Of a stretch of 64,000 bases of DNA, positions 1 to 64,000 are shown one piece after another. Each line of letters starts with the position of its first letter. The first letter of the stretch is position 1. The stretch spans positions 1-64,000 of the forward strand of contig JAFQQY010000002.1 in NCBI GenBank assembly GCA_017410365.1, given 5' to 3'. The translations under genes and the position numbers were made by a program. Origin of the DNA: Prevotella sp. Its GTDB lineage: Bacteria; Bacteroidota; Bacteroidia; Bacteroidales; Bacteroidaceae. A model generated the notes under the pieces. The model saw nothing but the letters and a program-made list of their open reading frames with translations, was not told the origin of the DNA and did no database searches.

Positions 1-340
1 CACTTTTGTCTATTCTTTTTGGCATATTTTTCATGTCTCTTCAGTCGTATAGCCCGCTATACTCCTTTAGAACACATAAAAAATCTTCTCAAAAATAACA
101 AGACAAACGCACTAAAATCTAAATGACCGATTTGGGTTAAATAAAAACAGAGAAGTGCCAGATCTCACAACGAGAAATGCCAGATCTCACAACGAGAAAT
201 GCCAGATCACGCTTAGAGATCTGGCATTTCTCGATTTATAAACCTCATCACGTGCCCTAAAGGGCACAGCTCCGCCTACAGCCCAGCCCGGGAAATTTGA
301 AGAATTCGTTTTGCTAGTTGGGGCAAGGATGCACACAGTT
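1..340. other. Left-edge intergenic stretch
   Basis: No convincing gene is seen here. It holds a short hairpin at 47-62 (GTATAG/CTATAC arms around CCCG), the 22-bp-period array at 150-232 listed separately, and a small palindrome at 252-267 (GTGCCC-TAAA-GGGCAC). The latter lies 3' of the minus-strand gene ending at 341 but has no T-tract on that strand, so it is not a standard intrinsic terminator. Confidence 0.6.
150..232. repeat. 22-bp-period array, GAGATCTGGCA family (4 units)
   Basis: Four 17-bp units start at 150, 172, 194 and 216, each separated by 5 bp (linkers ACAAC, ACAAC, GCTTA). The first three read GAGAARTGCCAGATCWC and the fourth is the reverse complement, GAGATCTGGCATTTCTC, yet stays exactly in phase. 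A second array of the same unit lies at 50833-50915 in the opposite majority orientation. Seen directly in the sequence; function unknown. Confidence 0.9.
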
Positions 341-2476
341 CTAACGCACAGGCCGAACGCTATGCTCGATGCGGTCGAGGCCGTTGGAGTTGAACCAGCC
401 CGCGCTGCGCGAGCGGAAGTACAATCCATGGGCGTAGTTCTCGTCGAGGGGCGTAGATGACCAATAGTAGCCGTTCGAGCCGACGCCGGAGAACTCGCCA
501 TCTATGCGCCACCCAGCAGCAGGCAGAAAAATTGTGCCACCGTTAGGGCCGATAAACCTCCGACCATTAACACCATTCATAGTTGTCCATTCTGAACGAC
601 AATTGTTAAACAGCTCTTTTATCTGTTCTAGGGTCGGGGCTGAAGCAACTTGCCCAAAAGTATAGTAGCCACCATAAGCCTCAGGAGTGGACGCGCCCTC
701 ATTGCAGCACCGCCACTGCGTGCCGCTGGGCAGACCGAGGTCTATCCAGTGCGGGTGGTTGGAGTCGGGGCAGGATGTATTTTTCAAACTTGCTTCAGGA
801 CTTGCTAAAACATCGAATTGATTAAAGAGCTTGACTTTGGGATATACAGTATAGCTATCAAGTTTATCCTTATTGAGCCCGGTAAACGTGTGTTCCATTT
901 TAGAAGCCTTGTTAGTATAGCTTGCACTGGCATCAAAGTTTGCAACTTCCATATTGTTATCATCTAACAATTTATAGCCAACATTAACCGGAATCAGACA
1001 ATCTCCACGTAATTCTGTATAAGCATCTACTGAGGTATTTGAATTGGATGTCTGCGTCAACTTCGTATTGGAGAACTCTGGCACAAGATTCCATGTATGA
1101 ATAGGTTCTGATAATTCCCATGTCAGACCATTACCCGTATGTGCTACAGAAGCCTGGAGTGAAACATTTACAAAACTGCCTACTTCAATATTTGAGTTCT
1201 TTAGCCGTTCATAGATTTTTGTTTCCTTAGAAGCATTATCAATGTCACTATTGCGGAGCACGAAACTGCCGCTGGCTCGTCCTCCCATCTCTCCACGTAC
1301 ACAAACCCGGGCTATCTCACGACTCAGAAGGTTAAAGCCAATCTCTAGGTAGGCTCCACCCGCCAGACTTCCATCAAGACTACCTGTCATATCAACAGAG
1401 GAACTTGCAAGCCGTCCCCCGATACTCGGTTTTATCGAATTTTTCCCTATGCTACTGAAGTCAAAGGCCGAGCCAAAAGTATAGTTTTGCGTGGATGTTA
1501 TAGAACTCGTAAATGTGGCATCAGCACGAACAAAAAGACCAGGATTGATGTAGAAGTTGACCATATTTCCAGTCATTGGTATAGGGCATGATGCAACGAT
1601 ACCGTCCCAATCGTGATTATAAGAAAGCACGCCATAAAGTGACGACTGAGAGGTTACTCGCAAGTCTCCAGTAAGTCTATAGCTGAAGTATGTACCCTGA
1701 CCTTCACCTATAATCAAGAAAGTATGTATTCTAAATGTGGGTTGTATCTCAACAGAGTAGCTAGCGCCACCACTCAAAGCAAGATCACCATCGTAAGCAA
1801 TACCCTGACTAATGTCGTAACTACGATTGAGTTTAAAAGGGCCTAAGGAAAAAACGACATCATCTGGGTTATATGTAGCACGCCGTCTGCTGCTAGCCGG
1901 AGTTTCTTCATCTGGTGTTGACCCATAAACCGTGGAAACGCTACAGAAAGAATCAAACAAGTCCTCAAGGTATGCTTGCTCACAAATAACATCAATAGAA
2001 GAATTGCCAGTCTGAATACTAGAAACCACACCTGAAAAACCGTATGGTAGGGCATCACAGCCTTCTAACAGAACGAGTTTATCTCCTTTTACTGGGACTA
2101 TAGCACTAGGAGTTTCAAGTTTCAGTTTTAAAGTAAGACCTTCTGCTCCTATAATATAGTCAAGCAGGTTGTATTCCAGATTTTTTACATCCTGCTTACA
2201 CTTTGTCTCCGGCGTCACAAACCCCACGCTGTCAATAGTAGCCAGAGGTATCTTATAGACACTGTCGGCTGTGTTGACAACCTGTGTCACGATTTCATCG
2301 TAATAGACACTGTCGGCATCATAGTTAGAATACTCTATGCTCAGTATCTCATCACGGAAGAAGGCATTGAACTGTCCGTCGTTACGGTAGATATAGAATG
2401 CCTCGCCGATGGTCTGTGCCATACCGGCAAGTGTTACGGCGGCAAATAAAAGAATAAGGCCAAGACGGTGTTTCAT
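341..2476 (-). CDS. Secreted protein with C-terminal FISUMP-like domain
   Basis: A 711-residue protein with an N-terminal signal peptide (hydrophobic stretch within residues 4-21). The middle is a long beta-rich region of unknown function. The last 135 residues begin with DLGLPSGTQWRCCNEGAS and contain GGYYTFG and YYWSSTP, which match the 'Fibrobacter succinogenes major paralogous' (FISUMP/DUF1566-like) domain common in secreted Bacteroidales proteins. Its start codon overlaps the stop of the upstream gene (ATGA at 2473-2476), so the two are probably translationally coupled and driven from the promoter near 3039. No T9SS tail is obvious in this protein. Export is inferred; the actual role is unknown. 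Confidence 0.75.
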   Translation of the reverse strand: MKHRLGLILLFAAVTLAGMAQTIGEAFYIYRNDGQFNAFFRDEILSIEYSNYDADSVYYDEIVTQVVNTADSVYKIPLATIDSVGFVTPETKCKQDVKNLEYNLLDYIIGAEGLTLKLKLETPSAIVPVKGDKLVLLEGCDALPYGFSGVVSSIQTGNSSIDVICEQAYLEDLFDSFCSVSTVYGSTPDEETPASSRRRATYNPDDVVFSLGPFKLNRSYDISQGIAYDGDLALSGGASYSVEIQPTFRIHTFLIIGEGQGTYFSYRLTGDLRVTSQSSLYGVLSYNHDWDGIVASCPIPMTGNMVNFYINPGLFVRADATFTSSITSTQNYTFGSAFDFSSIGKNSIKPSIGGRLASSSVDMTGSLDGSLAGGAYLEIGFNLLSREIARVCVRGEMGGRASGSFVLRNSDIDNASKETKIYERLKNSNIEVGSFVNVSLQASVAHTGNGLTWELSEPIHTWNLVPEFSNTKLTQTSNSNTSVDAYTELRGDCLIPVNVGYKLLDDNNMEVANFDASASYTNKASKMEHTFTGLNKDKLDSYTVYPKVKLFNQFDVLASPEASLKNTSCPDSNHPHWIDLGLPSGTQWRCCNEGASTPEAYGGYYTFGQVASAPTLEQIKELFNNCRSEWTTMNGVNGRRFIGPNGGTIFLPAAGWRIDGEFSGVGSNGYYWSSTPLDENYAHGLYFRSRSAGWFNSNGLDRIEHSVRPVR

Positions 2477-2946
2477 CGTTTCGTGAATTTAGAGGTTCGA
2501 CCATTGATACTTAGCACATAAACTCCCGAAGGGATAGAAGCGAGAGGCAGGCTGGCGTAAGAACCGCTACGCTGGAAATTAACAGGAACACAGATGCCGT
2601 TGACGGCATAAACTGCCAGTTTATCTGTAGCATTGATGCCATGGAATACGATTCGGCCGTCTTCCTGAGTGTAGCGAGCCTTTACGCTTGGACTTGTTAT
2701 GCCAGAGGCACCACCCTTATAAGTAAACTTAAGCACATCCAATTTAGAAAACTCCATGTCGAGAACGGTAGAGGTGATGAGCACCTTGTCGTCCTGAAAC
2801 TTTACTTGGGGCATTGTGTACAGCTCCACATCTGTTGTTGTGCCGTTTGCATGGTGAAGCACAAGACTTTGTGCCGACGTGCTGCTGATGCCCATCACAA
2901 CGAGTAGGAATACTACTAATGAAATCAGTTTCGTATGTTTTATCAT
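2473..2946 (-). CDS. Small secreted protein with T9SS type A-like C-terminus
   Basis: A 157-residue protein with a clear signal peptide ending near ...SSTSAQS (about residue 26). The C-terminal 50 residues (LAVYAVNGICV, then SIPSGVYVLSINGRTSKFTKR at the very end) have the layout of a type IX secretion sorting domain: a beta-sandwich with a G-x-Y-x-x motif and a basic end. The middle, with a TMPQVKFQDDKV stretch, resembles small Prevotella exported proteins of unknown function. It is first in a two-gene operon with the FISUMP protein. PorX at the right edge of the window makes a functional T9SS plausible. Confidence 0.7.
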   Translation of the reverse strand: MIKHTKLISLVVFLLVVMGISSTSAQSLVLHHANGTTTDVELYTMPQVKFQDDKVLITSTVLDMEFSKLDVLKFTYKGGASGITSPSVKARYTQEDGRIVFHGINATDKLAVYAVNGICVPVNFQRSGSYASLPLASIPSGVYVLSINGRTSKFTKR

Positions 2947-3038
2947 ATACTATTGTTTTAGATAATCAAACCCTATATCATAGAAATACCAACATAGGAA
3001 GTTCAAAGATAGCACAACCGTGAATAGGTGTGCAAATG

Positions 3039-3046
3039 CAAAAGTA
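3039..3046 (-). promoter_or_regulatory. -7 promoter element of the secreted pair
   Basis: CAAAAGTA on the plus strand reads TACTTTTG on the minus strand, matching the Bacteroidetes TAnnTTTG consensus about 95 bp upstream of the start at 2946. Confidence 0.5.
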
Positions 3047-3174
3047 AGGATTATTTCTGATTAAACAAAGAAAAAGGGGAAGATTTTAATGTAATACCGC
3101 AATGCAACATTCATTTAGTATGCCCATGTCAAATGATTGATGTAGAAAAATTTGGTGAAATAAATAGAATTAGG

Positions 3175-3182
3175 TATATTTG
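3175..3182 (+). promoter_or_regulatory. -7 promoter element of the toxin-antitoxin pair
   Basis: TATATTTG matches TAnnTTTG, with a TTG (-33 element) at 3152-3154, 20 bp upstream. It lies 20 bp before the ATG at 3203, which supports that start over a longer frame beginning at 3133. Confidence 0.65.
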
Positions 3183-3202
3183 CATTAAAAATATTATAGC
3201 TT

Positions 3203-3397
3203 ATGTTACAGACATCTATCATTTCACAAGAAAACAACACCGTTACCATAAAAATGAGTCGTCGGCGTTGGAAGCATCTTCAAAAACTAGAAGAATCATA
3301 CAAGGTGGCTACTGCTATCCGAAAGGGTATTAAACAAGCAGAAAAATCACCAGCCATGAGCATGAAAGAAGCAATTGAAACCTTGCGTAACTTATGA
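3203..3397 (+). CDS. Putative type II antitoxin
   Basis: A 64-residue basic protein that overlaps the following RelE-like toxin by four bases (ATGA at 3394-3397), the classic layout of a type II toxin-antitoxin pair. The N-terminus (ISQENNTVTIKMSRRRWKHLQ) could form a ribbon-helix-helix or other DNA-binding fold, followed by a helical C-terminus ending MKEAIETLRNL that would wrap the toxin. No family was recognised with confidence; the antitoxin role is inferred from size, position and overlap. Such antitoxins normally repress their own promoter, here at 3175-3182. Confidence 0.65.
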   Translation: MLQTSIISQENNTVTIKMSRRRWKHLQKLEESYKVATAIRKGIKQAEKSPAMSMKEAIETLRNL

Positions 3398-3717
3398 TGA
3401 ACGTTAGAATTTCAGATGAATTTAAAACTGCATACAAGCGGTTGAAGAAAAAGCACAAGTCTTTGGATGCTGATTTTGAGGCTCTCTTGATGTCTCTACA
3501 GGAAAATCCAAGACAAGGAGTGGAACTTCATGAAGATATCTGGAAAATACGAATGAACATTACGTCTAAAGGACGTGGGAAAAGTGGGGGTGCTCGTGTT
3601 ATCATACGATTGAGGATAGTTATGAACGAGTTACAACTAATCTATATTTACGACAAGGCTGATTTTGAAAATGTTAGTGACGCATACTTGCGTGATATTT
3701 TAAAAAGAATGCCTTAG
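3394..3717 (+). CDS. RelE/ParE-family toxin
   Basis: A 107-residue protein of typical RelE/ParE length. The start ISDEFKTAYKRLKKKHKSLDADFEALL matches the two opening helices of this superfamily, followed by LxENPRQGVEL, the basic beta-sheet core (WKIRMNITSKGRGKSGGARVI) and the final strands LQLIYIYDKADFENVS. Family members are mRNA interferases or gyrase poisons; which activity applies cannot be read here. A second possible ATG at 3397 follows immediately. The pair sits beside repeat-rich DNA with no transposase. Confidence 0.8.
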   Translation: MMNVRISDEFKTAYKRLKKKHKSLDADFEALLMSLQENPRQGVELHEDIWKIRMNITSKGRGKSGGARVIIRLRIVMNELQLIYIYDKADFENVSDAYLRDILKRMP

Positions 3718-3730
3718 CCTTTTGTACTTT

Positions 3731-3860
3731 TGTCTCTTTTGGCTACGGATTATTAGGATTTAAAGGATTTCAGTTCTTCAATTTTTCAATCTTTAAATTT
3801 TATATTTCAGTCTCTTTTGTCTAAGGATTATTTGGATTTAAGGGATTTCTGTTCTTCAAA
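3731..3860. repeat. 50-bp imperfect direct repeat
   Basis: Copies at 3731-3780 and 3811-3860 share the core TCTCTTTTGKCTAMGGATTA, then GGATTTAARGGATTTC and GTTCTTCA. A degraded third piece (GGGATTTTGGGATTTTTAGG) follows at about 3870. The spacer segment CTTCAATTTTTCAATC reappears at about 50459, next to the other copy of the shared hairpin block. Confidence 0.8.
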
Positions 3861-3974
3861 TTTTGTGTCTAGGGATTTTGGGATTTTTAGGATTTTTCAG
3901 TTTTTCTGTCCAAAAAACATGTCTTTATGTCTTTAAAAACTTATGGCTCTTTTGCAAAGAGAATCATTAATAAT

Positions 3975-4180
3975 CCAGTGGAATAAAACAATCAGGCGAG
4001 GGCTTTGATGCCCCGCCTACCATAATGTAAGAGCGACAGGAGGAGCGGTTAAGTCCTCGCTCATGAGCATAGCTACCCTCTCATTATGGAGAGGGGCTGG
4101 GTGAGGCCTGGATTTAGGAGAGAGGTGGAGCCTCTCCTTACGGCAAGGAGAGGACGGGAGAGGTTGCGAAAAATATATAC
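3975..4180. repeat. Hairpin-rich dispersed repeat, copy A
   Basis: This block is shared with 50508-50680 in the same orientation, including GGCGAGGGCTTTGATGCCCC, TAAGAGCGAC and AGGAGCGGTTAAGTCCTC. It contains the hairpin arms CCTCTCCTT (4131-4139) and AAGGAGAGG (4145-4153), and GGCG/CGCC arms around 3994-4018. Copy A has about 35 bp (CATGAGCATAGC and onward) absent from copy B. It has no coding potential; it behaves like a non-autonomous or REP-like repeat. Confidence 0.85.
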
Positions 4181-4236
4181 CTCTAAAGGAACGCTTTGCA
4201 CAATTCCCTCCTAACCTCCCCTTGCTAAGGGGAGGA

Positions 4237-4378
4237 ACCTCGATGACACCTTGCGATACCTCGATGACACCTTGTGATACCTCGTGATACTTCGTGATAC
4301 CTCAAAGCCAAGGTATCACACATTAAGTATCTGTCTCTTAGCAAATTACCACACAATTGTGATACCTCAGCCCAAAAT
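4237..4378. repeat. 10/21-bp repeats of GTGATACCTC
   Basis: ACCTCGATGACACCTTG occurs at 4237 and 4258, and ACCTCGTGAT follows at 4279, a 21-bp step. The pattern then tightens to 10-bp steps (4289, 4299). An inverted AGGTATCACA lies at 4311-4320 and another GTGATACCTC at 4369-4378. Steps of 10 and 21 bp keep helical phase. Confidence 0.75.
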
Positions 4379-4400
4379 ACAAAATTATTTTGGAGAACTT

Positions 4401-4495
4401 TCATACATCCTACATTTTTAAGGTTAACCGACTGACACGCTGTGCGTTAGATGCAGTGTATAAGAAAATTTTACCTACATTTTTGGGCGCTTTTT
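4401..4495. repeat. CATACATCCTACATTTTT element, copy A
   Basis: It begins with CATACATCCTACATTTTT, has an internal AGTGTATAAGA that is partly inverted to the start (TCATACA/TGTATRA), and ends with CCTACATTTTTGGGC. The same arrangement, with a different 30-40 bp core, occurs at 49005-49093. In both places a 22-bp array of the TGCACCAC/AAACGGCC type follows within 75 bp. Confidence 0.75.
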
Positions 4496-4567
4496 TGATG
4501 CTTTTAAGTAATTTTAAGAATTATATTACATAAAAGCAAGGTGAACAAGGCATGTCTTTTGAGTATC

Positions 4568-4650
4568 AAAAGTGGTGCAGTTACGACTGCTAAACGGCCC
4601 GATTAAGCATCGTAAACGGCCGTTTTAGAACTCTGAAACGGCGGTTTAGA
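4568..4650. repeat. 22-bp-period array, AAACGGCC family (4 units)
   Basis: Four 17-bp units start at 4568 (AAAAGTGGTGCAGTTAC), 4590 (CTAAACGGCCCGATTAA), 4612 (GTAAACGGCCGTTTTAG, near-perfect palindrome) and 4634 (TGAAACGGCGGTTTAGA), with 5-bp linkers GACTG, GCATC and AACTC. The first three units return, reverse-complemented and in the corresponding order, at 49111-49171. The array ends 17 bp from the stop codon of the minus-strand ATPase, so it would be in that gene's 3' UTR. Confidence 0.9.
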
Positions 4651-4667
4651 CAATAGATTATTATAGT

Positions 4668-6005
4668 TTAGATATATAAAGGAAGCAACTTTGGCAATAG
4701 ATGAACATAATAAAACGGGATACTAAGAAGGCGGAATCTTTTACCATTCGGCGTCACTACATCATCAACTTGCATTGGCTGATTCCATACTCTTACAGCA
4801 AAATCATGTGGAGCATTATCCATGAATATCTGTAAAGATTTAAGATGTGCATTGTGACCAGCCTTTACCTCAATAGGTATTACCTTTCCATCAAATAAAT
4901 AAACGAAATCTAATTCTGATGTCGCACTTGGAGAGTTGCGAACCCAAAAATCATGATGTACATCAGCATCAGTTGTTGACGAAAACAGTTCTTGTGCAAC
5001 TAATTGTTCCGCTAATTTGCCTCTCCATGTGTCCATTATATTGGTAGAGAACATTACCTCTTGTTGTATATTTGCAGCATAGTTAATTATCCCAGCATCA
5101 ATCCAAAAGAGTTTTGGTTTGCGTCTATTCTCCTGAACAATTGGTAATTGACAAGATGTGATAGGGTATGTCAGTTCTAACAAATATGTACGTTCCAGCA
5201 TACGCAATGCCTCTCCTACTTCACGAGCCTTATAGCTTGATTCCGCAAAATTACCCAGTGTTATCTGTTCTGTAGAATATGTCCATCCTTTTTTAAGAAG
5301 CAAACGAATTACATTTTTCATTGTATCGTTCTTAGCATATTTTTCCACATCTTCACTATAGCTGCGCAATAAAGAAGCATAAACATCTTTCAAAGCGACA
5401 ATATCTGGATTATCAGAATATCGCGCTATGGCCTCTGGCATTCCACCAACAACAGCAAACTGCGAGAATAACTGCATCAACATTGGGTGTAATGACGAAT
5501 CTATGTGCATTGTATTCAGTTCGTCACATAGCAATGTATTGCCTGTTGCTTCGAGAAAATCAGAAAAAGAGCATGGACGAAGGTGCATATATTGTACTCT
5601 GCCTACAGGAAAAGAAATATGTTGATTTTGCAAAGTGAGCAGCAAAGAACCTGCTGATATCACATAGAGCCATGGATAATCCTCATAAAAATAGCGAAGC
5701 AACGCCACTGCCTTGGGGGAATTCTGTATCTCATCTATAAACAACAGCGTTTTTTTTGTTCTGTCCAATGGCTTTTTAGCAAAAAGAAATATCATCTTAA
5801 CAGATATATCAATATCTGCGGATTCGAAAATAGCCCAGTGATCAGGTTTTTCCAAGTTTAATGATATGAATACATCAAACTCTTTGCCAAACTCTTTTAC
5901 CATAGTCGATTTACCTACTTGGCGAGCTCCTCGTAACACTAAAGGTTTACGATATTTCGAATCTGCCCATAAGCGCAATTCTGATATGATTTTTCTCTGA
6001 AACAT
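4668..6005 (-). CDS. AAA+ ATPase with DUF4143 domain
   Basis: A 445-residue protein of the AAA_14/DUF4143 family, one of the most expanded orphan ATPase families in Bacteroidales. The Walker A motif GARQVGKST is at residues 26-34 and Walker B (LLFIDEIQ) near residue 90. The C-terminal third carries the DUF4143 region with WIDAGIINYAAN and a nuclease-like strand pattern ELDFVYLFDGKVIPIEVKAG (the E/D..E-x-K arrangement of PD-(D/E)xK folds). The function is not established for the family. It is monocistronic, with a -7 element at 6027-6034, a 33-bp triple tandem repeat just upstream and a 22-bp array just downstream. Confidence 0.85.
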   Translation of the reverse strand: MFQRKIISELRLWADSKYRKPLVLRGARQVGKSTMVKEFGKEFDVFISLNLEKPDHWAIFESADIDISVKMIFLFAKKPLDRTKKTLLFIDEIQNSPKAVALLRYFYEDYPWLYVISAGSLLLTLQNQHISFPVGRVQYMHLRPCSFSDFLEATGNTLLCDELNTMHIDSSLHPMLMQLFSQFAVVGGMPEAIARYSDNPDIVALKDVYASLLRSYSEDVEKYAKNDTMKNVIRLLLKKGWTYSTEQITLGNFAESSYKAREVGEALRMLERTYLLELTYPITSCQLPIVQENRRKPKLFWIDAGIINYAANIQQEVMFSTNIMDTWRGKLAEQLVAQELFSSTTDADVHHDFWVRNSPSATSELDFVYLFDGKVIPIEVKAGHNAHLKSLQIFMDNAPHDFAVRVWNQPMQVDDVVTPNGKRFRLLSIPFYYVHLLPKLLPLYI

Positions 6006-6026
6006 AAGTTACTTGATATTACGCCA

Positions 6027-6034
6027 CAAATATA
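6027..6034 (-). promoter_or_regulatory. -7 promoter element of the AAA+ ATPase
   Basis: The minus strand reads TATATTTG (TAnnTTTG consensus) 22 bp upstream of the start at 6005. Confidence 0.6.
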
Positions 6035-6059
6035 CTGATATTTAATGAATTACACAAGC

Positions 6060-6158
6060 AATTCACAATATTTTGTTTCAAAAACAAAGTATAATTCACA
6101 ACATTTTGTTTCAAAAACAAAGTAAAATTCACAATATTTTGTTTCAAAAACAAAGCAA
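6060..6158. repeat. 33-bp tandem repeat, three copies
   Basis: Three adjacent units at 6060-6092, 6093-6125 and 6126-6158 differ at only a few bases (for example AATATTTTG versus AACATTTTG, and the last 2-3 bases of each unit). Each contains the inverted pair TTTGTTT/AAACAAA. There are no spacers, so this is not a CRISPR array. It lies just upstream of the ATPase promoter (25 bp from the -7 box), where an operator would be expected, and directly abuts the terminator of the MFS gene. Confidence 0.9.
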
Positions 6159-6160
6159 AC

Positions 6161-6196
6161 AAAAAAGATGGCTGCATCACGTGACGCAGCCATCTT
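6161..6196 (-). terminator. Intrinsic terminator of the MFS transporter gene
   Basis: Arms AAGATGGCTGC (6165-6175) and GCAGCCATCTT (6186-6196) form a long perfect stem. On the minus strand the stem is followed by TTTTTTG, giving a standard intrinsic terminator 22 bp after the stop at 6219. Confidence 0.85.
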
Positions 6197-6218
6197 AGAT
6201 ATTTATAACATTATTGTA

Positions 6219-7673
6219 TTACTCAACAATGATTGGCTTGTACTTAGGAACAAGAGTCTTCATGATTGTCCATGCCAACAGATAAGCAACTGCACAGATG
6301 CAGAATACAATCATATAGCTGGCTGGCTTGCCCTCGAAACCAAGGAATGTGAATGCAGCACCCTGACCCTCAGCGTATGTAAAGAGGTTACCGGCACCCT
6401 TGTTGATAAGGAATGAACCTACACCACCAGCCATACCGCCGATACCTGTGATGGTAGCGATTGTTGACTTAGGGAACATGTCACCGATTGTTGAGAAGAG
6501 GTTAGCAGACCATGCCTGATGTCCTGCACCTGCAAGACCGATGATGATTGCTGGCCACCATGCTGAATAAACGCCCAATGGCTGAGCAAAGAGAGCTGCA
6601 AGTGGGAAGAATGCGAAGATAAGCATTGCCAACATACGGCCTGCATATGGGTTCATACCCTTCTTGTCAACAAATATCTTTGGCAGATAACCACCACCGA
6701 TAGAGATGAATGTAACGATAGCATATAGAACAACGATGAGCATGATACCCATTGGGTCGCTTGACTTATAGCCATACTGATCAGAGAAGTAAGCAGGTGC
6801 CCAGAAGAGGAAGAACCACCATACACCATCGGTGAAGAACTTACCTGTGATGAACGCCCATGTCTGACGGTATGTGAAGCACTGCAAGAAAGGAATAGTC
6901 TTCTCTTCCTTTACCTCTGCCTTAGTAGCAGCTGCAGCATCTTCTTCATCCTGATTGATATAGAGAAGCTCTGACTCGTTAACGAACTTAGACTTCTCTG
7001 GCTTCTCATAGAGGAATACCCAGAAGAACATCCAAATGAAACCTAAAGCACCGATGATGATGAATGCCATTTCCCAACCATAAGCCTCAGCAAGCAGAGG
7101 AATTGTTGCAGGAGCAGCAAGAGCACCTACTGATGCACCGGCGTTGAAGATAGATGTAGCGAAAGCACGGTCTTTCTTTGGGAAATACTCTGCTGTCACC
7201 TTGATAGCTGCAGGGAAGTTACCAGCCTCACCAGCTGCAAGAACGCAACGGCAAATCAAGAAGAGCCATACGCTGACACTTGCTACTGCAAGCGCTGCAG
7301 CAGAACCTGTTTCAACTGCCTTCATTGCCTCTATTGACTCAAAGCCTTCGATGTGCATTGTTGCCCAACCGCAACCTGCATGCAAGCAAGCACCGAGCGA
7401 CCAGATACCAATAGCCCAAAGATAACCCTTCATTGTGCCCATCCAGTCAACGAATTTACCTGCGAAGAGCATGAACACAGCATAGATGATTGAGAATGTA
7501 GCTGTGATTGTACCGTAGTCTGCATCGGTCCAGTGGAATTCTGGCGCGATGAAGTCCTTCCATGTTAACGAGAGCACCTGACGGTCGAGGTAGTTGACCG
7601 TAGTAGCCACAAAGAGCAACGAACAGATAATCCATCTGTGGTAACTCATTTTAGATGTTTGAATTTGACTCAT
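6219..7673 (-). CDS. MFS hexuronate-type transporter (ACS family)
   Basis: A 484-residue inner-membrane protein with about 12 hydrophobic helices. The NYLDRQVLSLTW motif in the first helix and the GRMLAML/NLFSTIGDMFPK loops are typical of the anion:cation symporter family, in particular ExuT-like galacturonate/glucuronate carriers. A hydrophilic loop of about 40 residues (MFFWVFLYEKPEKS to ATKAEVKEEK) lies mid-protein. The gene is alone, with its own -7 box and terminator. A GH28 pectinase at 25030-26526 would release the presumed substrate, although the two genes are not linked. Exact substrate is inferred. Confidence 0.8.
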   Translation of the reverse strand: MSQIQTSKMSYHRWIICSLLFVATTVNYLDRQVLSLTWKDFIAPEFHWTDADYGTITATFSIIYAVFMLFAGKFVDWMGTMKGYLWAIGIWSLGACLHAGCGWATMHIEGFESIEAMKAVETGSAAALAVASVSVWLFLICRCVLAAGEAGNFPAAIKVTAEYFPKKDRAFATSIFNAGASVGALAAPATIPLLAEAYGWEMAFIIIGALGFIWMFFWVFLYEKPEKSKFVNESELLYINQDEEDAAAATKAEVKEEKTIPFLQCFTYRQTWAFITGKFFTDGVWWFFLFWAPAYFSDQYGYKSSDPMGIMLIVVLYAIVTFISIGGGYLPKIFVDKKGMNPYAGRMLAMLIFAFFPLAALFAQPLGVYSAWWPAIIIGLAGAGHQAWSANLFSTIGDMFPKSTIATITGIGGMAGGVGSFLINKGAGNLFTYAEGQGAAFTFLGFEGKPASYMIVFCICAVAYLLAWTIMKTLVPKYKPIIVE

Positions 7674-7723
7674 TATTTTATTAGATTTTAAAAATTAGTT
7701 TCGTAGTAAACAAGTTTTGCTTG

Positions 7724-7731
7724 CAAAGATA
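7724..7731 (-). promoter_or_regulatory. -7 promoter element of the MFS transporter
   Basis: The minus strand reads TATCTTTG, 51 bp upstream of the start at 7673. Confidence 0.6.
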
Positions 7732-7737
7732 ATAAAA

Positions 7738-7764
7738 AGTTAGGAGTTAGGAGTTAGGAGTTTT
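7738..7764. repeat. 7-bp microsatellite AGTTAGG
   Basis: Three and a half units of AGTTAGG end in a T-run. It lies between the MFS promoter and the stop codon of murF-alr, so it is in the 3' region of the latter. Confidence 0.85.
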
Positions 7765-7803
7765 TTGTTAAAGTTTTATATTTTTTCCTATTATATCTGA
7801 TTA

Positions 7804-10275
7804 TCACTCCATAAGATATATCCTTTTCACTCTGTTGCTGACACTTGTGAGCACCTCGTAAGGTATAGTATCCAAGGCATCTGAAAGCACGGTTACAGGC
7901 AGATTGTTACCAAATATTTCAACCATATCGCCCTCCTTGCAATTTATGCCTGTAACATCAATCATCGCCACATCCATACAGATGTTTCCTACGTATGGCG
8001 CCTTGCATCCATTAACCATGCAATAGCCCCTGCCGTTGCCAAGATGACGGTCCAATCCGTCGGCATAGCCAATAGGTATAGCTGCGATGACGCTATCTTG
8101 AGACAGTTTGCCCTTACGACTATATCCAACCGTTTCGTCTGCCGGCACTGTTCTCATTTGCAGGATAGTGGTCTTGAGTGTGCTGACATTATTAATCATA
8201 TTGTTATTACGAGGATTAACACCATAAAGCCCGATGCCCAACCGGCACATATCCAACTGCCGTTCTGGGAAATGCTCGATGCCAGCGCTGTTGGCTATAT
8301 GGCGCAATATCTTATGGCTGAAGGCTGCCTGCAACTTGTCAGCTGCCCGTTGGAACTTCTCAAACTGAGATGTAGAGAAATCATCAAGTTCATCACTGTC
8401 AGAGCCTACGAAATGAGAGAAGACAGAGCGCGGTATGATGGCATTCTGATGCTTCAGGCGGCCTATAACCTCGTCTATGTCCTTATCAGGGTCGAAACCG
8501 AGGCGGTGCATGCCTGTGTCCAACTTTATGTGAACAGGATAATTGGTGATGCCTTCTTTCTCAGCAGCACGTATAAGCGCATCCATCAGTCGGAAACTAT
8601 ATACCTCTGGTTCCAAATCGTAATCGAACATGGTCTTGAAGGCAGTCATCTCCGGATTCATGATAATGATGTTGCAAGTGATGCCGTTCTTGCGTAACGT
8701 AACACCCTCATCGGCAACAGCCACGGCAAGATAATCCACACGATGGTCCTGCAACGTCTTTGACACTTCAACAGCTCCGGCTCCATAGGCATCGGCCTTT
8801 ACCATGCACACCAGCTTGGTTTCTGGTTTCATCAGTGAACGGTAGTAATTGAAATTGTCGACCAATGCGTTCAGGTTGACCTCAAGAATCGTCTCGTGAA
8901 CTTTCTGTTCAAGAAGTTCTGCAATGTAGTCAAACCCAAATGCGCGCGAACCTTTTACTAATATCAGTTCGTCGTGCAAAGAGCGGAAGACATCACTGCC
9001 TACAAACGACTGCACATCTTCAAAGAAATGGCACTCAGGCACATGTATAGCAGATGCGTTGGCCTTCAGCGCACTGCCTATGCCAATAAACTTCTGAACA
9101 CCTCTGTTCAGTGCCAGTTCAGATACTTTTTCATACAGTCGCTGCTGCGTCTCGCCACTCTGATAGATGTCACTAAGAATCAACGTGCGGCGTTGCCCGT
9201 TTTGGTCGGGACGGCGATTCATAAAGTCGAGAGCAATATCGAGCGAATTGATGTCAGAGTTGTATGTATCATTTATCAGCGTACAACCGTGTATGCCTTC
9301 TTTCACTTCCAAGCGCATGGCCACAGGGTCGAGAGTTGCCATTCGCTCGTCCAGTTGCTCTGCCGTAATGCCTAAATGCAAGGCTATAGCGGCACATGCG
9401 AAAGAACACTCTACGGACGCCTCGTCAATAAACGGCAGACGATATGAAGCCTCCTTACCCTTATATACATATAATATAGTTGTAGCATCTGTGCCAGAAG
9501 AAACATTCTTTATATATAAGGCTTCCGACGGATTCTCTCTGCTCCACCCTATCTTTGATGCCTTGAAGCTGCTGCGGCGAACACAACGGGAAACAACGGC
9601 ATCATCTGTATTATATGCTATAAACGAAGCATTCTTGAAGAGCATCAACTTTTCCATGCACTTCTCTTCAAGACTGCGGAAGTTCTCCTGATGCGGTGCT
9701 CCAAGCGAGGTCAGCACACCGATGGTCGGCTGGATGATGTCCTGCAGGGCATCCATCTCGCCTACCTCACTGATACCTGCTTCAAGGAGAGCGACTTGGG
9801 TTCTTTCGTTAAGCAACCATACCGACAGCGGCACACCTATCTGAGAATTGTAACTTCGAGGAGAGCGGGTAACGGTCATTGAGGGCGAAAGCAACTGATA
9901 AAGCCACTCCTTGACCATTGTCTTGCCGTTGGAACCAGTGATTCCTACCACAGGAATATCAAACTCATCGCGATGACGCTCAGCCAGTCGCTGCAAGGCA
10001 GAAAGCACATCGGTAACTTTCAGGAAGTTGGCATCTTTATAATCTGCTGCATTTTGCGGTGTACTACTAACAACAAAGTTGCGCACACCACGATTATACA
10101 GTTCTGGAATATACTTATGTCCATCGTTTCGCTCTGAGCGCAATGCAAAGAAAAGGGTTGATTCCGGAAAACAAAGTGAGCGACTGTCAGTAAGCAACCA
10201 ACTGATTGTTGCCTCGGCTGTACCCAAACGTCGTGCACCTATTAGGGTGGTGATTCTCTCTATAGTATATTCCAT
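7804..10275 (-). CDS. murF-alr: Bifunctional MurF ligase / alanine racemase
   Basis: An 823-residue fusion known from Bacteroidetes. The N-terminal ~450 residues are UDP-N-acetylmuramoyl-tripeptide:D-Ala-D-Ala ligase, with the ATP loop GITGSNGKTMVKEWL near residues 113-127. The C-terminal ~370 residues are PLP-dependent alanine racemase with the lysine motif MVKADAYGAGA near residue 490 and the CRLGIGLYG and IGYADG stretches. One chain thus makes D-Ala for the stem peptide and adds the D-Ala-D-Ala dipeptide in the cytoplasm. It overlaps the upstream GSCFA gene by 16 bp, consistent with one transcript from the YfhO-FKP-GSCFA run. Confidence 0.95.
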   Translation of the reverse strand: MEYTIERITTLIGARRLGTAEATISWLLTDSRSLCFPESTLFFALRSERNDGHKYIPELYNRGVRNFVVSSTPQNAADYKDANFLKVTDVLSALQRLAERHRDEFDIPVVGITGSNGKTMVKEWLYQLLSPSMTVTRSPRSYNSQIGVPLSVWLLNERTQVALLEAGISEVGEMDALQDIIQPTIGVLTSLGAPHQENFRSLEEKCMEKLMLFKNASFIAYNTDDAVVSRCVRRSSFKASKIGWSRENPSEALYIKNVSSGTDATTILYVYKGKEASYRLPFIDEASVECSFACAAIALHLGITAEQLDERMATLDPVAMRLEVKEGIHGCTLINDTYNSDINSLDIALDFMNRRPDQNGQRRTLILSDIYQSGETQQRLYEKVSELALNRGVQKFIGIGSALKANASAIHVPECHFFEDVQSFVGSDVFRSLHDELILVKGSRAFGFDYIAELLEQKVHETILEVNLNALVDNFNYYRSLMKPETKLVCMVKADAYGAGAVEVSKTLQDHRVDYLAVAVADEGVTLRKNGITCNIIIMNPEMTAFKTMFDYDLEPEVYSFRLMDALIRAAEKEGITNYPVHIKLDTGMHRLGFDPDKDIDEVIGRLKHQNAIIPRSVFSHFVGSDSDELDDFSTSQFEKFQRAADKLQAAFSHKILRHIANSAGIEHFPERQLDMCRLGIGLYGVNPRNNNMINNVSTLKTTILQMRTVPADETVGYSRKGKLSQDSVIAAIPIGYADGLDRHLGNGRGYCMVNGCKAPYVGNICMDVAMIDVTGINCKEGDMVEIFGNNLPVTVLSDALDTIPYEVLTSVSNRVKRIYLME

Positions 10276-11054
10276 TTCTTTTTAAACTCCTCTAATTTCT
10301 GGTTTGTCTTTTCAAGAAAAGCCTTATGCTCGGCTGAATCAGGATTAAAAGGCTTATGCGCCAATGCCTCCTTGATGGGTTTCCATTCTACAAGATATTG
10401 CTTGGCCTCATCACAGAAGAATGTGTCTGCAATACGTTCCCAGATGTAATTGACTGCCTGAGCTGACGGATGCAACATATCTTCGCCATAGAAACGGTAA
10501 TCGCGTAACTCGTCGTTAACTATTTCGTATGCGGGGAAATATGTACAGCAGTCATAACGCTTTACCACACGGTCGGCGGCAAGCAGAAGCGTTGCCTTTG
10601 ACAGTTGACTGCCATGATAGCCATACTTGGCGTACCGGATAGGACTGACTGTCAGCACCACCTGAACATCAGGATTGCACCCGAGCAATATCTCTACTGC
10701 TTGCGACAGATAGTCGGCACACTCATCTATTGTCAGTTCTTCTTCAGAGAACAGGCGCTGCGGACGTTTCTGGCAGTTGTCAACAATCTCGCCTGTCTCT
10801 TTCAACCGGTAAATATGATTTGTACCCAAAGTAAAGAATGCCACATCGGGAGTATCTTCGCAACGCTCTACCGTATGCAGAATGCTGGCCGGGTTATACA
10901 TCACCCCAAAAGGATTGACCGTAGCCCGAAACTGCTCTTCAATAAAGCGCCTACCGATATTGTCGGCAAAGCACGAGCCCACAAAAAGCATACGCTTCCG
11001 TGGACCAACCTTGAAGTGCGGTTCTTCTATTGTTACTTTGGTTCTAAATTCCAT
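10260..11054 (-). CDS. GSCFA domain protein
   Basis: A 264-residue protein with the family signature VGSCFADNIGRR near residues 26-37, then NPFGVMYNPASI, FFTLGTNHIYRL and a C-terminal DMLHPSAQAVNYIWERI. The family resembles SGNH/GDSL hydrolases: the GSCFA block, the TLGTNH strand and the HPS block line up with the usual Ser, Asn and Asp/His positions. The substrate is unknown. It lies 52 bp downstream of fkp and overlaps murF-alr by 16 bp, suggesting cell-envelope use. Confidence 0.85.
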   Translation of the reverse strand: MEFRTKVTIEEPHFKVGPRKRMLFVGSCFADNIGRRFIEEQFRATVNPFGVMYNPASILHTVERCEDTPDVAFFTLGTNHIYRLKETGEIVDNCQKRPQRLFSEEELTIDECADYLSQAVEILLGCNPDVQVVLTVSPIRYAKYGYHGSQLSKATLLLAADRVVKRYDCCTYFPAYEIVNDELRDYRFYGEDMLHPSAQAVNYIWERIADTFFCDEAKQYLVEWKPIKEALAHKPFNPDSAEHKAFLEKTNQKLEEFKKKWNIL

Positions 11055-11067
11055 TTTATATACAATG

Positions 11068-11103
11068 CATTAATTAAGAATTAAGCATTAAGAATTATGC
11101 ATT
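11068..11103. repeat. AT-rich short repeats GCATTAAGAATTA
   Basis: The 52-bp gap between fkp and the GSCFA gene is filled with ATTAATTAAGAATTAAGC-type repeats. Related TAATGCTTAATT fragments occur near 28153 and 63668. No promoter was recognised in it. Confidence 0.6.
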
Positions 11104-11106
11104 ACC

Positions 11107-13830
11107 CTAACTTCTGCTCACCTGTAAACCCAACTTGCTGAGCGACATCTCAACGAAGCGGGCATTAGGATTATTGCGCTGAGCATTAAGGATTTGCTTG
11201 ATACGCACGGCAGCCTCTGGGTCTTTTGCCACCATATACAGATAACCGCCGCCACCAGCTCCCGGCAGTTTATAGCCAAGACATAGGTCATCAACCAAAT
11301 CTGTGAGTGCCTTGACTGCAGGCGGATTGGTACCGATGTCAATAGCTTGGTTCTGCTGCCAGGTCTTGCCAACGAGCAGTCCCAACTGATTGAAGTCGTT
11401 GCGCTGTATAGCCTCGTACATATCAAGAGCATGTGCCTTCATCTCACGCAGCATCTGCAACTGTCCGTTATGATTAAGGAACATACGGCGAACAATCTCA
11501 GAAAGAATGTTCTTTGCAGTACGGGTGATGCCTGTGTAGTATAGCAAGTGGCACTGCGCATACTCCGGTTGTGTGTATATCTCATCAGGCAACCAACGCA
11601 CAAGCGGTGTCTGTTCAAAACCGCGCTGTGTCTGCAACAGCTTCACTCCGCCAAGGACACCACCAAACTGGTCTTGCCAACCGCCACCTGTAGTGAGCAA
11701 CTGCTCAAGCACAAGCGTGCGACGACCTATTTCGCTCTTGTCCCATGCCAACGAGCAGAAATCATTGATGGCACCGAGCACCGTAGCTGCAAGAATACTG
11801 CTCGTGCCAAGTCCGCTTCCGGCAGGGATAGCAGAAAGCAGAGTAAGTTCGATACCACATCCGAACGATTCCAATTGTGCGCGTAGCGACGGATAAGTCT
11901 CATTGCAGAAGCCCGGAAGGAATCCGGCAAGTGCCAAAGCAGCCTTTGGTATTGAGAACGGACTGCCCACATGCATGAAGTCGGCAAGTTCTTCGTATGT
12001 CTCTATCACCTCAACTGCACCGAGGTCGATGCTACGGCAGATAATATGGGGTTGTTTGCTTGGGCGTATATATGTCTGAAGCGGCGGTTGTCCGTTCAGT
12101 TCTATTGCTATATTAATGACATTGCCCCCCTCCATAAGACAGTAAGGAGGTGTATCAGTCCAACCGCCGGCAAGGTCGATGCGTACAGGACTACGTCCCC
12201 ACACTATCTGGTCTGAATAGACAGACATCTTTGGCGACTGCTTCTCTGCCAACACGCTCTCTGTCAGTCCTTCGCGAAGCAACGAGAAGGCCTTCTGCTC
12301 TTCACTCTGATACTCTGCGCCTGTCAGTCGTGACAGTTCTGAACGGAACATCGCATCGTGTATTCTTGTGAGCAATGGCATGTGCTCTGATATAGGCTTT
12401 GGCATTTCCACCCCATTTTCAGCAAACTGACGTGCAGCATGGTCTAAGTCAAGTTGGTAGAACACGCTATGCTCATGATTGTCAGCCAATGCTTTCCAGT
12501 TGTCTTTGCAGAAACGCTTGCGCTGCTGAACCAATCTTACCAGATTTGCCTCATTGGATATCTCTTCTGCACTCATCAGTTTATATGCACTTAGGTCAGC
12601 CTTGCCTGCAAGCATATCGCACAATACCCTTCCCATCTCCTCGATGTCATCGAGCACAGGGAACATCGGGGTCTGTTGGGCTGCACCAGCAAACTTATCA
12701 TCCATATTGTAAGGACGGAGAACGTATGACTGACTTCCTATTGGCACTATGTCAACGCACTGACCAGCCTTCAGGCTTATGGTCCAATCATTTTCTGGTA
12801 CTCCAGTAATAATATTATCGTGACTGATTGTCCATCCCTTGCCCACATGACTATTTTCTATCCACAGGTTTGTATTGTCGGCCGTTATCTTTATTCCTGT
12901 ATATGCATTCTGAACGAAGATTGAAGGATGCGGCTTACGACCGTGGTGCATTATCTCGCGCTGGTCGTTGACTATGTTCTGAACTGCCAAGGTTGAGGAA
13001 ATCATCTCATGACTGGTACCGTAATGATAGAATTCGCCACCAGGCAATGGCAATATGGCAACCTTCAGATTGCGCAGTTCTTCATCAACAATGGTCGGGT
13101 CGGTGCCTAAGGCACAGCCGAACTCAGAATAAAGGTCATAGCATTTAAGTTGACCGTTGCTCTTTGAACGTTCCATGAGCAACTTGACAGCACGGTCGCT
13201 GAGCATCCATACGCCTATGTCTGTAAGATAGAAATGGTCTTTAAGCAAGCCGTTCAATGTTTCCACCGACGGTTTCTGCAACATCTGTTTCAATACAGAC
13301 GGTGTGCGACGGTCGCTCACAAAGACGCCATGGTCGGTTGCAATCGAAGATTCGAGCCACAGACCATAGCAAACGACATCGGCATCGGGCACCGGAGGCA
13401 ACTGTTCTGCTGCACGTATATACACATCGCCACTGACAATCATAGTGTGGATATTATCCGGAGCAAGTTTCATCAGTCGCTCGTAAAGCGGCAACTGCAA
13501 TCGCAACAGGTCTTGGTCAAGACGCTGTCCGCGCTCCCAACGGAACACCGGTATTGGCGTAAGAATCTTACCTGACGGTGCATACGATGGCAGGCGACGA
13601 CTCTGTCCGCCTGCATGCAACAGTATCTTGCGGTCAGAAGAAAGCCATTCGTCGAATGATGCATCACTCCACGCCCGATGACATTCTTCTAAAAGCCATG
13701 TAGTACCACCGCCACTGCCCAGTTTATGACCAACGGGGTCGTTGGTACAGAAATATTCTTTAGGGTCTAAGCCCGTAACTTCATGAAAACAGCCAACCAA
13801 ATTAGGAGGCAAAGAGAGCAACTTTTTCAT
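11107..13830 (-). CDS. fkp: Bifunctional fucokinase / fucose-1-P guanylyltransferase
   Basis: A 907-residue protein with the full length and layout of Bacteroides FKP. The N-terminal half is the GDP-fucose pyrophosphorylase domain (LLHAGGQSRRLPSY near residues 69-82). The C-terminal ~370 residues are a GHMP kinase, starting WGRSPVRIDLAGGWTDTPP and carrying the ATP-binding motif PAGSGLGTSSI near residue 670 and PGAGGGGY near the end. It salvages free L-fucose to GDP-fucose for capsule and glycoprotein fucosylation. It follows the YfhO gene by only 6 bp. Confidence 0.97.
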   Translation of the reverse strand: MKKLLSLPPNLVGCFHEVTGLDPKEYFCTNDPVGHKLGSGGGTTWLLEECHRAWSDASFDEWLSSDRKILLHAGGQSRRLPSYAPSGKILTPIPVFRWERGQRLDQDLLRLQLPLYERLMKLAPDNIHTMIVSGDVYIRAAEQLPPVPDADVVCYGLWLESSIATDHGVFVSDRRTPSVLKQMLQKPSVETLNGLLKDHFYLTDIGVWMLSDRAVKLLMERSKSNGQLKCYDLYSEFGCALGTDPTIVDEELRNLKVAILPLPGGEFYHYGTSHEMISSTLAVQNIVNDQREIMHHGRKPHPSIFVQNAYTGIKITADNTNLWIENSHVGKGWTISHDNIITGVPENDWTISLKAGQCVDIVPIGSQSYVLRPYNMDDKFAGAAQQTPMFPVLDDIEEMGRVLCDMLAGKADLSAYKLMSAEEISNEANLVRLVQQRKRFCKDNWKALADNHEHSVFYQLDLDHAARQFAENGVEMPKPISEHMPLLTRIHDAMFRSELSRLTGAEYQSEEQKAFSLLREGLTESVLAEKQSPKMSVYSDQIVWGRSPVRIDLAGGWTDTPPYCLMEGGNVINIAIELNGQPPLQTYIRPSKQPHIICRSIDLGAVEVIETYEELADFMHVGSPFSIPKAALALAGFLPGFCNETYPSLRAQLESFGCGIELTLLSAIPAGSGLGTSSILAATVLGAINDFCSLAWDKSEIGRRTLVLEQLLTTGGGWQDQFGGVLGGVKLLQTQRGFEQTPLVRWLPDEIYTQPEYAQCHLLYYTGITRTAKNILSEIVRRMFLNHNGQLQMLREMKAHALDMYEAIQRNDFNQLGLLVGKTWQQNQAIDIGTNPPAVKALTDLVDDLCLGYKLPGAGGGGYLYMVAKDPEAAVRIKQILNAQRNNPNARFVEMSLSKLGLQVSRS

Positions 13831-13836
13831 TTTTTA

Positions 13837-16332
13837 TTATTTTTTTCTCTTCTTCCATTCCATGAAAATAAGGAACAGAACAACGAGCAATAGTATTCCG
13901 TATGCAACGTATGCCACAGTTTCTGTTATATCCACAGACTTAGGGAAGAACGACAGTTCTACCTTATGATTGCCTGGTTTTACATTCAAGGCACGCAAGA
14001 TGTAGTTTACACGGCCGAGCTCAACCTCCTCACCGTCAACAGTAGCCGTCCAACCTGGATAGTATATTTCAGAGAATACAACAACGCCGCCCTTATCTGA
14101 ATGTACATCGTAAACAAGTTTATTCGGTTCGTAGCTCGTTATCGTCACTATACTTGTACTATCTTGCTTTACACTCTCGCCCAACTGCTCGGCAAATTTC
14201 TTATCGGCCACAGCCTCATGGCGCAAGTTCAGTTTACCAACCATGTCAATCTCCTGATTTGCATTGTCAACATAGTTCACCTTATCCACAAACAAAGCAT
14301 TGCCGTATGTATAAGGATTCTGCACAGGCACTGCCTGTCCCGACTGCAACGGCAGAATGAAGTATTTGGCATTAAGCATATTGAGCACAGGCCAGATGCT
14401 ATCGCCATTTACCTTGGTAATATCGCCTTGAGCACTTGTCAGGCCACTGAACACACCACTCATTTCCTTGCTTATGTAAGCATCTATCATTTCCTGATAA
14501 CGACGCAATTTAGCTGCGTGATATCCACCGATACTCTTCAGATAGAACGATGTTTCGTTTTCATTGAATGTATTTGACGCCAAATTCAGTACTCTATAGT
14601 CAAGCGATTTGTCCTTTAATATCTGCTCCTCGGCAGCAGACATCTTGATAGGCTGTTCACGTACTGTTTTGTCTACAAACATTTCATCATATAGATAACG
14701 CTTGTTTATTTGCCACATGTCAACAAGACAGAGCACCAATATTGCACCTACCATGTAAGGCGCCTTCAATTTATTTGCCTTATACAGGAACAATAGCACA
14801 GTGCCAATGACTATAATCCATGCAGAGCGCATGCAATCTGATTTGAAAACCTCGACGCGAGCCTTAGAAATGCTGTCAAGAATAGGTGCAAGATATTCCT
14901 GTGGTACATACTGGCTAAGCTGTGCCGTATCGGCGGTGCTGATGAAATCGAAGAATGCCGTTGGCATTAATCTGAAAATCCATGCAAGACCTGCTGTAAG
15001 AACAAAGCTGACAATCAGATAAATACTTGTTCTACGCGTCTTGATAAGTTCCGGTTCGTCAACCAATCTCTTCAAAGCCATAATAGCAAGCAACGGAATG
15101 GTAAACTCAGCAATGACAAGTATAGACGAAACCGTTCTGAACTTGGCATACATTGGAACAAAATCAATGAAGAAATTTGTCAGAGGCATAAAATGCTTGC
15201 CCCATGACAGCATTATAGATAATATCGTGGCAGCCAGCAGCGCCCACTTCATAGGACCTTTAACAATAAAGCATCCCAGGATGAACAGCATCATGACAAA
15301 CGCGCCGACATAAACCGGACCGGCTGTGAAAGGTTGTTCACCCCAGTACTGATACCACTGTGCCACAATCTGCTGGAACTGTGGGTCAACCTTCGCCATA
15401 GCATCGGCATCCTCACCAAGCTTAATCTGGTGAGCACCACCCTTAGCATTAGGAATCAACAATGTCCATGTTTCATCAATGCCATAGCTCCATTGGGTTA
15501 TATAGTCACGGTCAAGACCGCTACTTGTCTGGTTTTCCGTATTTGCCTTCACAAGTTCGCTCTTTCCGCGCATAGACTCCTTACTGTACTGCCATGTATG
15601 ATACAGATTAGACAAGTTGAGACAGATTCCAATCAAAGCACCTGCGGCACAAACCGCCGTAGCCTTCCAAAAATGCACCAGTTTCTTGTTACGGATGGCA
15701 TCAACAAGATATGCAATAACCATGAATAGGATTATGAACAGATAATAATATGTCATCTGCACATGGTTAGCATATATCTCCAATGCCGCAAAAAGAGCCG
15801 TTACAACAAGTCCCCACAAATACTTGCCCCTGTATGCCAACACTATACCGGCAATCATCGGCGGCAAATAGGCAAGGGCATAAACCTTCCAGATATGACC
15901 AGCAGCAATGATAATGAAGAAATAGCTGCTGAATGCCCAAATAATGGAACCAAGCGCAGCAAGATGCTGACGGAAATCAAACGCACGGAGCAAGATATAG
16001 AAACCAAGCAAATAGACAAAGACATACCATACGAACTCTGGCAGGCCTAAACGATACAGCCAACTGATGCCTATCAGCGTGTCCTGACTGTCATACGATG
16101 GAGCCAACTGATAGGTAGGCATACCGCCGAACAGCGAGTTGGTCCAGCGTGTTCGCTCACCGGTCTTTTCCAAATACTCTGTCTGCTCCTGTCCTGCTCC
16201 TCTACCAGCAGAAGCATCATGACGATAAAGGATACGGTCTTCTGACACTGCCGGATAGAAATAGGCATACGACAAGACCGCAAACAAAATCACTACCAGC
16301 ACATCTGGCAGCCACTGCTTTAACATTTTCAT
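13837..16332 (-). CDS. YfhO-family membrane protein
   Basis: An 831-residue multi-spanning protein with about a dozen hydrophobic helices, the acidic periplasmic loop typical of the GT-C fold near the N-terminus (YRHDASAGRGAGQEQTEYLEKT), and a large soluble loop before a final helix and basic tail (FMEWKKRKK). YfhO proteins are linked to glycosylation of teichoic acids in Firmicutes; in Bacteroidetes the role is not established. It is first in the minus-strand run ahead of fkp, so a part in surface glycan assembly is a reasonable inference. Confidence 0.85.
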   Translation of the reverse strand: MKMLKQWLPDVLVVILFAVLSYAYFYPAVSEDRILYRHDASAGRGAGQEQTEYLEKTGERTRWTNSLFGGMPTYQLAPSYDSQDTLIGISWLYRLGLPEFVWYVFVYLLGFYILLRAFDFRQHLAALGSIIWAFSSYFFIIIAAGHIWKVYALAYLPPMIAGIVLAYRGKYLWGLVVTALFAALEIYANHVQMTYYYLFIILFMVIAYLVDAIRNKKLVHFWKATAVCAAGALIGICLNLSNLYHTWQYSKESMRGKSELVKANTENQTSSGLDRDYITQWSYGIDETWTLLIPNAKGGAHQIKLGEDADAMAKVDPQFQQIVAQWYQYWGEQPFTAGPVYVGAFVMMLFILGCFIVKGPMKWALLAATILSIMLSWGKHFMPLTNFFIDFVPMYAKFRTVSSILVIAEFTIPLLAIMALKRLVDEPELIKTRRTSIYLIVSFVLTAGLAWIFRLMPTAFFDFISTADTAQLSQYVPQEYLAPILDSISKARVEVFKSDCMRSAWIIVIGTVLLFLYKANKLKAPYMVGAILVLCLVDMWQINKRYLYDEMFVDKTVREQPIKMSAAEEQILKDKSLDYRVLNLASNTFNENETSFYLKSIGGYHAAKLRRYQEMIDAYISKEMSGVFSGLTSAQGDITKVNGDSIWPVLNMLNAKYFILPLQSGQAVPVQNPYTYGNALFVDKVNYVDNANQEIDMVGKLNLRHEAVADKKFAEQLGESVKQDSTSIVTITSYEPNKLVYDVHSDKGGVVVFSEIYYPGWTATVDGEEVELGRVNYILRALNVKPGNHKVELSFFPKSVDITETVAYVAYGILLLVVLFLIFMEWKKRKK

Positions 16333-16377
16333 TATAATTATATATATAAACGTTTATATTTCTTTATCAAAACGATG

Positions 16378-16385
16378 CAAATTTA
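16378..16385 (-). promoter_or_regulatory. -7 promoter element of the YfhO operon
   Basis: The minus strand reads TAAATTTG, 46 bp upstream of the start at 16332. It is divergent from the promoter at 16429. Confidence 0.55.
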
Positions 16386-16428
16386 CTAAAAATATCGGGA
16401 AAAGCAATATTATATTATACTTTTTGGT

Positions 16429-16436
16429 TAACTTTG
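16429..16436 (+). promoter_or_regulatory. -7 promoter element of the DUF6057 gene
   Basis: TAACTTTG matches TAnnTTTG. An alternative upstream TTG start at 16424 would place the promoter inside the coding region, so the ATG at 16487 is preferred. Confidence 0.6.
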
Positions 16437-16486
16437 CCAAATATAAAAAGAATATCATTAAGGTTTATATATATAGACTACACGCA

Positions 16487-18286
16487 ATGAAGTTCAAGCA
16501 TATAGGAATCACAACTATCATCGGCGTCATATTCGCTGCCATTGCAGCATATCTGCTACAGACACATAGTGCCGACGTCATGAGTGTCATTGAGGGGCAC
16601 AATACTTTTTTAAACACCTCTGTCTATTTCGACAACTGCATGTCAAACCCGGCAGGACTGCTGACATGGTGCGGAGCATATCTAACCCAATTCATGGCCG
16701 ACGCCACAGGCATATACATACTATGCGCACTATGGATTGGCGTAATCGTACTTACCGCCTTTGTCATGAGGTTGGAAACGAAATGGGCCGCCCTTGCCAC
16801 TATTCCCGCTGCAATGCTTCTGGCAAGCAATGTGGGTTTGGAGTATTGGATATTTTATCTTGACACTCCCGGCTATCTCTTCACTGCCACCCTTGGCGTT
16901 CTGGTTGCCCTCGCTGGCGGATGGATAGTAAACAAGTTGAGCAAATGGGGCATCGGAGCCATCATGGCATTAGCATTGTACCCGCTGTTCGGTATCTACG
17001 GACTCCTTGCTAATATTCTCGGAGTAATATTCATTTGCATGGATAAGGACTTGGATAAAAAGCACAAGTGGATAAACCTTGCCGTAGCCTTCATTGCCTT
17101 GATAATGCCGATTATATGGTGTAGTACTGTCTATCACACATCGCAGTTATCGGCTGCATATACTGCAGGACTGCAAGACTTCAAACTTATTGACAAGGCT
17201 GACAACGAACAATACGTGCCATATATCCTGCTTTTCCTTTCATTGATTATATTGGCGGTTGCGGGCAACTATCTCGACAGGTGCAAGAAAGCCATTGTGT
17301 GGATTGCTACTAGCGTATTGCTCATAGTGGCGGAGGTGGCATACGTTGACCACAGATGGTATAATGACGAAAACTACGAATGTGAGTTGAGGATGTTGCA
17401 GTGCATCGATAACGAGCAGTGGCAGAACGTCATCTATACAGACAATGAGTATTCATGTGAACCGACTCGCGCCATAGTCATGATGAGAGACCTTGCCCTG
17501 TTCAAGTTGGGACGCCTTGGCAACCAGTCGTTCACATTCCGCAACGGAGGCAAGATGCCGGAGTCTGCCATTTCCGTCAGTCTGGCACATACCATCGCCC
17601 CTATCATCTATTATCATTACGGCAAGATAAACTATTGCAACCGTTGGCATGTTGAGCATAATGTTGACCACGGATGGAGCGCCGACAGCTATAGATACAT
17701 GATAAAATGTGCTGCCATTAACGGAGAAAAGGAACTGGCTGCAAAATATGCCGGTCTGCTTAGAACCACAAGAAACTACAAGGACTCAGAGGAGGTAAAG
17801 ATTGGATTGGGACTTGTGTCTGAGACCGACGATATGAAAGCCGCCAAGGCACTGATGACTTATGATGATTTCTTAGGTAGCGACCGCGACCTGCCTGAGC
17901 TGTATCTGCTCGACAACTTCGCCAACGACACGACCAGCAATAAAAGCATAAAGACACTTGCCATACATTCCTTGTTGGTGCAAAAGGATTTGCGGTTGTT
18001 CTGGCCCCACTTCTTCCATTTTGCCGAACTGCTAAGCGAAAACGAAGCTATGCCGATACACTTCCAGGAGGCGGCATATCTCTTAGGCAAGAGCAAGGAG
18101 AGTCAGGTAAACGTTGACGGTTTGCCTTTCGACCAGCAGGTCAAAGACACCTACATGGCATTTGCTGCACAGATGGCACAATACAATCATCTTAACAAGG
18201 CAGCCAAACGACAGGTCATGAACTCCAGATTTGGCAAGACCTACTTCTATTATTATTATCTTGGCGAGGATTTCACCACATATTAA
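16487..18286 (+). CDS. DUF6057 family membrane protein
   Basis: About 599 residues from the ATG at 16487 (chosen because the longer frame would start at a TTG upstream of the promoter box). The first half holds roughly ten hydrophobic segments; the second half is soluble and helical with repeat-like alanine/leucine helices (KCAAINGEKELAAKYAGLLR), resembling a TPR-like scaffold. I place it in DUF6057 by overall layout and by its neighbour, a TolB-like lipoprotein starting 4 bp downstream, but cannot run a search. Function unknown; the pair is probably a two-gene operon acting at the cell envelope. Confidence 0.7.
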   Translation: MKFKHIGITTIIGVIFAAIAAYLLQTHSADVMSVIEGHNTFLNTSVYFDNCMSNPAGLLTWCGAYLTQFMADATGIYILCALWIGVIVLTAFVMRLETKWAALATIPAAMLLASNVGLEYWIFYLDTPGYLFTATLGVLVALAGGWIVNKLSKWGIGAIMALALYPLFGIYGLLANILGVIFICMDKDLDKKHKWINLAVAFIALIMPIIWCSTVYHTSQLSAAYTAGLQDFKLIDKADNEQYVPYILLFLSLIILAVAGNYLDRCKKAIVWIATSVLLIVAEVAYVDHRWYNDENYECELRMLQCIDNEQWQNVIYTDNEYSCEPTRAIVMMRDLALFKLGRLGNQSFTFRNGGKMPESAISVSLAHTIAPIIYYHYGKINYCNRWHVEHNVDHGWSADSYRYMIKCAAINGEKELAAKYAGLLRTTRNYKDSEEVKIGLGLVSETDDMKAAKALMTYDDFLGSDRDLPELYLLDNFANDTTSNKSIKTLAIHSLLVQKDLRLFWPHFFHFAELLSENEAMPIHFQEAAYLLGKSKESQVNVDGLPFDQQVKDTYMAFAAQMAQYNHLNKAAKRQVMNSRFGKTYFYYYYLGEDFTTY

Positions 18287-18289
18287 AAT

Positions 18290-19795
18290 ATGAAAAAAAT
18301 ATCACATATTATCACAGTTATGATTGCCGCACTTACGCTTGCAGCCTGCAACAATGCTAAAGTGCCGGACGATTACAGCAAGTCAGAAACACAACCTGCC
18401 ATCTATCCTGATTATGCTGGCACAACCATACCGGTAAACATCGCACCGCTATGTTTCATATATACAGGTGAGGCGACGGATATGGTAACGCAGATTACAT
18501 ATCAGGACACGGAGATTTTGTGCAGCGGCATCAAGGCTGTTCCCGACACCGACGAGTGGAAAGAACTGCTCGAAAAGGCAAAAGGAGCAAAGATTGACGT
18601 TACCGTCTATACCGAGAACAATGGCAAATGGACTCAGCACAAACCGTTCTCGATTGACATTTCGCCCGACTCCATCAATCCGTATATCAGCTACCGACTG
18701 ATTCCGCCTTCATACGTTACATACGAGAAACTGACCATCAACCAAAGATGTCTGGAGAATTTCGATGAATCGGTTATCTACGACAATATGCTTTGCAGCA
18801 GCGAAGGTAAGGAGCAGTGCATCAACTGCCACAGTTACCAGAACTACAACCCCAACAAGATGCAGTTCCATGCCCGCCAGCAGAATGGAGGTACCATAAT
18901 TGCCATGGACGGCAAGGTAAGGAAGATAAACATGAAACACGACTCTCTGCTCAGTGCTGGTGTATATCCGGCTTGGCATCCGCACCTCAACCTTATAGCC
19001 TACTCCACCAATCACACCATGCAGAACTTCCATACGAGAGACAAGAATAAGGTTGAGGTGTTCGACACTGACAGCGATGTTATTCTCTTTGACACAGAGA
19101 ACAACACAGTCATGCCTGTCAGCCGCCTCAAAGACGAAATGGAATCGTTTCCGTCATGGTCACCTGACGGCAAATGGCTTTATTATTGCAGCGCGAAAAT
19201 CGAGTTCAGCGACTCCATCGGCAAGGAATACGATGCCAACACAAGATACAAAGACATCAAATACAGCATCTATAGAAAGGCTTTCAACGAAAAGGATATG
19301 ACTTTCGGCGAGGCGGAACTGATATGGGATGCTACTGCCAACAACAAGAGTGCCACCCTGCCTCGCATCTCGCCATGCGGCAACTTTCTCGTATATGCAC
19401 AAGGTGCATACGGTTGTTTCCATGTGTGGCACAATGATGCCGACCTATACATAATGGATCTGCGAACAATGGAGAGCAAGCCGATGACAGGCCTCAACTC
19501 CAATAGAAGCGAGAGTTATCATTCATGGTCAAGCAACGGCAGATGGATGATATTCAATTCGCGCCGCAACGACGGCAACTACACACGTCCTTTCATCGCA
19601 CACATCGACAGCAACGGCAATGCTTCCAAACCATTCGAACTGCCACAGGCAGACCCCGAACTGCACAAAATCATGACCCTTAGCTACAATGTGGTGGAGT
19701 TCATGAACGGACCAGTTGAAATAAGTCCACGCGACTTCGCCAGCACACTGAAGGGTTCGGAGGGAGAGAAGGTAACGATGGGCGTTGAACGATGA
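18290..19795 (+). CDS. TolB-like propeller lipoprotein with CxxCH motif
   Basis: A 501-residue lipoprotein (lipobox LAAC near residue 20). A CINCH sequence at residues 177-181, followed by HSYQNYNPNKMQFHAR, matches a c-type haem attachment site. After it come several WD40-like/PD40 blades: FPSWSPDGKWLYY, LPRISPCGNFLVYA and YHSWSSNGRWMIFNSRR. In Bacteroidetes such proteins are often labelled 'cytochrome c biosynthesis' or TolB-like. It starts 4 bp after the DUF6057 stop. Haem binding would require export and a cytochrome c maturation system, which is not in the window. Lipoprotein and propeller calls are firm; haem attachment is inference. Confidence 0.75.
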   Translation: MKKISHIITVMIAALTLAACNNAKVPDDYSKSETQPAIYPDYAGTTIPVNIAPLCFIYTGEATDMVTQITYQDTEILCSGIKAVPDTDEWKELLEKAKGAKIDVTVYTENNGKWTQHKPFSIDISPDSINPYISYRLIPPSYVTYEKLTINQRCLENFDESVIYDNMLCSSEGKEQCINCHSYQNYNPNKMQFHARQQNGGTIIAMDGKVRKINMKHDSLLSAGVYPAWHPHLNLIAYSTNHTMQNFHTRDKNKVEVFDTDSDVILFDTENNTVMPVSRLKDEMESFPSWSPDGKWLYYCSAKIEFSDSIGKEYDANTRYKDIKYSIYRKAFNEKDMTFGEAELIWDATANNKSATLPRISPCGNFLVYAQGAYGCFHVWHNDADLYIMDLRTMESKPMTGLNSNRSESYHSWSSNGRWMIFNSRRNDGNYTRPFIAHIDSNGNASKPFELPQADPELHKIMTLSYNVVEFMNGPVEISPRDFASTLKGSEGEKVTMGVER

Positions 19796-19825
19796 GAGAT
19801 GAGGGATGAGAGATGAGAGATGAAA
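19791..19825. repeat. 7-bp microsatellite GATGAGA across a stop codon
   Basis: Five GATGAGA-type units begin inside the last codons of the TolB-like gene; the stop TGA (19793-19795) is part of the first unit. Confidence 0.85.
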
Positions 19826-19840
19826 GTTTAATAGCAATTA

Positions 19841-19915
19841 ACTCGTCAACTCGTTTACTTGTCAACTCGTCAACTTATCAACTTGTCAACTCGTCAACTC
19901 GTCAACTTGTCAACT
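19841..19915. repeat. 8-bp microsatellite ACTCGTCA (nine units)
   Basis: Nine consecutive octamers of ACTCGTCA/ACTTGTCA/ACTCGTTT type lie between the TolB-like gene and mtnN. The same octamer in inverse orientation (AGTTGACG) occurs at 34896-34931 and singly near 33487. Confidence 0.9.
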
Positions 19916-19928
19916 AAAAAGAAACTAT

Positions 19929-20612
19929 ATGAAAATAGGAATAATCATAGCGATGGACAAAGAGTTCCTGCGCATTAAAGCACTACTCGCCGACACTGAA
20001 GAAACCGTGCGTAACGGACGGGTATATGTAACGGGCAACATGGGAGACAATACTCTCATCATGCACCAATGCGGCATCGGAAAGGTGAACGCAGCCATCG
20101 GAGCAACCGACATGATTAATGCGTTTGCACCTGATGTGGTAATATCAACAGGTGTGGCAGGCGGTGCCGATACCAATCTGAACGTACAGGAGGTAGTGGC
20201 AAGCACACAGACCTGCTACCACGACGCATATTGCGGTACGGAAGTGGAATACGGACAGATTCTCGGACTCCCGGCACGCTTCGACTCTGACACCACTCTC
20301 ATAGAAAAGGCTATGAGTGTAGATTGCGGAACAAAGATAAACAAGGGACTGATTGTCACTGGCGACTGGTTTGTTGACTCAAGAGAAAAAATGAGTTCCA
20401 TCATCGCCAACTTCCCCGATGCCATGGCTGTTGACATGGAATCGGCTGCCATCGCCCACGTCTGTCATCAGTACCAGGTGCCCTTCATCAGTTTCCGAAT
20501 CATCAGCGACATTCCGCTGAAGGACAACAAGGCGCAACAGTACTTCGACTTCTGGGAAAAGATTTCCGACAACTCGTTCAACGTAACTAAGAGTTTTTTG
20601 GAGAAATTATGA
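19929..20612 (+). CDS. mtnN: 5'-methylthioadenosine/S-adenosylhomocysteine nucleosidase
   Basis: A 227-residue MTA/SAH nucleosidase (Pfs). The N-terminus MKIGIIIAMDKEF places the catalytic base at Glu12. STGVAGGADTNLNVQEVV, AVDMESAAIAHVC (substrate-binding Met-Glu) and RIISDIPLKDN (the catalytic Asp) are all present. It hydrolyses SAH to S-ribosylhomocysteine and adenine in the cytoplasm. Its stop overlaps the luxS start by four bases, so the product can pass directly to LuxS. Confidence 0.96.
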   Translation: MKIGIIIAMDKEFLRIKALLADTEETVRNGRVYVTGNMGDNTLIMHQCGIGKVNAAIGATDMINAFAPDVVISTGVAGGADTNLNVQEVVASTQTCYHDAYCGTEVEYGQILGLPARFDSDTTLIEKAMSVDCGTKINKGLIVTGDWFVDSREKMSSIIANFPDAMAVDMESAAIAHVCHQYQVPFISFRIISDIPLKDNKAQQYFDFWEKISDNSFNVTKSFLEKL

Positions 20613-21085
20613 AAAAAATACCAAGTTTCACTATCGACCACGACAAACTGCTTCGTGGCATCTATGTGTCGCGCAAGGATAGCGTTGGCGACGACACCGT
20701 TACCACCTTCGACATCAGAATGAAAGAACCTAACCGCGAACCGGCTCTGCATCAGGGTGCGCTCCATACCATTGAGCATCTGGCTGCTACGTTTCTCCGA
20801 AACGACGAGGAGTGGCAGGACCGCATTGTGTATTGGGGGCCGATGGGATGTCTTACCGGTAACTACTTGCTGGTAAAGGGCGACCTTGAGAGCAAGGATA
20901 TTGTTGACCTCATGAAGCGCACTTTCCGCTTCATTGCCAACTACGATGGCGATATTCCCGGCGCTGCACCGAAAGACTGCGGCAACTACCTGCTGCAAGA
21001 CCTCCCTATGGCACGCTACGAAGCAAAGAAATACCTGACCGAAGTGCTTGAGGTAATCAAAGAAGAGAATCTTATTTATCCGTAA
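20609..21085 (+). CDS. luxS: S-ribosylhomocysteine lyase LuxS
   Basis: A 158-residue LuxS with the metal-binding HTIEH motif (about residues 53-57) and the CGNYLLQDL segment carrying both the conserved cysteine and the third metal region. It cleaves S-ribosylhomocysteine to homocysteine and DPD, the precursor of AI-2. With mtnN it forms a complete two-step SAH recycling operon. Whether AI-2 signalling occurs cannot be told; no AI-2 receptor is visible. Confidence 0.97.
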   Translation: MKKIPSFTIDHDKLLRGIYVSRKDSVGDDTVTTFDIRMKEPNREPALHQGALHTIEHLAATFLRNDEEWQDRIVYWGPMGCLTGNYLLVKGDLESKDIVDLMKRTFRFIANYDGDIPGAAPKDCGNYLLQDLPMARYEAKKYLTEVLEVIKEENLIYP

Positions 21086-21182
21086 CTTTTATTGCCTTTT
21101 GCTTATTTCATACAGAGAAATCATTAAAGGCTATTAAGTTCGTTGAAGCTAATGGCATTCGAGAAATAGTCATGTCACTTTT

Positions 21183-21265
21183 TTACACGCACCGTGTAAC
21201 ACTTTTACATGCACTGTGTAATAGTATTACCCGGTGCGTGTAATACCATTACAAGATATTTGTAA
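21183..21265. repeat. 22-bp-period array of TTAC...GTAA palindromes (4 units)
   Basis: Four 17-bp units start at 21183 (TTACACGCACCGTGTAA), 21205 (TTACATGCACTGTGTAA), 21227 (TTACCCGGTGCGTGTAA) and 21249 (TTACAAGATATTTGTAA), with 5-bp linkers CACTT, TAGTA and TACCA. Every unit has TTAC/GTAA ends; the first is a perfect 7-bp-arm palindrome. It lies between convergent luxS and the gene ending at 21285. Confidence 0.92.
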
Positions 21266-21284
21266 AAATCTTGTAATCCCGTAT

Positions 21285-21713
21285 TTACCATTCCGGTTCA
21301 TCCACATACCTATCGAAAACAACACCGTCTGTATATCCATAAGCCTTAAACGTATTGCTTATAAACTCCTGTTCATCTGGTGTAATTGGCAATATCCCAT
21401 TGCGACGCTTATAATATGAGCCATTACCAAAATATGAATTTATTGCATTGCGCAACGGTGCTATATTATTGGCAAGCACATTATCATAAGAATGTTTCAT
21501 GCCATAAGCCATCTTCACAATCTTCTTTTCCTTAAAATACCGGCACGTCTTTCCGCCGAACATATCCGGATTAAGCACTTGCAAAAAGACATCCTTAGAC
21601 TTTCCATATTTTGCAGCCAGACGGCGCAGGCATTGTTCTGAACACTCACAATTGTCATTAATACAGAACAAGTAGTGCTTAGGCAAACTCTTATAAACAA
21701 TATCCTCTTCCAT
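21285..21713 (-). CDS. Small cysteine-containing protein, DUF6078-like
   Basis: A 142-residue cytoplasmic protein without signal peptide. The N-terminus contains HYLFCINDNCECSEQCLRRLAA, a cluster of four cysteines, followed by a later cysteine in GGKTCRYF. This layout (F-x-x-C-x5-C-x-x-A-x-x-C-L-R-x-L-A) matches the Bacteroidales family DUF6078 as I remember it, without a known function. A metal site is possible. It is single, with a -7 box at 21749-21756, in an AT-rich patch between luxS and typA that also holds a GIY-YIG gene. Confidence 0.6.
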   Translation of the reverse strand: MEEDIVYKSLPKHYLFCINDNCECSEQCLRRLAAKYGKSKDVFLQVLNPDMFGGKTCRYFKEKKIVKMAYGMKHSYDNVLANNIAPLRNAINSYFGNGSYYKRRNGILPITPDEQEFISNTFKAYGYTDGVVFDRYVDEPEW

Positions 21714-21748
21714 GTTCCTGTTTCGATTTAAAATTATTAGTATATCTG

Positions 21749-21756
21749 CAAAAGTA
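21749..21756 (-). promoter_or_regulatory. -7 promoter element of the cysteine-containing protein
   Basis: The minus strand reads TACTTTTG, 36 bp upstream of the start at 21713. Confidence 0.5.
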
Positions 21757-21916
21757 ATTGATTTTCTTTGATTATAAAAGGATATCGGATAATATTTTGC
21801 AATAAGACAATACTATCTTTTCAATAGTAGGTATCTCATTATTTACATTTTAATGTAGGAGGTCTTGATGATAATATAAATATTACAAAACATTAGTTTA
21901 ATTAAAATAATTATAT

Positions 21917-21924
21917 TATCTTTG
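21917..21924 (+). promoter_or_regulatory. -7 promoter element of the GIY-YIG gene
   Basis: TATCTTTG matches TAnnTTTG, 50 bp upstream of the ATG at 21974. Confidence 0.55.
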
Positions 21925-21973
21925 TAGATAGAGACACATTAAGAATGTTTATAAATAATTTCATTTACACAAG

Positions 21974-22462
21974 ATGAAAAAATACATCAAAGCTTTTATG
22001 CCTGATTTCAGACCTATTCAAGGTTCCGATGTGAGTTTTGACCTTCTTGACTTTCAAGACAAAGATTTTAGGAATGAATTTTGTCTTGAAGAAGGCGAAT
22101 CAGGTATTTATATTATTTCAGCAACAGATGGAACAAAATATACATATCCCAATGGCAAGACTAGTCCGATTCTATATATAGGCAAGTCTGATAACCTTAT
22201 AAGAAGACTACGTGACGAACATTATTACAAAGGGCTCAAAAGACTATTAGATGATCCTGATTATGGAATAGCCGAAAATATTCAAATAAGTCCATTATAC
22301 CAATATATGTACTACAACGGAAGCCATATAGATGTGTTTAAATGCAGAGGGAATCAAAGTTCAAAAAATCTGGAGTCCCTATTCCTGAATCAATTTTATC
22401 AAAAGTATAGGGCACTTCCTGTGGCCAATGGAGCACGCTCTTACGAGATTGAAATGGAATAG
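21974..22462 (+). CDS. GIY-YIG domain protein
   Basis: A 162-residue stand-alone protein. GIY lies at residues 44-46 and YIG at 68-70, followed by the conserved arginines of DNLIRRLRDEH and a probable catalytic glutamate in NLESLFLNQFYQKY (about residue 133). These are the hallmarks of GIY-YIG nucleases. No extra DNA-recognition domain is present, so the partner or target is unknown. AT-rich composition and its isolated position suggest acquisition by transfer. A homing role is unlikely because no intron or intein is nearby. Confidence 0.8.
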   Translation: MKKYIKAFMPDFRPIQGSDVSFDLLDFQDKDFRNEFCLEEGESGIYIISATDGTKYTYPNGKTSPILYIGKSDNLIRRLRDEHYYKGLKRLLDDPDYGIAENIQISPLYQYMYYNGSHIDVFKCRGNQSSKNLESLFLNQFYQKYRALPVANGARSYEIEME

Positions 22463-22557
22463 ACAGTATTTGTTCTTAATTAATGAGCAAGAAGTAATAC
22501 TATATTCTGTTTATAATAAATCAAGAACTATAAGACTTAATTAATCTATACAAAAAA

Positions 22558-22625
22558 CACGAATTACGCTAATTTAACTAATTATATAATAGAATATAAA
22601 TTAGAGTAATTAGCGTAATTCGTGG
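22558..22625. repeat. Inverted repeat CACGAATTACGCTAAT
   Basis: CACGAATTACGCTAAT at 22558-22573 is exactly inverted at 22609-22624, with a 35-bp AT-rich loop. It lies between convergent GIY-YIG and typA genes and could terminate transcription from both sides. The same element with a different loop is at 48786-48850. Confidence 0.9.
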
Positions 22626-22656
22626 TTGAATAGAGAGTTATATGTAGTGTTTACTC

Positions 22657-24459
22657 TTACTCCTTACTTGCCTTCTTGCGCTCGTTATGATCGAGTATTA
22701 TCTTGCGCATGCGCATACTTTTCGGCGTAACCTCAACAAACTCGTCGGCCTTGATGTATTCGAGAGCTTCTTCAAGCGAGAGGACTGTTCTCGGCACGAT
22801 GCGAGCCTTGTCGTCGCTACCGCTGGCGCGGGTATTGGTGAGTTGCTTTGCCTTTGCCACGTTGATAACAAGGTCGTTGTCATGAACATGCTCGCCTACG
22901 ACCTCACCCAGATAAACCTCATCGCCCGGATCAATGAAGAACTTTCCACGATCCTGCAACTTATCTATAGAATAAGCAAAGGCGGTTCCCGTCTCCAAGG
23001 CAATCATACTGCCATTAACACGGCGAACTATATCACCCTTATATGGTTGGTACTCTTTGAAGCGGTGAGCCATGATGGCCTCACCTTGACTGGCTGTCAA
23101 TACGTTGGTACGCAGACCTATGATGCCACGAGAAGGCACGTCAAATTCTATGTTCACACGCTCGCCCTGACTTTCCATAGATGTCATATCACCCTTTCGA
23201 CGAGTAACCATATCTATCATCTTTGAAGCAAACTCCTCCGGAACATTGATTGTCAGTTCCTCGATTGGTTCACACTTCACGCCGTTTATCTCCTTATAGA
23301 TAACCTGTGGCTGACCCACCTGCAACTCATAGCCCTCACGACGCATGGTCTCGATAAGCACACTGAGGTGGAGAACGCCACGGCCACTGACAATCCATTT
23401 GTCGGTATTATCCTCAAACTGCTCTACACGCAATGCCAGGTTCTTCTCCAGTTCCTTCTGCAGACGGTCGTTGATATGACGGCTTGTAACGTACTTACCC
23501 TCCTTGCCGAAGAAAGGTGAGTCGTTGATGGTGAAGAGCATCGACATTGTTGGCTCGTCTATTGCTATCGGCGGCAGCGGTTCAGGATTCTCAAAGTCGC
23601 AGATGGTATCGCCAATCTCAAACTTCTCCAGTCCTATGATGGCGCAGATATCTCCGCTCTGCACTTCCTTTGTCTTCAAATGTCCCATGCCCTCAAAAGT
23701 ATGCAGTTCCTTTATGCGTGTCTTCTCCTGTTTGCCGTCACGATGGGTTATGGTGATGTTCATTCCTTCATGAAGAGTACCGCGATGAACACGCCCCACG
23801 GCGATACGACCTGTATAACTTGAATAGTCGAGCGAAGTGATGAGCATCTGCGGTGTACCCTCTATGACACGAGGAGCCGGTATCACCTCTACAATCTTGT
23901 CAAGCAGATAAGTAAGGTCTGTGGTTGGTTTGCTATAGTCCTCACCCATCCATCCGTTCTTTGCCGAACCATAAACAACAGGAAAATCGAGTTGGTCTTC
24001 TGTTGCATTGAGCGAGAACATGAGGTCGAACACCATTTCATAAACCTCCTCAGGACGACAGTTAGGTTTGTCAACCTTGTTGACTACAACAATCGGTTTC
24101 AAACCAATCTGCAAAGCCTTCTGCAATACGAATCGCGTCTGCGGCATCGGACCCTCAAAAGCGTCAACGAGCAAGATACAGCCGTCTGCCATATTGAGCA
24201 CACGCTCCACCTCACCGCCGAAGTCAGAGTGTCCCGGAGTATCAATAATGTTTATCTTTGTTCCTTTCCAGTTGATGGAAACATTTTTAGAAAGAATCGT
24301 TATCCCTCGCTCACGCTCCAAATCGTTGGCATCAAGCACCTCACCACTAAGGTTCTGACCTTCACGAAAAAGATTGCCCGCCAGCATCATCTTATCTACC
24401 AGTGTTGTCTTGCCATGGTCAACGTGAGCAATAATTGCAATATTCCTAATGTCTTGCAT
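22657..24459 (-). CDS. typA: Ribosome-associated GTPase TypA/BipA
   Basis: A full-length 600-residue translational GTPase. G1 [12 protein letters not shown] (residues 11-22), the G3 motif [14 protein letters not shown] and G4 NKVD are intact, as are the EF-G-like domains and the C-terminal BipA domain ([14 protein letters not shown]). It binds 70S ribosomes and helps large-subunit assembly under stress or cold. It has its own -7 box at 24486-24493 and is separated from rpsO by that gene's terminator. Confidence 0.97.
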
Positions 24460-24485
24460 ATTCTCTTACCTTTAAAAAACGGGTG

Positions 24486-24493
24486 CAAAGTTA
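24486..24493 (-). promoter_or_regulatory. -7 promoter element of typA
   Basis: The minus strand reads TAACTTTG, 27 bp upstream of the start at 24459. Confidence 0.65.
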
Positions 24494-24529
24494 CAATAAT
24501 TATTTTATATATCAATGTAATCAGTACTA

Positions 24530-24566
24530 AAAACAAACAAAAAGGGTTGCGCCGTAGCACAACCCC
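24530..24566 (-). terminator. Intrinsic terminator of rpsO
   Basis: On the minus strand the stem GGGTTGTGC/GCGCAACCC is followed by TTTTTGTTTGTTTTT. It lies 30 bp after the rpsO stop. Confidence 0.85.
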
Positions 24567-24595
24567 ATAGTCTTTTAAATCTGTTAAACAGAAAA

Positions 24596-24865
24596 TTACT
24601 TACGCAGACCGAGAGCCTTGACGATAGCACGATAACGATTGATATCGCGGTCATAGAGATACTTCAAAAGAGCGCGGCGCTGACCAACGAGCTTAGTCAG
24701 TGAACGTTCTGTAACGAAGTCCTTGTGATTCTGCTTCAAGTGCTCTGTCAGGTGTGAGATACGATAAGTGAACAATGCAATCTGGCTCTCTGCTGAACCT
24801 GTGTCTGTTGCAGTCTTACCATACTGACCGAAAATTTCCTGCTTTTTAGCTTTGTCTAAGTACAT
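24596..24865 (-). CDS. rpsO: 30S ribosomal protein S15
   Basis: An 89-residue protein of exactly the usual S15 length, with the conserved TGSAESQIALFTYRISHLTEHLKQ region and LVGQRRALLKYLYDRD near the C-terminus. It binds 16S rRNA early in 30S assembly. It is a single gene, with a -7 box at 24974-24981 and a 108-bp leader that is a natural place for S15 autoregulation; no structure was resolved by eye. Confidence 0.97.
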   Translation of the reverse strand: MYLDKAKKQEIFGQYGKTATDTGSAESQIALFTYRISHLTEHLKQNHKDFVTERSLTKLVGQRRALLKYLYDRDINRYRAIVKALGLRK

Positions 24866-24973
24866 AATTTTATTTGATTAATGTGTTAATTATTACATTC
24901 TTCTGACGCATCAAACGCCTTAATCACAACGTTTTGCTTCATCGAATGCATCGGATTTTCCGAAATTCGGCTG

Positions 24974-24981
24974 CAAAGGTA
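24974..24981 (-). promoter_or_regulatory. -7 promoter element of rpsO
   Basis: The minus strand reads TACCTTTG, 109 bp upstream of the start at 24865, giving an unusually long leader. Confidence 0.6.
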
Positions 24982-25029
24982 CAGCTTTTTCTTCATTCCG
25001 ACAAGTTTTTATTTCACTTTTTTGCCTTA

Positions 25030-26526
25030 TTAATACTTCTGGACAACGATATTCACATTTGTCTTTGTGATATTCTTTGAGTTATTAAACTCTTCACCCT
25101 TTTCTGCTATGATATTGATGTTTTCAAGTGTGATGCCATCAATAGGCATTTCTGGCAAACCGTTGAAGGTCATTGCACGACCGGCACCGTTGCACACAAC
25201 GTTGCTGATATTGATGTTGCGGAATATTGGTGTTGTCTCGTCAACAGGCTGTATGTCAACAATATTTGGGTTGTCACCATCTGCTATTGTTTCTGAAACA
25301 GACTTGCCGCCGTAGTACATATTGAATATAAGGGCATCGTTCTTGATCTGGTTCATTGAAATGCCATCGATATAGATGTTCTCAACAATACCGCCACGTC
25401 CGCGCTTGCTCTTGAAACGAAGACCTACGTCTGTACCGAGGAACTGACTGTTCTTAACCATGATATTGCGTACGCCGCCACTCATCTCTGAACCGACAAC
25501 GAAACCGCCATGGCCTGCAAAAACAGTACATCCGTCAACGACAACGTTCTCGCATGGCTTGCCACGACGGCGACCGTCAGCATCCTTACCGCTCTTTATA
25601 CAGATACCGTCGTCTCCTGCATCAAACTTAGAGTTAACTATAAGTGCGTTCTTGCATGACTCTAGGTCGAGAGCATCACCGTTCTGAGCATAAGAAGGAT
25701 TGCGTGCAAGCACATTATCGATGATAATATTCTCGCACATCAGCGGATGAATGTTCCATGCCGGTGAGTTTTGGAAGATCACACCCTGCAAAAGAACGTT
25801 CTTACAGTTTACAAGACTAACCATAACCGGACGGAGGAAGCGTTTCACGCTGTTCCAGTCTTCTTCTGAACGCATGCCTGTAGGCACATTCATATCGGCG
25901 GCATCAGCTCCCTTTGCATATCCCTCAGAAGGATACCACATTTTTGGCGAGTGCATCACGCCACCCTCTCTTGATGTAAACTTAGCCCACTGTGCGTCAG
26001 TAACCTTCTCGCGCTTGAGCGGACGCCAGTACTGACCATTGCCATCTATTACGCCCTCACCTGTAACAGCTATATTCTCTGCACTGTCGGCGCTCAGTGG
26101 CGACTGACAGCGACGTGTGTCAAGACCCTCGAACGAAGTCTTGATCAGCGGATAGAGATTCTCATCTGCAGCGAAAAGGATAATGGCACCCTTCTCCAAA
26201 TGCAGATTGATGTTGCTCTTCAATACTATAGGACCTGTATACCACACACCGCGTGGCACAACCAATTTACCGCCACCCTGTTTTGACAGTTCATCGATAG
26301 CCTTTGCAAATGCGTCGGTGCACAACTGTTGACCATCGCCTACAGCCTCATAGTCACTGAGTGTCACTGCACGGTCTGGGAAAACTGGCGCCTTTACCTC
26401 TGGCATTTCAAACGGCAATCCTTCTGTGTATTTCTTGTAAGGATTATCACCATACTGACTCTTTTCCGTGTTAGTCTGGCATGCTACCATTATCGCAGCC
26501 ATCACAATCATTAATACTTTTCTCAT
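25030..26526 (-). CDS. GH28 polygalacturonase-family lipoprotein
   Basis: A 498-residue lipoprotein (lipobox MVAC at about residue 16). The right-handed beta-helix of glycoside hydrolase family 28 is evident: NSPAWNIHPLMCENI, NGDALDLESCKN, KFDAGDDGICIKSGKD (the catalytic Asp pair), FAGHGGFVVGSEMSGG (catalytic His region) and RFKSKRGRGG. It should cleave galacturonan or rhamnogalacturonan at the cell surface or in the periplasm. It follows folK by 47 bp on the same strand but is functionally separate. The ExuT-like carrier at 6219-7673 could import the products. Confidence 0.92.
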   Translation of the reverse strand: MRKVLMIVMAAIMVACQTNTEKSQYGDNPYKKYTEGLPFEMPEVKAPVFPDRAVTLSDYEAVGDGQQLCTDAFAKAIDELSKQGGGKLVVPRGVWYTGPIVLKSNINLHLEKGAIILFAADENLYPLIKTSFEGLDTRRCQSPLSADSAENIAVTGEGVIDGNGQYWRPLKREKVTDAQWAKFTSREGGVMHSPKMWYPSEGYAKGADAADMNVPTGMRSEEDWNSVKRFLRPVMVSLVNCKNVLLQGVIFQNSPAWNIHPLMCENIIIDNVLARNPSYAQNGDALDLESCKNALIVNSKFDAGDDGICIKSGKDADGRRRGKPCENVVVDGCTVFAGHGGFVVGSEMSGGVRNIMVKNSQFLGTDVGLRFKSKRGRGGIVENIYIDGISMNQIKNDALIFNMYYGGKSVSETIADGDNPNIVDIQPVDETTPIFRNINISNVVCNGAGRAMTFNGLPEMPIDGITLENINIIAEKGEEFNNSKNITKTNVNIVVQKY

Positions 26527-26573
26527 GTTTTTGTTAGAGTTATAGTTTTGTTATTTAATTAGTTCAAAGATTT

Positions 26574-26993
26574 TTACTTACTATCCATTATTTCCTTTAA
26601 TGGCTTCATCACAAATTCGCGCTCTTCCATCAGTGGATGCGGAATCTTCAGGTCGGGTTCATCTACCACATAATCGTCATACAGCAGTATATCGATGTCT
26701 ATCATGCGGTCGTGATACTCGCCATTTACTGTTTTCGACGTTCTTCCCAACTGTCTTTCTATGCTTTGCGTGTGCTCAAGCACCTGACGCGGAGTAAGTA
26801 TAGTCTGGCAGCACACAACAGCATTAACAAAGTTGTTGTCCGAGCAGAAACCCCAAGGTTCGGTTGTATGGAGAGCCGACTGGCTAATAATATAGCCTAT
26901 CTGCTCTCCTATCCTTTTAATTGCTTCTCTTATGGTCTGTTCCTTATCGCCCAGATTGGCGCCCAGACCGAGATACACATTGTGCTTAGTCAT
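26574..26993 (-). CDS. folK: HPPK, folate pathway pyrophosphokinase
   Basis: A 139-residue 6-hydroxymethyl-7,8-dihydropterin pyrophosphokinase. [16 protein letters not shown] at the N-terminus, [16 protein letters not shown] and the ATP/Mg motif [14 protein letters not shown], followed by [16 protein letters not shown], cover the family signatures. It overlaps queA by 8 bp as the last housekeeping gene of the ftsX-uppP-truB-queA run. FolE is encoded elsewhere in the window. Confidence 0.95.
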
Positions 26994-28146
26994 CCAGCAA
27001 AAGCATTGCGTCGCCGTAGCAGCCGAACTTATATCCGTTCTTCACTGCCTTCTTGTATGCATCCATCACCAGGTCGTAGCCTCCGAATGCAGCTGTTATC
27101 ATAAGCATCGTTGACTCTGGGTGATAGAAGTTTGCCACCATGCTGTTAGCCATTCCGAAGTCATAAGGCGGGAAGATAAACTTATTTGTCCATCCATCAT
27201 ATTCCTTAAGCATGCCATCGGTTCCTACAGCGGTCTCAGCTGCACGCATAGTGCTTACACCGATGGCGCAGATGCGTTTTCCTTCGTTCTTGGCACTATT
27301 CACCATCTCGCATGCCTCTGCACTTATTATCATCTGTTCGGAGTTCATCTTATGCTTGGTCAGATCTTCAACTTCTATTGGTTCGAAGCTGCCCAGTCCG
27401 CAATGAACGGTAATATATGCCGATTCGATGCCGCGTATCTCCATTATCTTCATCAATTCACGACTGAAGTGCAAACCTGTTGCTGGCGCTGTCACTGCAC
27501 CCTCGTTCTTTGCATATAGGGTCTGGAAGTTATCCATATCATCGGCTGTTGCCGGGCGCTGATCTACTATATATCGTGGCAGCGGTGCTTCGCCCAGAGC
27601 GAAGAGTTCCTTTTTGAACTCATCGTGAGGGCAATCGTAAAGGAAACGAAGTGTACGTCCGCGACTTGTGGTGTTGTCTATAACCTCAGCCACCATTGGT
27701 CCGTCATCATCAAAGAACAGTTTGTTGCCAATACGTATTTTTCTTGCCGGCTCTACCAACACATCCCACAGACGCAACTCTTCATTGAGTTCGCGCAACA
27801 GAAACACCTCGATTTTCGCGTCAGTCTTTTCCTTTGTGCCATAGAGACGCGCAGGAAATACCTTTGTATCATTGAAGATAAAGACATCGCCTTCGTCGAA
27901 GTAGTTCACCACATCTCGGAATGTAAGGAATACAGGATTGCCTTCAGCATCAACCATATCGTTGCCTTCGTCATCTTTCTTATACATTTCGATTGTCTGA
28001 CTCTTACGGTGCACAACCATCAGGCGGCACTCATCACGGCGATACAGTTTATCCACCGTTCCGTCTTCATTCTCGAAAGCACGATGTGGCGGTTCTAGCG
28101 CAATCTGTGCCTCTGGAAGTTTAAATTTAAATTGTGATAACTTCAT
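26986..28146 (-). CDS. queA: tRNA queuosine synthesis enzyme QueA
   Basis: A 386-residue S-adenosylmethionine:tRNA ribosyltransferase-isomerase. [65 protein letters not shown] and [27 protein letters not shown] are all present. It is about 30 residues longer than the E. coli enzyme because of an insert near residues 45-75 ([17 protein letters not shown]), a form common in Bacteroidetes. It makes epoxyqueuosine at the wobble position of GUN tRNAs. Confidence 0.95.
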
Positions 28147-28190
28147 TTATGTAATGCTTGATTCTTTAATGCTTGATTTATAAGGTTTGT

Positions 28191-28256
28191 GAGGCTAATG
28201 GGTCTCATGAGACTTATGGGATCATGAGACTCATGAAACTAATGGGGCTCATGTGA
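28191..28256. repeat. 9-bp microsatellite GAGACTCAT entering truB
   Basis: Units GAGGCTAAT, GGGTCTCAT, GAGACTTAT, GGGATCAT, GAGACTCAT, GAAACTAAT and GGGGCTCAT run in tandem and continue into the last codons of truB (stop at 28239-28241). The same nonamer array occurs at 56726-56806. Confidence 0.9.
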
Positions 28257-28958
28257 GCAGGGGGAGGTCACCCTCTCCAACCACTCTGAAAAATCTTCCA
28301 TCGTTATGCAGTCGTCTATGCTAACCTCACCAAGTCGGGTGCGACAGAGGGTCTGCAAGAACGCTCCACTTCCCAAGGCCTTGCCGATGTCGCGGGCCAG
28401 TGCACGGATATATGTTCCCTTACTACACACCACGCGTATGCTCATCTGCTTCGTCAATGGGGCAAAACCTGTCAGTTCTATCTCATCAATCTTCAGGGTC
28501 TTTGGCTTCAGTTCTACCGTCTCGCCCTTTCTCTTCAGTTTGTAGGCGCGTTTGCCGTCAATCTTCACTGCCGAATATTCGGGTGGAACCTGCTGTATCT
28601 CACCGACAAACTGCTTCAGAGTTTCTTCTATCAGCTCGCGCGTGATATGAGCTGTGGGATATGTGTGGTCTACGGTGTGCTCTCGGTCAAAGCTCGGCGT
28701 TGTTGCACCAAGCTGTAAAGTAGCTGTATATTCCTTACTATGATACAGCATCTTATCCAGTTCCTTTGTCTTCTTACCTGTGCAAAGTATCAGCACCCCC
28801 GTTGCCAACGGGTCGAGCGTACCGGCATGACCTGTCTTAACACGCTTCACCCCAATCTTCTTTGAAATAAGGTAGCGAATGCGGGCCAATGCTCCAAAGC
28901 TAGACATGCCATATGGCTTGTTCAAGTATATTACTTCGCCTTCTAAAAAATTCATCAT
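28239..28958 (-). CDS. truB: tRNA pseudouridine-55 synthase
   Basis: A 239-residue TruB. The catalytic aspartate lies in GHAGTLDPLATGVLI (about residue 46-48), preceded by KPYGMSSFGALARIR, and followed by VPPEYSAVKIDGKRAYKLKRKGE and CSKGTYIRALARDIG. The C-terminal PUA-like extension is short. The last residues (SPCSHEPH) are encoded by the 9-bp microsatellite, so the natural C-terminus has probably been altered by repeat expansion. It starts 7 bp after uppP. Confidence 0.95.
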   Translation of the reverse strand: MMNFLEGEVIYLNKPYGMSSFGALARIRYLISKKIGVKRVKTGHAGTLDPLATGVLILCTGKKTKELDKMLYHSKEYTATLQLGATTPSFDREHTVDHTYPTAHITRELIEETLKQFVGEIQQVPPEYSAVKIDGKRAYKLKRKGETVELKPKTLKIDEIELTGFAPLTKQMSIRVVCSKGTYIRALARDIGKALGSGAFLQTLCRTRLGEVSIDDCITMEDFSEWLERVTSPCSHEPH

Positions 28959-28965
28959 AACCTCA

Positions 28966-29820
28966 TCACACCATTTCCAGGCTATTTCCCATCAACAGCC
29001 AGACGAGAATCAGTCCGCCAACGATTATGCGATACCAGCCGAACGCCTTGAAACCGTATTTGGTAACGTAACTGATAAAGAACTTGATGGCAAGCATCGC
29101 CACGATAAATGCTACAACATTGCCGACAATCAGTGCCGTCATATTGTCCATTATTATCTCCGTGCCGCCTTCCTTAAACAGTTTGTACATCTTATATACC
29201 GTTGCAGCAAACATTGTAGGCACGGCAAGGAAGAATGAGAACTCGGCTGCCGCCTTGCGCGTCATTCGCTGCGACATACCTCCCACGATAGTTGCCATAG
29301 AACGTGATACTCCCGGTATCATAGAGATACATTGATACAAACCCACCATAAAGGCACGCTTCTCTGTAAACTTCGTGTCTTCGCTGCCTTTATTGAATAT
29401 CTTGTCGCAGTAAAGCATGAAGATACCTCCTATCACCAGCATCACGGCCACCACCTCCACTCGCTCTAGCATGGCATCGATGGCATCACTGAACAGTAAT
29501 CCAAGAACGGCTGCGGGTATGAAGGCAACAAACAGCTTCCAGTAGAAATCAAACTTATGCAAGAACTGCTTCAGTGGCGAAGCTCCTTCTGGCAGCGGTG
29601 TGCGATTGAGTTGGAAAAAGCGTTTCCAATAGAGAACTACAACCGACAAGATAGCACCAAACTGTATGATAAAGGTAAATGCCTTTACAAACTCTGTACT
29701 TTCCACTCCGAGCACATTCTGGGCAATTATCATGTGTCCGGTAGATGATACAGGCAGGAACTCTGTCAGTCCCTCGACAATGGCGATGATTATCGCCTCA
29801 AGTATTGTCATATCTTCCAT
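28966..29820 (-). CDS. uppP: Undecaprenyl-diphosphatase
   Basis: A 284-residue polytopic membrane phosphatase (BacA/UppP). The two signature blocks, [17 protein letters not shown] near residue 17-33 and [14 protein letters not shown] near residue 170, carry the catalytic Glu, Ser and Arg residues. It recycles undecaprenyl diphosphate for peptidoglycan and surface glycans. It lies 10 bp downstream of the DUF3098 gene. Confidence 0.96.
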
Positions 29821-29830
29821 CTGCCTGATA

Positions 29831-30097
29831 TTATTCTATTTCACCTGTTTTTTGCTGCTCCACTTCGCCACCCTTTGACTTTGGCTTGTAAACCACTGCC
29901 ACAATCATCATAAGGAAACCAACAAGACACACCACCGGAGCAACCTTTATACGACGGTCGCTGAATATGTCTGGATTAAACTCTGTCTCGGTAGAGCCAG
30001 AACCGCTCATCAGTAAAAAGCCAACAATAACAATCACCATGCTTAGAGCAAGCAATATGAAGTTCATTCGGCTGAATGCAAAATTTCTTTTATCCAT
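29831..30097 (-). CDS. DUF3098 small membrane protein
   Basis: An 88-residue protein with two transmembrane segments (residues ~10-27 and ~55-70) around the conserved loop [28 protein letters not shown], characteristic of DUF3098 in Bacteroidetes. Its fixed place between ftsX and uppP suggests a cell-envelope role, but no function is known. Confidence 0.85.
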
Positions 30098-30181
30098 ATC
30101 TTTTTAAATTCTTAATTCTTCAAAATAGTATTCAGAGTCTCTGATTATTCTGATTTCTTAGATGCCCCAGAGGAAGTTCCT

Positions 30182-31060
30182 CTATATCTTATATAACTCT
30201 CCTGCTGACATCTTCAGGAACTTATTCACCGAGATATACGAGCATAACAACGTAATGGCAATGCCAAAGAAGAACACTGCAGCAGCCGTTATTGCCAGTT
30301 CATCCCATGATATAATCATAAGAATGTTCGGTTCATAACTATATAGCGCATATACGCCACCGCCTAATATCAGACAAGCAAACAGCGATGCCAACAGCCC
30401 CACAATAAGTGCATTCTTGACAAATGGACGGCGTATGAATCCCCACGATGCACCCACAAGCTTCATCGAGTGGATAAGGAAACGGCGCGAGTAGACACTC
30501 AGACGCACCGTATTGCTGATTAGAGAGTACGACACGCACATCAACAACAGAGCAAGTGCAATAAGCACTATGTTCAACTTCTGCAGATTATCGTTAACCT
30601 TGTCCATCAGGTCTTCCTGATATGCAACATCGGTGACGCGCGCCATCTTCTTTATCTCTGCAGATATCCATTTCAGCGAATCGCCATTGGCATAGTCTGC
30701 CTTCATTCTTAACTCAAGCGTTGGTGTAAACGGATTGAAACCCAGAAACTCCGAGGGGTCGCTGCCCATAGCCTCGGTCTGTTCTTTCTTTGCCTGCTCT
30801 TTACTGATATATTCTATAGAATGAGCGTAACCACGACCATAGAGGGTTGAAGAAATCTTCTTAGCGGCCACGCTATCCACATCATCAGTAAGCATAATGG
30901 TTACGGTGAGATTCTCCTTGACGTAAGTCGTCAGGTTACGTGCTGTAAGCACTGAGAACACCACCATACCCAATAGTATAAGCACCATTGTAGTGCTTAT
31001 GCATAGAGTTATCATCTGCAATCCACGGTGATTGCGGGCCTTTTTACATCTCTTTCCCAT
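30182..31060 (-). CDS. ftsX: Cell division protein FtsX
   Basis: From the ATG at 31060 the protein has 292 residues, the normal FtsX length. A longer open frame to 31327 runs antisense through the next gene and its promoter and was rejected. It has one N-terminal helix (LQMITLCISTTMVLILLGMVVF), a periplasmic domain with SEFLGFNPFTPTLELRMKA, and three C-terminal helices. With FtsE (not in the window) it controls peptidoglycan hydrolases at the septum. It is first in the DUF3098-uppP-truB-queA-folK run. A near-consensus -7 box (TTACTTTGC) lies about 30 bp upstream. Confidence 0.92.
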   Translation of the reverse strand: MGKRCKKARNHRGLQMITLCISTTMVLILLGMVVFSVLTARNLTTYVKENLTVTIMLTDDVDSVAAKKISSTLYGRGYAHSIEYISKEQAKKEQTEAMGSDPSEFLGFNPFTPTLELRMKADYANGDSLKWISAEIKKMARVTDVAYQEDLMDKVNDNLQKLNIVLIALALLLMCVSYSLISNTVRLSVYSRRFLIHSMKLVGASWGFIRRPFVKNALIVGLLASLFACLILGGGVYALYSYEPNILMIISWDELAITAAAVFFFGIAITLLCSYISVNKFLKMSAGELYKI

Positions 31061-31165
31061 TATATCTAGGGTATAATACACCAAAATTGATGCAAAGTAA
31101 CAAAAAAATCTACTAAAAACAACACTTTTAACAAGTATTAACCGCCGCCGTATTGTTTTTTTTAA

Positions 31166-31173
31166 TACCTTTG
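31166..31173 (+). promoter_or_regulatory. -7 promoter element of the radical SAM gene
   Basis: TACCTTTG, 35 bp upstream of the ATG at 31209. It supports that ATG over an alternative TTG at 31191. Confidence 0.6.
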
Positions 31174-31208
31174 CTTGTAAATAAATTAACTTGTCAACAA
31201 AAGTAAAC

Positions 31209-31985
31209 ATGAGCACAAAAATATACCCATCACCGATATTCGGACCAGTACACAGTCGTCGACTAGGTGTTTCTCTTGGCATCAACCTGTTGCCAGCCGA
31301 CGGCAAGGTATGTTCGTTCGACTGCATATATTGCGAATGCGGTTTTAATGCCGATCACCGCCCCACCATGAAGATGCCTACACGTGAACAAGTGGCAGAG
31401 GCATTGGAGGAGCGACTAAAGGACATGTCTGTCAACGGCCCGGCACCCGATGTCCTTACGTTTGCCGGCAATGGAGAACCTACTTGTCATCCGCAATTTG
31501 CCGAAATAATAGGTGACACAATCCAGCTGCGCGACAAGTATTTCACAAAAGCGAAGATTTCCGTGCTCACCAATTCCACATTCATCCACCGTCCTGCCGT
31601 TCACGAGGCCTTGTTGCGGGTTGACAACAATATTCTGAAACTCGACACCATCAACCCCAACTATATCAGTGCCATCGACCGGCCTGTTGGTTCATACGAT
31701 GTTAACAACGTAATAGAGCACATGAAAGCTTTCAATGGTCATGCCATCATCCAGACAATGTTCATGAAGGGCGAATACATGGGCAAGAGTGTCGACAATA
31801 CCGGCGAGGAGTATGTAGCGCCGTGGCTTGAAACAGTCAAGGCAATAGCACCGCAAAGCGTGATGATTTACACCATCGACCGCGAGACACCTGCCAGCGG
31901 ACTGCTTAAAGCCTCACCTGCAGAACTTGATGCCATCCGCGACCGCGTCATTGCCGCTGGCATTCCATGCTCTGCTTCTTATTAG
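31209..31985 (+). CDS. Radical SAM protein
   Basis: About 258 residues from the ATG at 31209. The N-terminus FGPVHSRRLGVSLGINLLP and the cluster motif CSFDCIYCECG (C-x3-C-x2-C) match the small radical SAM family often found in anaerobes (COG0731-like). VLTFAGNGEPTCHPQFAEI is the expected second strand. The substrate is unknown; COG0731 includes wyosine-related enzymes, but that assignment is not supported here. Monocistronic, divergent from ftsX. Confidence 0.85.
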   Translation: MSTKIYPSPIFGPVHSRRLGVSLGINLLPADGKVCSFDCIYCECGFNADHRPTMKMPTREQVAEALEERLKDMSVNGPAPDVLTFAGNGEPTCHPQFAEIIGDTIQLRDKYFTKAKISVLTNSTFIHRPAVHEALLRVDNNILKLDTINPNYISAIDRPVGSYDVNNVIEHMKAFNGHAIIQTMFMKGEYMGKSVDNTGEEYVAPWLETVKAIAPQSVMIYTIDRETPASGLLKASPAELDAIRDRVIAAGIPCSASY

Positions 31986-32056
31986 CATCCACATTTGGGA
32001 CATAAAGACAAGAACTTATAACAACAACGAATTACATAAATAAACGAATTTTTCTT

Positions 32057-32521
32057 ATGGAGAAATTAATCATCAACAACTACGAGGAGTTTGCAGCAAA
32101 GCTGGGACAGAACCTCGGAATATCTGAATGGGTGGAACTGTCGCAAGAGCGCATCAACTTGTTTGCCGACGCCACTCTCGACCACCAGTGGATACACGTA
32201 GATACAGAGAAGGCAAAGACGGACAGCCCGTTCCAAACAACCATTGCACACGGTTATCTTACACTGTCGATGTTGCCACACATGTGGAACCAGATCATAG
32301 AGGTGCATAACCTTAAGATGATGGTTAACTACGGCATGGACAAGATGAAGTTCGGACAGGCTGTGAAGTCGGGCGAGTCGATACGTCTCGTTGCCGACCT
32401 GCACTCTATCGCCAACCTGCGCGGAACGGTAAAGGCGGAGATTAAGTTCACAATAGAGATAAAGGACCAGAAGAAAAAGGCTCTTGAGGGGTTGGCTACG
32501 TTCCTTTATTATTTTGAATAG
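32057..32521 (+). CDS. MaoC-like hydratase/dehydratase
   Basis: A 154-residue hot-dog-fold protein. The hydratase 2 motif is clear: FADATLDHQWIHVD...AKTDSPFQTTIAHGYLTLSMLP, with the catalytic Asp and His spaced as in R-specific enoyl-CoA hydratases. It probably acts on acyl-CoA or acyl-ACP. It lies alone, 71 bp after the radical SAM gene, and is followed by a strong terminator. Confidence 0.9.
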   Translation: MEKLIINNYEEFAAKLGQNLGISEWVELSQERINLFADATLDHQWIHVDTEKAKTDSPFQTTIAHGYLTLSMLPHMWNQIIEVHNLKMMVNYGMDKMKFGQAVKSGESIRLVADLHSIANLRGTVKAEIKFTIEIKDQKKKALEGLATFLYYFE

Positions 32522-32535
32522 GTAACCCCTCCCCA

Positions 32536-32552
32536 CCTCCCCAAAGGGGAGG
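32536..32552. repeat. CCTCCCC/GGGGAGG hairpin
   Basis: CCTCCCC-AAA-GGGGAGG directly after the MaoC stop. A related CCCCTC/GAGGGG hairpin lies at 32669-32685, and another at 4215-4235. Confidence 0.75.
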
Positions 32553-32597
32553 AGTTGGAAGAGAGAGGACAAGTATGCTACACATACAAAAGATAAT

Positions 32598-32637
32598 AAA
32601 AAGCGAGACAGTAATAAACCGTCTCGCTTTAATTTTT
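32598..32637 (+). terminator. Intrinsic terminator after the MaoC gene
   Basis: Arms AAAGCGAGAC (32600-32609) and GTCTCGCTTT (32621-32630), followed by AATTTTT. Confidence 0.88.
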
Positions 32638-32699
32638 CTATTCTCTCTTGAAGAACCACAACCCTTCTCCCCTCCTTCTGAGGGGACGGGGAGGTTCCC

Positions 32700-33470
32700 T
32701 TAATGTCCAATAATACTCAACTTTGTTCCGTTTATGAACTCGATGATGTTACGTATCTCTGCGCCATCTGGCACCTGATCCTTAACCTGAAGCACAGCAT
32801 CGAACAATGATGTCTGGCCGTGGAATATCAGGCGATAGGCATTGGCAATATGGGCGATAGTCTTTTCGTCAACACCATAGTTGCGAAGGATGGTTGTATT
32901 GACACCACCATAGCGCACAGGGTTGTCAGTAGCAACGATGAACGGAGGAATATCCTTGCTGAAACGCGTTCCGCTCTGAATCATTGCAGCATCACCGACA
33001 CGGGAGCCTGGGTTAGCGATAACGCCAGAAGAGAATATCACGCGGTCGCCAATGATACAGTCGCCCGCAATCTTAGTACCATAACCGAACACATTGGCAC
33101 GACCAATCTTTGTATCGTGAGACACATGAACACCCTCCATGAGGAAGTTCTTGTCTCCGATAACAGTCTGACCGCCGCTGAATGTAGCACGGTTGATAAC
33201 CACATTCTCACGTATGATGTTACCGTCACCGATGATAAGCTGAGAGGCATCACCACGATAGTTGAAGTCCTGCGGTTCTGCACCGAGCACTGTGTTCTGG
33301 AACACCTTGTTGTCGCGTCCCATGCGCGTGCCGTTCATCACACTGACGTATGGATAGATGATACAGTTGTCACCAATCACCACATCGTCTTCTATATATG
33401 CGAAAGGATAGATTGTCACGTTCTGACCAATCTTTGCCTTCGGGCTTACTAAAGCTTTGTCACTAATCAT
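32700..33470 (-). CDS. lpxA: UDP-N-acetylglucosamine acyltransferase LpxA
   Basis: A 256-residue left-handed beta-helix acyltransferase. Hexapeptide repeats run from residue 8 to about 190, with the catalytic histidine in GVHVSHDTKIG and the C-terminal helical domain including AYRLIFHGQTSLFDAV. It transfers an R-3-hydroxyacyl chain from ACP to UDP-GlcNAc in the first step of lipid A synthesis. The usual partners lpxC/fabZ and lpxD are not adjacent. Confidence 0.95.
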   Translation of the reverse strand: MISDKALVSPKAKIGQNVTIYPFAYIEDDVVIGDNCIIYPYVSVMNGTRMGRDNKVFQNTVLGAEPQDFNYRGDASQLIIGDGNIIRENVVINRATFSGGQTVIGDKNFLMEGVHVSHDTKIGRANVFGYGTKIAGDCIIGDRVIFSSGVIANPGSRVGDAAMIQSGTRFSKDIPPFIVATDNPVRYGGVNTTILRNYGVDEKTIAHIANAYRLIFHGQTSLFDAVLQVKDQVPDGAEIRNIIEFINGTKLSIIGH

Positions 33471-33504
33471 AAATTATATTTTTTTTAGTTGACGAGTTGT
33501 TTTC

Positions 33505-34881
33505 TCAATTCTTTCCTCCACCAAGTGCGCTATAGAGACTTACTACAGCCTGCATCTTGCTGAACTCATCAGCCGTCTTAGACAGTTCGGCATTGAGCAG
33601 CTGAGACTGGGCGCTAATAACCTCAAGATAAGTTACGTTTGACTTGCCGTAGAGTTCCTTGACATTCTCGTAAGCTGTGCGAAGAGCAGCCACCTGCTTT
33701 TCTTCAAGGCGAGCCTTCTCTGAGTTGGCGTTATATGCCACGAGAGCATTGCTAACCTCGTTACCAGCCTTGAGCACGGCATTCTGCCATGTATTATAAG
33801 CCTGCTCCTGCTGAGCCTTTGCCACCTTCAGACCTGCAATCAGCTGTCCGTTCATGAACACTGGCTGAACAAGACTCCCCACTGCATTGAGCAACCATTT
33901 GCCAGGGTTGACAGAACCGCCGTTGTTGGTGAAGGCACCTGTACCACTAATAGTGATGCTAGGATAGAAACGGCTGCGTGCAACCTGTACGTTGTGGAAG
34001 CACTGTGCCAACTGCATCTCGGCATAGTGGACATCAGGACGGTTGTTGAGCAACTGTATGCCTACACCCGTACTGAACTCTGTCGGTAAAGTCTGTTCAC
34101 TGAGCTTGCCACGGGCAATAGCATGTGCCGGTTCGCTAATCATGAGAGAGAGTGCATTCTCAACCTCACGAATCTGACGCTTCATGTCTTCAACCTGAGC
34201 AAGCACTGAGTAATAGCTTGCCTCGGCACTCTTTGTGCTGTGAGGTCGAGAACCACGAAGTTCCATAAGCTTCATCTTGTCCCATGAGTCCTTTGCCAAG
34301 CCAGTCATCTCTGTAAGAATCTCCATTTGACGGTCGAGCATCAACAAAGTGTAATACATGTTGGCGATATTGGTAATCACACTCGACTTCACTGCCAGCT
34401 GATAGTCTTTCATTGCAATGAGGTTCTTCTGTGCACCACGCTTTGCTGCAAGGAGATTGCCAAAGAGATCGACATTCCAACTTGCTGTTACAGGGAGAGA
34501 GTAAGACTTGCTGGTCTTTGAACCGTCAAACGACGACAGTGTTCCCTGTGGAGTTAATGTGATAGAAGGCACGAATGCCAGCTTAGCAATGAGCAGTGCA
34601 GCCTCAACCTGCTTTACATTAAGAGCAGCGTTCAGCAGGTCGGGATTGTTTTCCAGACCTTTTTCTATAAGTGTCTGCAACTGTGGGTCGGTGAACACGC
34701 TGCGCCATGCCACATTGCCAAAGCTTGCGGTATCGGCAACAGCCAGAGTGTCGGTGGCTGAAATCGGATCGCGCACCAAGCCCTGAGTGATAACATCCGG
34801 ACGCTCGTACTTGTTGTAGAGTCCGCAACTGCTCATAAGAACAGTTGCCGACATTATTGCGATGATATTTCTTGTTTTCAT
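33505..34881 (-). CDS. RND efflux outer-membrane channel lipoprotein
   Basis: A 458-residue TolC/OprM-family protein with a lipobox (MSSC near residue 19). The two structural repeats of the family are visible: NPDLLNAALNVKQVEAALLIAKLAFVPSITLTP and its counterpart NRPDVHYAEMQLAQCFHNVQVARSRFYPSITISG. It should form the trimeric exit duct for the RND pump encoded upstream. It is last in the minus-strand adaptor-permease-channel run, 130 bp after the permease; that gap carries 8-bp microsatellites. Confidence 0.95.
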   Translation of the reverse strand: MKTRNIIAIMSATVLMSSCGLYNKYERPDVITQGLVRDPISATDTLAVADTASFGNVAWRSVFTDPQLQTLIEKGLENNPDLLNAALNVKQVEAALLIAKLAFVPSITLTPQGTLSSFDGSKTSKSYSLPVTASWNVDLFGNLLAAKRGAQKNLIAMKDYQLAVKSSVITNIANMYYTLLMLDRQMEILTEMTGLAKDSWDKMKLMELRGSRPHSTKSAEASYYSVLAQVEDMKRQIREVENALSLMISEPAHAIARGKLSEQTLPTEFSTGVGIQLLNNRPDVHYAEMQLAQCFHNVQVARSRFYPSITISGTGAFTNNGGSVNPGKWLLNAVGSLVQPVFMNGQLIAGLKVAKAQQEQAYNTWQNAVLKAGNEVSNALVAYNANSEKARLEEKQVAALRTAYENVKELYGKSNVTYLEVISAQSQLLNAELSKTADEFSKMQAVVSLYSALGGGKN

Positions 34882-34895
34882 ATATTTATTTTATA

Positions 34896-35012
34896 AGTTG
34901 ACGAGTTGACAAGTTAACGAGTTTACGAGTTATTTGACTTGTTTTCTTGCTGACGAACTGTCAGACTCCTTCAATGCCATTAACTTGTTACTTGTCAACT
35001 TGTTTACTTGTT
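34896..35012. repeat. 8-bp microsatellite AGTTGACG inside the efflux operon
   Basis: AGTTGACG, AGTTGACA, AGTTAACG, AGTTTACG and AGTT run from 34896 to 34931; ACTTGTCA/ACTTGTTT units in the opposite sense follow at 34983-35012. These are complementary, so the intergenic RNA could fold into a long imperfect hairpin between permease and channel genes. Confidence 0.85.
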
Positions 35013-38000
35013 TACTTCTCTATCGGATGAGTATATTGCAACAGCTCAGTGTCAACATGAGCGTCATCGTCCTCAAACTCTATTGGTTTTATCTTCTCCT
35101 GTGCCCACTGACATACCGCAAACAATGCTGGCACAATGAACACCTGACAAAGAGTACCAATGAGCATACCTCCAACGGCAGCCGCACCAAGAGTCTGGTT
35201 ACCGTTCTTACCTACACCGCTTGCAAACATCAATGGCAGAAGACCGATGATCATGGCGAGAGAGGTCATCAAGATAGGACGCAGACGGGCACCGGCACCG
35301 AGAATGGCAGAATACTTGATGGCCATACCCATGCGGCGGCGCTCAAGGGCAAACTGCACGATAAGGATGGCGTTCTTTGCCAACAGACCGATAAGCATGA
35401 TGAGCGCAATCTGCATGTAGATATCGTTACTATGACCGAATATCTGAGTGAACAGGAACGCTCCTGCGAGTCCGAACGGAATAGAAAGGATTACTGCCAA
35501 TGGCAGGATGTAACTCTCATACTGTGCAGAAAGAATCAGATATACGAACACGATACAGAGAACGAAGATAATCGCTGTTGAGTCGCTTGACTCCTGCTCT
35601 GAACGTGTCAAACCTGAATAGTCGAGACCGTAACCGTCAGGAAGAACCTGAGCAGCAACTTCCTCTACAGCCTGGATGGCCTGACCTGAAGAATAGCCGT
35701 CGGCAGCCGAAGCATTGACGTTGATACAGGTGAAGAGGTTGAAACGGTTGATGTTAGATGGTCCATACACACGGCGCAAAGAGCAGTACTCGCTAACTGG
35801 AGCCATGCCATTAGGTGTGCGCACATATATATTAGAGAGACCTTCTGGAGACATACGGCTGTCAACAGTACCCTGAATCATTACACGATACAACTTACCA
35901 TAAGCATTGAAGTTAGATGCATACATACCTCCATAATAACCCTGCAGTGTGCTGAGGATAGTGTTAGGAGCAATGCCGTTCTGCTTACACTTAGCAACAT
36001 CAACATCAACCATATACTGTGGATAGTTTGGATTGTATGAAGTCATGGCATTGGCAATTTCAGGACGCTTGTTCAACTCTGCCAGATAATTCTTAGTAAC
36101 CTCAAAGAACTTATTCAAGTCGCCACCTGTCTTATCCTGCATAGAGAATGTTACACCATTAGTGGCACTAAATCCAGAAACCATAGGCGGAGCGAAAGCA
36201 AGAATCTGAGCATCCTTAATATTAGCAGTCTGCTTATAAATTGTGCCAAGCACTGATGTATTTGCCAATGGGTTGACAAAGAAACGGCTTATGCCATCGC
36301 CTTCCCAAAGACCAGAGAGCATATAGAAGAAGCCTGATGGTCGGTCATGGAACGACTTAAGCTTGATGATGAATGTTGCTTGATCAGAGCCAGCACCAGC
36401 AATGAAGTTATAACCTACCAACTGCTCACGAGACAATACGGCAGGGTTTGATGCTAACATTTTGTCAACAATATCGATAACTTCCTGAGTACGTGCCTGA
36501 CTGGTACCAGGTGCCATTGAGATAGTACAAAAGATAACACCTGTATCCTCATCTGGCACAAGGCCTGTCTTGGTAGTATTCATTGTTATTACAAGAATGA
36601 CGATACCCAAAACAACAGAAACACCAGCTAATACTTTTCTCTTAATAACAGTCTCAACACCTTTCTTATATTTACCGAGAATCTTCTCATACTGCATGTT
36701 GAATGCTGCATGGAATCTTTCCACACGTGTCATCTTTTTGTCACCATGTTCTTCATGTGGCTTCAGGAAGATGGCACATAAGGCTGGAGAAAGGGTCAAA
36801 GCGTTAACGGCCGAAATCAGGATTGACACAGCCATGGTTATACCGAACTCACGATAGAAAGTACCAGAGATTCCACCCATGAATGATACTGGAACAAACA
36901 CAGCAGACATTACAAGGGTAATTGAAATAATGGCACCTGAAATTTCATTCATGGCGTCGATACTTGCAGTTAGGGCACTCTTATAGCCTTGGTCAAGTTT
37001 GGCATGTACAGCCTCAACCACCACAATGGCATCGTCAACCACAATGGCAATGGCAAGAAGCAAAGCAGAAAGCACAAGCAGGTTTATAGAGAATCCGAAT
37101 ATCCAGAGGAAAAGGAATGTACCGATAAGAGCCACCGGAACGGCAATCATTGGGATGAGCGTCGAGCGGAAGTCCTGAAGGAACACATAAACCACAAGGA
37201 ACACGAGAAGCAATGTGAGCACAAGAGTGAACACTACCTCTTCGATAGAAGCGTAGAGGAACTCGGTTACGTCGTAGTTGATCTTATATTTCATGCCAGG
37301 AGGGAAGTTCTTTGCCTGCTCCTCAAGCACTTTCTTAACATCAGTTGCAATCTGATTGGCATTAGAACCTGCAATCTGCTGCACCATACCCATCACAGAT
37401 GGCTGGTTATTGTTGCGCATTGACACATTATACATCAAACCGCCAAGCTCAACCTTTGCTACATCTTTCAGACGAAGAATCTGACCATTGGCATCGCTGC
37501 GGAGGATGATGTCGCCATACTCCTCTGCTGTCTTCAGACGGCCTTTATAGCGCATTACATATTCGTATGCAACATCGCTCTGCTCACCAAACTTACCAGG
37601 AGCAGCCTCGATATTCTGTTCTGCAAGGGCTGCAGTAACATCTGCAGGAATAAGACTATACTGCTTCATCTTTTCTGGCTGCAACCAGATACGCATTGAG
37701 TAGGTCTTCATACCTGGCGACTGCACGTCACCAACACCACTCACACGCTTCAGAGCAGGAACAATATTGATGTTAGCATAGTTAGTAAGGAACTCATCGT
37801 CATAGCGGCCATCCTCTGTGGTAAGAGTGTACATGATAACCTGTGATGTCTGACGTTTTGAAACGGTCACACCAACTCGTGTTACTTCAGCTGGGAGAAG
37901 TGCCTGAGCCTGAGACACACGGTTCTGCACGTTAACGGCAGCCATATCGGCATCAGAACCCTGTTCAAAGTAAACCGTTATAGAAGCCGAACCATCATTA

Positions 38001-38251
38001 GTTGCCGAAGATGTGATATATGTCATGTTCTCCACACCGTTGATACTCTCTTCCAACGGAGTGATAACGGAATTGAGCACTGTCTGTGCATCAGCTCCTT
38101 GATATGTTGTATGAACGCTGATGGTTGGCGGTGCGATGTTCGGATATTGCTCAATTGGCAGCGAAATAAGACCAATAAGACCGAGCAATACGAAGAATAT
38201 CGAGATCACCGTCGAGAGTACCGGGCGCTTTATAAAGTTTGTAAATGTCAT
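35012..38251 (-). CDS. RND multidrug efflux permease (HAE1/AcrB type)
   Basis: A 1079-residue inner-membrane proton-driven pump. The hallmarks are TFTNFIKRPVLSTVISI at the N-terminus, PNIAPPTISV, the proton-relay helix LLAIAIVVDDAIVVVEAV with two aspartates (about residues 395-410), and MIGLLAKNAILIVQFA in the second half. Length and two-lobed duplication match HAE1. It lies between the adaptor and outer-membrane channel genes. Confidence 0.97.
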   Translation of the reverse strand: MTFTNFIKRPVLSTVISIFFVLLGLIGLISLPIEQYPNIAPPTISVHTTYQGADAQTVLNSVITPLEESINGVENMTYITSSATNDGSASITVYFEQGSDADMAAVNVQNRVSQAQALLPAEVTRVGVTVSKRQTSQVIMYTLTTEDGRYDDEFLTNYANINIVPALKRVSGVGDVQSPGMKTYSMRIWLQPEKMKQYSLIPADVTAALAEQNIEAAPGKFGEQSDVAYEYVMRYKGRLKTAEEYGDIILRSDANGQILRLKDVAKVELGGLMYNVSMRNNNQPSVMGMVQQIAGSNANQIATDVKKVLEEQAKNFPPGMKYKINYDVTEFLYASIEEVVFTLVLTLLLVFLVVYVFLQDFRSTLIPMIAVPVALIGTFLFLWIFGFSINLLVLSALLLAIAIVVDDAIVVVEAVHAKLDQGYKSALTASIDAMNEISGAIISITLVMSAVFVPVSFMGGISGTFYREFGITMAVSILISAVNALTLSPALCAIFLKPHEEHGDKKMTRVERFHAAFNMQYEKILGKYKKGVETVIKRKVLAGVSVVLGIVILVITMNTTKTGLVPDEDTGVIFCTISMAPGTSQARTQEVIDIVDKMLASNPAVLSREQLVGYNFIAGAGSDQATFIIKLKSFHDRPSGFFYMLSGLWEGDGISRFFVNPLANTSVLGTIYKQTANIKDAQILAFAPPMVSGFSATNGVTFSMQDKTGGDLNKFFEVTKNYLAELNKRPEIANAMTSYNPNYPQYMVDVDVAKCKQNGIAPNTILSTLQGYYGGMYASNFNAYGKLYRVMIQGTVDSRMSPEGLSNIYVRTPNGMAPVSEYCSLRRVYGPSNINRFNLFTCINVNASAADGYSSGQAIQAVEEVAAQVLPDGYGLDYSGLTRSEQESSDSTAIIFVLCIVFVYLILSAQYESYILPLAVILSIPFGLAGAFLFTQIFGHSNDIYMQIALIMLIGLLAKNAILIVQFALERRRMGMAIKYSAILGAGARLRPILMTSLAMIIGLLPLMFASGVGKNGNQTLGAAAVGGMLIGTLCQVFIVPALFAVCQWAQEKIKPIEFEDDDAHVDTELLQYTHPIEK

Positions 38252-38339
38252 AGTTACTTAATTATATAATTTTGAATTGAAATAAGAATTATGATTAATA
38301 TCTCATAATTAATAATTCATAATCATAATTTAAATATTA

Positions 38340-39533
38340 CTATTTTCCGCTCATCATATCAATGAAAGCAGTTGCGCTTGCCTGATTCTCACCGAGCTTG
38401 ATTGCATCATCAATCTTTTTCTGATACTGCTCTTCTGTGATAGGAACAATCTCCATACCATCGCTGAGCTTGGTGATACCTTTTGAAACATACTGGTCGC
38501 CATCCTTCAAACCTGAAGTAACGATGTAGCTGTTTCCATTGTTCTGTGAGTTAACAGTAATCTCTGTGTATCTTACCTTATTTTCTTTATCTACTACATA
38601 GACAAACTTCTTATTCTGCACCTCAGATGTTGCCTCCTGTGGAATAAGGATAGCATTATTCTCTGTGGTAGGAATAATTATCTGACCAGCGCCACCGCTA
38701 CGGAGAACCTTATCTGGGTTAGGGAACTGAGCAACAAGAGTAATTGTTCCTGTAGCAGCATCAATAACACCACTTGCTCTGCTAACCTTTCCTGGCTGTT
38801 CATAAACAGTACCATCTGCCAAGCGAAGCTTAACTGTTGGAAGTGCAGCAACAGCGGCATTGATGCCACCTTCGTCCTTACCCATCATCAAAGCATCTTT
38901 CTCAGTCATAGAGAAGTAAACATCCATTGAGCTGATGTCAGAAACAGTAGTCAGAGGCTCTACACTTGAACCACTTACCAGTGCACCTACCTTGAAAGGC
39001 AGTGTGCCTACAACACCATCTGCAGGACTAGAAACATAGCAGAAATCAAGATTCTGCTTTGCTGAGGCATACGCTGCCTGAGCCTGAGCAAGACCAGCTT
39101 TTGCTGTCTCATAAGTATTCTGAGCTGACTGCCACTCGAAATCACCGATAACACCACCCTCATAGAGTGATTTGCTATTCTCGTATGCCAGTTTTGCAGT
39201 CTTAAGAGAAGCCTCCGCAGATGTCACAGCCGCCTTAGCCTGTGTGGCTGCAGCCTCGTATGTAACGTTGTCGATAACAAACAGTGTCTGTCCCTTGCGA
39301 ACAGTCTGTCCCTCGTTAACACAAACCTTAGTAATGAATCCTGAAATCTTCGGACGAATCTGTACGTCCTGTACACCTTTAATTGTTGCAGGATATGTTT
39401 TCTGCAACTCTGTTCCTTCAGTCTTAACAGTTCTAACGGCAAACTCATTGTCACCGAGTTTCATACCTCCGCCACCGCAAGAAACCAACATTGCTGCCGC
39501 AGCAACAATCATAAAAATCTTGTTCTTTTTCAT
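38340..39533 (-). CDS. RND efflux periplasmic adaptor lipoprotein
   Basis: A 397-residue membrane-fusion protein with a lipobox (LVSC near residue 19). The barrel-sandwich halves VQIRPKISGFITKVCVNEGQTVRKGQTLFVIDN and SPADGVVGTLPFKVGALV bracket a coiled-coil hairpin of A/K-rich helices (AVTSAEASLKTAKLAYENSKSLYE). It is the first gene of the pump operon, with a -7 box at 39612-39619. No adjacent TetR or other regulator is present. Confidence 0.96.
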   Translation of the reverse strand: MKKNKIFMIVAAAAMLVSCGGGGMKLGDNEFAVRTVKTEGTELQKTYPATIKGVQDVQIRPKISGFITKVCVNEGQTVRKGQTLFVIDNVTYEAAATQAKAAVTSAEASLKTAKLAYENSKSLYEGGVIGDFEWQSAQNTYETAKAGLAQAQAAYASAKQNLDFCYVSSPADGVVGTLPFKVGALVSGSSVEPLTTVSDISSMDVYFSMTEKDALMMGKDEGGINAAVAALPTVKLRLADGTVYEQPGKVSRASGVIDAATGTITLVAQFPNPDKVLRSGGAGQIIIPTTENNAILIPQEATSEVQNKKFVYVVDKENKVRYTEITVNSQNNGNSYIVTSGLKDGDQYVSKGITKLSDGMEIVPITEEQYQKKIDDAIKLGENQASATAFIDMMSGK

Positions 39534-39611
39534 ACCTTAAATATAATACTAACTTTTAACTATTTCTAAACCATTAAGAAAACTAATACATTCTGTTCAG
39601 TTTTCGGATTG

Positions 39612-39619
39612 CAAAGTTA
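39612..39619 (-). promoter_or_regulatory. -7 promoter element of the efflux operon
   Basis: The minus strand reads TAACTTTG followed by C, 79 bp upstream of the adaptor start at 39533. Confidence 0.6.
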
Positions 39620-39692
39620 CACAAAATATATATTAGAGAAATTCTTAATATGTATTTTTAACAATAATTGTTATCCTAAAACATAAAAAAAG

Positions 39693-41117
39693 TTATCTAA
39701 TACCCATTTTTTCTGCTTTATTCATCAATAACTCCATTAAAGGTTCACGCTCGTTGACCACTTTTCCATCAAGAACAGCATCCTTTAGATATTTCTTCAA
39801 TTCACCAACCTCCCGACATGGTTTGAGATTAAACATTTCCATTATTTCATTACCATCAATGCAGGGTTGCAATAAACGCTTATAGTCCTTTTCCTGCAAA
39901 TCGGTGAGTTTCTCACGCACCATGCGGAAATTTTCAAGAAAGTGTTTCTTTCTACCTTCATTCTTGCTGGTTATATCTGCTTCGCATAGCGTCATGAGGT
40001 CATCAATATCGTCACCGGCATCATTTAGCAGTCGGCGTACGGCACTATCTGTTACTACCTCGTCTGCTATAACTATTGGACGCATATGCAAGTCAACGAG
40101 TTTTTCCACATACTTCATCTTTGCATCAAGAGGCAATGCCAATCGACGGAACATCGGCTGCACCATCTTGGCACCCAAATAGTTATGATTATGAAATGTC
40201 CATCCAATCGCATTATCCCAACGCTTGCTTTTGGTCTTCCCTACATCGTGAAGCAAAGCTGCCCATCTAAGCCACAGATTGTCGCTATGCTTACACACAT
40301 TATCAAGCACTTCAAGGGTATGGTAGAAGTTGTTCTTATGCGCCCTGTTATTCTTAGTTTCAACTATATCAAGAGCAGCCAGTTCTGGCATAATCAAATT
40401 AAGGAGCCCGCAACGCTGCAAATCAACAAAACCGCGACTAGGAGTCTTGGTCATCAATATTTTATTTAGTTCATCCTTGATACGCTCGCCACTGACAATC
40501 TTTATCCTATGAGCATTTCTTTCAAGCGCCTCGAATGTTTCGTCTTCAATCATAAAATTGAGTTGAGTAGCGAAACGCACACAGCGCATCATGCGCAATG
40601 GGTCATCAGAGAATGTTATATCAGGGTCAAGAGGCGTTCGAATAATGCCATCTTCCAGATCTTCAATGCCATAGAAGGGGTCTACCAGTTCACCGAACCT
40701 ATCTGCATTGAGGCATACAGCCATGGCATTTATGGTGAAATCGCGACGGTTCTGGTCGTCTTCCAACGTACCGTCTTCTACGATTGGCTTACGCGAATCA
40801 CGGTTGTAGCTTTCTCTGCGAGCACCAACAAACTCAACTTCAATATCATGCCATTTTACTTGTGCCGTACCAAAATTACGGAAGACAGACAGATGTGCTT
40901 TACGACCCAGCATCTGCTTCAGTTCGCTAGCCACCTGAATGCCACTACCAACTACAACAACGTCAATATCGTTGGTTGGACGTTCAAGAAAAATGTCACG
41001 CACATAGCCACCGACAACATAACATTCCAACCCCAACTTATCAGCAGCGTTTGAAATCTTATGAAATATCTCTTTGTCGAGCACCTGTGCCAGTTCTTCG
41101 TCTGTCAGAATTCTCAT
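39693..41117 (-). CDS. cca: CCA tRNA nucleotidyltransferase with HD domain
   Basis: A 474-residue poly(A) polymerase-family protein. The head domain has VVGGYVRDIFLERPTNDIDVVVVG (catalytic Asp pair, residues ~35-57), RRDFTINAMAV and the neck DPLRMMRCVRFA. The C-terminal half contains an HD domain (WAALLHDVGKTKSKRW). It should add or repair the 3' CCA of tRNAs; the HD domain is probably a phosphohydrolase. Start chosen at 41117 with a -7 box upstream. Confidence 0.93.
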   Translation of the reverse strand: MRILTDEELAQVLDKEIFHKISNAADKLGLECYVVGGYVRDIFLERPTNDIDVVVVGSGIQVASELKQMLGRKAHLSVFRNFGTAQVKWHDIEVEFVGARRESYNRDSRKPIVEDGTLEDDQNRRDFTINAMAVCLNADRFGELVDPFYGIEDLEDGIIRTPLDPDITFSDDPLRMMRCVRFATQLNFMIEDETFEALERNAHRIKIVSGERIKDELNKILMTKTPSRGFVDLQRCGLLNLIMPELAALDIVETKNNRAHKNNFYHTLEVLDNVCKHSDNLWLRWAALLHDVGKTKSKRWDNAIGWTFHNHNYLGAKMVQPMFRRLALPLDAKMKYVEKLVDLHMRPIVIADEVVTDSAVRRLLNDAGDDIDDLMTLCEADITSKNEGRKKHFLENFRMVREKLTDLQEKDYKRLLQPCIDGNEIMEMFNLKPCREVGELKKYLKDAVLDGKVVNEREPLMELLMNKAEKMGIR

Positions 41118-41147
41118 TATCCTGTAAACTTAGTTAAAATTGGACTG

Positions 41148-41155
41148 CAAAGTTA
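41148..41155 (-). promoter_or_regulatory. -7 promoter element of cca
   Basis: The minus strand reads TAACTTTG, 31 bp upstream of the start at 41117. Confidence 0.6.
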
Positions 41156-41239
41156 ATGATTTTTTTCTAATTGCACAAATTTGCATTTCACCTTATTAAA
41201 AATATAGAGACAAAGTTCTTCGCTCTACTATTTTTTTCG

Positions 41240-41247
41240 TACCTTTG
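41240..41247 (+). promoter_or_regulatory. -7 promoter element of the coiled-coil lipoprotein
   Basis: TACCTTTG, 28 bp before the ATG at 41275. Confidence 0.6.
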
Positions 41248-41274
41248 CACTGATAAATCAATAAAAAGATTGTT

Positions 41275-41736
41275 ATGAAGATACTAAAAATATATGTGAT
41301 ACTTATTGTTGCAGCCATAAGCATTCTATCTTGCGCCAATAAACAGCAGGACGAAGCAGAATCATTGCTACAACAGGCAAACGAGTATTTTGACAAAAAA
41401 GAATACAACAAAGCACTGCGCTCGATAGACTCGTTAAGAAACATATATCCTAACGCCATCGAAGTAAGGAAACAAGCACTGAAACTTTATCAAAGCATAT
41501 CACTTAAGCAGACCCAAGAAGAGTTGGCACGTACTGACAGCGCCTTGCAGGCTGTCATACTGAACTACAACTACCTCAAGGCAAAGGTTGACAAAGACCG
41601 CCATGAACTGAGGGCAACACCAGAAGAGTTGCAGATGCTGACTTTGGTGCGCATGAAACGCGACTCATTACAAGTATGTTTCGACACTCAATGTGCTAAA
41701 ATCAAATATATCCACAAGAAGCAAAAAGAGATTTAG
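41275..41736 (+). CDS. Small coiled-coil lipoprotein
   Basis: A 153-residue protein with a signal peptide and a probable lipobox (SILSC at residues 16-20). The mature part is almost wholly helical and charged (EAESLLQQANEYFDKKEYNKALRSIDSLRNIYPNAIEVRKQA), like a single TPR-type repeat followed by a coiled coil. Conserved Bacteroidales hypothetical by appearance; function unknown. It is divergent from cca and followed by the DUF1599 gene with its own promoter. Confidence 0.7.
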   Translation: MKILKIYVILIVAAISILSCANKQQDEAESLLQQANEYFDKKEYNKALRSIDSLRNIYPNAIEVRKQALKLYQSISLKQTQEELARTDSALQAVILNYNYLKAKVDKDRHELRATPEELQMLTLVRMKRDSLQVCFDTQCAKIKYIHKKQKEI

Positions 41737-41765
41737 TTATATTTGGAGTTATCATTATAAATAAC

Positions 41766-41773
41766 TAATTTTG
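41766..41773 (+). promoter_or_regulatory. -7 promoter element of the DUF1599 gene
   Basis: TAATTTTG, 22 bp before the ATG at 41795. Confidence 0.5.
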
Positions 41774-41794
41774 CACCGCATTTTCTGACACGTT

Positions 41795-42358
41795 ATGGTA
41801 AAAGACATTATAAAGACCAACAAACAGTTTGAAGAGGCAATCAAAGAATGCCGCTCACTGTTCGCCAAGAAGTTGCACGATTACGGAGCATCATGGCGCA
41901 TACTGCGTCCATCGTCGCTAACCGACCAGCTGTTTATCAAAGCCAAGCGCATACGTTCGCTGGAGATAAAGAGAGAGTCGAAGGTAGGCGAAGGCATACG
42001 CCCAGAATTTGTGGCGCTGATAAACTACGGAATCGTTGGACTGATACAGGTTTACCACGGATTTACCGACACAGTAGACATCACACCAGAGCAGGCTTTG
42101 GAACTATACGACAAGTACGCAACCGAGGCTCTTGAACTGATGAAGAAAAAAAACCACGACTACGACGAGGCGTGGCGTTCCATGCGTGTCAGCAGTTATA
42201 CCGACTTCATTCTGACAAAGATTGAAAGGATAAAAGAGATAGAGAACCTCGGCGGTGACACTCTTGTAAGCGAAGGCATCGACTCCAACTATATGGACAT
42301 TATCAACTATGCCGTGTTCGGAGTAATAAAGTTGACAGAAAACCCTAATGACAAATAA
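41795..42358 (+). CDS. DUF1599 protein
   Basis: A 187-residue protein made of two similar halves: [21 protein letters not shown]...IRSLE and [22 protein letters not shown]...IKEIE, each ending in a YG-VG-IQ or YAVFGVIK helix. This is the internal duplication of DUF1599, also called nucleotide modification associated domain 1. An enzymatic role on nucleotides has been suggested for the family but is not established here. Its stop overlaps the next gene by 11 bp; this order (DUF1599, DoxX-type, tpiA, SPOR, folE) is conserved in Bacteroidales. Confidence 0.88.
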
Positions 42359-44456
42359 TCAGAAGGAAAAGCCAACTGTTTGGAAGAAGATTGGGAGCGA
42401 CTTGTTGATAAATATCAGCAAGCTAGTTCTCTCCATCACTTTCATCCTATCTGGATTTGTAAAGATTGTCGACCCGCTAGGCACCCAATACAAGATAGCC
42501 GACTATATAGAGGCTATGGGACTTCAGCAATATGCGCCCGACATCTTAACATTGGCACTTTCCGTCATTATTTCGTCTGTCGAGTTCATATTAGGTATAT
42601 GCCTGCTGTTTGCCATACACAGAAGAGTCGTATCCAGACTCATCTTGGTATTTATGATTGTCATGACGATGATTACTCTGTGGCTGGCTGTAGAGAATCC
42701 CATCAGCGACTGCGGATGCTTTGGCGATGCAATCAAACTGACCAACTGGCAGACATTCTGGAAGAATGTAGTATTGCTGATTGCTGCGGCAATCATCTCG
42801 TACAGGCCTCTTGCCATGTTGCGTTTCATCAGTCTTGCCAATCAGTGGATAGTGCTGCACTACTCTGTGGTGTTCATATTGGTAACAGCTGGCTACTCGC
42901 TGTATAGCTTGCCACTGTTCGACTTCCGTCCATACCATATTGGAGCGGACATAAAGAAAGGCATGGAGATTCCAGAGGGTGCTCCGCAACCACAGTTCGA
43001 AACAACGTTTATTATGGAGAGCAAGACTGGTGAGCGTAAAGAGTTCACCATCGACAACTATCCAGACTCTACATGGACGTTTATCGACAGCAAGACAGTA
43101 CAAATAAGCGACGGCTACGTTCCCCCAATTACCGACTTCTCTATAATCGACAGAGAAACAGGCGAAGACATGACACAACAGGTGCTTGACGACAAAGGCT
43201 ACACCTTCATGCTCGTCTCGCCACATCTGGAAAATGCAGATGACAGCCAGCTGGACCTGATAAACCAGATTTATGAATATGCTCAGGACAATGACTACAA
43301 TTTCTTCAGCCTGACAGCGAGCGGCGACCAAGGAATAAATTTATGGCGCGATATGACTGGCGCCGAATATGATTTCTATTCAGCCGACGACATTACACTG
43401 AAAACTATAATAAGAAGCAACCCAGGATTGGTGCTTATAAAGGACGGTGTTGTAGTAAACAAATGGAGTCACAACCAGCTGCCTACAGAATATGATTTAA
43501 ACGACAGACTGGAGAATCTGGCAATCGGGCAAGTTGACACAGAACCAGTATCAAGACGCATTGCGACAATCATACTGTGGTTCATACTGCCACTGTTCAT
43601 ACTTACCATTGCCGACCGCATCTGGGCATGGTCAAAATGGTTGAAAGAAAAAGAAGAGTCAAACAAAATATATAAACTTTTAAAAAGAAAAAACATGAGA
43701 AAGAAAATTGTAGCAGGTAACTGGAAGATGAACATGAACCTGCAAGAGGGTGTTGCTCTGGCTAAGGAGCTGAACGAGGCTTTAACAGCAGACAAGCCAA
43801 ATTGTGATGTAGTAATCTGCACACCATTCATTCACCTTGCAACAGTTGCTCCTATGCTCGATGAAAGCATCATCGGTCTTGGTGCTGAAAACTGTGCAGA
43901 CAAGGAAAAGGGTGCTTACACTGGTGAGGTTTCTGCAGAAATGGTAAAGAGCACTGGTGCCCAGTATGTTATCTTAGGTCACTCTGAGCGTCGCGAGTAT
44001 TACAATGAAACTCCAGAAATACTAAAAGAGAAAGTACTCCTTGCACAGAAGAACGACCTCAAGGTTATCTTCTGCATCGGCGAGAGCAAGGAAGAGCGCG
44101 AAGCAAACAAGCAGAACGAAGTAGTTAAGGCAGAGCTCGAGGGTAGCGTATTCAACCTTCCAGCAGAAGACTTCAAGAAGATTATCATTGCATACGAGCC
44201 AATCTGGGCTATCGGTACAGGTCTGACAGCAACAGCAGAGCAGGCTGAAGAGATTCACGCATACATCCGCCAGATTATCGCTGAGAAGTATGGTCAGGAT
44301 GTTGCTGACGAGATTTCTATCCTCTATGGTGGAAGCTGCAAGGCTAGCAACGCACCAGAGTTGTTCAGCAAGCCAAACATTGACGGTGGCCTTATTGGTG
44401 GCGCTTCTTTGAAGGCTGCTGATTTCAAGGGTATCATCGACGCTTGGAAGAAATAA
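42348..44456 (+). CDS. tpiA: DoxX-type membrane protein fused to triosephosphate isomerase
   Basis: One uninterrupted 702-residue frame. Residues 1-449 are a BT_3928-type protein: four DoxX-like helices ([21 protein letters not shown] onward, with [16 protein letters not shown]) and a periplasmic thioredoxin-like stretch, ending with a helix near residue 410. Residues 450-702 are a complete triosephosphate isomerase ([35 protein letters not shown]). In related genomes these are separate adjacent genes. An ATG at 43695 preceded by an A-rich leader could still start a free TpiA, so the glycolytic enzyme may be made both ways. A lost stop codon or sequence error cannot be excluded. Confidence 0.9.
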
Positions 44457-44472
44457 TCAACAAACATAAAAC

Positions 44473-44518
44473 AATCCGTAGTCCTCTGCCGGCTTAGTTC
44501 GGAAGAGGAATACGGATT
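44473..44518 (+). terminator. Stem-loop after tpiA
   Basis: Arms AATCCGTA-TCCTCT-CCG and CGG-AGAGGA-TACGGATT form a long stem 17 bp after the stop. No T-run follows, so it may stabilise or process the mRNA rather than end it. Confidence 0.6.
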
Positions 44519-44550
44519 AACTGATATAATAGAAATAACAAAAAAGAATC

Positions 44551-45114
44551 ATGAAACAGTTCGTTGTATTAATAACTTTATTTATCTGTTCTTTATCTTT
44601 GGCATCTGCACAATCGTTTATGGAACGACTGAAGATGCCAGGCAGAGACAATGCTAAGGTTACCGTTCATCAGGATGCAGCAATCGACGAACTGGTAAAC
44701 GGGAGGCCGACCATTATCGTATCTAACAGCACAAAGGCTCCCGCTAAAAAGAACGTCAACGCCAATAACAATGCAAAGGCGGAGAAAGAAGTTGTAAGTG
44801 CAGATCAGACGGAGCCTGACTATCACAATGTGCCTGTAATACGAAAGACATACAAGACCAACGGTTACAGAGTACAGGTGTTCGCCGGCGGTAATAGCCG
44901 CAGAGACCGCCAAAAGGCAGAGCGCACAGGAAACACGATAAAGATAAACTTCCCTGACGAACCTGTCTATGTACACTTCTATTCTCCTCGATGGATATGC
45001 CGCGTTGGCAACTATCGCACTTACGAGGAGGCTCACCAGATACTTACAGCCGTAAAACAACTTGGTTACGAGCAAGCCACTATCGTAAAAGGCAAGATTA
45101 CCGTACAATTTTAA
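44551..45114 (+). CDS. SPOR domain protein
   Basis: A 187-residue exported protein with a signal peptide cut near LASAQS (about residue 21). Residues ~108-185 form an SPOR fold (GYRVQVFAGGNSRRDRQKAER ... YVHFYSPRWICRVGNYRTYEEAHQILTAVKQLGYEQATIV), which binds denuded septal peptidoglycan. The linker is Asn/Lys-rich. It lies between tpiA and folE. Confidence 0.92.
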   Translation: MKQFVVLITLFICSLSLASAQSFMERLKMPGRDNAKVTVHQDAAIDELVNGRPTIIVSNSTKAPAKKNVNANNNAKAEKEVVSADQTEPDYHNVPVIRKTYKTNGYRVQVFAGGNSRRDRQKAERTGNTIKINFPDEPVYVHFYSPRWICRVGNYRTYEEAHQILTAVKQLGYEQATIVKGKITVQF

Positions 45115-45173
45115 ATTGTGGCGCTTTGTGATAATGCGCCTATATACATAATATATAATATATAAAAGGAAAA

Positions 45174-45767
45174 ATGGAAGAAGTAACAAACAACGGCGAG
45201 CAATACCGTGACGGCCTTGAAGAACTCGCCTCTCACTATCAACAGATTATAGGTTTACTGGGCGAAGACCCTGAAAGAGAAGGATTACAAAAGACGCCTA
45301 TGCGCGTTGCCAAGGCTATGCAAGTACTGACACGTGGCTACAATATGGATGCCCACAAGGTGCTGACCGACGCTCTCTTCAAGGAAGACTATAGCCAGAT
45401 GGTGATAGTTAAAGACATCGACTTCTTCTCGCTATGCGAGCATCACATGCTGCCATTCTACGGCAAAGTGCATGTTGCCTACATTCCAAACGGATGCATC
45501 ACAGGACTGAGCAAGATTGCCCGCGTAGTAGACATTTACTCCCACCGCCTGCAAGTGCAAGAGCGCATGACTCTGCAGATAAAGGAATGCATCGAGCAAA
45601 CCCTCCATCCACTGGGCGTAATGGTTGTAGTTGAAGCCAAACACATGTGCATGCAGATGCGCGGTGTAGAGAAGCAGAACTCAATAACAACTACTAGCGA
45701 TTTCAGTGGTGCATTCAATCAAGCAAAGACACGTCAGGAGTTCATGAACCTGATTCACAGCAAATAA
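45174..45767 (+). CDS. folE: GTP cyclohydrolase I
   Basis: A 197-residue Fol[17 protein letters not shown], the zinc ligand motif [22 protein letters not shown], and the C-terminal [20 protein letters not shown] with its second cysteine-containing MCMQMRG block are all in place. It converts GTP to dihydroneopterin triphosphate, the first step of folate (and possibly queuosine precursor) synthesis; FolK and QueA are encoded elsewhere in the window. Confidence 0.97.
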
Positions 45768-45803
45768 AAAAACTAAATTCAACCAACTAAAAAAGAAATT
45801 ATT

Positions 45804-46382
45804 ATGAAACAATCAGACAGAGGTACATATCAGAAAGATTCTGTCATGCAACAGTTCTATCGCAGTTGCTTGGGCAAAGTAATCATACTGGCAGTAGTCA
45901 GCTCATTGCTGTTGCTGATTGCTAGACTCACAGTACCAGGAAAGGAGTATATGCTTGGCGAGACAACAGACAACATACGCCAATGCATTGAGGCCAACAT
46001 CAATATTCCTGCAGACAAGATTGACAATATAGTAAACAACATGGTTGCTACATTCACACATGCCGACTCTCTCGAGGCAGAAGAAAGCATGAAAGATTTC
46101 TGGAAATACAATACTATTGAAGTCTACGAACACTTCTTCTTTACAACATCATACGTCCACAACAATTATCTTCCAGGCGGGAAACGTGCAGGCATCGGTG
46201 TGTTTGGATTAGTTATTTCTACTGTCGAATATAGCGACCTGTTGCTGCGTGTAGCCCCTGTCCGCAAGGAATACAACCAGCGAATAATCACCAACACATG
46301 GAGCAACGAGGTTGACCTTGGCAGCAATCCTGACCTCGGAAATACATACAACACATACGACGGCGACGGCAGCAGCAACTAA
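45804..46382 (+). CDS. Hypothetical membrane-anchored protein
   Basis: A 192-residue protein with one transmembrane helix (residues ~23-41, VIILAVVSSLLLLIARL) after a short cytoplasmic tail. The soluble part has no motif I recognise; it ends in an acidic, Ser/Asn-rich tail. It follows folE by 36 bp and may share its transcript. The gene ends 2 bp from the convergent tadA stop. Confidence 0.65.
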   Translation: MKQSDRGTYQKDSVMQQFYRSCLGKVIILAVVSSLLLLIARLTVPGKEYMLGETTDNIRQCIEANINIPADKIDNIVNNMVATFTHADSLEAEESMKDFWKYNTIEVYEHFFFTTSYVHNNYLPGGKRAGIGVFGLVISTVEYSDLLLRVAPVRKEYNQRIITNTWSNEVDLGSNPDLGNTYNTYDGDGSSN

Positions 46383-46384
46383 CG

Positions 46385-46837
46385 TCATCGCCGGTTCTTG
46401 AAAAATTCTTTCATCAGCATGGCACACTCATCACCGAGTATGCCTGCTGTTACTTGGGCTTTTGGATGCAGTACATTAGGCGCAAAAGCACGATAGCCTC
46501 GCTTTTCGTCCGCTGCACCGAACACTATTCTTGGTATTTGCGCCCACCCTATCGCCCCTGCACACATAGGGCAAGGTTCTACTGTTACATACAGAGTGCA
46601 GTCTGTAAGATACTTTCCTCCAAGCATATTGGCAGCCGAGGTTATTGCCTGCATTTCGGCATGAGCGGTAACGTCGCACAATGTTTCGGTAAGATTGTGA
46701 GCACGCGATATTATTCTGTCATTACAGACTATTACCGCACCAACCGGAATTTCTCCGTCATCATATGCCTGTTGTGCCTCAACAAGCGCCTTCCGCATAA
46801 ACTGTTCGTCCTTTTTCAGTTGTTCTTCTGCTGTCAT
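46385..46837 (-). CDS. tadA: tRNA-specific adenosine deaminase
   Basis: A 150-residue cytidine/adenosine deaminase-fold enzyme. The zinc site is complete: HAEMQAI (His and catalytic Glu) and PCPMCAGAI (two Cys). PVGAVIV and AHNLTET also match TadA, which makes inosine at position 34 of tRNA-Arg. A broader nucleoside deaminase role cannot be excluded. It has its own -7 box. Confidence 0.92.
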   Translation of the reverse strand: MTAEEQLKKDEQFMRKALVEAQQAYDDGEIPVGAVIVCNDRIISRAHNLTETLCDVTAHAEMQAITSAANMLGGKYLTDCTLYVTVEPCPMCAGAIGWAQIPRIVFGAADEKRGYRAFAPNVLHPKAQVTAGILGDECAMLMKEFFKNRR

Positions 46838-46854
46838 AATAATTTATTTACGTG

Positions 46855-46862
46855 CAAATTTA
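46855..46862 (-). promoter_or_regulatory. -7 promoter element of tadA
   Basis: The minus strand reads TAAATTTG, 18 bp upstream of the start at 46837. Confidence 0.55.
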
Positions 46863-46896
46863 CAACAATTTCTTTGATGTTATAAGATAAAAATGT

Positions 46897-46904
46897 TATT
46901 TTTG
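46897..46904 (+). promoter_or_regulatory. Promoter of yraN-birA
   Basis: -7 TATTTTTG with a TTG (-33) at 46874-46876, exactly 20 bp upstream; 22 bp before the ATG at 46927. Confidence 0.65.
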
Positions 46905-46926
46905 CATATTATAATAACTGTCTACG

Positions 46927-47298
46927 ATGGCTGAGCATAACGATTTAGGCAAATGGGGCGAGAAGAAAGCAGAAGAGCATCTGCGGGCAAACGGTTACCG
47001 TATCATAGAATGCGACTGGAGATATGGTCACCGCGACATCGATATCATTGCAGCAAAAGGCGAGACTATGGTTTTCGTTGAAGTGAAAACACGAGGCAAC
47101 AAAATGTTCAGCGAACCGGAACATGCCGTGAATTGGCAGAAGATACGCTCACTTTCCATTGCCGCCAACGCCTTTGTAAAGAGATACAGAATAAATGCTG
47201 ACATACGGTTTGACGTTATCACTATTATCGGCAGCAGTAAAAACGATTGTCAGATAAACCACATTGAGGATGCATTTCTACCTACAACTATCAGATGA
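46927..47298 (+). CDS. YraN/UPF0102 endonuclease-like protein
   Basis: A 123-residue protein with the UPF0102 core GKWGEKKAEEHLRANGYRIIECDWRYGHRDIDIIAAKGETMVFVEVKTR, a PD-(D/E)xK nuclease-like arrangement (D in GHRDIDII and the E-V-K motif). Biochemical role is not settled. It overlaps birA by four bases. Confidence 0.93.
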   Translation: MAEHNDLGKWGEKKAEEHLRANGYRIIECDWRYGHRDIDIIAAKGETMVFVEVKTRGNKMFSEPEHAVNWQKIRSLSIAANAFVKRYRINADIRFDVITIIGSSKNDCQINHIEDAFLPTTIR

Positions 47299-48029
47299 CA
47301 GAACATATTAAACTGATACATATAGACGAAACCGTCTCGACCAACCAGTGGATACGTGATTATCAGGGTGAAAAAGGCTGCCTGATGACTGTTGTCTCTG
47401 CCGATTATCAGACTTCAGGTCGAGGACAAGGCACCAACAGATGGGAAAGCGAGCGCTGCAAGAATCTGCTTGTCAGTTTTCTAATTCATCCTGACAATGT
47501 GCCTGTGGCCAGACAGTTTGTTCTCCTTGAGGCTGCCGCACTTGCCGTAACAGGCACACTAAGCCTCTATGCCGATGGTTTCCGTATCAAATGGCCTAAT
47601 GACATATACTACAAAGACAGAAAGATAAGCGGCACGCTATCAGAATGCAATATCGGCAGCAATGGCATAACTCAGTGTATCATAGGCATTGGCATAAATA
47701 TCAATCAGCAGATGTTTACAAGCGATGCGCCAAATCCCATATCATTGGCACAGATACTCGGAGCGGAGTCTGACAGGAAAGAGATACTCGACCAACTGAT
47801 ATATTCAATGGAGCAGTATTTGCGCAAAGTGAGCGAAGGACAATTCGACGACATTCACACCTTGTACCAACAAAAACTCTACCGTGCCAATGGCCGCCAC
47901 CGCTACCGCGACAACAACGGCAAGTTTAGGGCAGAAATAGAAAACATCAAGCCCAACGGACACATGATATTAAAAAGAGAGGACGGAACTCTGAGCGAAT
48001 ATGCTTTCAAGGAAGTCACGTTTATATAA
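47295..48029 (+). CDS. birA: Biotin-[acetyl-CoA carboxylase] ligase
   Basis: A 244-residue group I biotin protein ligase, i.e. without the N-terminal DNA-binding domain, so it does not act as repressor. Motifs: SGRGQGTNRWESE (biotin/ATP loop, residues ~36-50), FRIKWPNDIYYKDRKISGTL and IIGIGININQQ. It attaches biotin to carboxylase carrier proteins. Confidence 0.95.
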   Translation: MTEHIKLIHIDETVSTNQWIRDYQGEKGCLMTVVSADYQTSGRGQGTNRWESERCKNLLVSFLIHPDNVPVARQFVLLEAAALAVTGTLSLYADGFRIKWPNDIYYKDRKISGTLSECNIGSNGITQCIIGIGININQQMFTSDAPNPISLAQILGAESDRKEILDQLIYSMEQYLRKVSEGQFDDIHTLYQQKLYRANGRHRYRDNNGKFRAEIENIKPNGHMILKREDGTLSEYAFKEVTFI

Positions 48030-48057
48030 CGATTGAAACATTAATACATATATTACA

Positions 48058-48768
48058 ATGGCAAAATTTAAAAGAATCTTATTGAAGTTAAGCGGCGAAA
48101 GCCTGATGGGCAATCAGGGCTATGGCATAGACCCGGAACGCCTTAACGACTATGCTCAACAGATTAAAGAAGTGAGCGAAATGGGTGTGCAGATTGGTAT
48201 CGTCATCGGCGGGGGCAACATCTTCCGCGGACTGAGCGGCAGCCAAAAGGGTTTCGACCGCGTCAAAGGCGACCAGATGGGCATGTGTGCAACAGTCATC
48301 AACTCATTGGCACTCAGTTCTGCACTCGGTGCACTTGGCGTAAAAAACAAGGTGCTCACAGCCATTCGCATGGAACCAATCGGCGAGTTTTATACAAAGT
48401 GGAAGGCTGTCGAAGCCATGGAAGCAGGCTACGTGTGCATTTTCTCTGCTGGAACGGGCAGTCCTTACTTCACCACCGACACAGGCTCTTCACTCCGAGG
48501 CATAGAGATTGAAGCCGACGTTATGCTTAAAGGAACACGCGTTGACGGCATCTACACCGCCGACCCAGAGAAAGACCCGACAGCAACCAAGTTCGACGAC
48601 ATCAGCTACGACGAGATTCTCTCGCGCGGTCTGAAGGTTATGGACCTCACTGCCACATGCATGTGCAAGGAAAACAATCTGCCTATCTACGTGTTCAACA
48701 TGGACATCGTGGGCAACCTCAAAAAGGTAATGGACGGCGAACCGATTGGTACTCTCGTACATCCGTAA
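48058..48768 (+). CDS. pyrH: Uridylate kinase
   Basis: A 236-residue UMP kinase of the amino-acid kinase fold. KRILLKLSGESLMG, VIGGGNIFRG, GTGSPYFTTDTGSSLRGIE and LKGTRVDGIYTADPEKDP are all diagnostic. It phosphorylates UMP to UDP as a hexamer. It lies 28 bp after birA and is followed by a strong stem-loop. Confidence 0.97.
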   Translation: MAKFKRILLKLSGESLMGNQGYGIDPERLNDYAQQIKEVSEMGVQIGIVIGGGNIFRGLSGSQKGFDRVKGDQMGMCATVINSLALSSALGALGVKNKVLTAIRMEPIGEFYTKWKAVEAMEAGYVCIFSAGTGSPYFTTDTGSSLRGIEIEADVMLKGTRVDGIYTADPEKDPTATKFDDISYDEILSRGLKVMDLTATCMCKENNLPIYVFNMDIVGNLKKVMDGEPIGTLVHP

Positions 48769-48785
48769 GGTTATATATTAAACAG

Positions 48786-48850
48786 AAACCACGAATTACG
48801 CTAAATCCACCAGACATGTGGGTAATTAGAGTAATTCGTGGTTTTTATTT
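48786..48850 (+). terminator. CACGAATTAC inverted repeat acting as pyrH terminator
   Basis: AAACCACGAATTAC and TAATTCGTGGTTTTT form a 13-bp stem followed by a T-rich stretch, 17 bp after the pyrH stop. It is a second copy of the dispersed inverted repeat at 22558-22625. Confidence 0.85.
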
Positions 48851-48860
48851 ATACATCTCA

Positions 48861-48980
48861 CTATAATGCTATAGCCTTACCCTCTGCCGTTATCCCCTCC
48901 GCCGATATAACCACTTGCGTGCAAGAAGAGTTATTGTAGAACTCCACTTTCGCCTTGCCGGATTTCCCTATTAATATCAT
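48861..48980 (-). pseudogene. C-terminal fragment of an exported carbohydrate-active protein
   Basis: A 39-codon minus-strand frame (MILIGKSGKAKVEFYNNSS, then a CTQVVISAEGI stretch and an AEGKAIAL end). The amphipathic beta-strand pattern with a K-A-x-V-E-F ... V-x-I-S-A-E-G-I layout resembles the C-terminal beta-sandwich of GH2-type glycosidases. It stands alone, with no upstream continuation in frame, and abuts the CATACATCCTAC repeat at 49005. Most likely a gene remnant; a tiny genuine gene is less likely. Confidence 0.4.
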
Positions 48981-49004
48981 TTTATTTTAAAAATATCATT
49001 TTCT

Positions 49005-49093
49005 CATACATCCTACATTTTTGCCCATAACATATTGTAGCATAGTTTATTATATGGAGTGTATGAGGATTTGAATCCTACATTTTTTGCCGT
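49005..49093. repeat. CATACATCCTACATTTTT element, copy B
   Basis: It has the same start, internal GTGTATGAGG (inverted to CTCATACA) and end CCTACATTTTTTGCC as 4401-4495, but a different core. Confidence 0.75.
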
Positions 49094-49110
49094 TATTTTG
49101 CCCATTTTTT

Positions 49111-49171
49111 GTAAAACAGCCGTTTACGATACCTAATTGGGCCGTTTAGCACTCGTAACTGCACCACTTTT
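49111..49171. repeat. 22-bp-period array, inverse of 4568-4628 (3 units)
   Basis: Units at 49111 (GTAAAACAGCCGTTTAC), 49133 (CTAATTGGGCCGTTTAG) and 49155 (GTAACTGCACCACTTTT), linkers GATAC and CACTC. Reverse-complemented they match units 3, 2 and 1 of the array at 4568, including the order. No clear fourth unit. Confidence 0.9.
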
Positions 49172-49269
49172 GAGGCGCAAAGGGCAGATAAGGGATTTTG
49201 ATTTGACAGAGAGACATACTTTTTTGTTATTTCTTAATAAGAACTATTGTCTGAGTGCATATATTTATG

Positions 49270-49277
49270 TAATTTTG
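49270..49277 (+). promoter_or_regulatory. Promoter of the DUF4932 gene
   Basis: -7 TAATTTTG with TTG at 49247-49249 (20 bp spacing), 64 bp before the ATG at 49342. Confidence 0.6.
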
Positions 49278-49341
49278 CTCTCACAATTCAAAAGGATTGC
49301 AAAGACATAAATAGAACGAGCAAACATCAAAAGAATCCAAT

Positions 49342-50436
49342 ATGAAAAGAATATCAATCTTCATCACAGTTTTCCTGCTTTTTACCTTGAGAGCGGAATC
49401 ACAAATCAAAGTAGAGGCATCCGAAACTGTCGAGTTGATGAGTGTGCTTTCACGGACGGCTGGATTTAGAGAATATTGTATGGATATGGCAGGCCAGTAT
49501 TCAAAAGATACAGAAATATGGTTTGCTCCATACAAAGAACATCCCATCATCGCCTATTATCAAGGGCTTCGCGAAAATCATAGCATTGGATACGATGCCG
49601 TTATGAGCATGGCTATCCATCTTGACATCAACAAGGGTAAAATCAAGTTTCTAGGCGAAAAGTCTGACCTTGAAAAGCGTTGGCATGATGTGGATACAGA
49701 CGATTTCGTTGCTCGGCTGAACCAGTTTTATGTAGACACCCGCTTCCATGAGTTCTACCAGCAACACCAAAAGTTCTATGAGGAAGGCTTGCATACCTAC
49801 GAGACCAATGTGATGCAGTATTTCCATCAGGGATGGTACGCACGGTTCTACGGAACCGAACCAACGGAGAAGTTCCGAGTCGTTATCGGTTTCACAAACG
49901 GCGGAGGCAACTATGGACCACACCGACAGCTTTCAGATCTGCCCAAGGAAGTATTTGCCATTGTAGGGTATTATGTTAATCCGCAGACGGGCAAGGCCTA
50001 TGAGAAAGGGCTGGATTATGCTTCTACGCTCATCCACGAGTTCAATCATTCTTTCGTCAACCCTCTGCTCAATGACGACTCAAACATAGCAATGCTAAAG
50101 GAAATCGGCCAAAATCTGCTAAAACTATCACCCATAGGCATGCAGCGGCAGAACTATACCCAATGGAACATTGTAGTCAACGAGAGCATTGTCCGTGCAG
50201 CAGTCATCATCTACATGCTTGACAATGGTTTTACCGTTGAACAACAATTGAAAGAGATTTACGATAATGTTTGTCGTGACTTCCGCTGGATGCCAGAATT
50301 GGTTGCAGCTCTTCGCACTTATGCCTCCAATCGTGAGCAATATAAAACCTTGAATGATTTCTATCCAGAGATTGCCCATTGCCTAGGCAAGTTTCTTGAT
50401 GACGAAAAAGAAAGAATCGAAAAGGCATTGAAATAG
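49342..50436 (+). CDS. DUF4932 protein with HExxH metalloprotease motif
   Basis: A 364-residue exported protein with a signal peptide (ISIFITVFLLFTLRAES). HEFNH at residues 232-236 is a zinc-protease HExxH motif, and NESIVRA with Glu about residue 281 is placed like the third zinc ligand of gluzincins. I assign DUF4932 from the overall pattern (APYKEHPIIAYYQGLREN, TNGGGNYGPHR). Proteolysis is inferred. It is flanked on both sides by repeats that also occur around 0-4.7 kb, which suggests an accessory gene. Confidence 0.75.
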   Translation: MKRISIFITVFLLFTLRAESQIKVEASETVELMSVLSRTAGFREYCMDMAGQYSKDTEIWFAPYKEHPIIAYYQGLRENHSIGYDAVMSMAIHLDINKGKIKFLGEKSDLEKRWHDVDTDDFVARLNQFYVDTRFHEFYQQHQKFYEEGLHTYETNVMQYFHQGWYARFYGTEPTEKFRVVIGFTNGGGNYGPHRQLSDLPKEVFAIVGYYVNPQTGKAYEKGLDYASTLIHEFNHSFVNPLLNDDSNIAMLKEIGQNLLKLSPIGMQRQNYTQWNIVVNESIVRAAVIIYMLDNGFTVEQQLKEIYDNVCRDFRWMPELVAALRTYASNREQYKTLNDFYPEIAHCLGKFLDDEKERIEKALK

Positions 50437-50507
50437 TTTTTAGTGACAAATAACATAGCTTCAATTTTTCAATCCTTCAGTTTTTAGAGGGACAGAAGTA
50501 CAAAAGG

Positions 50508-50680
50508 CCGGTGGAATAAGAATAATCAGGCGAGGGCTTTGATGCCCCGCCTACCTTAATGTAAGAGCGACGAGGAGGAGCGGTTAAGTCCTCTCGCCTG
50601 AGGAGAGAGGATTAAGAAGAGAGGTGGAGCCTCTCCTTACGGCAAGGAGAGGACGGGAGAGGTTGCGAAAAAATATACTT
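50508..50680. repeat. Hairpin-rich dispersed repeat, copy B
   Basis: It matches 3975-4180 in the same orientation, lacking an internal piece of about 35 bp. Hairpin arms CCTCTCCTT (50630-50638) and AAGGAGAGG (50644-50652) are preserved. Confidence 0.85.
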
Positions 50681-50832
50681 TTAAAGAACAGAAATTACTA
50701 TTATTCTCCCCTTCTTAGAGTTTAATTTCAAAATAACATTCAAAATGAACATAACAAATTTTCACACACAAAGCTTAAAAACTGCTAAAAGAATCTGTAT
50801 TCTTACGCATATTGTCAGGAAGTGCTAAATTA

Positions 50833-50915
50833 ACGAACTGGCACTTCTCTATCAGAGATCTGGCACTTCTCGATGAGAGATCTGGCACTTCTCGCCCCGA
50901 GATCTGGCATTTCTC
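50833..50915. repeat. 22-bp-period array, GAGATCTGGCA family (4 units)
   Basis: Units at 50833 (ACGAACTGGCACTTCTC, 14 of 17 matching), 50855, 50877 and 50899 (GAGATCTGGCAYTTCTC), linkers TATCA, GATGA and GCCCC. The same family as 150-232. Confidence 0.92.
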
Positions 50916-51056
50916 TTTTTTCGGCTATAGAAAACATGTTTTGTATTAGACAAAAACAAATCAAACAATCAACTTCCAAAGCGCATTGCATTTAACGTTG
51001 GTTAACAACCAGGCAAGTTTAACAAGACTATTTTTCGCATAATCAAAATTATATTG

Positions 51057-51064
51057 TACCTTTG
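51057..51064 (+). promoter_or_regulatory. -7 promoter element of the truncated lipoprotein gene
   Basis: TACCTTTG followed by C, 31 bp before the ATG at 51095. A longer frame beginning at the TTG at 51062 would start inside it. Confidence 0.55.
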
Positions 51065-51094
51065 CATAGACTAAAGACCAGTTATCATATAAAG

Positions 51095-51346
51095 ATGTTT
51101 ACAAGAAATATATTGGTTATACTTTTTGCCTTGCTCACGTTCTTCGCTTGCACAGGCGAAGACAGCAGGCAGATGCACGAAGCCCTGATGCAGGCAAAGG
51201 CACAGAACGAGAACTTTGAGCCGTTCACCACCGACAGCACCATGCTACGCGTTGTCGATTACTACGACGCCCACGGCACTGCCAACGAGCAGATGCTCGC
51301 CCACTATCTCCTCGTTATTTCCGTTTCAATATCTCCATCTTTATGA
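51095..51346 (+). pseudogene. Truncated TPR-type lipoprotein gene
   Basis: The first ~72 residues look like the start of a Bacteroidales TPR lipoprotein: a lipobox (TFFAC), then TTDSTMLRVVDYYDAHGTAN and EQMLAHYLL. In relatives this pattern leads into several TPR repeats and often a regulatory C-terminus. Here the frame passes into unrelated sequence (VISVSISPSL) and stops after 83 residues. The promoter is intact. Probably a 3'-truncated gene. Confidence 0.6.
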
Positions 51347-51473
51347 TAAGAACGATAATCAGTAGATGTTAGTAGGACAATATCCCGCTTCAATCTATGT
51401 TTTTACATTTTTTAAGTTTATTACGCGCAGTATTTCCCTTATATGGCCGTTTAATAGATAAAAGATTAAGCAA

Positions 51474-51536
51474 ATGAAGAGTATGAAAGTTTTTTATGCA
51501 ATAATTGCGATGGTGTCTTTTGTATTATATTTGTAA
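51474..51536 (+). other. Signal-peptide-like 20-codon frame
   Basis: ATG to TAA encodes MKSMKVFYAIIAMVSFVLYL, which resembles an isolated signal peptide. It overlaps the -7 box of the next gene and probably is a remnant or chance frame. Confidence 0.2.
51526..51533 (+). promoter_or_regulatory. -7 promoter element of the lipoprotein gene at 51559
   Basis: TATATTTG, 25 bp before the ATG. Confidence 0.55.
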
Positions 51537-51558
51537 TCAAATAATACTTTATAATCTT

Positions 51559-52080
51559 ATGAACAAATTACTATTAGCATTCTGCCTATTCATTGGCTTT
51601 GGCACATTCTGCTCATGCAGCAGTGATGATGAAGAAACAAATAATCCTGATATGATATGGGATTTGGCTCCAATCAATCTGAAAATAACCCCAGTAGATC
51701 AGCAAGGCAATTACATCTTGCTGGATTTTGATGATGTAAAGGTTACAGCTGAATGGAGAGGGAATGTGTATGAAAAGGACTCAAACGCTTCTGATTTCCC
51801 TGCACCACCAACAAGAGCATATCTTGCAAAAATGTATGGTCTGTTATCATACGACACATGCCTGGTCTTCGGAGAGCTTGATAGAGAATTAGACTACACA
51901 AACGAAAAGATTGTAATAAACTGGGGAGATGAATATAAGTCTGACACGATAGTGTTCAATCACAAACTGACATGGGTTAAAGGTAATAAGAGCTATAAAG
52001 TGCCTGAAAGCATTTTCGACATAAAACTAAATGGCAAACCTGTGGATTATAAGATGAGGGTGGTTAAGACCAAGAAATAA
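51559..52080 (+). CDS. Hypothetical lipoprotein
   Basis: 173 residues from the ATG at 51559; a longer frame from 51505 would include the promoter. Signal peptide with a lipobox at FCSC (residues ~18-21), then the acidic SSDDEETNN linker typical of surface-exposed Bacteroidetes lipoproteins. The rest is beta-rich (QGNYILLDFDDVKVTAEWRGN) with no recognised domain. A 22-bp-period array begins at its stop codon. Confidence 0.65.
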   Translation: MNKLLLAFCLFIGFGTFCSCSSDDEETNNPDMIWDLAPINLKITPVDQQGNYILLDFDDVKVTAEWRGNVYEKDSNASDFPAPPTRAYLAKMYGLLSYDTCLVFGELDRELDYTNEKIVINWGDEYKSDTIVFNHKLTWVKGNKSYKVPESIFDIKLNGKPVDYKMRVVKTKK

Positions 52081-52139
52081 ATGCACCAATTACAACTCAT
52101 AACTGCACCAATTAGACATCATAATTGGTGCAGTTTTAA
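52079..52139. repeat. 22-bp-period array, TGCACCAATTA family (3 units)
   Basis: Units at 52079 (AAATGCACCAATTACAA), 52101 (AACTGCACCAATTAGAC) and 52123 (AATTGGTGCAGTTTTAA, the inverse), linkers CTCAT and ATCAT. The first unit includes the last bases of the preceding stop codon. Confidence 0.85.
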
Positions 52140-52157
52140 ATACTGCCTATAATCTGT

Positions 52158-52248
52158 CATCAGCAACTTTTGGCAACAAATTCCGCCACTTTATTTTGCC
52201 GATAAGAGAATTCTAAGTATATTTGCAAAATACAAACAATCTAATATT
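52158..52248 (+). promoter_or_regulatory. Duplicated promoter region, copy 1
   Basis: A stretch from CATCAGCAACTTTTGGCAAC through GCCGATAAGAGAAT and the -7 box TATATTTG (52218-52225; TTG at 52196-52198) to CTAATATT. Nearly identical to 53890-53981. The conserved part extends about 40 bp upstream of the -33 element, pointing to a shared activator site. Confidence 0.8.
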
Positions 52249-52262
52249 AACTTATTAGGAAT

Positions 52263-53012
52263 ATGAAGAAACTGATTTCCATATTATTAATGATATCGGT
52301 AAGTTGTTTTGGCCAAGACTCTCTGAATCATAACATACAGAAGAGAAAATTACCTATACTACGCTTCATTCCCAGAGTTGGATGGAATTCCTATAAGTTT
52401 TCAGGTTGGGAAGACCAACCGTCCCATCCTGGTCTCGTCGTTGGCGGAAGCCTTGGAACACTTCTGCGTCCCAATTTTATGGTTGAGGTTTCTTTGTTCT
52501 ATCATAGGGTAGCAGCACGTACAAACGGGTATTATGGTACTGTAAACGACCTGAAAAAGTCAACTTTTTGTTATCATCTAGATTACATTCGGATGCCAAT
52601 AATGTTTTGCCTTACTCGCGATAATATCAGCGGATTTTTATTTGAAGATGAAAACACCTTGAATAGGGCTTTGGGCGCATGTTTCAAACTTGGAATTTAT
52701 TTAGGGTATGGTCTTAATGGCAACACAAAAGTTAATATTGAAGATAATGGATTTGAGAAAAAGTTTTCTGGAAATGTGTTCAACCACGATTCTTATTTTG
52801 GCAATGCAGCATTTACTGAAGACGGCAAGAAATTCTATGCAAATAAATTTGACAGATTTGATGTCGGTCTTAGCGCAGGTATCGAACTATGGATATTAAA
52901 GGTTGTACTTGAAATGTGTTTTGATTACAGTCTCAAAAGAACATATAGTGATGTCACTGGCGAGAAGTGCAGAGCGTATGGCGCTTATATGACTGTGGGC
53001 ATTTTTTTATAA
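52263..53012 (+). CDS. Outer-membrane beta-barrel protein
   Basis: A 249-residue protein with a signal peptide (ISILLMISVSCFGQ). Alternating strand pattern, glycine-rich turns (LVVGGSLGTLLRPNFMVEVSLFYHR) and an aromatic-rich C-terminus (YMTVGIFL) fit the small outer-membrane beta-barrel (PorT/OmpA-like) group. Function unknown. It is followed after 35 bp by another barrel gene, likely co-transcribed. Confidence 0.7.
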   Translation: MKKLISILLMISVSCFGQDSLNHNIQKRKLPILRFIPRVGWNSYKFSGWEDQPSHPGLVVGGSLGTLLRPNFMVEVSLFYHRVAARTNGYYGTVNDLKKSTFCYHLDYIRMPIMFCLTRDNISGFLFEDENTLNRALGACFKLGIYLGYGLNGNTKVNIEDNGFEKKFSGNVFNHDSYFGNAAFTEDGKKFYANKFDRFDVGLSAGIELWILKVVLEMCFDYSLKRTYSDVTGEKCRAYGAYMTVGIFL

Positions 53013-53047
53013 TACCAATTTCTTAATAATATTAAAACCAAATCAAT

Positions 53048-53713
53048 ATGAAAAAACTGATTTTTACCGCACTGCTGGCAGTGCTTGGATTTTCGGCAAC
53101 CGCCTTTGCACAGGACAATAATGAGGACAGGATCTCCACATTTGTTCGCGGTGGTGCGTCTATAAGTTCTTATTACGAGTCTGGTTCAGGCGGCAGCAAC
53201 ATTCGTTTGGGATATAATGCCGGTTTGGGAGTGATGTTGCCACTCCGCAGCAAAGGATTGCTAACGCATATCCAGTCGTCATTGCTTCTTGTATCAAAAG
53301 GAGCAAAAAGTGAAGAGCTGGGGATTAAGACGACCATAGAACAGGTATATGCACAGATTCCAATACAGTTTGTACATAAGTTTTCTGAAGGCGATGATAC
53401 TGGACCAAGCATTGGCTTTGGTCCATATCTCGCTTACGGCCTTTGGGGAGACTGCACCATTGAGCAACGTGTTAGCGGCACGTCATCAGCCACTACCTCT
53501 GTCAGCGTCGATACCTTTGGTGATGAGCTAAAGATTGACAGGTTTGATGTAGGACTGACGCTTACCTTTAAGCTTGATTTTGAGAAGTTCCTGATGGGCA
53601 TGGATGTTGACCTCGGACTGACCGACATTGGCAGTGATAGGACTGTAGGCAGACAAACCATGAAATACCCAAAGAACGTCAGCGGCTCTCTGTATATAGG
53701 TTATAGATTCTGA
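53048..53713 (+). CDS. PorT-like outer-membrane beta-barrel protein
   Basis: A 221-residue exported protein with a signal peptide cut near FAQD (residue 22). The strand pattern and motifs GYNAGLGVMLPL, IPIQFVHKF and RFDVGLTLTFKLDF and the terminal SLYIGYRF are typical of the 'outer membrane beta-barrel domain' (PF13568-like) family. Specific role unknown. The transcript ends at the terminator at 53754. Confidence 0.75.
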   Translation: MKKLIFTALLAVLGFSATAFAQDNNEDRISTFVRGGASISSYYESGSGGSNIRLGYNAGLGVMLPLRSKGLLTHIQSSLLLVSKGAKSEELGIKTTIEQVYAQIPIQFVHKFSEGDDTGPSIGFGPYLAYGLWGDCTIEQRVSGTSSATTSVSVDTFGDELKIDRFDVGLTLTFKLDFEKFLMGMDVDLGLTDIGSDRTVGRQTMKYPKNVSGSLYIGYRF

Positions 53714-53753
53714 TTTTTGCGAAAAGTGTATTTACAACTATTTCTTTATACAT

Positions 53754-53788
53754 AATAGAGGCGCAATGGCGTCTCTATTTGTTTTTTC
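53754..53788 (+). terminator. Intrinsic terminator after the barrel pair
   Basis: Stem AATAGAGGCGC-AATG-GCGTCTCTATT followed by TGTTTTTT. Confidence 0.85.
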
Positions 53789-53889
53789 CTCTTAACGCTC
53801 CATCTCCTTGGAGAAGGATTGGCTTCCAGTCGATTAATGAAGAGCGTTGAAGGTGATTACTCTACCCTAAACCCTTTGAATCTTTAAAC

Positions 53890-53981
53890 CATCAGCAACT
53901 TTTGGCAACAAATTACCGCCACTTTATTTTGCCGATAAGAGAATAATAAGTATATTTGCAAAATAAAAACAATCTAATATT
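53890..53981 (+). promoter_or_regulatory. Duplicated promoter region, copy 2
   Basis: Copy of 52158-52248 in front of the gene at 53999. The -7 box TATATTTG is at 53951-53958 and TTG at 53929-53931, again with 19-bp spacing. Confidence 0.8.
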
Positions 53982-53998
53982 TAATTCATTAAAACCTG

Positions 53999-55540
53999 AT
54001 GCCTATGAAAAGAATATTTACTACTTTGTCTATTGTTTGTTTATTCGCATGCGCCATGTTCGGGCAGAGTTCATTCCTTGACAGCAAAAAGGTGTGGCAT
54101 ACGGTATGGAACAATACTGTTGAAACTGTGCATAAATATTATTATGTAGATGAAAATATAATTCAAATAAGAAGCTCTTATTTGAAAAAATGTCAGAAGA
54201 TGTATGTTAAAACAAGTCCCGACGACAATCAAGGGGAATTTGTTGCATATATAGGCGAAGCAAATGGCAAATTGTATCGCAGCAGAGACAATACAACAAG
54301 ATTTTTTGACGTTATTTATGACTCTAATCTTCCAGAAGGCGGTTTGACAGAATATGGTTATAAGGTTGTAAAAACAGACGAGATTATTGTGGGAGATAGA
54401 ACAACAAGACGTTACAAGTACGAGAAGACACAAGGTAATGAGAAACTGGAATATATATGGGTGGATGGCATAGGTAGTTTATGTGGCCCTTTGGTTGCTG
54501 AAGCTCGTTTGCCTGGCAATTATGAAACACTTGTTGACGTAGAGGTGGATGGCAAGGTTATAGCCACTCATGAATTATTGACACAAGCAGACGGATTTGT
54601 AGTCAACCTAAATGAGACATCGCTTGAGCAAGGCGTGAAAGATTTAAAAACGCCTGTTCACTATCTTACAATATCAGGCAAGCCAAAGACTGACGATTTA
54701 GACTACATTAGAAACATGATAATGCCTGACATAAAAGGATTGAACTTGCGTAATCTTGACTTAGATACAATCCCAGCAAAGGCGTTCTACACAACCATAA
54801 GCAACAACAAGCGCATAATTCTGCCTAAAACATTAAAGCATCTGGCTGATAGTGCTTTATGCTCAAAATCGCATCTACTCATGGGACCAAATGATTACGG
54901 ATTGATATTCGAGCTGACCAGTCCTACATTCCCAACTCTTGGCAAGGATGTGTATGCGGAGAAATTAGAAGACCAAGACTATGTAACTATGCCTATCATT
55001 GTTCCTTCTGCAGACAATGAGGCTTTTAGATGCAATGCTAATAGCGATATTTTATATTCTGCAGATGGCACGATAGCATATTACTGCAATAATGGTTATG
55101 AAATAGCCGAGGGCACACGCATAATAAATGGCGGATTCATGGAGAATGGTCAAATACGAGGAAATTTCTACATATCTGCAACAGTTGACAGCATCGGCGA
55201 CAGGGCTTTTGCCAATGTTGGTCTTGTATTTTATACAGGTTATCCTGGAGAGGATATGACATGCTATGCCCCTAATCCTCCGAAACTGGGCAAGGATGTG
55301 TTTGTAAACTCAATGATATATCATATTCCTGTTTATGTGCCAAGCAAGAGTTATGATATATACAAGAATACTGAGGTTTGGAAAGACTTTGATCTAGGCA
55401 GACTGGTTGATGATGGTATCGAAGATATAACAACCGGCAAACAGTCCTCAAATGCATTCTACGACCTCCAAGGCAGAAAGGTAAAGAGCCCGACTAAGGG
55501 ACTTTACATCAAAGACGGGAAGAAGGTGTTAATTAAGTGA
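53999..55540 (+). CDS. Secreted LRR-like protein with T9SS-type tail
   Basis: A 513-residue protein; start at 53999 or 54005 (MPMKR/MKR). It has a signal peptide (FTTLSIVCLFACAMFGQ). The middle has irregular leucine-rich segments (GLNLRNLDLDTIPAKAFYTTISNNKRIILPKTLKHLADSAL), like the BspA-type repeats of Bacteroidales surface proteins. The end, AFYDLQGRKV then KGLYIKDGKKVLIK, is a short Prevotella-type sorting tail. It shares its promoter sequence with the barrel operon. Confidence 0.75.
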   Translation: MPMKRIFTTLSIVCLFACAMFGQSSFLDSKKVWHTVWNNTVETVHKYYYVDENIIQIRSSYLKKCQKMYVKTSPDDNQGEFVAYIGEANGKLYRSRDNTTRFFDVIYDSNLPEGGLTEYGYKVVKTDEIIVGDRTTRRYKYEKTQGNEKLEYIWVDGIGSLCGPLVAEARLPGNYETLVDVEVDGKVIATHELLTQADGFVVNLNETSLEQGVKDLKTPVHYLTISGKPKTDDLDYIRNMIMPDIKGLNLRNLDLDTIPAKAFYTTISNNKRIILPKTLKHLADSALCSKSHLLMGPNDYGLIFELTSPTFPTLGKDVYAEKLEDQDYVTMPIIVPSADNEAFRCNANSDILYSADGTIAYYCNNGYEIAEGTRIINGGFMENGQIRGNFYISATVDSIGDRAFANVGLVFYTGYPGEDMTCYAPNPPKLGKDVFVNSMIYHIPVYVPSKSYDIYKNTEVWKDFDLGRLVDDGIEDITTGKQSSNAFYDLQGRKVKSPTKGLYIKDGKKVLIK

Positions 55541-55584
55541 AAAGCGGGAAGTGCTATTTAGTTTTTGAAATATGAAAACAAAAA

Positions 55585-56715
55585 TCATTTAATCCAAACA
55601 TCCTTAGGACTCCACTTCTCCAACCACTCAACATAAGGCATGCCGTCTTCACGGAATTGGATGGGCAACCAGATGTAGCGGGCATCAATAGGATGCTTCG
55701 GGCGCCAGATGTCTGCCATGAAAATAAAAGCATCTTTCTTGCCTTGAACAGGTAATATATAGGTGCTTTGGCCGCCTAAGGTAAGATTGGCGTTAGGTCC
55801 GACACATGGATTAGGATGTTTCTGCCAAGGTCCGTAGATATTATCAGCCGAGAACATTCGAGCCTCATTAGGGTCCCAGCCTGTGCATCCCGATGCTATG
55901 AGCCAGTACTTGCCGTCTTTCTTGAATATTGCCGGCGCCTCGTTATGACCGGCAGGAGCCAAACGGGCATATTTACCGGTGTGGCTAAGGAAATCGTCGG
56001 TCAATTCAGCGATATGCAACGTGAGATTGTCTTCAGAAGAGTAGATGTGGTATGCCTTTCCATCGTCGTCTACGTAGAGAGTCATATCGCGTGACATCTG
56101 ACCGCCGTTAAGGTCGCGCTTCACAAAGAGTCCTTTGTCGATGGCCTTGTACCACCTCGGCGTCCACCATTCCTTATAATCGTCGATATTTAGCAACTGC
56201 ATCTCCGCCTTCTGCTCATCGGTCATGTTGAAAGGCAACTTGCCTGGGTTTATCCTACCGCTGCGGATGAAGGTGAAAGGACCTGTTGGGCTGTCGCTAA
56301 CGGCAACGCCGGCACGTGCTGCTGCATAACCCTTGCCTTTGAGTTCGAGGTGAAACCACATGACAAATTTCTTGGTCTTCTTGTTGTATATCACCTTCGG
56401 ACGCTCTATGATGCATCCTTTCTCTATGTCGCTGCCTCTCTCGCTGCTAACCTTGAGCACAGCCCCTTCGTTTTTCCAGTCGGTAAGATTCTTTGACGAA
56501 TAGCACATGACACCGACAAGAGCATTGCTCGTTCGCTCGCTTTTATGTTCGCCATACCAATAATATCTGCCTTTGTGATAAAGCACGCCACCGCCATGGG
56601 CATTGATGTGCACACCTTCGTTATCGAGCCACAATGCTCCTGGCTCTATTGTTTCTGCAGCATTTGCACAGAGGCTAAATGCCAAGAAGAGAATGAAATT
56701 AAAGAATGTTTTCAT
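55585..56715 (-). CDS. GH43-family glycoside hydrolase
   Basis: A 376-residue exported enzyme with a signal peptide (FNFILFLAFSLCANA). The five-bladed propeller of GH43 is suggested by NAHGGGVLYHKGRYYWYGEH, IIERPKVIYNKKTKKFVMWFH, SRDMTLYVDDDGKAYHIYSS and NEAPAIFKKDGKYWLIASG, with acidic residues at the usual blade starts. It may act on a galactan or arabinan side chain; the subfamily was not determined. No SusC/D pair is adjacent. Confidence 0.85.
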   Translation of the reverse strand: MKTFFNFILFLAFSLCANAAETIEPGALWLDNEGVHINAHGGGVLYHKGRYYWYGEHKSERTSNALVGVMCYSSKNLTDWKNEGAVLKVSSERGSDIEKGCIIERPKVIYNKKTKKFVMWFHLELKGKGYAAARAGVAVSDSPTGPFTFIRSGRINPGKLPFNMTDEQKAEMQLLNIDDYKEWWTPRWYKAIDKGLFVKRDLNGGQMSRDMTLYVDDDGKAYHIYSSEDNLTLHIAELTDDFLSHTGKYARLAPAGHNEAPAIFKKDGKYWLIASGCTGWDPNEARMFSADNIYGPWQKHPNPCVGPNANLTLGGQSTYILPVQGKKDAFIFMADIWRPKHPIDARYIWLPIQFREDGMPYVEWLEKWSPKDVWIK

Positions 56716-56725
56716 TATTAATAAT

Positions 56726-56806
56726 GGTGCTAATGAAACTTATGGGGCTATTAGACTTATGAGGCTTATGAGACCCATGAGCCCTATGAGACTCATGAGC
56801 CTAAAA
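56726..56806. repeat. 9-bp microsatellite GAGACTCAT
   Basis: About nine units (GGTGCTAAT, GAAACTTAT, GGGGCTATT, AGACTTAT, GAGGCTTAT, GAGACCCAT, GAGCCCTAT, GAGACTCAT, GAGCCTAAA) between GH43 and the stop of the DUF4834 gene. Same family as 28191-28256. Confidence 0.9.
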
Positions 56807-56810
56807 GACT

Positions 56811-57149
56811 TTATTTAGTCTCCTCAAAGTCGACATACTCGCCGACATTATCGTCAATAATCTTCCTATTGGCAGTCTTTGGGTCGCGCTGATCGATTAT
56901 ACGCCCGCGGGAACCGCGCTTTTTCTCGTTTGCACGAGTCCACTTGTCGTTGGTATAGCCATAACTCTGCTGGCGTCTGCCGGTATAGTCGGCATGGAAG
57001 CGGCTGCTGGTATCCTCCTGCTCGTTGCCACCTGTCATCATATCGCGCAACTTGCGCACCCAACGCACAACAAAGGTGAAGGCGAGCATAACCACAATGG
57101 CTATAGCCACCAATATGAACAACAAAGCGATGATTATTCCCTGCAACAT
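56811..57149 (-). CDS. DUF4834 small membrane protein
   Basis: A 112-residue protein with one N-terminal transmembrane helix (GIIIALLFILVAIAIVVMLAFTFVV) and a basic, Gly/Arg-rich tail ending in IIDDNVGEYVDFEE. This matches DUF4834 of Bacteroidetes. Function unknown. It lies 5 bp downstream of pssA in the psd-pssA run. Confidence 0.8.
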   Translation of the reverse strand: MLQGIIIALLFILVAIAIVVMLAFTFVVRWVRKLRDMMTGGNEQEDTSSRFHADYTGRRQQSYGYTNDKWTRANEKKRGSRGRIIDQRDPKTANRKIIDDNVGEYVDFEETK

Positions 57150-57154
57150 AAGCC

Positions 57155-57871
57155 TTATAAGGTTTTCTTTTTAGTAAAAGCAGAAAGGACGACGTACCAC
57201 GCAATGATGGCCGCGAAACCGCTGAACTGGAATATCAGCAGCAGAGGGATGCACGTGAGCAGGAATATATACTTAATCTCATTGCCACGCCAGCCCCATG
57301 ATTTGAATTTCAGAGCAAACATAGGTATCTCGGCAATGAGCATATAACTCATAATGAAAACCAGCAAATAGACACACGCCACCGTATAGACAGATGACGA
57401 CAGATAAGCCTCGCTTCCTACAATGAGCGACCCCCAGAACAAGGCATTGGCAGGAGTTGGCAGACCGATGAACGATGTGCTCTGACGCTCATCGAGATTA
57501 AACTTAGCCAAACGAAGCGCAGAAAAACCTGCCATAATAAATGCCAGATAAGGCAGATATTCGCTTACAGCCGACAATGCCTGCGGATATTGCTGTGTGG
57601 CAAGCAGCGTGAAAACCATTGACGAAGGAGCGACACCAAACGTAACGACATCTGCCAGCGAATCCAGTTCTTTGCCAATAGGCGAAGAAACACCCAGAAG
57701 ACGTGCCGTCATGCCGTCAAAGAAATCAAAGACTGCTCCAAGTACAATGAAAAGGAATGCCATTCCGTAGAGGCCGAAAAGAGCATTATGAACTGCTATG
57801 CAACCGCAAATGAGATTGCAGCATGTTATAGTGTTTGGAATATGCTTTGTCACGCAGTTTGCCATAATCAA
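57155..57871 (-). CDS. pssA: CDP-diacylglycerol-serine O-phosphatidyltransferase
   Basis: A 238-residue polytopic enzyme of the CDP-alcohol phosphotransferase family. The catalytic motif reads [31 protein letters not shown] (D-x2-DG-x2-AR-x8-G-x3-D-x3-D). It makes phosphatidylserine in the inner membrane. It overlaps psd by four bases. Confidence 0.95.
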
Positions 57872-58560
57872 CTCTTTAGTTTGGCTATCACTGTCATATT
57901 ACCTGTTGTTGCCTGGCCCATCTTTACACATACCTCACTATCTACAGGCAAATAGACGTCGACGCGAGAACCCAACTTAATGAATCCCAGATGCTCGTCG
58001 ATAAAGCATTCTTCATCTTTCTTGGCGTATGTTACGATGCGGCGAGCCATTGCACCTGCTATCTGACGACACAAGATATCTGTACCTTCTGGAGTAGTAA
58101 TCAGAACGTCGGCATGCTCGTTCTCTTCGCTGGCTTTTGGAAGCCATGCCTTATGGAAGTTGCCGTCTACATGCGCCACCGACTTTACCTTGCCGTCAAC
58201 AGGGAACCAGTTGGCATGCACATTGAGCGGACTCATAAAGATTGATATCATAAGGCGGCGATCGTGGAAATACTCGTGCTCGTCTACTTCTTCTACAACA
58301 ACAATCTTACCATCGGCAGGAGCCACTACCGTGCGTTCGGTCTCGCCATTAAAATAACGGATTGGGCAGCGATAAAAGTTAAGCACTATCAGCCAAAGAG
58401 AACCTGCTACAACAAGAAAAAGCCAGAAGGGCCATTTCATATCAAAGGAATTGTATAGTATAAGCGCCAAAACAACGATTGACGCGATGCTATATAGTAA
58501 GGTCGAGGTGCCTTCGTGGTGGATTCTTATCTTTTTTAGTTTCCGTATTCTTTCACCCAT
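57868..58560 (-). CDS. psd: Phosphatidylserine decarboxylase
   Basis: A 230-residue archaetidyl/phosphatidylserine decarboxylase-type enzyme. Two N-terminal helices are followed by [34 protein letters not shown] and the self-cleavage region [13 protein letters not shown], where the Gly-Ser bond yields the pyruvoyl group. Together with PssA it makes phosphatidylethanolamine. Confidence 0.94.
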
Positions 58561-58588
58561 GTAGTTTCAATAGTTTTAAATCTAACTG

Positions 58589-58596
58589 CAAAGATA
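58589..58596 (-). promoter_or_regulatory. -7 promoter element of psd-pssA
   Basis: The minus strand reads TATCTTTG, 29 bp upstream of the start at 58560. Confidence 0.6.
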
Positions 58597-58700
58597 CTTC
58601 TTTTTTATATAACAGACAAACTTTTTGTTCTAAAAATGCCTCGGTAAGTTAAAGGCTGTTTTTTTATTACCGTTTGTTTGGCAATATCAACTTTTAGTAG

Positions 58701-58708
58701 TAATTTTG
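58701..58708 (+). promoter_or_regulatory. Promoter of dnaE
   Basis: -7 TAATTTTG with TTG at 58678-58680 (20 bp spacing), 20 bp before the ATG at 58729. Confidence 0.65.
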
Positions 58709-58728
58709 AAGTCTGATTTTTTTAAGTT

Positions 58729-61700
58729 ATGCAAGACTTCGTTCATCTACATGTGCATACATATTTCTCTGTGCTTGACGGTCAGGCAAGTATAAAGAAG
58801 CTCGTTGACAAGGCCATTGCCAACGGCATGAGAGGTATGGCTGTCACCGACCATGGCAACATGATGGGAATAAAGGAATTCTTCAACTGTTGCAAGAAGG
58901 TGAACGGCAAACGAAAGGACGAAGGCCTGGAACCATTCAAGCCTATAATAGGCTGCGAGATGTATGTCGTGAGAAACAACAGGCGACTGACCGACCGCGA
59001 CAAAGGAGATGCTAGAGGAAACCACCTCATAGTGCTGGCAAAGAACGAAAAGGGGTATCACAATCTGATAAAACTGGTATCGAAGTCCTGGACAGAAGGT
59101 TTCTATGGTTGTGCCCGTACCGACCATGTGGAACTGGAGAAGTATCACGAAGGACTGATTATCTGTTCGGCATGTATTGCCGGTGAGGTGCCAGAGAAGA
59201 TTCTGCATGGCGATGAGAAAGGCGCCGAGGAGGCATTGCTTTGGTATAAAGGGGTGTTTGGCGACGACTACTACATTGAGTTGCAGCGCCATGAGGTGAA
59301 GAATCCTAACATCAGGGCGAACCGCGAGACATTTCCGTTGCAACAACAGGCAAATGCAAAGCTGATAGAACTGGCACGCAAGCACAACGTGAAACTGATC
59401 TGTACCAACGACTGCCACTTCGTGGACGAAGAAAATGCCGAGGCGCACGACCGTCTGCTCTGTCTGTCAACGGGCAAAGACCTTAACGACCCTACGCGTA
59501 TGCTCTACTCAAAACAGGAGTGGTTCAAGACGCGCGAAGAGATGAACGAGGTTTTCGCAGACATACCGGAAGCTCTTGCCAACACTTGCGAAATACTCGA
59601 TAAGGTTGAGACTTACAGCATAGACCACGACCCTATCATGCCGTTCTTCCCTATTCCTACAGACTTTGGAACTGAAGAGGAGTACAGGCAGAGAATAACG
59701 GAAAAGGAACTCTACGACGAATTTACCAGCGACGAGAACGGCAAGAACCAGCTATCACCTGAAGAGGGCGAGAAAAAGATAAAGAAACTGGGCGGCTACG
59801 ACCGTCTGTACAGAATAAAGTTTGAGGCCGACTATCTGGCAAAACTGGCTTACGACGGAGCTAAACGCCTCTATGGCGAACCGCTGACCGACGAGGTTGA
59901 GGAACGAGTGAAGTTCGAGTTGCACATCATGAAGACCATGGGATTTCCCGGCTACTTTCTTATCGTGCAAGACTTCATCAACGCCGCACAGCAAGAACTG
60001 GGTGTAATGGTCGGTCCAGGACGTGGTTCGGCTGCAGGTTCGGTGGTGGCCTACTGTCTTGGAATCACAAAGATAGACCCTATAAAATATGACTTGCTGT
60101 TTGAGCGTTTCCTGAACCCCGACCGTATATCACTGCCTGATATCGATACCGACTTTGACGATGACGGACGCGGACGTGTGCTGGAATGGGTTGAGGACAA
60201 ATATGGTCATGAAAAAGTGGCGCACATCATTACATACGGAACGATGGCAACAAAGAACTCTATCAAGGACGTTGCACGAGTTCAAGGTCTGCCATTGGCA
60301 CGAAGCAACCAACTTTGCAAAGCCATACCCGACCGACTGCCAAACGGGCTGAAGATGAATCTGGCTAATGCCGTAAGCGTGATACCGGAACTGAAAGAGG
60401 CTGAGGCAAGTGCCGACATCATAGAGCGAGAGACTATAAAATACGCAAAGATGCTGGAGGGCACGGTGCGCAACACTGGTATCCATGCCTGCGGAACCAT
60501 CATCTGCCGCGATGCCATTAGCGACTGGGTGCCTGTATCAACGGCTGAAGACAAGGCAAATCCGGGACATAAACTGCTGTGTACGCAATATGACGGTCAT
60601 GTGATTGAGGACACCGGACTTATCAAGATGGACTTCTTGGGCCTGAAAACACTGTCGCAGCTGAAAGAGGCACTTGAGAATATCCGATTGTCTAAAGGCA
60701 TCGAGATAGACCTCGACAACATCCCCATCGACGACGAACTGACATACAAGTTATATAGCGAAGGCAGAACCATCGGAACATTCCAGTTTGAATCTGCCGG
60801 AATGCAGAAATATCTGAAAGAACTGCAACCCACGGTGTTCGAGGACCTTATAGCCATGAACGCGCTTTATCGTCCGGGCCCGATGGACTATATCCCTGAC
60901 TTCATCGCACGAAAGAAAGACCCTACGAAAATCAAGTACGACATCCCGTGCATGGAGAAGTATCTGAAAGACACCTACGGCATTACGGTATATCAGGAGC
61001 AGGTGATGCTTCTAAGCCGACAGCTTGCCAACTTCACCCGAGGCCAAAGCGATACGCTCAGAAAGGCGATGGGTAAGAAGATGATTGACAAGATGAACGA
61101 GCTGGAAGCGCTGTTCTATGATGGCGGAGTGAAAAACGGCCACGACCAAAAGGTACTGCAGAAGATTTGGGAAGACTGGAAAAAGTTTGCCAGTTACGCT
61201 TTCAACAAGAGTCATGCCACGTGCTACTCATGGGTAGCCTATCAGACAGCATACCTAAAGGCCCACTACCCTGCTGAGTTTATGGCAGGCGTAATGAGCC
61301 GAAGCTTGGACAGCATAACAGACATAACCAAACTGATGGATGAGTGTCGAAGCATGGGAATACCGACATTGGGACCTGACGTCAACGAGAGCCGCCAAAA
61401 GTTCAGCACCAACAAGAAGGGCGAGATACGCTTCGGCATCAGTGCCATCAAGGGTGTGGGCGGTGCTGTTGCCGACGCCATTATAAACGAGCGTGAAAAG
61501 AACGGACCGTACCTAAGCATTTTCGACTTCATACAGCGTGTTAGCCTCAGCAGCGTCAACCGTAAAAGCGTAGAATCGCTTGTGCTCAGTGGAGCATTCG
61601 ACGGTTTCAATACCATGGCGCGAGAAGACTTCTTTGCAAAGAACAATAAGGGTGAGGAATTTCTGGACCTGCTGATGAGATACGGGCAAACCTACCAGAT

Positions 61701-62439
61701 GGAGCAGATGCAGGCGAAGGTATCACTATTTGGCGGCGACAATGCCGTAGAAATAAGTACCCCACCAATCATAAAGGGCGAACCGTGGAGCGACATTGAG
61801 CGACTGAATCGTGAGCGCGAACTCGTTGGCATCTATCTGTCTGCCCATCCGCTAGACGAATACAAGATCGTGCTTGACAACTTGTGCAATGCCAAGTGTG
61901 CCGAATTGTCAGACATGTCGCAGTTTACAGACAGGGAAGACATCGTTATGGGTGGCATTGTGACAGGAATAAAAGAGAAATTCACAAAAACAGGCAAGCC
62001 CTGCGGATTCATCACACTGGAAGACTTTGAAGGCAGCGGCGAACTGGCTCTGTTCGGTGAAGAATGGGGACGATGGAAAGGAATGTTCAAAGAGGGATGC
62101 ACCGTATATATCACCGCCAAATACCAGCCACGCTACAGAGGGGGCAACATGTATGAGTTCAAGATACAGAACATAGAGTATCTGCAGACGGTGAAGGAAA
62201 AAGCTATCGACCGCATAACGATATCAATAGCGGCAGACCAACTGGATAACCTTGTGGCTGAGGAACTTAGCGAGATTATCAAGAAATATCCCGGAACGAC
62301 AAAACTTTATGTTCAGGTGCACGACCCTAACAACAAGAACCACGTGCTTTTGAGAAGCGGGAAGTTTACCATCGACATAAGGCAGAGCCTGATTTCGTAT
62401 ATAGAACAGAAAGAGGGACTTGACTATAAGATAAACTAA
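58729..62439 (+). CDS. dnaE: DNA polymerase III alpha subunit
   Basis: A 1236-residue replicative polymerase. The PHP domain opens with FVHLHVHTYFSVLDGQASI (residues 3-21) and continues with TDHGNMMG. The palm has GPGRGSAAGSVVAYCLGI and the catalytic PDIDTDFDDDGRGRV (about residues 475-490), then GTMATKNSIKDVARV and RPGPMDYIPDFI. Helix-hairpin-helix and OB-fold regions follow (IVMGGIVTGIKEKFTKTGKPCGFITLED). Complete and apparently functional. Confidence 0.98.
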   Translation: MQDFVHLHVHTYFSVLDGQASIKKLVDKAIANGMRGMAVTDHGNMMGIKEFFNCCKKVNGKRKDEGLEPFKPIIGCEMYVVRNNRRLTDRDKGDARGNHLIVLAKNEKGYHNLIKLVSKSWTEGFYGCARTDHVELEKYHEGLIICSACIAGEVPEKILHGDEKGAEEALLWYKGVFGDDYYIELQRHEVKNPNIRANRETFPLQQQANAKLIELARKHNVKLICTNDCHFVDEENAEAHDRLLCLSTGKDLNDPTRMLYSKQEWFKTREEMNEVFADIPEALANTCEILDKVETYSIDHDPIMPFFPIPTDFGTEEEYRQRITEKELYDEFTSDENGKNQLSPEEGEKKIKKLGGYDRLYRIKFEADYLAKLAYDGAKRLYGEPLTDEVEERVKFELHIMKTMGFPGYFLIVQDFINAAQQELGVMVGPGRGSAAGSVVAYCLGITKIDPIKYDLLFERFLNPDRISLPDIDTDFDDDGRGRVLEWVEDKYGHEKVAHIITYGTMATKNSIKDVARVQGLPLARSNQLCKAIPDRLPNGLKMNLANAVSVIPELKEAEASADIIERETIKYAKMLEGTVRNTGIHACGTIICRDAISDWVPVSTAEDKANPGHKLLCTQYDGHVIEDTGLIKMDFLGLKTLSQLKEALENIRLSKGIEIDLDNIPIDDELTYKLYSEGRTIGTFQFESAGMQKYLKELQPTVFEDLIAMNALYRPGPMDYIPDFIARKKDPTKIKYDIPCMEKYLKDTYGITVYQEQVMLLSRQLANFTRGQSDTLRKAMGKKMIDKMNELEALFYDGGVKNGHDQKVLQKIWEDWKKFASYAFNKSHATCYSWVAYQTAYLKAHYPAEFMAGVMSRSLDSITDITKLMDECRSMGIPTLGPDVNESRQKFSTNKKGEIRFGISAIKGVGGAVADAIINEREKNGPYLSIFDFIQRVSLSSVNRKSVESLVLSGAFDGFNTMAREDFFAKNNKGEEFLDLLMRYGQTYQMEQMQAKVSLFGGDNAVEISTPPIIKGEPWSDIERLNRERELVGIYLSAHPLDEYKIVLDNLCNAKCAELSDMSQFTDREDIVMGGIVTGIKEKFTKTGKPCGFITLEDFEGSGELALFGEEWGRWKGMFKEGCTVYITAKYQPRYRGGNMYEFKIQNIEYLQTVKEKAIDRITISIAADQLDNLVAEELSEIIKKYPGTTKLYVQVHDPNNKNHVLLRSGKFTIDIRQSLISYIEQKEGLDYKIN

Positions 62440-62518
62440 ATGAAGTGGCACATTATTTGCTATCTTATAATTGTAACAATCAGACAAAAATAATATTAAC
62501 AATAAAACTATTAAGAAT

Positions 62519-62833
62519 ATGGAAGTACAGATTACAAGTGAAAACTTTGAGGGTTTGAAGAATGGAGCACAGCCATTAGTGATTGATTTCTGGGCTACTT
62601 GGTGTGGACCATGCCGCGCTATTGCACCTATCGTAGAAGAACTGGCAAAGGAATATGACGGCAAGGTGGTTGTTGGAAAGTGCGATGTTGAGGAGAACGA
62701 CGATATAGCATCTGAATTCGGAATCCGCAACATTCCTACTCTGATTTTCATCAAGGACGGTCAGGTAACAGACAAGTTGGTCGGCGCTGTTTCAAAGGCA
62801 AAAATCGAAGAGAAAATCCAAGCAATGCTCTAA
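62519..62833 (+). CDS. trxA: Thioredoxin
   Basis: A 104-residue thioredoxin with WATWCGPCRAIAP (active site CGPC at residues ~33-36) and the cis-Pro segment RNIPTLIFIKDG. Cytoplasmic disulfide reductant. It follows dnaE by 79 bp and is followed after 3 bp by a small acidic gene. Confidence 0.97.
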   Translation: MEVQITSENFEGLKNGAQPLVIDFWATWCGPCRAIAPIVEELAKEYDGKVVVGKCDVEENDDIASEFGIRNIPTLIFIKDGQVTDKLVGAVSKAKIEEKIQAML

Positions 62834-62836
62834 ACC

Positions 62837-63163
62837 ATGGCTAGTTTTGAAGAAGAACTCTTGATGGACGCTGAGGAGAATGCACGCGAGGCGGAATACA
62901 TTCTCAACACAATACCCAACGAACTGAAAGAGAAATTTACAGAAGATGACATATATTTTATGATGGATGCCATCGTAGACTATTATGTCAACAGCGGTGT
63001 TCTCGAAGGCAGCAACGACGACGAGTACGTAGAAATTGACCTGCAGAAAGTAGCGGAATATGTTTGCAAGGTTGCAAAAGAAGAAGGCAAGGACTACGAC
63101 CCTGCAGATGTGTTCTTCGTTGCTCAGGCTGACTTCGATTTCCAGGAAGAAGAGGCTGAATAA
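62837..63163 (+). CDS. Small acidic protein of unknown function
   Basis: A 108-residue, strongly acidic protein without signal peptide, predicted helical (FEEELLMDAEENAREAEYILNTIPNELKEKF). It starts 3 bp after the trxA stop, so co-transcription with thioredoxin is likely. I recognise no motif. Confidence 0.7.
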   Translation: MASFEEELLMDAEENAREAEYILNTIPNELKEKFTEDDIYFMMDAIVDYYVNSGVLEGSNDDEYVEIDLQKVAEYVCKVAKEEGKDYDPADVFFVAQADFDFQEEEAE

Positions 63164-63187
63164 GCATATCAGCTACATAGAATGAGA

Positions 63188-63221
63188 AAGTGGATGTCGG
63201 GAAAACTTCCTACATCCACTT
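63188..63221. terminator. Bidirectional terminator
   Basis: Arms AAGTGGATGT (63188-63197) and ACATCCACTT (63212-63221), followed by ATTCTTTAT, between convergent genes ending at 63163 and 63249. Confidence 0.8.
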
Positions 63222-63248
63222 ATTCTTTATACAGAAGACTGAAACACA

Positions 63249-63665
63249 TCAGAATCTTACGGTTCTGGTTCCATCTTCATTCTCTGTAATTGTTACACGG
63301 ACGGCATCCTCTGGCAACAGTTCTTCTACCAGCTCCGGCCATTCAACAAAACATGTGGCGCCACTATAAAAATAGTCTTCATAGCCCATGTCATAGACTT
63401 CTTCAAGTTTCTTTATACGATAGAAATCAAAGTGGTAAATCAATTCGCCCGACGTTTCAGATCGGTACTCATTGACAATGGCAAAAGTCGGTGATGTAAC
63501 AACATCCTCTACACCCAGTTCCTCGCATATTGCCTTGACAAAGGTTGTCTTGCCGGCACCCATACCACCATAGAATGCGAACACGCTGCCTTCGCCCATC
63601 TTGCTGATAAACTGACGTGCAGATTCGCGTATGCCTTCTAAATTGTTTATTATTATCTCTGTCAT
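63249..63665 (-). CDS. tsaE: tRNA t6A modification ATPase TsaE
   Basis: A 138-residue protein with the P-loop YGGMGAGKTTFVKAI (about residues 33-47), SPTFAIVNEY and the C-terminal CFVEWPELVEELLP. It hydrolyses ATP to support TsaB/TsaD in making t6A37 in ANN-decoding tRNAs. It follows porX by about 37 bp. Confidence 0.95.
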   Translation of the reverse strand: MTEIIINNLEGIRESARQFISKMGEGSVFAFYGGMGAGKTTFVKAICEELGVEDVVTSPTFAIVNEYRSETSGELIYHFDFYRIKKLEEVYDMGYEDYFYSGATCFVEWPELVEELLPEDAVRVTITENEDGTRTVRF

Positions 63666-63702
63666 TATAATGCTTAATTATTTCAATTCTTCAACTTGTC
63701 AT

Positions 63703-64000
63703 TTATCTTTTCTTTCCTGTCATGGTTATTATCGGAACTATCATTTCTTCCATTGATATGCCTCCATGCTGGAAAGTATCCTTATAATAAGACACGTAGT
63801 AGTTGTAATTATTGGGATATGCAAAAAAATCATCGCCTGTAGCAAACACGTAGCTTGTACTTAGGTTTGGCGCTGGCAACAGAGCTTTGCCTGGTTCCTT
63901 AATCACAAAGAGGTCTTTGCTGTCGTAAGCGAGATTCTTGCCCAACTTATATCTTAGATTGGTATTTGTATTACGATCGCCAATAATCTTAACCGGCTTA
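63703..64000 (-). CDS. porX: PorX, T9SS response regulator (C-terminal part)
   Basis: The frame is open to the window edge, so this is only the last ~98 residues. They read KPVKIIGDRNTNTNLRY, then KLGKNLAYDSKDLFVI and PNLSTSYVFATGDDFFAYPNNYN, with GGISMEEMIVPI near the end: the C-terminal part of the PglZ/alkaline-phosphatase-like domain of PorX. PorX is a CheY-like two-component regulator of the type IX secretion system. The receiver domain lies outside the window. An apparent start at 63945 is a TTG codon inside the frame. Confidence 0.9.
   Translation of the reverse strand, partial: KPVKIIGDRNTNTNLRYKLGKNLAYDSKDLFVIKEPGKALLPAPNLSTSYVFATGDDFFAYPNNYNYYVSYYKDTFQHGGISMEEMIVPIITMTGKKR

Follow-up and report, generated by a model that had tools for sequence, protein, structure and literature searches.

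The repeats that come closest to the arrays described here are PINSR of Prevotella intermedia and Prevotella nigrescens and BrickBuilt of P. gingivalis (PMC4755523, PMC4596501); our literature search turned up no account of an array class built from palindromes at 22 bp. PINSR is intergenic and non-coding, is present in 177–184 copies per genome, and is described as one 188-bp repeat that lacks terminal inverted repeats and belongs to one Prevotella clade or sublineage; the sections of that description available to us mention neither an internal period nor palindromes (PMC4755523). BrickBuilt is an intergenic MITE of up to 991 nt that consists of a leader, a tandem-repeat core of 23-nt direct repeats without spacers, and a tail, with IS-like inverted ends of the IS5 type. 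According to the available part of the same source, one strain holds 19 copies, the repeat number differs between strains, and homologues occur in P. gulae (PMC4596501). REP/BIME elements are dispersed intergenic palindromes in tandem and inverted copies; the REP palindromes measure 20–40 bp, go with a Y1 transposase, and carry a GTAG or CGTC tag in two large families. Unlike for the present arrays, the excerpts at hand report no fixed 22-bp ladder for them (PMC3733652, PMC6006769).

The window analyzed here is a stretch of 64,000 nucleotides from a Prevotella sp. contig (JAFQQY010000002.1), in which a sequence-only reading had picked out six arrays of 17-bp units separated by 5-bp spacers; we recovered all six unit by unit. 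Autocorrelation of the window over periods of 10–60 bp scored five places at 22 bp and no more than two elsewhere, except at 44 bp, where three of the four places fall on arrays that also score at 22 bp; the threshold used misses the array at 49111 because of its divergence. Tandem Repeats Finder reports a period of 22 for four of the six arrays. Three consecutive inverted-repeat units occur five times at 22 bp against none in the mirror control, and the same test gave no palindromic match in the window at any other period between 17 and 29. Under a looser threshold the counts are 6 versus 2 in the control at 22 bp and 1 versus 2 at 21 bp.

Iterons, such as those of RK2 oriV, are 17-bp sites with short spacers, spaced about two helical turns apart. 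They are asymmetric, confined to one origin, and bound by a plasmid Rep protein, whereas the present units are palindromic and form dozens of arrays across the chromosome. With a period of 22 and a 17 + 5 layout instead of 23-nt repeats without spacers, the arrays are not BrickBuilt, which is best regarded as an analogue. They share with PINSR that they are intergenic, non-coding, and found in Prevotella.

Each 17-mer is an inverted repeat, and half-sites therefore alternate every 11 bp, so that unit (17 bp) and spacer (5 bp) alike have inverted arms on either side. The symmetry of the arms lets units invert without loss of phase, as had been proposed; the last unit of the array at 150–232 and one unit of that at 52079–52139 are inverted. 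The units fall into three families, with arms GAGA..TCTC, STAA..TTAS, and TTAC..GTAA, and not into the four claimed earlier, because the second and fourth of those (AAACGGCC and TGCACC) are one family with arms C/G-TAA ... TTA-C/G, both types being mixed inside single arrays. The common length of 83 bp is true of the four-unit arrays in the window, but it is no separate property, as it equals 4 × 22 − 5; elsewhere in the source genome two to six units were called per array.

The GAGA array at 150–232 has four units, the last inverted, and its unit order and spacers resemble those of two further arrays in the source genome (C4:24203 and C49:1168); no end of the TGCATAAATATAC type (see below) lies within 130 bp of it. 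The second GAGA array (50833–50915) has four units in one orientation, and the stretch 50760–51314 is 87% identical to that around the array at C47:52078. The four-unit STAA array at 4568–4650 ends 17 bp before the stop end of an AAA_14/DUF4143 gene (4668–6005, minus strand). Its left flank, or leader (4381–4567, plus strand), is common to other array-bearing loci of the source genome, with 84% identity to L206 and 77% to L040 (both matches reaching into the array), 81% to L029 (over 3970–4558), and 70% to L205 and L035. Adjoining the leader is a dispersed intergenic repeat (3875–4188; 83% to L001, 72% to window positions 50435–50686), which is perhaps separate from the array element. The other STAA arrays have three units each: the one at 49111–49171 lies 342 bp after the stop of an amino-acid-kinase-family gene (48058–48768), which we take to be pyrH, and the one at 52079–52139, with one unit inverted, starts on the stop codon of an ORF ending at 52080. 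The TTAC element (21180–21280, plus strand) is ∼100 bp long, and its repeated unit comprises the array at 21183–21265 and short ends only; the source genome has five further copies, four of them clear and one diverged, and the relative G152 has one.

The source genome holds ∼60 arrays of the 22-bp kind in the three arm families. Genome-wide pattern searches gave 58 matches versus none in the control for the GAGA junction (up to two mismatches), 48 places versus 1 for the STAA arms (up to one mismatch), and 20 versus 4 for the TTAC arms (up to two mismatches). Within STAA arrays, unit-to-unit agreement is 0.92–0.94 at arm positions 3, 4, 14, and 15 and 0.47–0.70 at inner positions, a difference that is partly built in because the arms are the search pattern.

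The geometry recurs across the genus with unrelated unit sequences, which bears out the earlier idea of a conserved spacing with replaced letters. Tandem palindromes at 22 bp numbered 26 versus 3 in mirror controls among 80 Prevotella-group loci (after filtering out the microsatellites contained in the first scans), 5 versus 1 in 20 further stretches, 39 versus 5 in four near-complete genomes (400 kb), and 8 versus 0 in 100 kb of P. nigrescens; the scans that covered G108 and P. nigrescens used a slightly looser similarity (0.5, not 0.55), and two neighboring matches in them can be one element (L358 10113 and 10198). Other families of Bacteroidales gave 3 versus 2 in 482 kb. At a looser threshold the 80 loci gave 29 versus 8 at 22 bp and 21 versus 21 at 21 bp, and no period other than 22 rose clearly above control in the genus scans. 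In a pattern scan of relatives, the reversed control alone gave 0–3 matches per genome, and four relatives with one or two matches each (G003, G014, G015, and G049) do not exceed it by number. Within our sample, the geometry is limited to 22 bp and to Prevotella. Such constancy of spacing between species whose letters differ suggests a reader of the spacing in the cell.

One of these repeats leads back to PINSR. In genome G108, ten segments of 149–220 bp within 100 kb carry 17 + 5 units at 22 bp, and this repeat matches a P. nigrescens repeat at 10 places on a 568-kb replicon, the best being 78% identical. Judged from this match and from the species said to carry PINSR, the G108/P. nigrescens repeat with its 22-bp core is very probably PINSR. 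The window arrays are not PINSR copies, their units being unrelated by inspection to those of G108 and P. nigrescens. The earlier statement that no described element has this layout therefore needs qualifying: PINSR very probably has it and BrickBuilt offers an analogue at 23 nt, although the available text of the PINSR description is silent on the layout.

The arrays are dispersed as parts of larger elements. Homologous flanks fall into groups, the largest with 20 members that come from 17 arrays (16 STAA and 1 GAGA), and among same-strand flank pairs 33 of 148 differ in their distance to the array by 0–1 or 20–22 bp; TTAC copies have the array and a few bases in common. Ten of the 23 GAGA arrays of the source genome have the end motif TGCATAAATATAC on both sides, in inverted orientation in eight of the ten and mostly 56–60 bp from the array, and the four clearest copies measure 198–199 bp overall. 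The remaining 13 GAGA arrays have no such pair, and neither do any of the 36 STAA and 5 TTAC arrays, which have no recognized ends; this counts against a MITE-like reading. We had also considered TGCATAAATATAC sites as ARG boxes and dropped the assignment since 14 of the 16 exact sites in the source genome adjoin GAGA arrays. No IS or transposase was matched to the GAGA ends, and a target site duplication is visible in none of the four 198-bp elements.

In the relative G046, arrays lie inside elements of ∼190–260 bp whose ends are common to an IS982-family insertion sequence of ∼1 kb, with 82 element end sites versus 1 in the control. One of two complete array-bearing copies is flanked by AATT on both sides and an array-less copy by ATTT; two other elements show no clear duplication. 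The ends occur in 99 of 299 genus genomes, and end pairs of this type 1,027–1,056 bp apart number at least 15 in at least 11 genomes. Both of the ∼1-kb elements tested contain an IS982 transposase above the curated cut-off, and 5-bp duplications flank two IS982 copies (AAAGT and AGGTT), none being clear in a third (L345). The source genome has one exact IS982-type end, and the IS982 link belongs to the one species G046. Two MITEs of P. gingivalis agree at one end each with the ends found on the G046 element and on the IS982-family IS: MITE239 at its 5′ end (ACGTGAGTTCGA...) and MITE700 at its 3′ end (TCGAACTCACGT). No 22-bp array is reported for either MITE in the part of the source available (PMC4596501, Table 2). 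The one mobilizing enzyme that can be named is a conventional IS982 transposase that works at the ends of the element, in a single relative; a dedicated recombinase, in line with the earlier suggestion, found no support. Many contigs of one relative end inside array elements, a caution for assembly.

We compared several stretches with collections of mobile DNA. The window STAA leader with its array and the G046 stretch had no match in the plasmid collection, the GAGA junction none among viral contigs, and the PINSR-like repeat none in the phage collection. Separately, three viral contigs match a PINSR-like unit pattern.

Being short palindromes between genes, in direct as well as inverted tandem, the arrays resemble BIMEs as far as these are described in the excerpt available (PMC3733652), which raises mobilization by a Y1 (RAYT) transposase. 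This origin is very improbable: the Y1_Tnp domain (PF01797), present in 5 of 14 control genomes, is absent from the source genome (89.4% complete), and membership in REP/RAYT fails for want of the cognate enzyme.

The arrays could instead be neutral minisatellite noise inside MITEs, in which palindromes without any binding partner slip during replication and 22 bp is a mutational attractor. Spacers within an array are alike in direct orientation more often than by chance (18 versus 6.9 for STAA and 14 versus 5.3 for GAGA), which is what duplication would give. The near absence of arrays from genes also suits neutrality, as does the fact that the luxS array is not conserved between species. None of 29 orthologue loci has an array directly 3′ of luxS (in 11 of them the end of luxS could not be placed, and one locus stops at that point), and this speaks against a local function that is conserved. 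Slippage, however, provides no cause for 22 bp alone or for Prevotella alone, and it sits poorly with the conserved STAA arms, subject to the search effect noted above. We regard the neutral account as possible but not probable. Elsewhere in the luxS orthologue loci, arrays occur at other positions in five.

Selection or templated (quasi-palindrome) repair might also act on the folding power of one strand, extruded as a cruciform or exposed as ssDNA at forks, with compensatory changes as the result. Four of the six window arrays fold as ssDNA far better than dinucleotide shuffles (z = −6.1, −3.6, −7.7, and −6.3), but the array at 50833 does so modestly (−2.8) and that at 49111 no better than the shuffles (+0.5). 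Further evidence comes from the PINSR-like element, for which we counted on an alignment of 11 copies (A2: ten G108 segments and the P. nigrescens match H1, leaving out L361, a diverged copy from G108, and further P. nigrescens copies; an alignment of 9 of the 11, A1, was not used for counts). In all 11 copies another spacer word is complementary to the first (word 3 in 9, word 2 in 2), a compensatory whole-word swap is seen in 3 of 11, and 2 of 500 shuffles attain the pairing between words 1 and 3, whereas that of words 1 and 2 falls below the shuffles across the 11 copies. Complementary spacers are not a general rule: they are in excess in the PINSR-like sets (G108 and P. nigrescens) and not in the source genome, where observed and expected numbers within arrays are 1 versus 5.1 (STAA), 3 versus 5.8 (GAGA), and 3 versus 2.5 (TTAC); a mixed-species set also shows an excess, but its shuffle is too lenient. 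Hairpin stability alone, moreover, needs no exact 22-bp step, and we think this explanation unlikely.

The genomic context is intergenic, as had been claimed. Of 64 candidates in the source genome (places <110 bp apart merged; two 2-unit candidates, C27:31969 and C38:79253, are probably chance), 62 lie outside called genes, as do 39 of 39 arrays in the four near-complete genomes, so that the arrays resemble MITEs in being intergenic without a transposase gene inside; genes were called by a simple codon-usage caller that missed some. A location mostly 3′ of genes holds for the STAA and TTAC arrays, 16 of 19 of which in co-directional gaps are closer to the upstream stop codon than to the downstream start, several starting within 10 bp of a stop codon, but not for GAGA arrays, 9 of 23 of which lie between divergent genes.

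Such positions would suit arrays transcribed in 3′ untranslated regions and acting as hairpin arrays (terminator, stabilizer, or platform for a protein or small RNA), and sense-strand departures in the STAA and TTAC arrays favor G·U over A·C (54 versus 33). The G·U lean does not carry further: G·U versus A·C is 15 versus 17 in GAGA arrays, 27 versus 21 in near-complete genomes, and 23 versus 36 in relatives (a set that includes some microsatellites). In the near-complete genomes 13 of 20 co-directional arrays are closer to the stop. The divergent placement of GAGA arrays speaks against an RNA as well, as do the Rfam covariance models, which gave no match in the window at gathering score. A tRNA scan found none. 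The sum over all sets (119 versus 107) shows no overall sense-strand excess and lends no support to the earlier suggestion of an RNA processed in 22-nt steps, and an RNA role seems to us quite improbable.

We favor, with moderate confidence, a MITE-like reading: the arrays would form the core of non-autonomous elements, and a putative protein would read their phased ladder of half-sites at the DNA level. As a class, the elements would extend across the genus as short, dispersed DNA of ∼100–260 bp that is intergenic and non-coding. Some copies would keep terminal inverted repeats and be moved in trans by a transposase (an IS982-family enzyme in G046), and others would be little beyond the array. 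Array length would change in 22-bp steps through duplication or loss of units; the step itself holds while the sequence diverges, to the point that entire families give way to others from one species to the next. The half-sites would lie on one face of the double helix, two turns apart, and the ladder would be kept because a dimeric DNA-binding protein, of the host or the element, reads it. Half-sites every 11 bp fit the earlier proposal of dimers bound every two helical turns; the binding itself, and any benefit to host or element, we infer. Counting against a protein ladder, the period slightly exceeds two turns of relaxed B-DNA (21 bp), and the coordinated spacer-word changes in one family suit a hairpin or cruciform.

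More speculatively, and in our estimate improbably, a genus-wide, fast-evolving dimeric protein may polymerize on the half-sites, one every 11 bp, of intergenic IS-spread ladders (dozens to hundreds per genome), protein specificity and ladder sequence being replaced together while the 22-bp geometry is kept, in a network that organizes the chromosome or insulates genes. That the geometry persists beyond any one sequence hints at a physical reader. The arrays also provide one frame for PINSR and, as an analogue, BrickBuilt. In this genus, a major one of gut and mouth, they are a large part of the intergenic DNA: in the four near-complete Prevotella genomes, sampled over 100 kb each, an array is present in 32 of 107 intergenic gaps of at least 150 bp.

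The six arrays of 17-bp units and 5-bp spacers described by the sequence-only reading (150–232, 4568–4650, 21183–21265, 49111–49171, 50833–50915, and 52079–52139) were all recovered unit by unit. Tandem Repeats Finder reported four of the six at period 22 (at 150, 21183, 50838, and 52077). By autocorrelation, the 22-bp period occurred at five places in the window and any other period at two at most, apart from the 44-bp double. A search for three consecutive inverted-repeat units returned five matches at 22 bp versus none in the mirror control, and no palindromic matches at any other period from 17 to 29 bp; at a looser threshold the 22-bp count was six versus two. The window arrays are therefore real and not due to chance.

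Across the draft assembly of the same organism (3.28 Mb, 55 contigs, 89% complete), the arm pattern STAA..TTAS was found in 48 places (1 in the control) and TTAC..GTAA in 20 (4 in the control), and the GAGA..TCTC junction, allowing up to two mismatches, matched 58 times versus 0 for the reversed pattern. The catalogue built from these places comprises 64 candidates (36 STAA, 23 GAGA, and 5 TTAC), 62 of which lie outside called genes. Where at least four unit families had been claimed, there are really three: the AAACGGCC and TGCACC units have common arms (C/G-TAA and TTA-C/G) and therefore merge into one. Neighboring STAA units agree at 0.92–0.94 at arm positions 3, 4, 14, and 15 and at 0.47–0.70 at inner positions, a contrast that the arm-based search inflates in part.

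Averaged over 31 arrays from 27 loci, pairs about the unit center match in 0.71–0.85 at distances 2–7, and pairs about the spacer center match in 0.66–0.81 at distances 4–9; the latter symmetry follows from the former together with the 22-bp period. The array is thus a ladder in which half-sites follow one another every 11 bp with alternating orientation. Inversion of a unit therefore keeps the phase, which accounts for the earlier observation that units flip without losing it.

The GAGA junction was absent from 39 other genomes, and the exact STAA pattern was present in 8 of 35 other genomes of the genus and in none of 24 from other families of the order. Four genomes (G046, G018, G050, and G048) far exceeded the reversed control, with 114, 53, 24, and 23 matches; the remaining four had 1–2 each, the control itself giving 0–3. 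STAA cores differ between genomes: our genome and G046 have in common four core words, where 0.44 are expected, and three complete 17-mers; G018 and G048 have none in common. We also scanned for palindromic tandem arrays using no sequence pattern, with a mirror control. At 22 bp, this returned 26 arrays versus 3 in 80 Prevotella-group loci (1.41 Mb), 5 versus 1 in 20 stretches from further members of the genus, 8 versus 0 in 100 kb of a P. nigrescens replicon, and 39 versus 5 in 400 kb of four near-complete two-contig genomes, in which 32 of 107 gaps of at least 150 bp hold an array; other Bacteroidales families (482 kb) gave 3 versus 2. The same four genomes had 0–2 matches each at periods 20, 21, 23, and 24. 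Arrays of 21 and 23 bp are present in Prevotella loci, yet without excess over the mirror (12 versus 10 and 5 versus 5).

The arrays are parts of dispersed elements. In our genome, the largest group of homologous flanks has 20 members from 17 arrays (16 STAA and 1 GAGA) and identity up to 93%. Array-to-flank distances differ by 0–1 or 20–22 bp in 33 of 148 same-strand flank pairs of all families, a pattern expected if entire units had been gained or lost between copies; the others are spread. TTAC copies have only the array and a few bases in common (∼100 bp). The end motif TGCATAAATATAC, itself nearly palindromic, stands on both sides of 10 of 23 GAGA arrays, inverted in 8 of these 10, mostly at 56–60 bp and otherwise at 45–46 or 78–79 bp; the four clearest copies total 198–199 bp. 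Of 16 exact TGCATAAATATAC sites, 14 adjoin GAGA arrays. The motif occurred in 39 of 2000 random window stretches. None of the 36 STAA arrays has it on both sides, two have it on a single side, and neither GAGA array in the window has these ends.

In G046, the ends AACGTGAGTTCGAYGAA flank the arrays; allowing two mismatches, 82 such sites were counted versus 1 in the control, and many contigs terminate within the element. One complete array-bearing copy (contig C96, 150–339; 190 bp) has AATT on both sides, and a second (contig C78; 261 bp) has no clear duplication; of two array-less copies, the first is bordered by ATTT at each end and the second shows no duplication. The AACGTGAGTTCGAYGAA ends are present in 99 of 299 genus genomes, with at least 15 pairs in at least 11 genomes lying 1,027–1,056 bp apart, besides some shorter pairs. 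In two of six inspected loci, the ends enclose an open transposase frame; both have 5-bp duplications (AAAGT and AGGTT), and both transposases belong to the IS982 family, above the curated cut-off. For Porphyromonas gingivalis, the printed sequences of MITE239 at its 5′ end and of MITE700 at its 3′ end read as the AACGTGAGTTCGAYGAA ends do (PMC4596501).

Genome G108 contains ten repeat copies in 100 kb, up to 220 bp each, with 17+5 units, and this repeat matches one that occurs at 10 places along a P. nigrescens replicon of 568 kb. P. nigrescens is a reported carrier of the 188-bp PINSR (PMC4755523). The repeat is very probably PINSR. Across the 11 copies aligned, the half-sites hardly vary and the spacer words change together: words 1 and 3 are complementary in nine copies and words 1 and 2 in the remaining two, and three of the 11 carry a compensatory swap of the word. 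Among 500 shuffles, 2 attained the score of 1+3 pairing, and all 500 attained that of 1+2 pairing across the full set of copies. The rarity of 1+3 pairing in shuffles and the compensatory swaps indicate that long-range pairing is kept in the PINSR-like family; it is not kept in the arrays of our genome. Three viral contigs (L373, L374, and L375; IMG/VR) each carry a PINSR-like double unit, perhaps host DNA flanking proviruses.

An RNA strand signature was absent overall (119 sense-strand G·U versus 107 A·C departures summed). In our genome, STAA (47 versus 31) and TTAC (7 versus 2) lean to G·U, with GAGA at 15 versus 17; relatives gave 23 versus 36 and near-complete genomes 27 versus 21. As single-stranded DNA, good folding was obtained for four of the six arrays in the window, modest folding for one, and none for the other. 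In co-directional gaps of our genome, 16 of 19 STAA/TTAC arrays and 9 of 10 GAGA arrays lie closer to the stop upstream than to the start downstream, as do 13 of 20 arrays in near-complete genomes; 9 of 23 GAGA arrays occupy divergent gaps. No array lay just 3′ of luxS in 29 orthologue loci (the luxS end was unlocated in 11, and one locus ends there). Four Prevotella-group loci (L157, L144, L154, and L186) have arrays within ∼100 bp 3′ of an amino-acid-kinase-family gene that we take to be pyrH, with periods of 21, 23, 23, and 22 bp and unrelated sequences, except for one array common to L144 and L154. The placement of the arrays seems to reflect avoidance of genes and of start regions, not a single regulatory site. 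The adjacent ORFs beside the first array (341–2476, 711 amino acids; 2473–2946, 157 amino acids) had no Pfam match at E 0.001.

As a kind, small intergenic elements that are non-autonomous and built around a tandem-repeat core are already known, BrickBuilt of P. gingivalis being one. What is new is the ladder with its exact 22-bp step and alternating half-sites, the abundance of this ladder, its constancy through the genus though sequences are replaced, and the probable inclusion of PINSR in this class. We favor a ladder that is carried by MITE-like elements and works as DNA; its reader, we infer, would be a dimeric protein.

Other repeats were seen as well. The window contains intergenic arrays of 8-bp period (AACTCGTC, AGTTGACG, and ACTTGTTT; 19840–19915, 34896–34931, and 34983–35017), perhaps a second genus-wide class, and similar strings occur 3′ of luxS in locus L257 and in locus L367 of G156. 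Tandem TTTCGANN-type 8-mers (Prevotella loci L117, L126, and L149) and TCTAGA-type 9-mers (L114, L132, L133, and L158) surfaced in the palindrome scan as 16-, 18-, and 24-bp periods. Locus L279, from another family of the order (G053), has two tandem arrays of 23-bp period with palindromic units (TCACAAGTTTGTCA) at 8237 and 9676, separated by 1.4 kb, which may be a 23-bp counterpart from outside Prevotella. An intergenic repeat of ∼200–300 bp that is dispersed in our genome (window 3875–4188 and 50435–50686) shows 70–91% identity among L001, L029, L035, and L205, and a 33-bp tandem repeat in three copies lies at 6060–6159, between the genes at 4668–6005 and 6219–7673.
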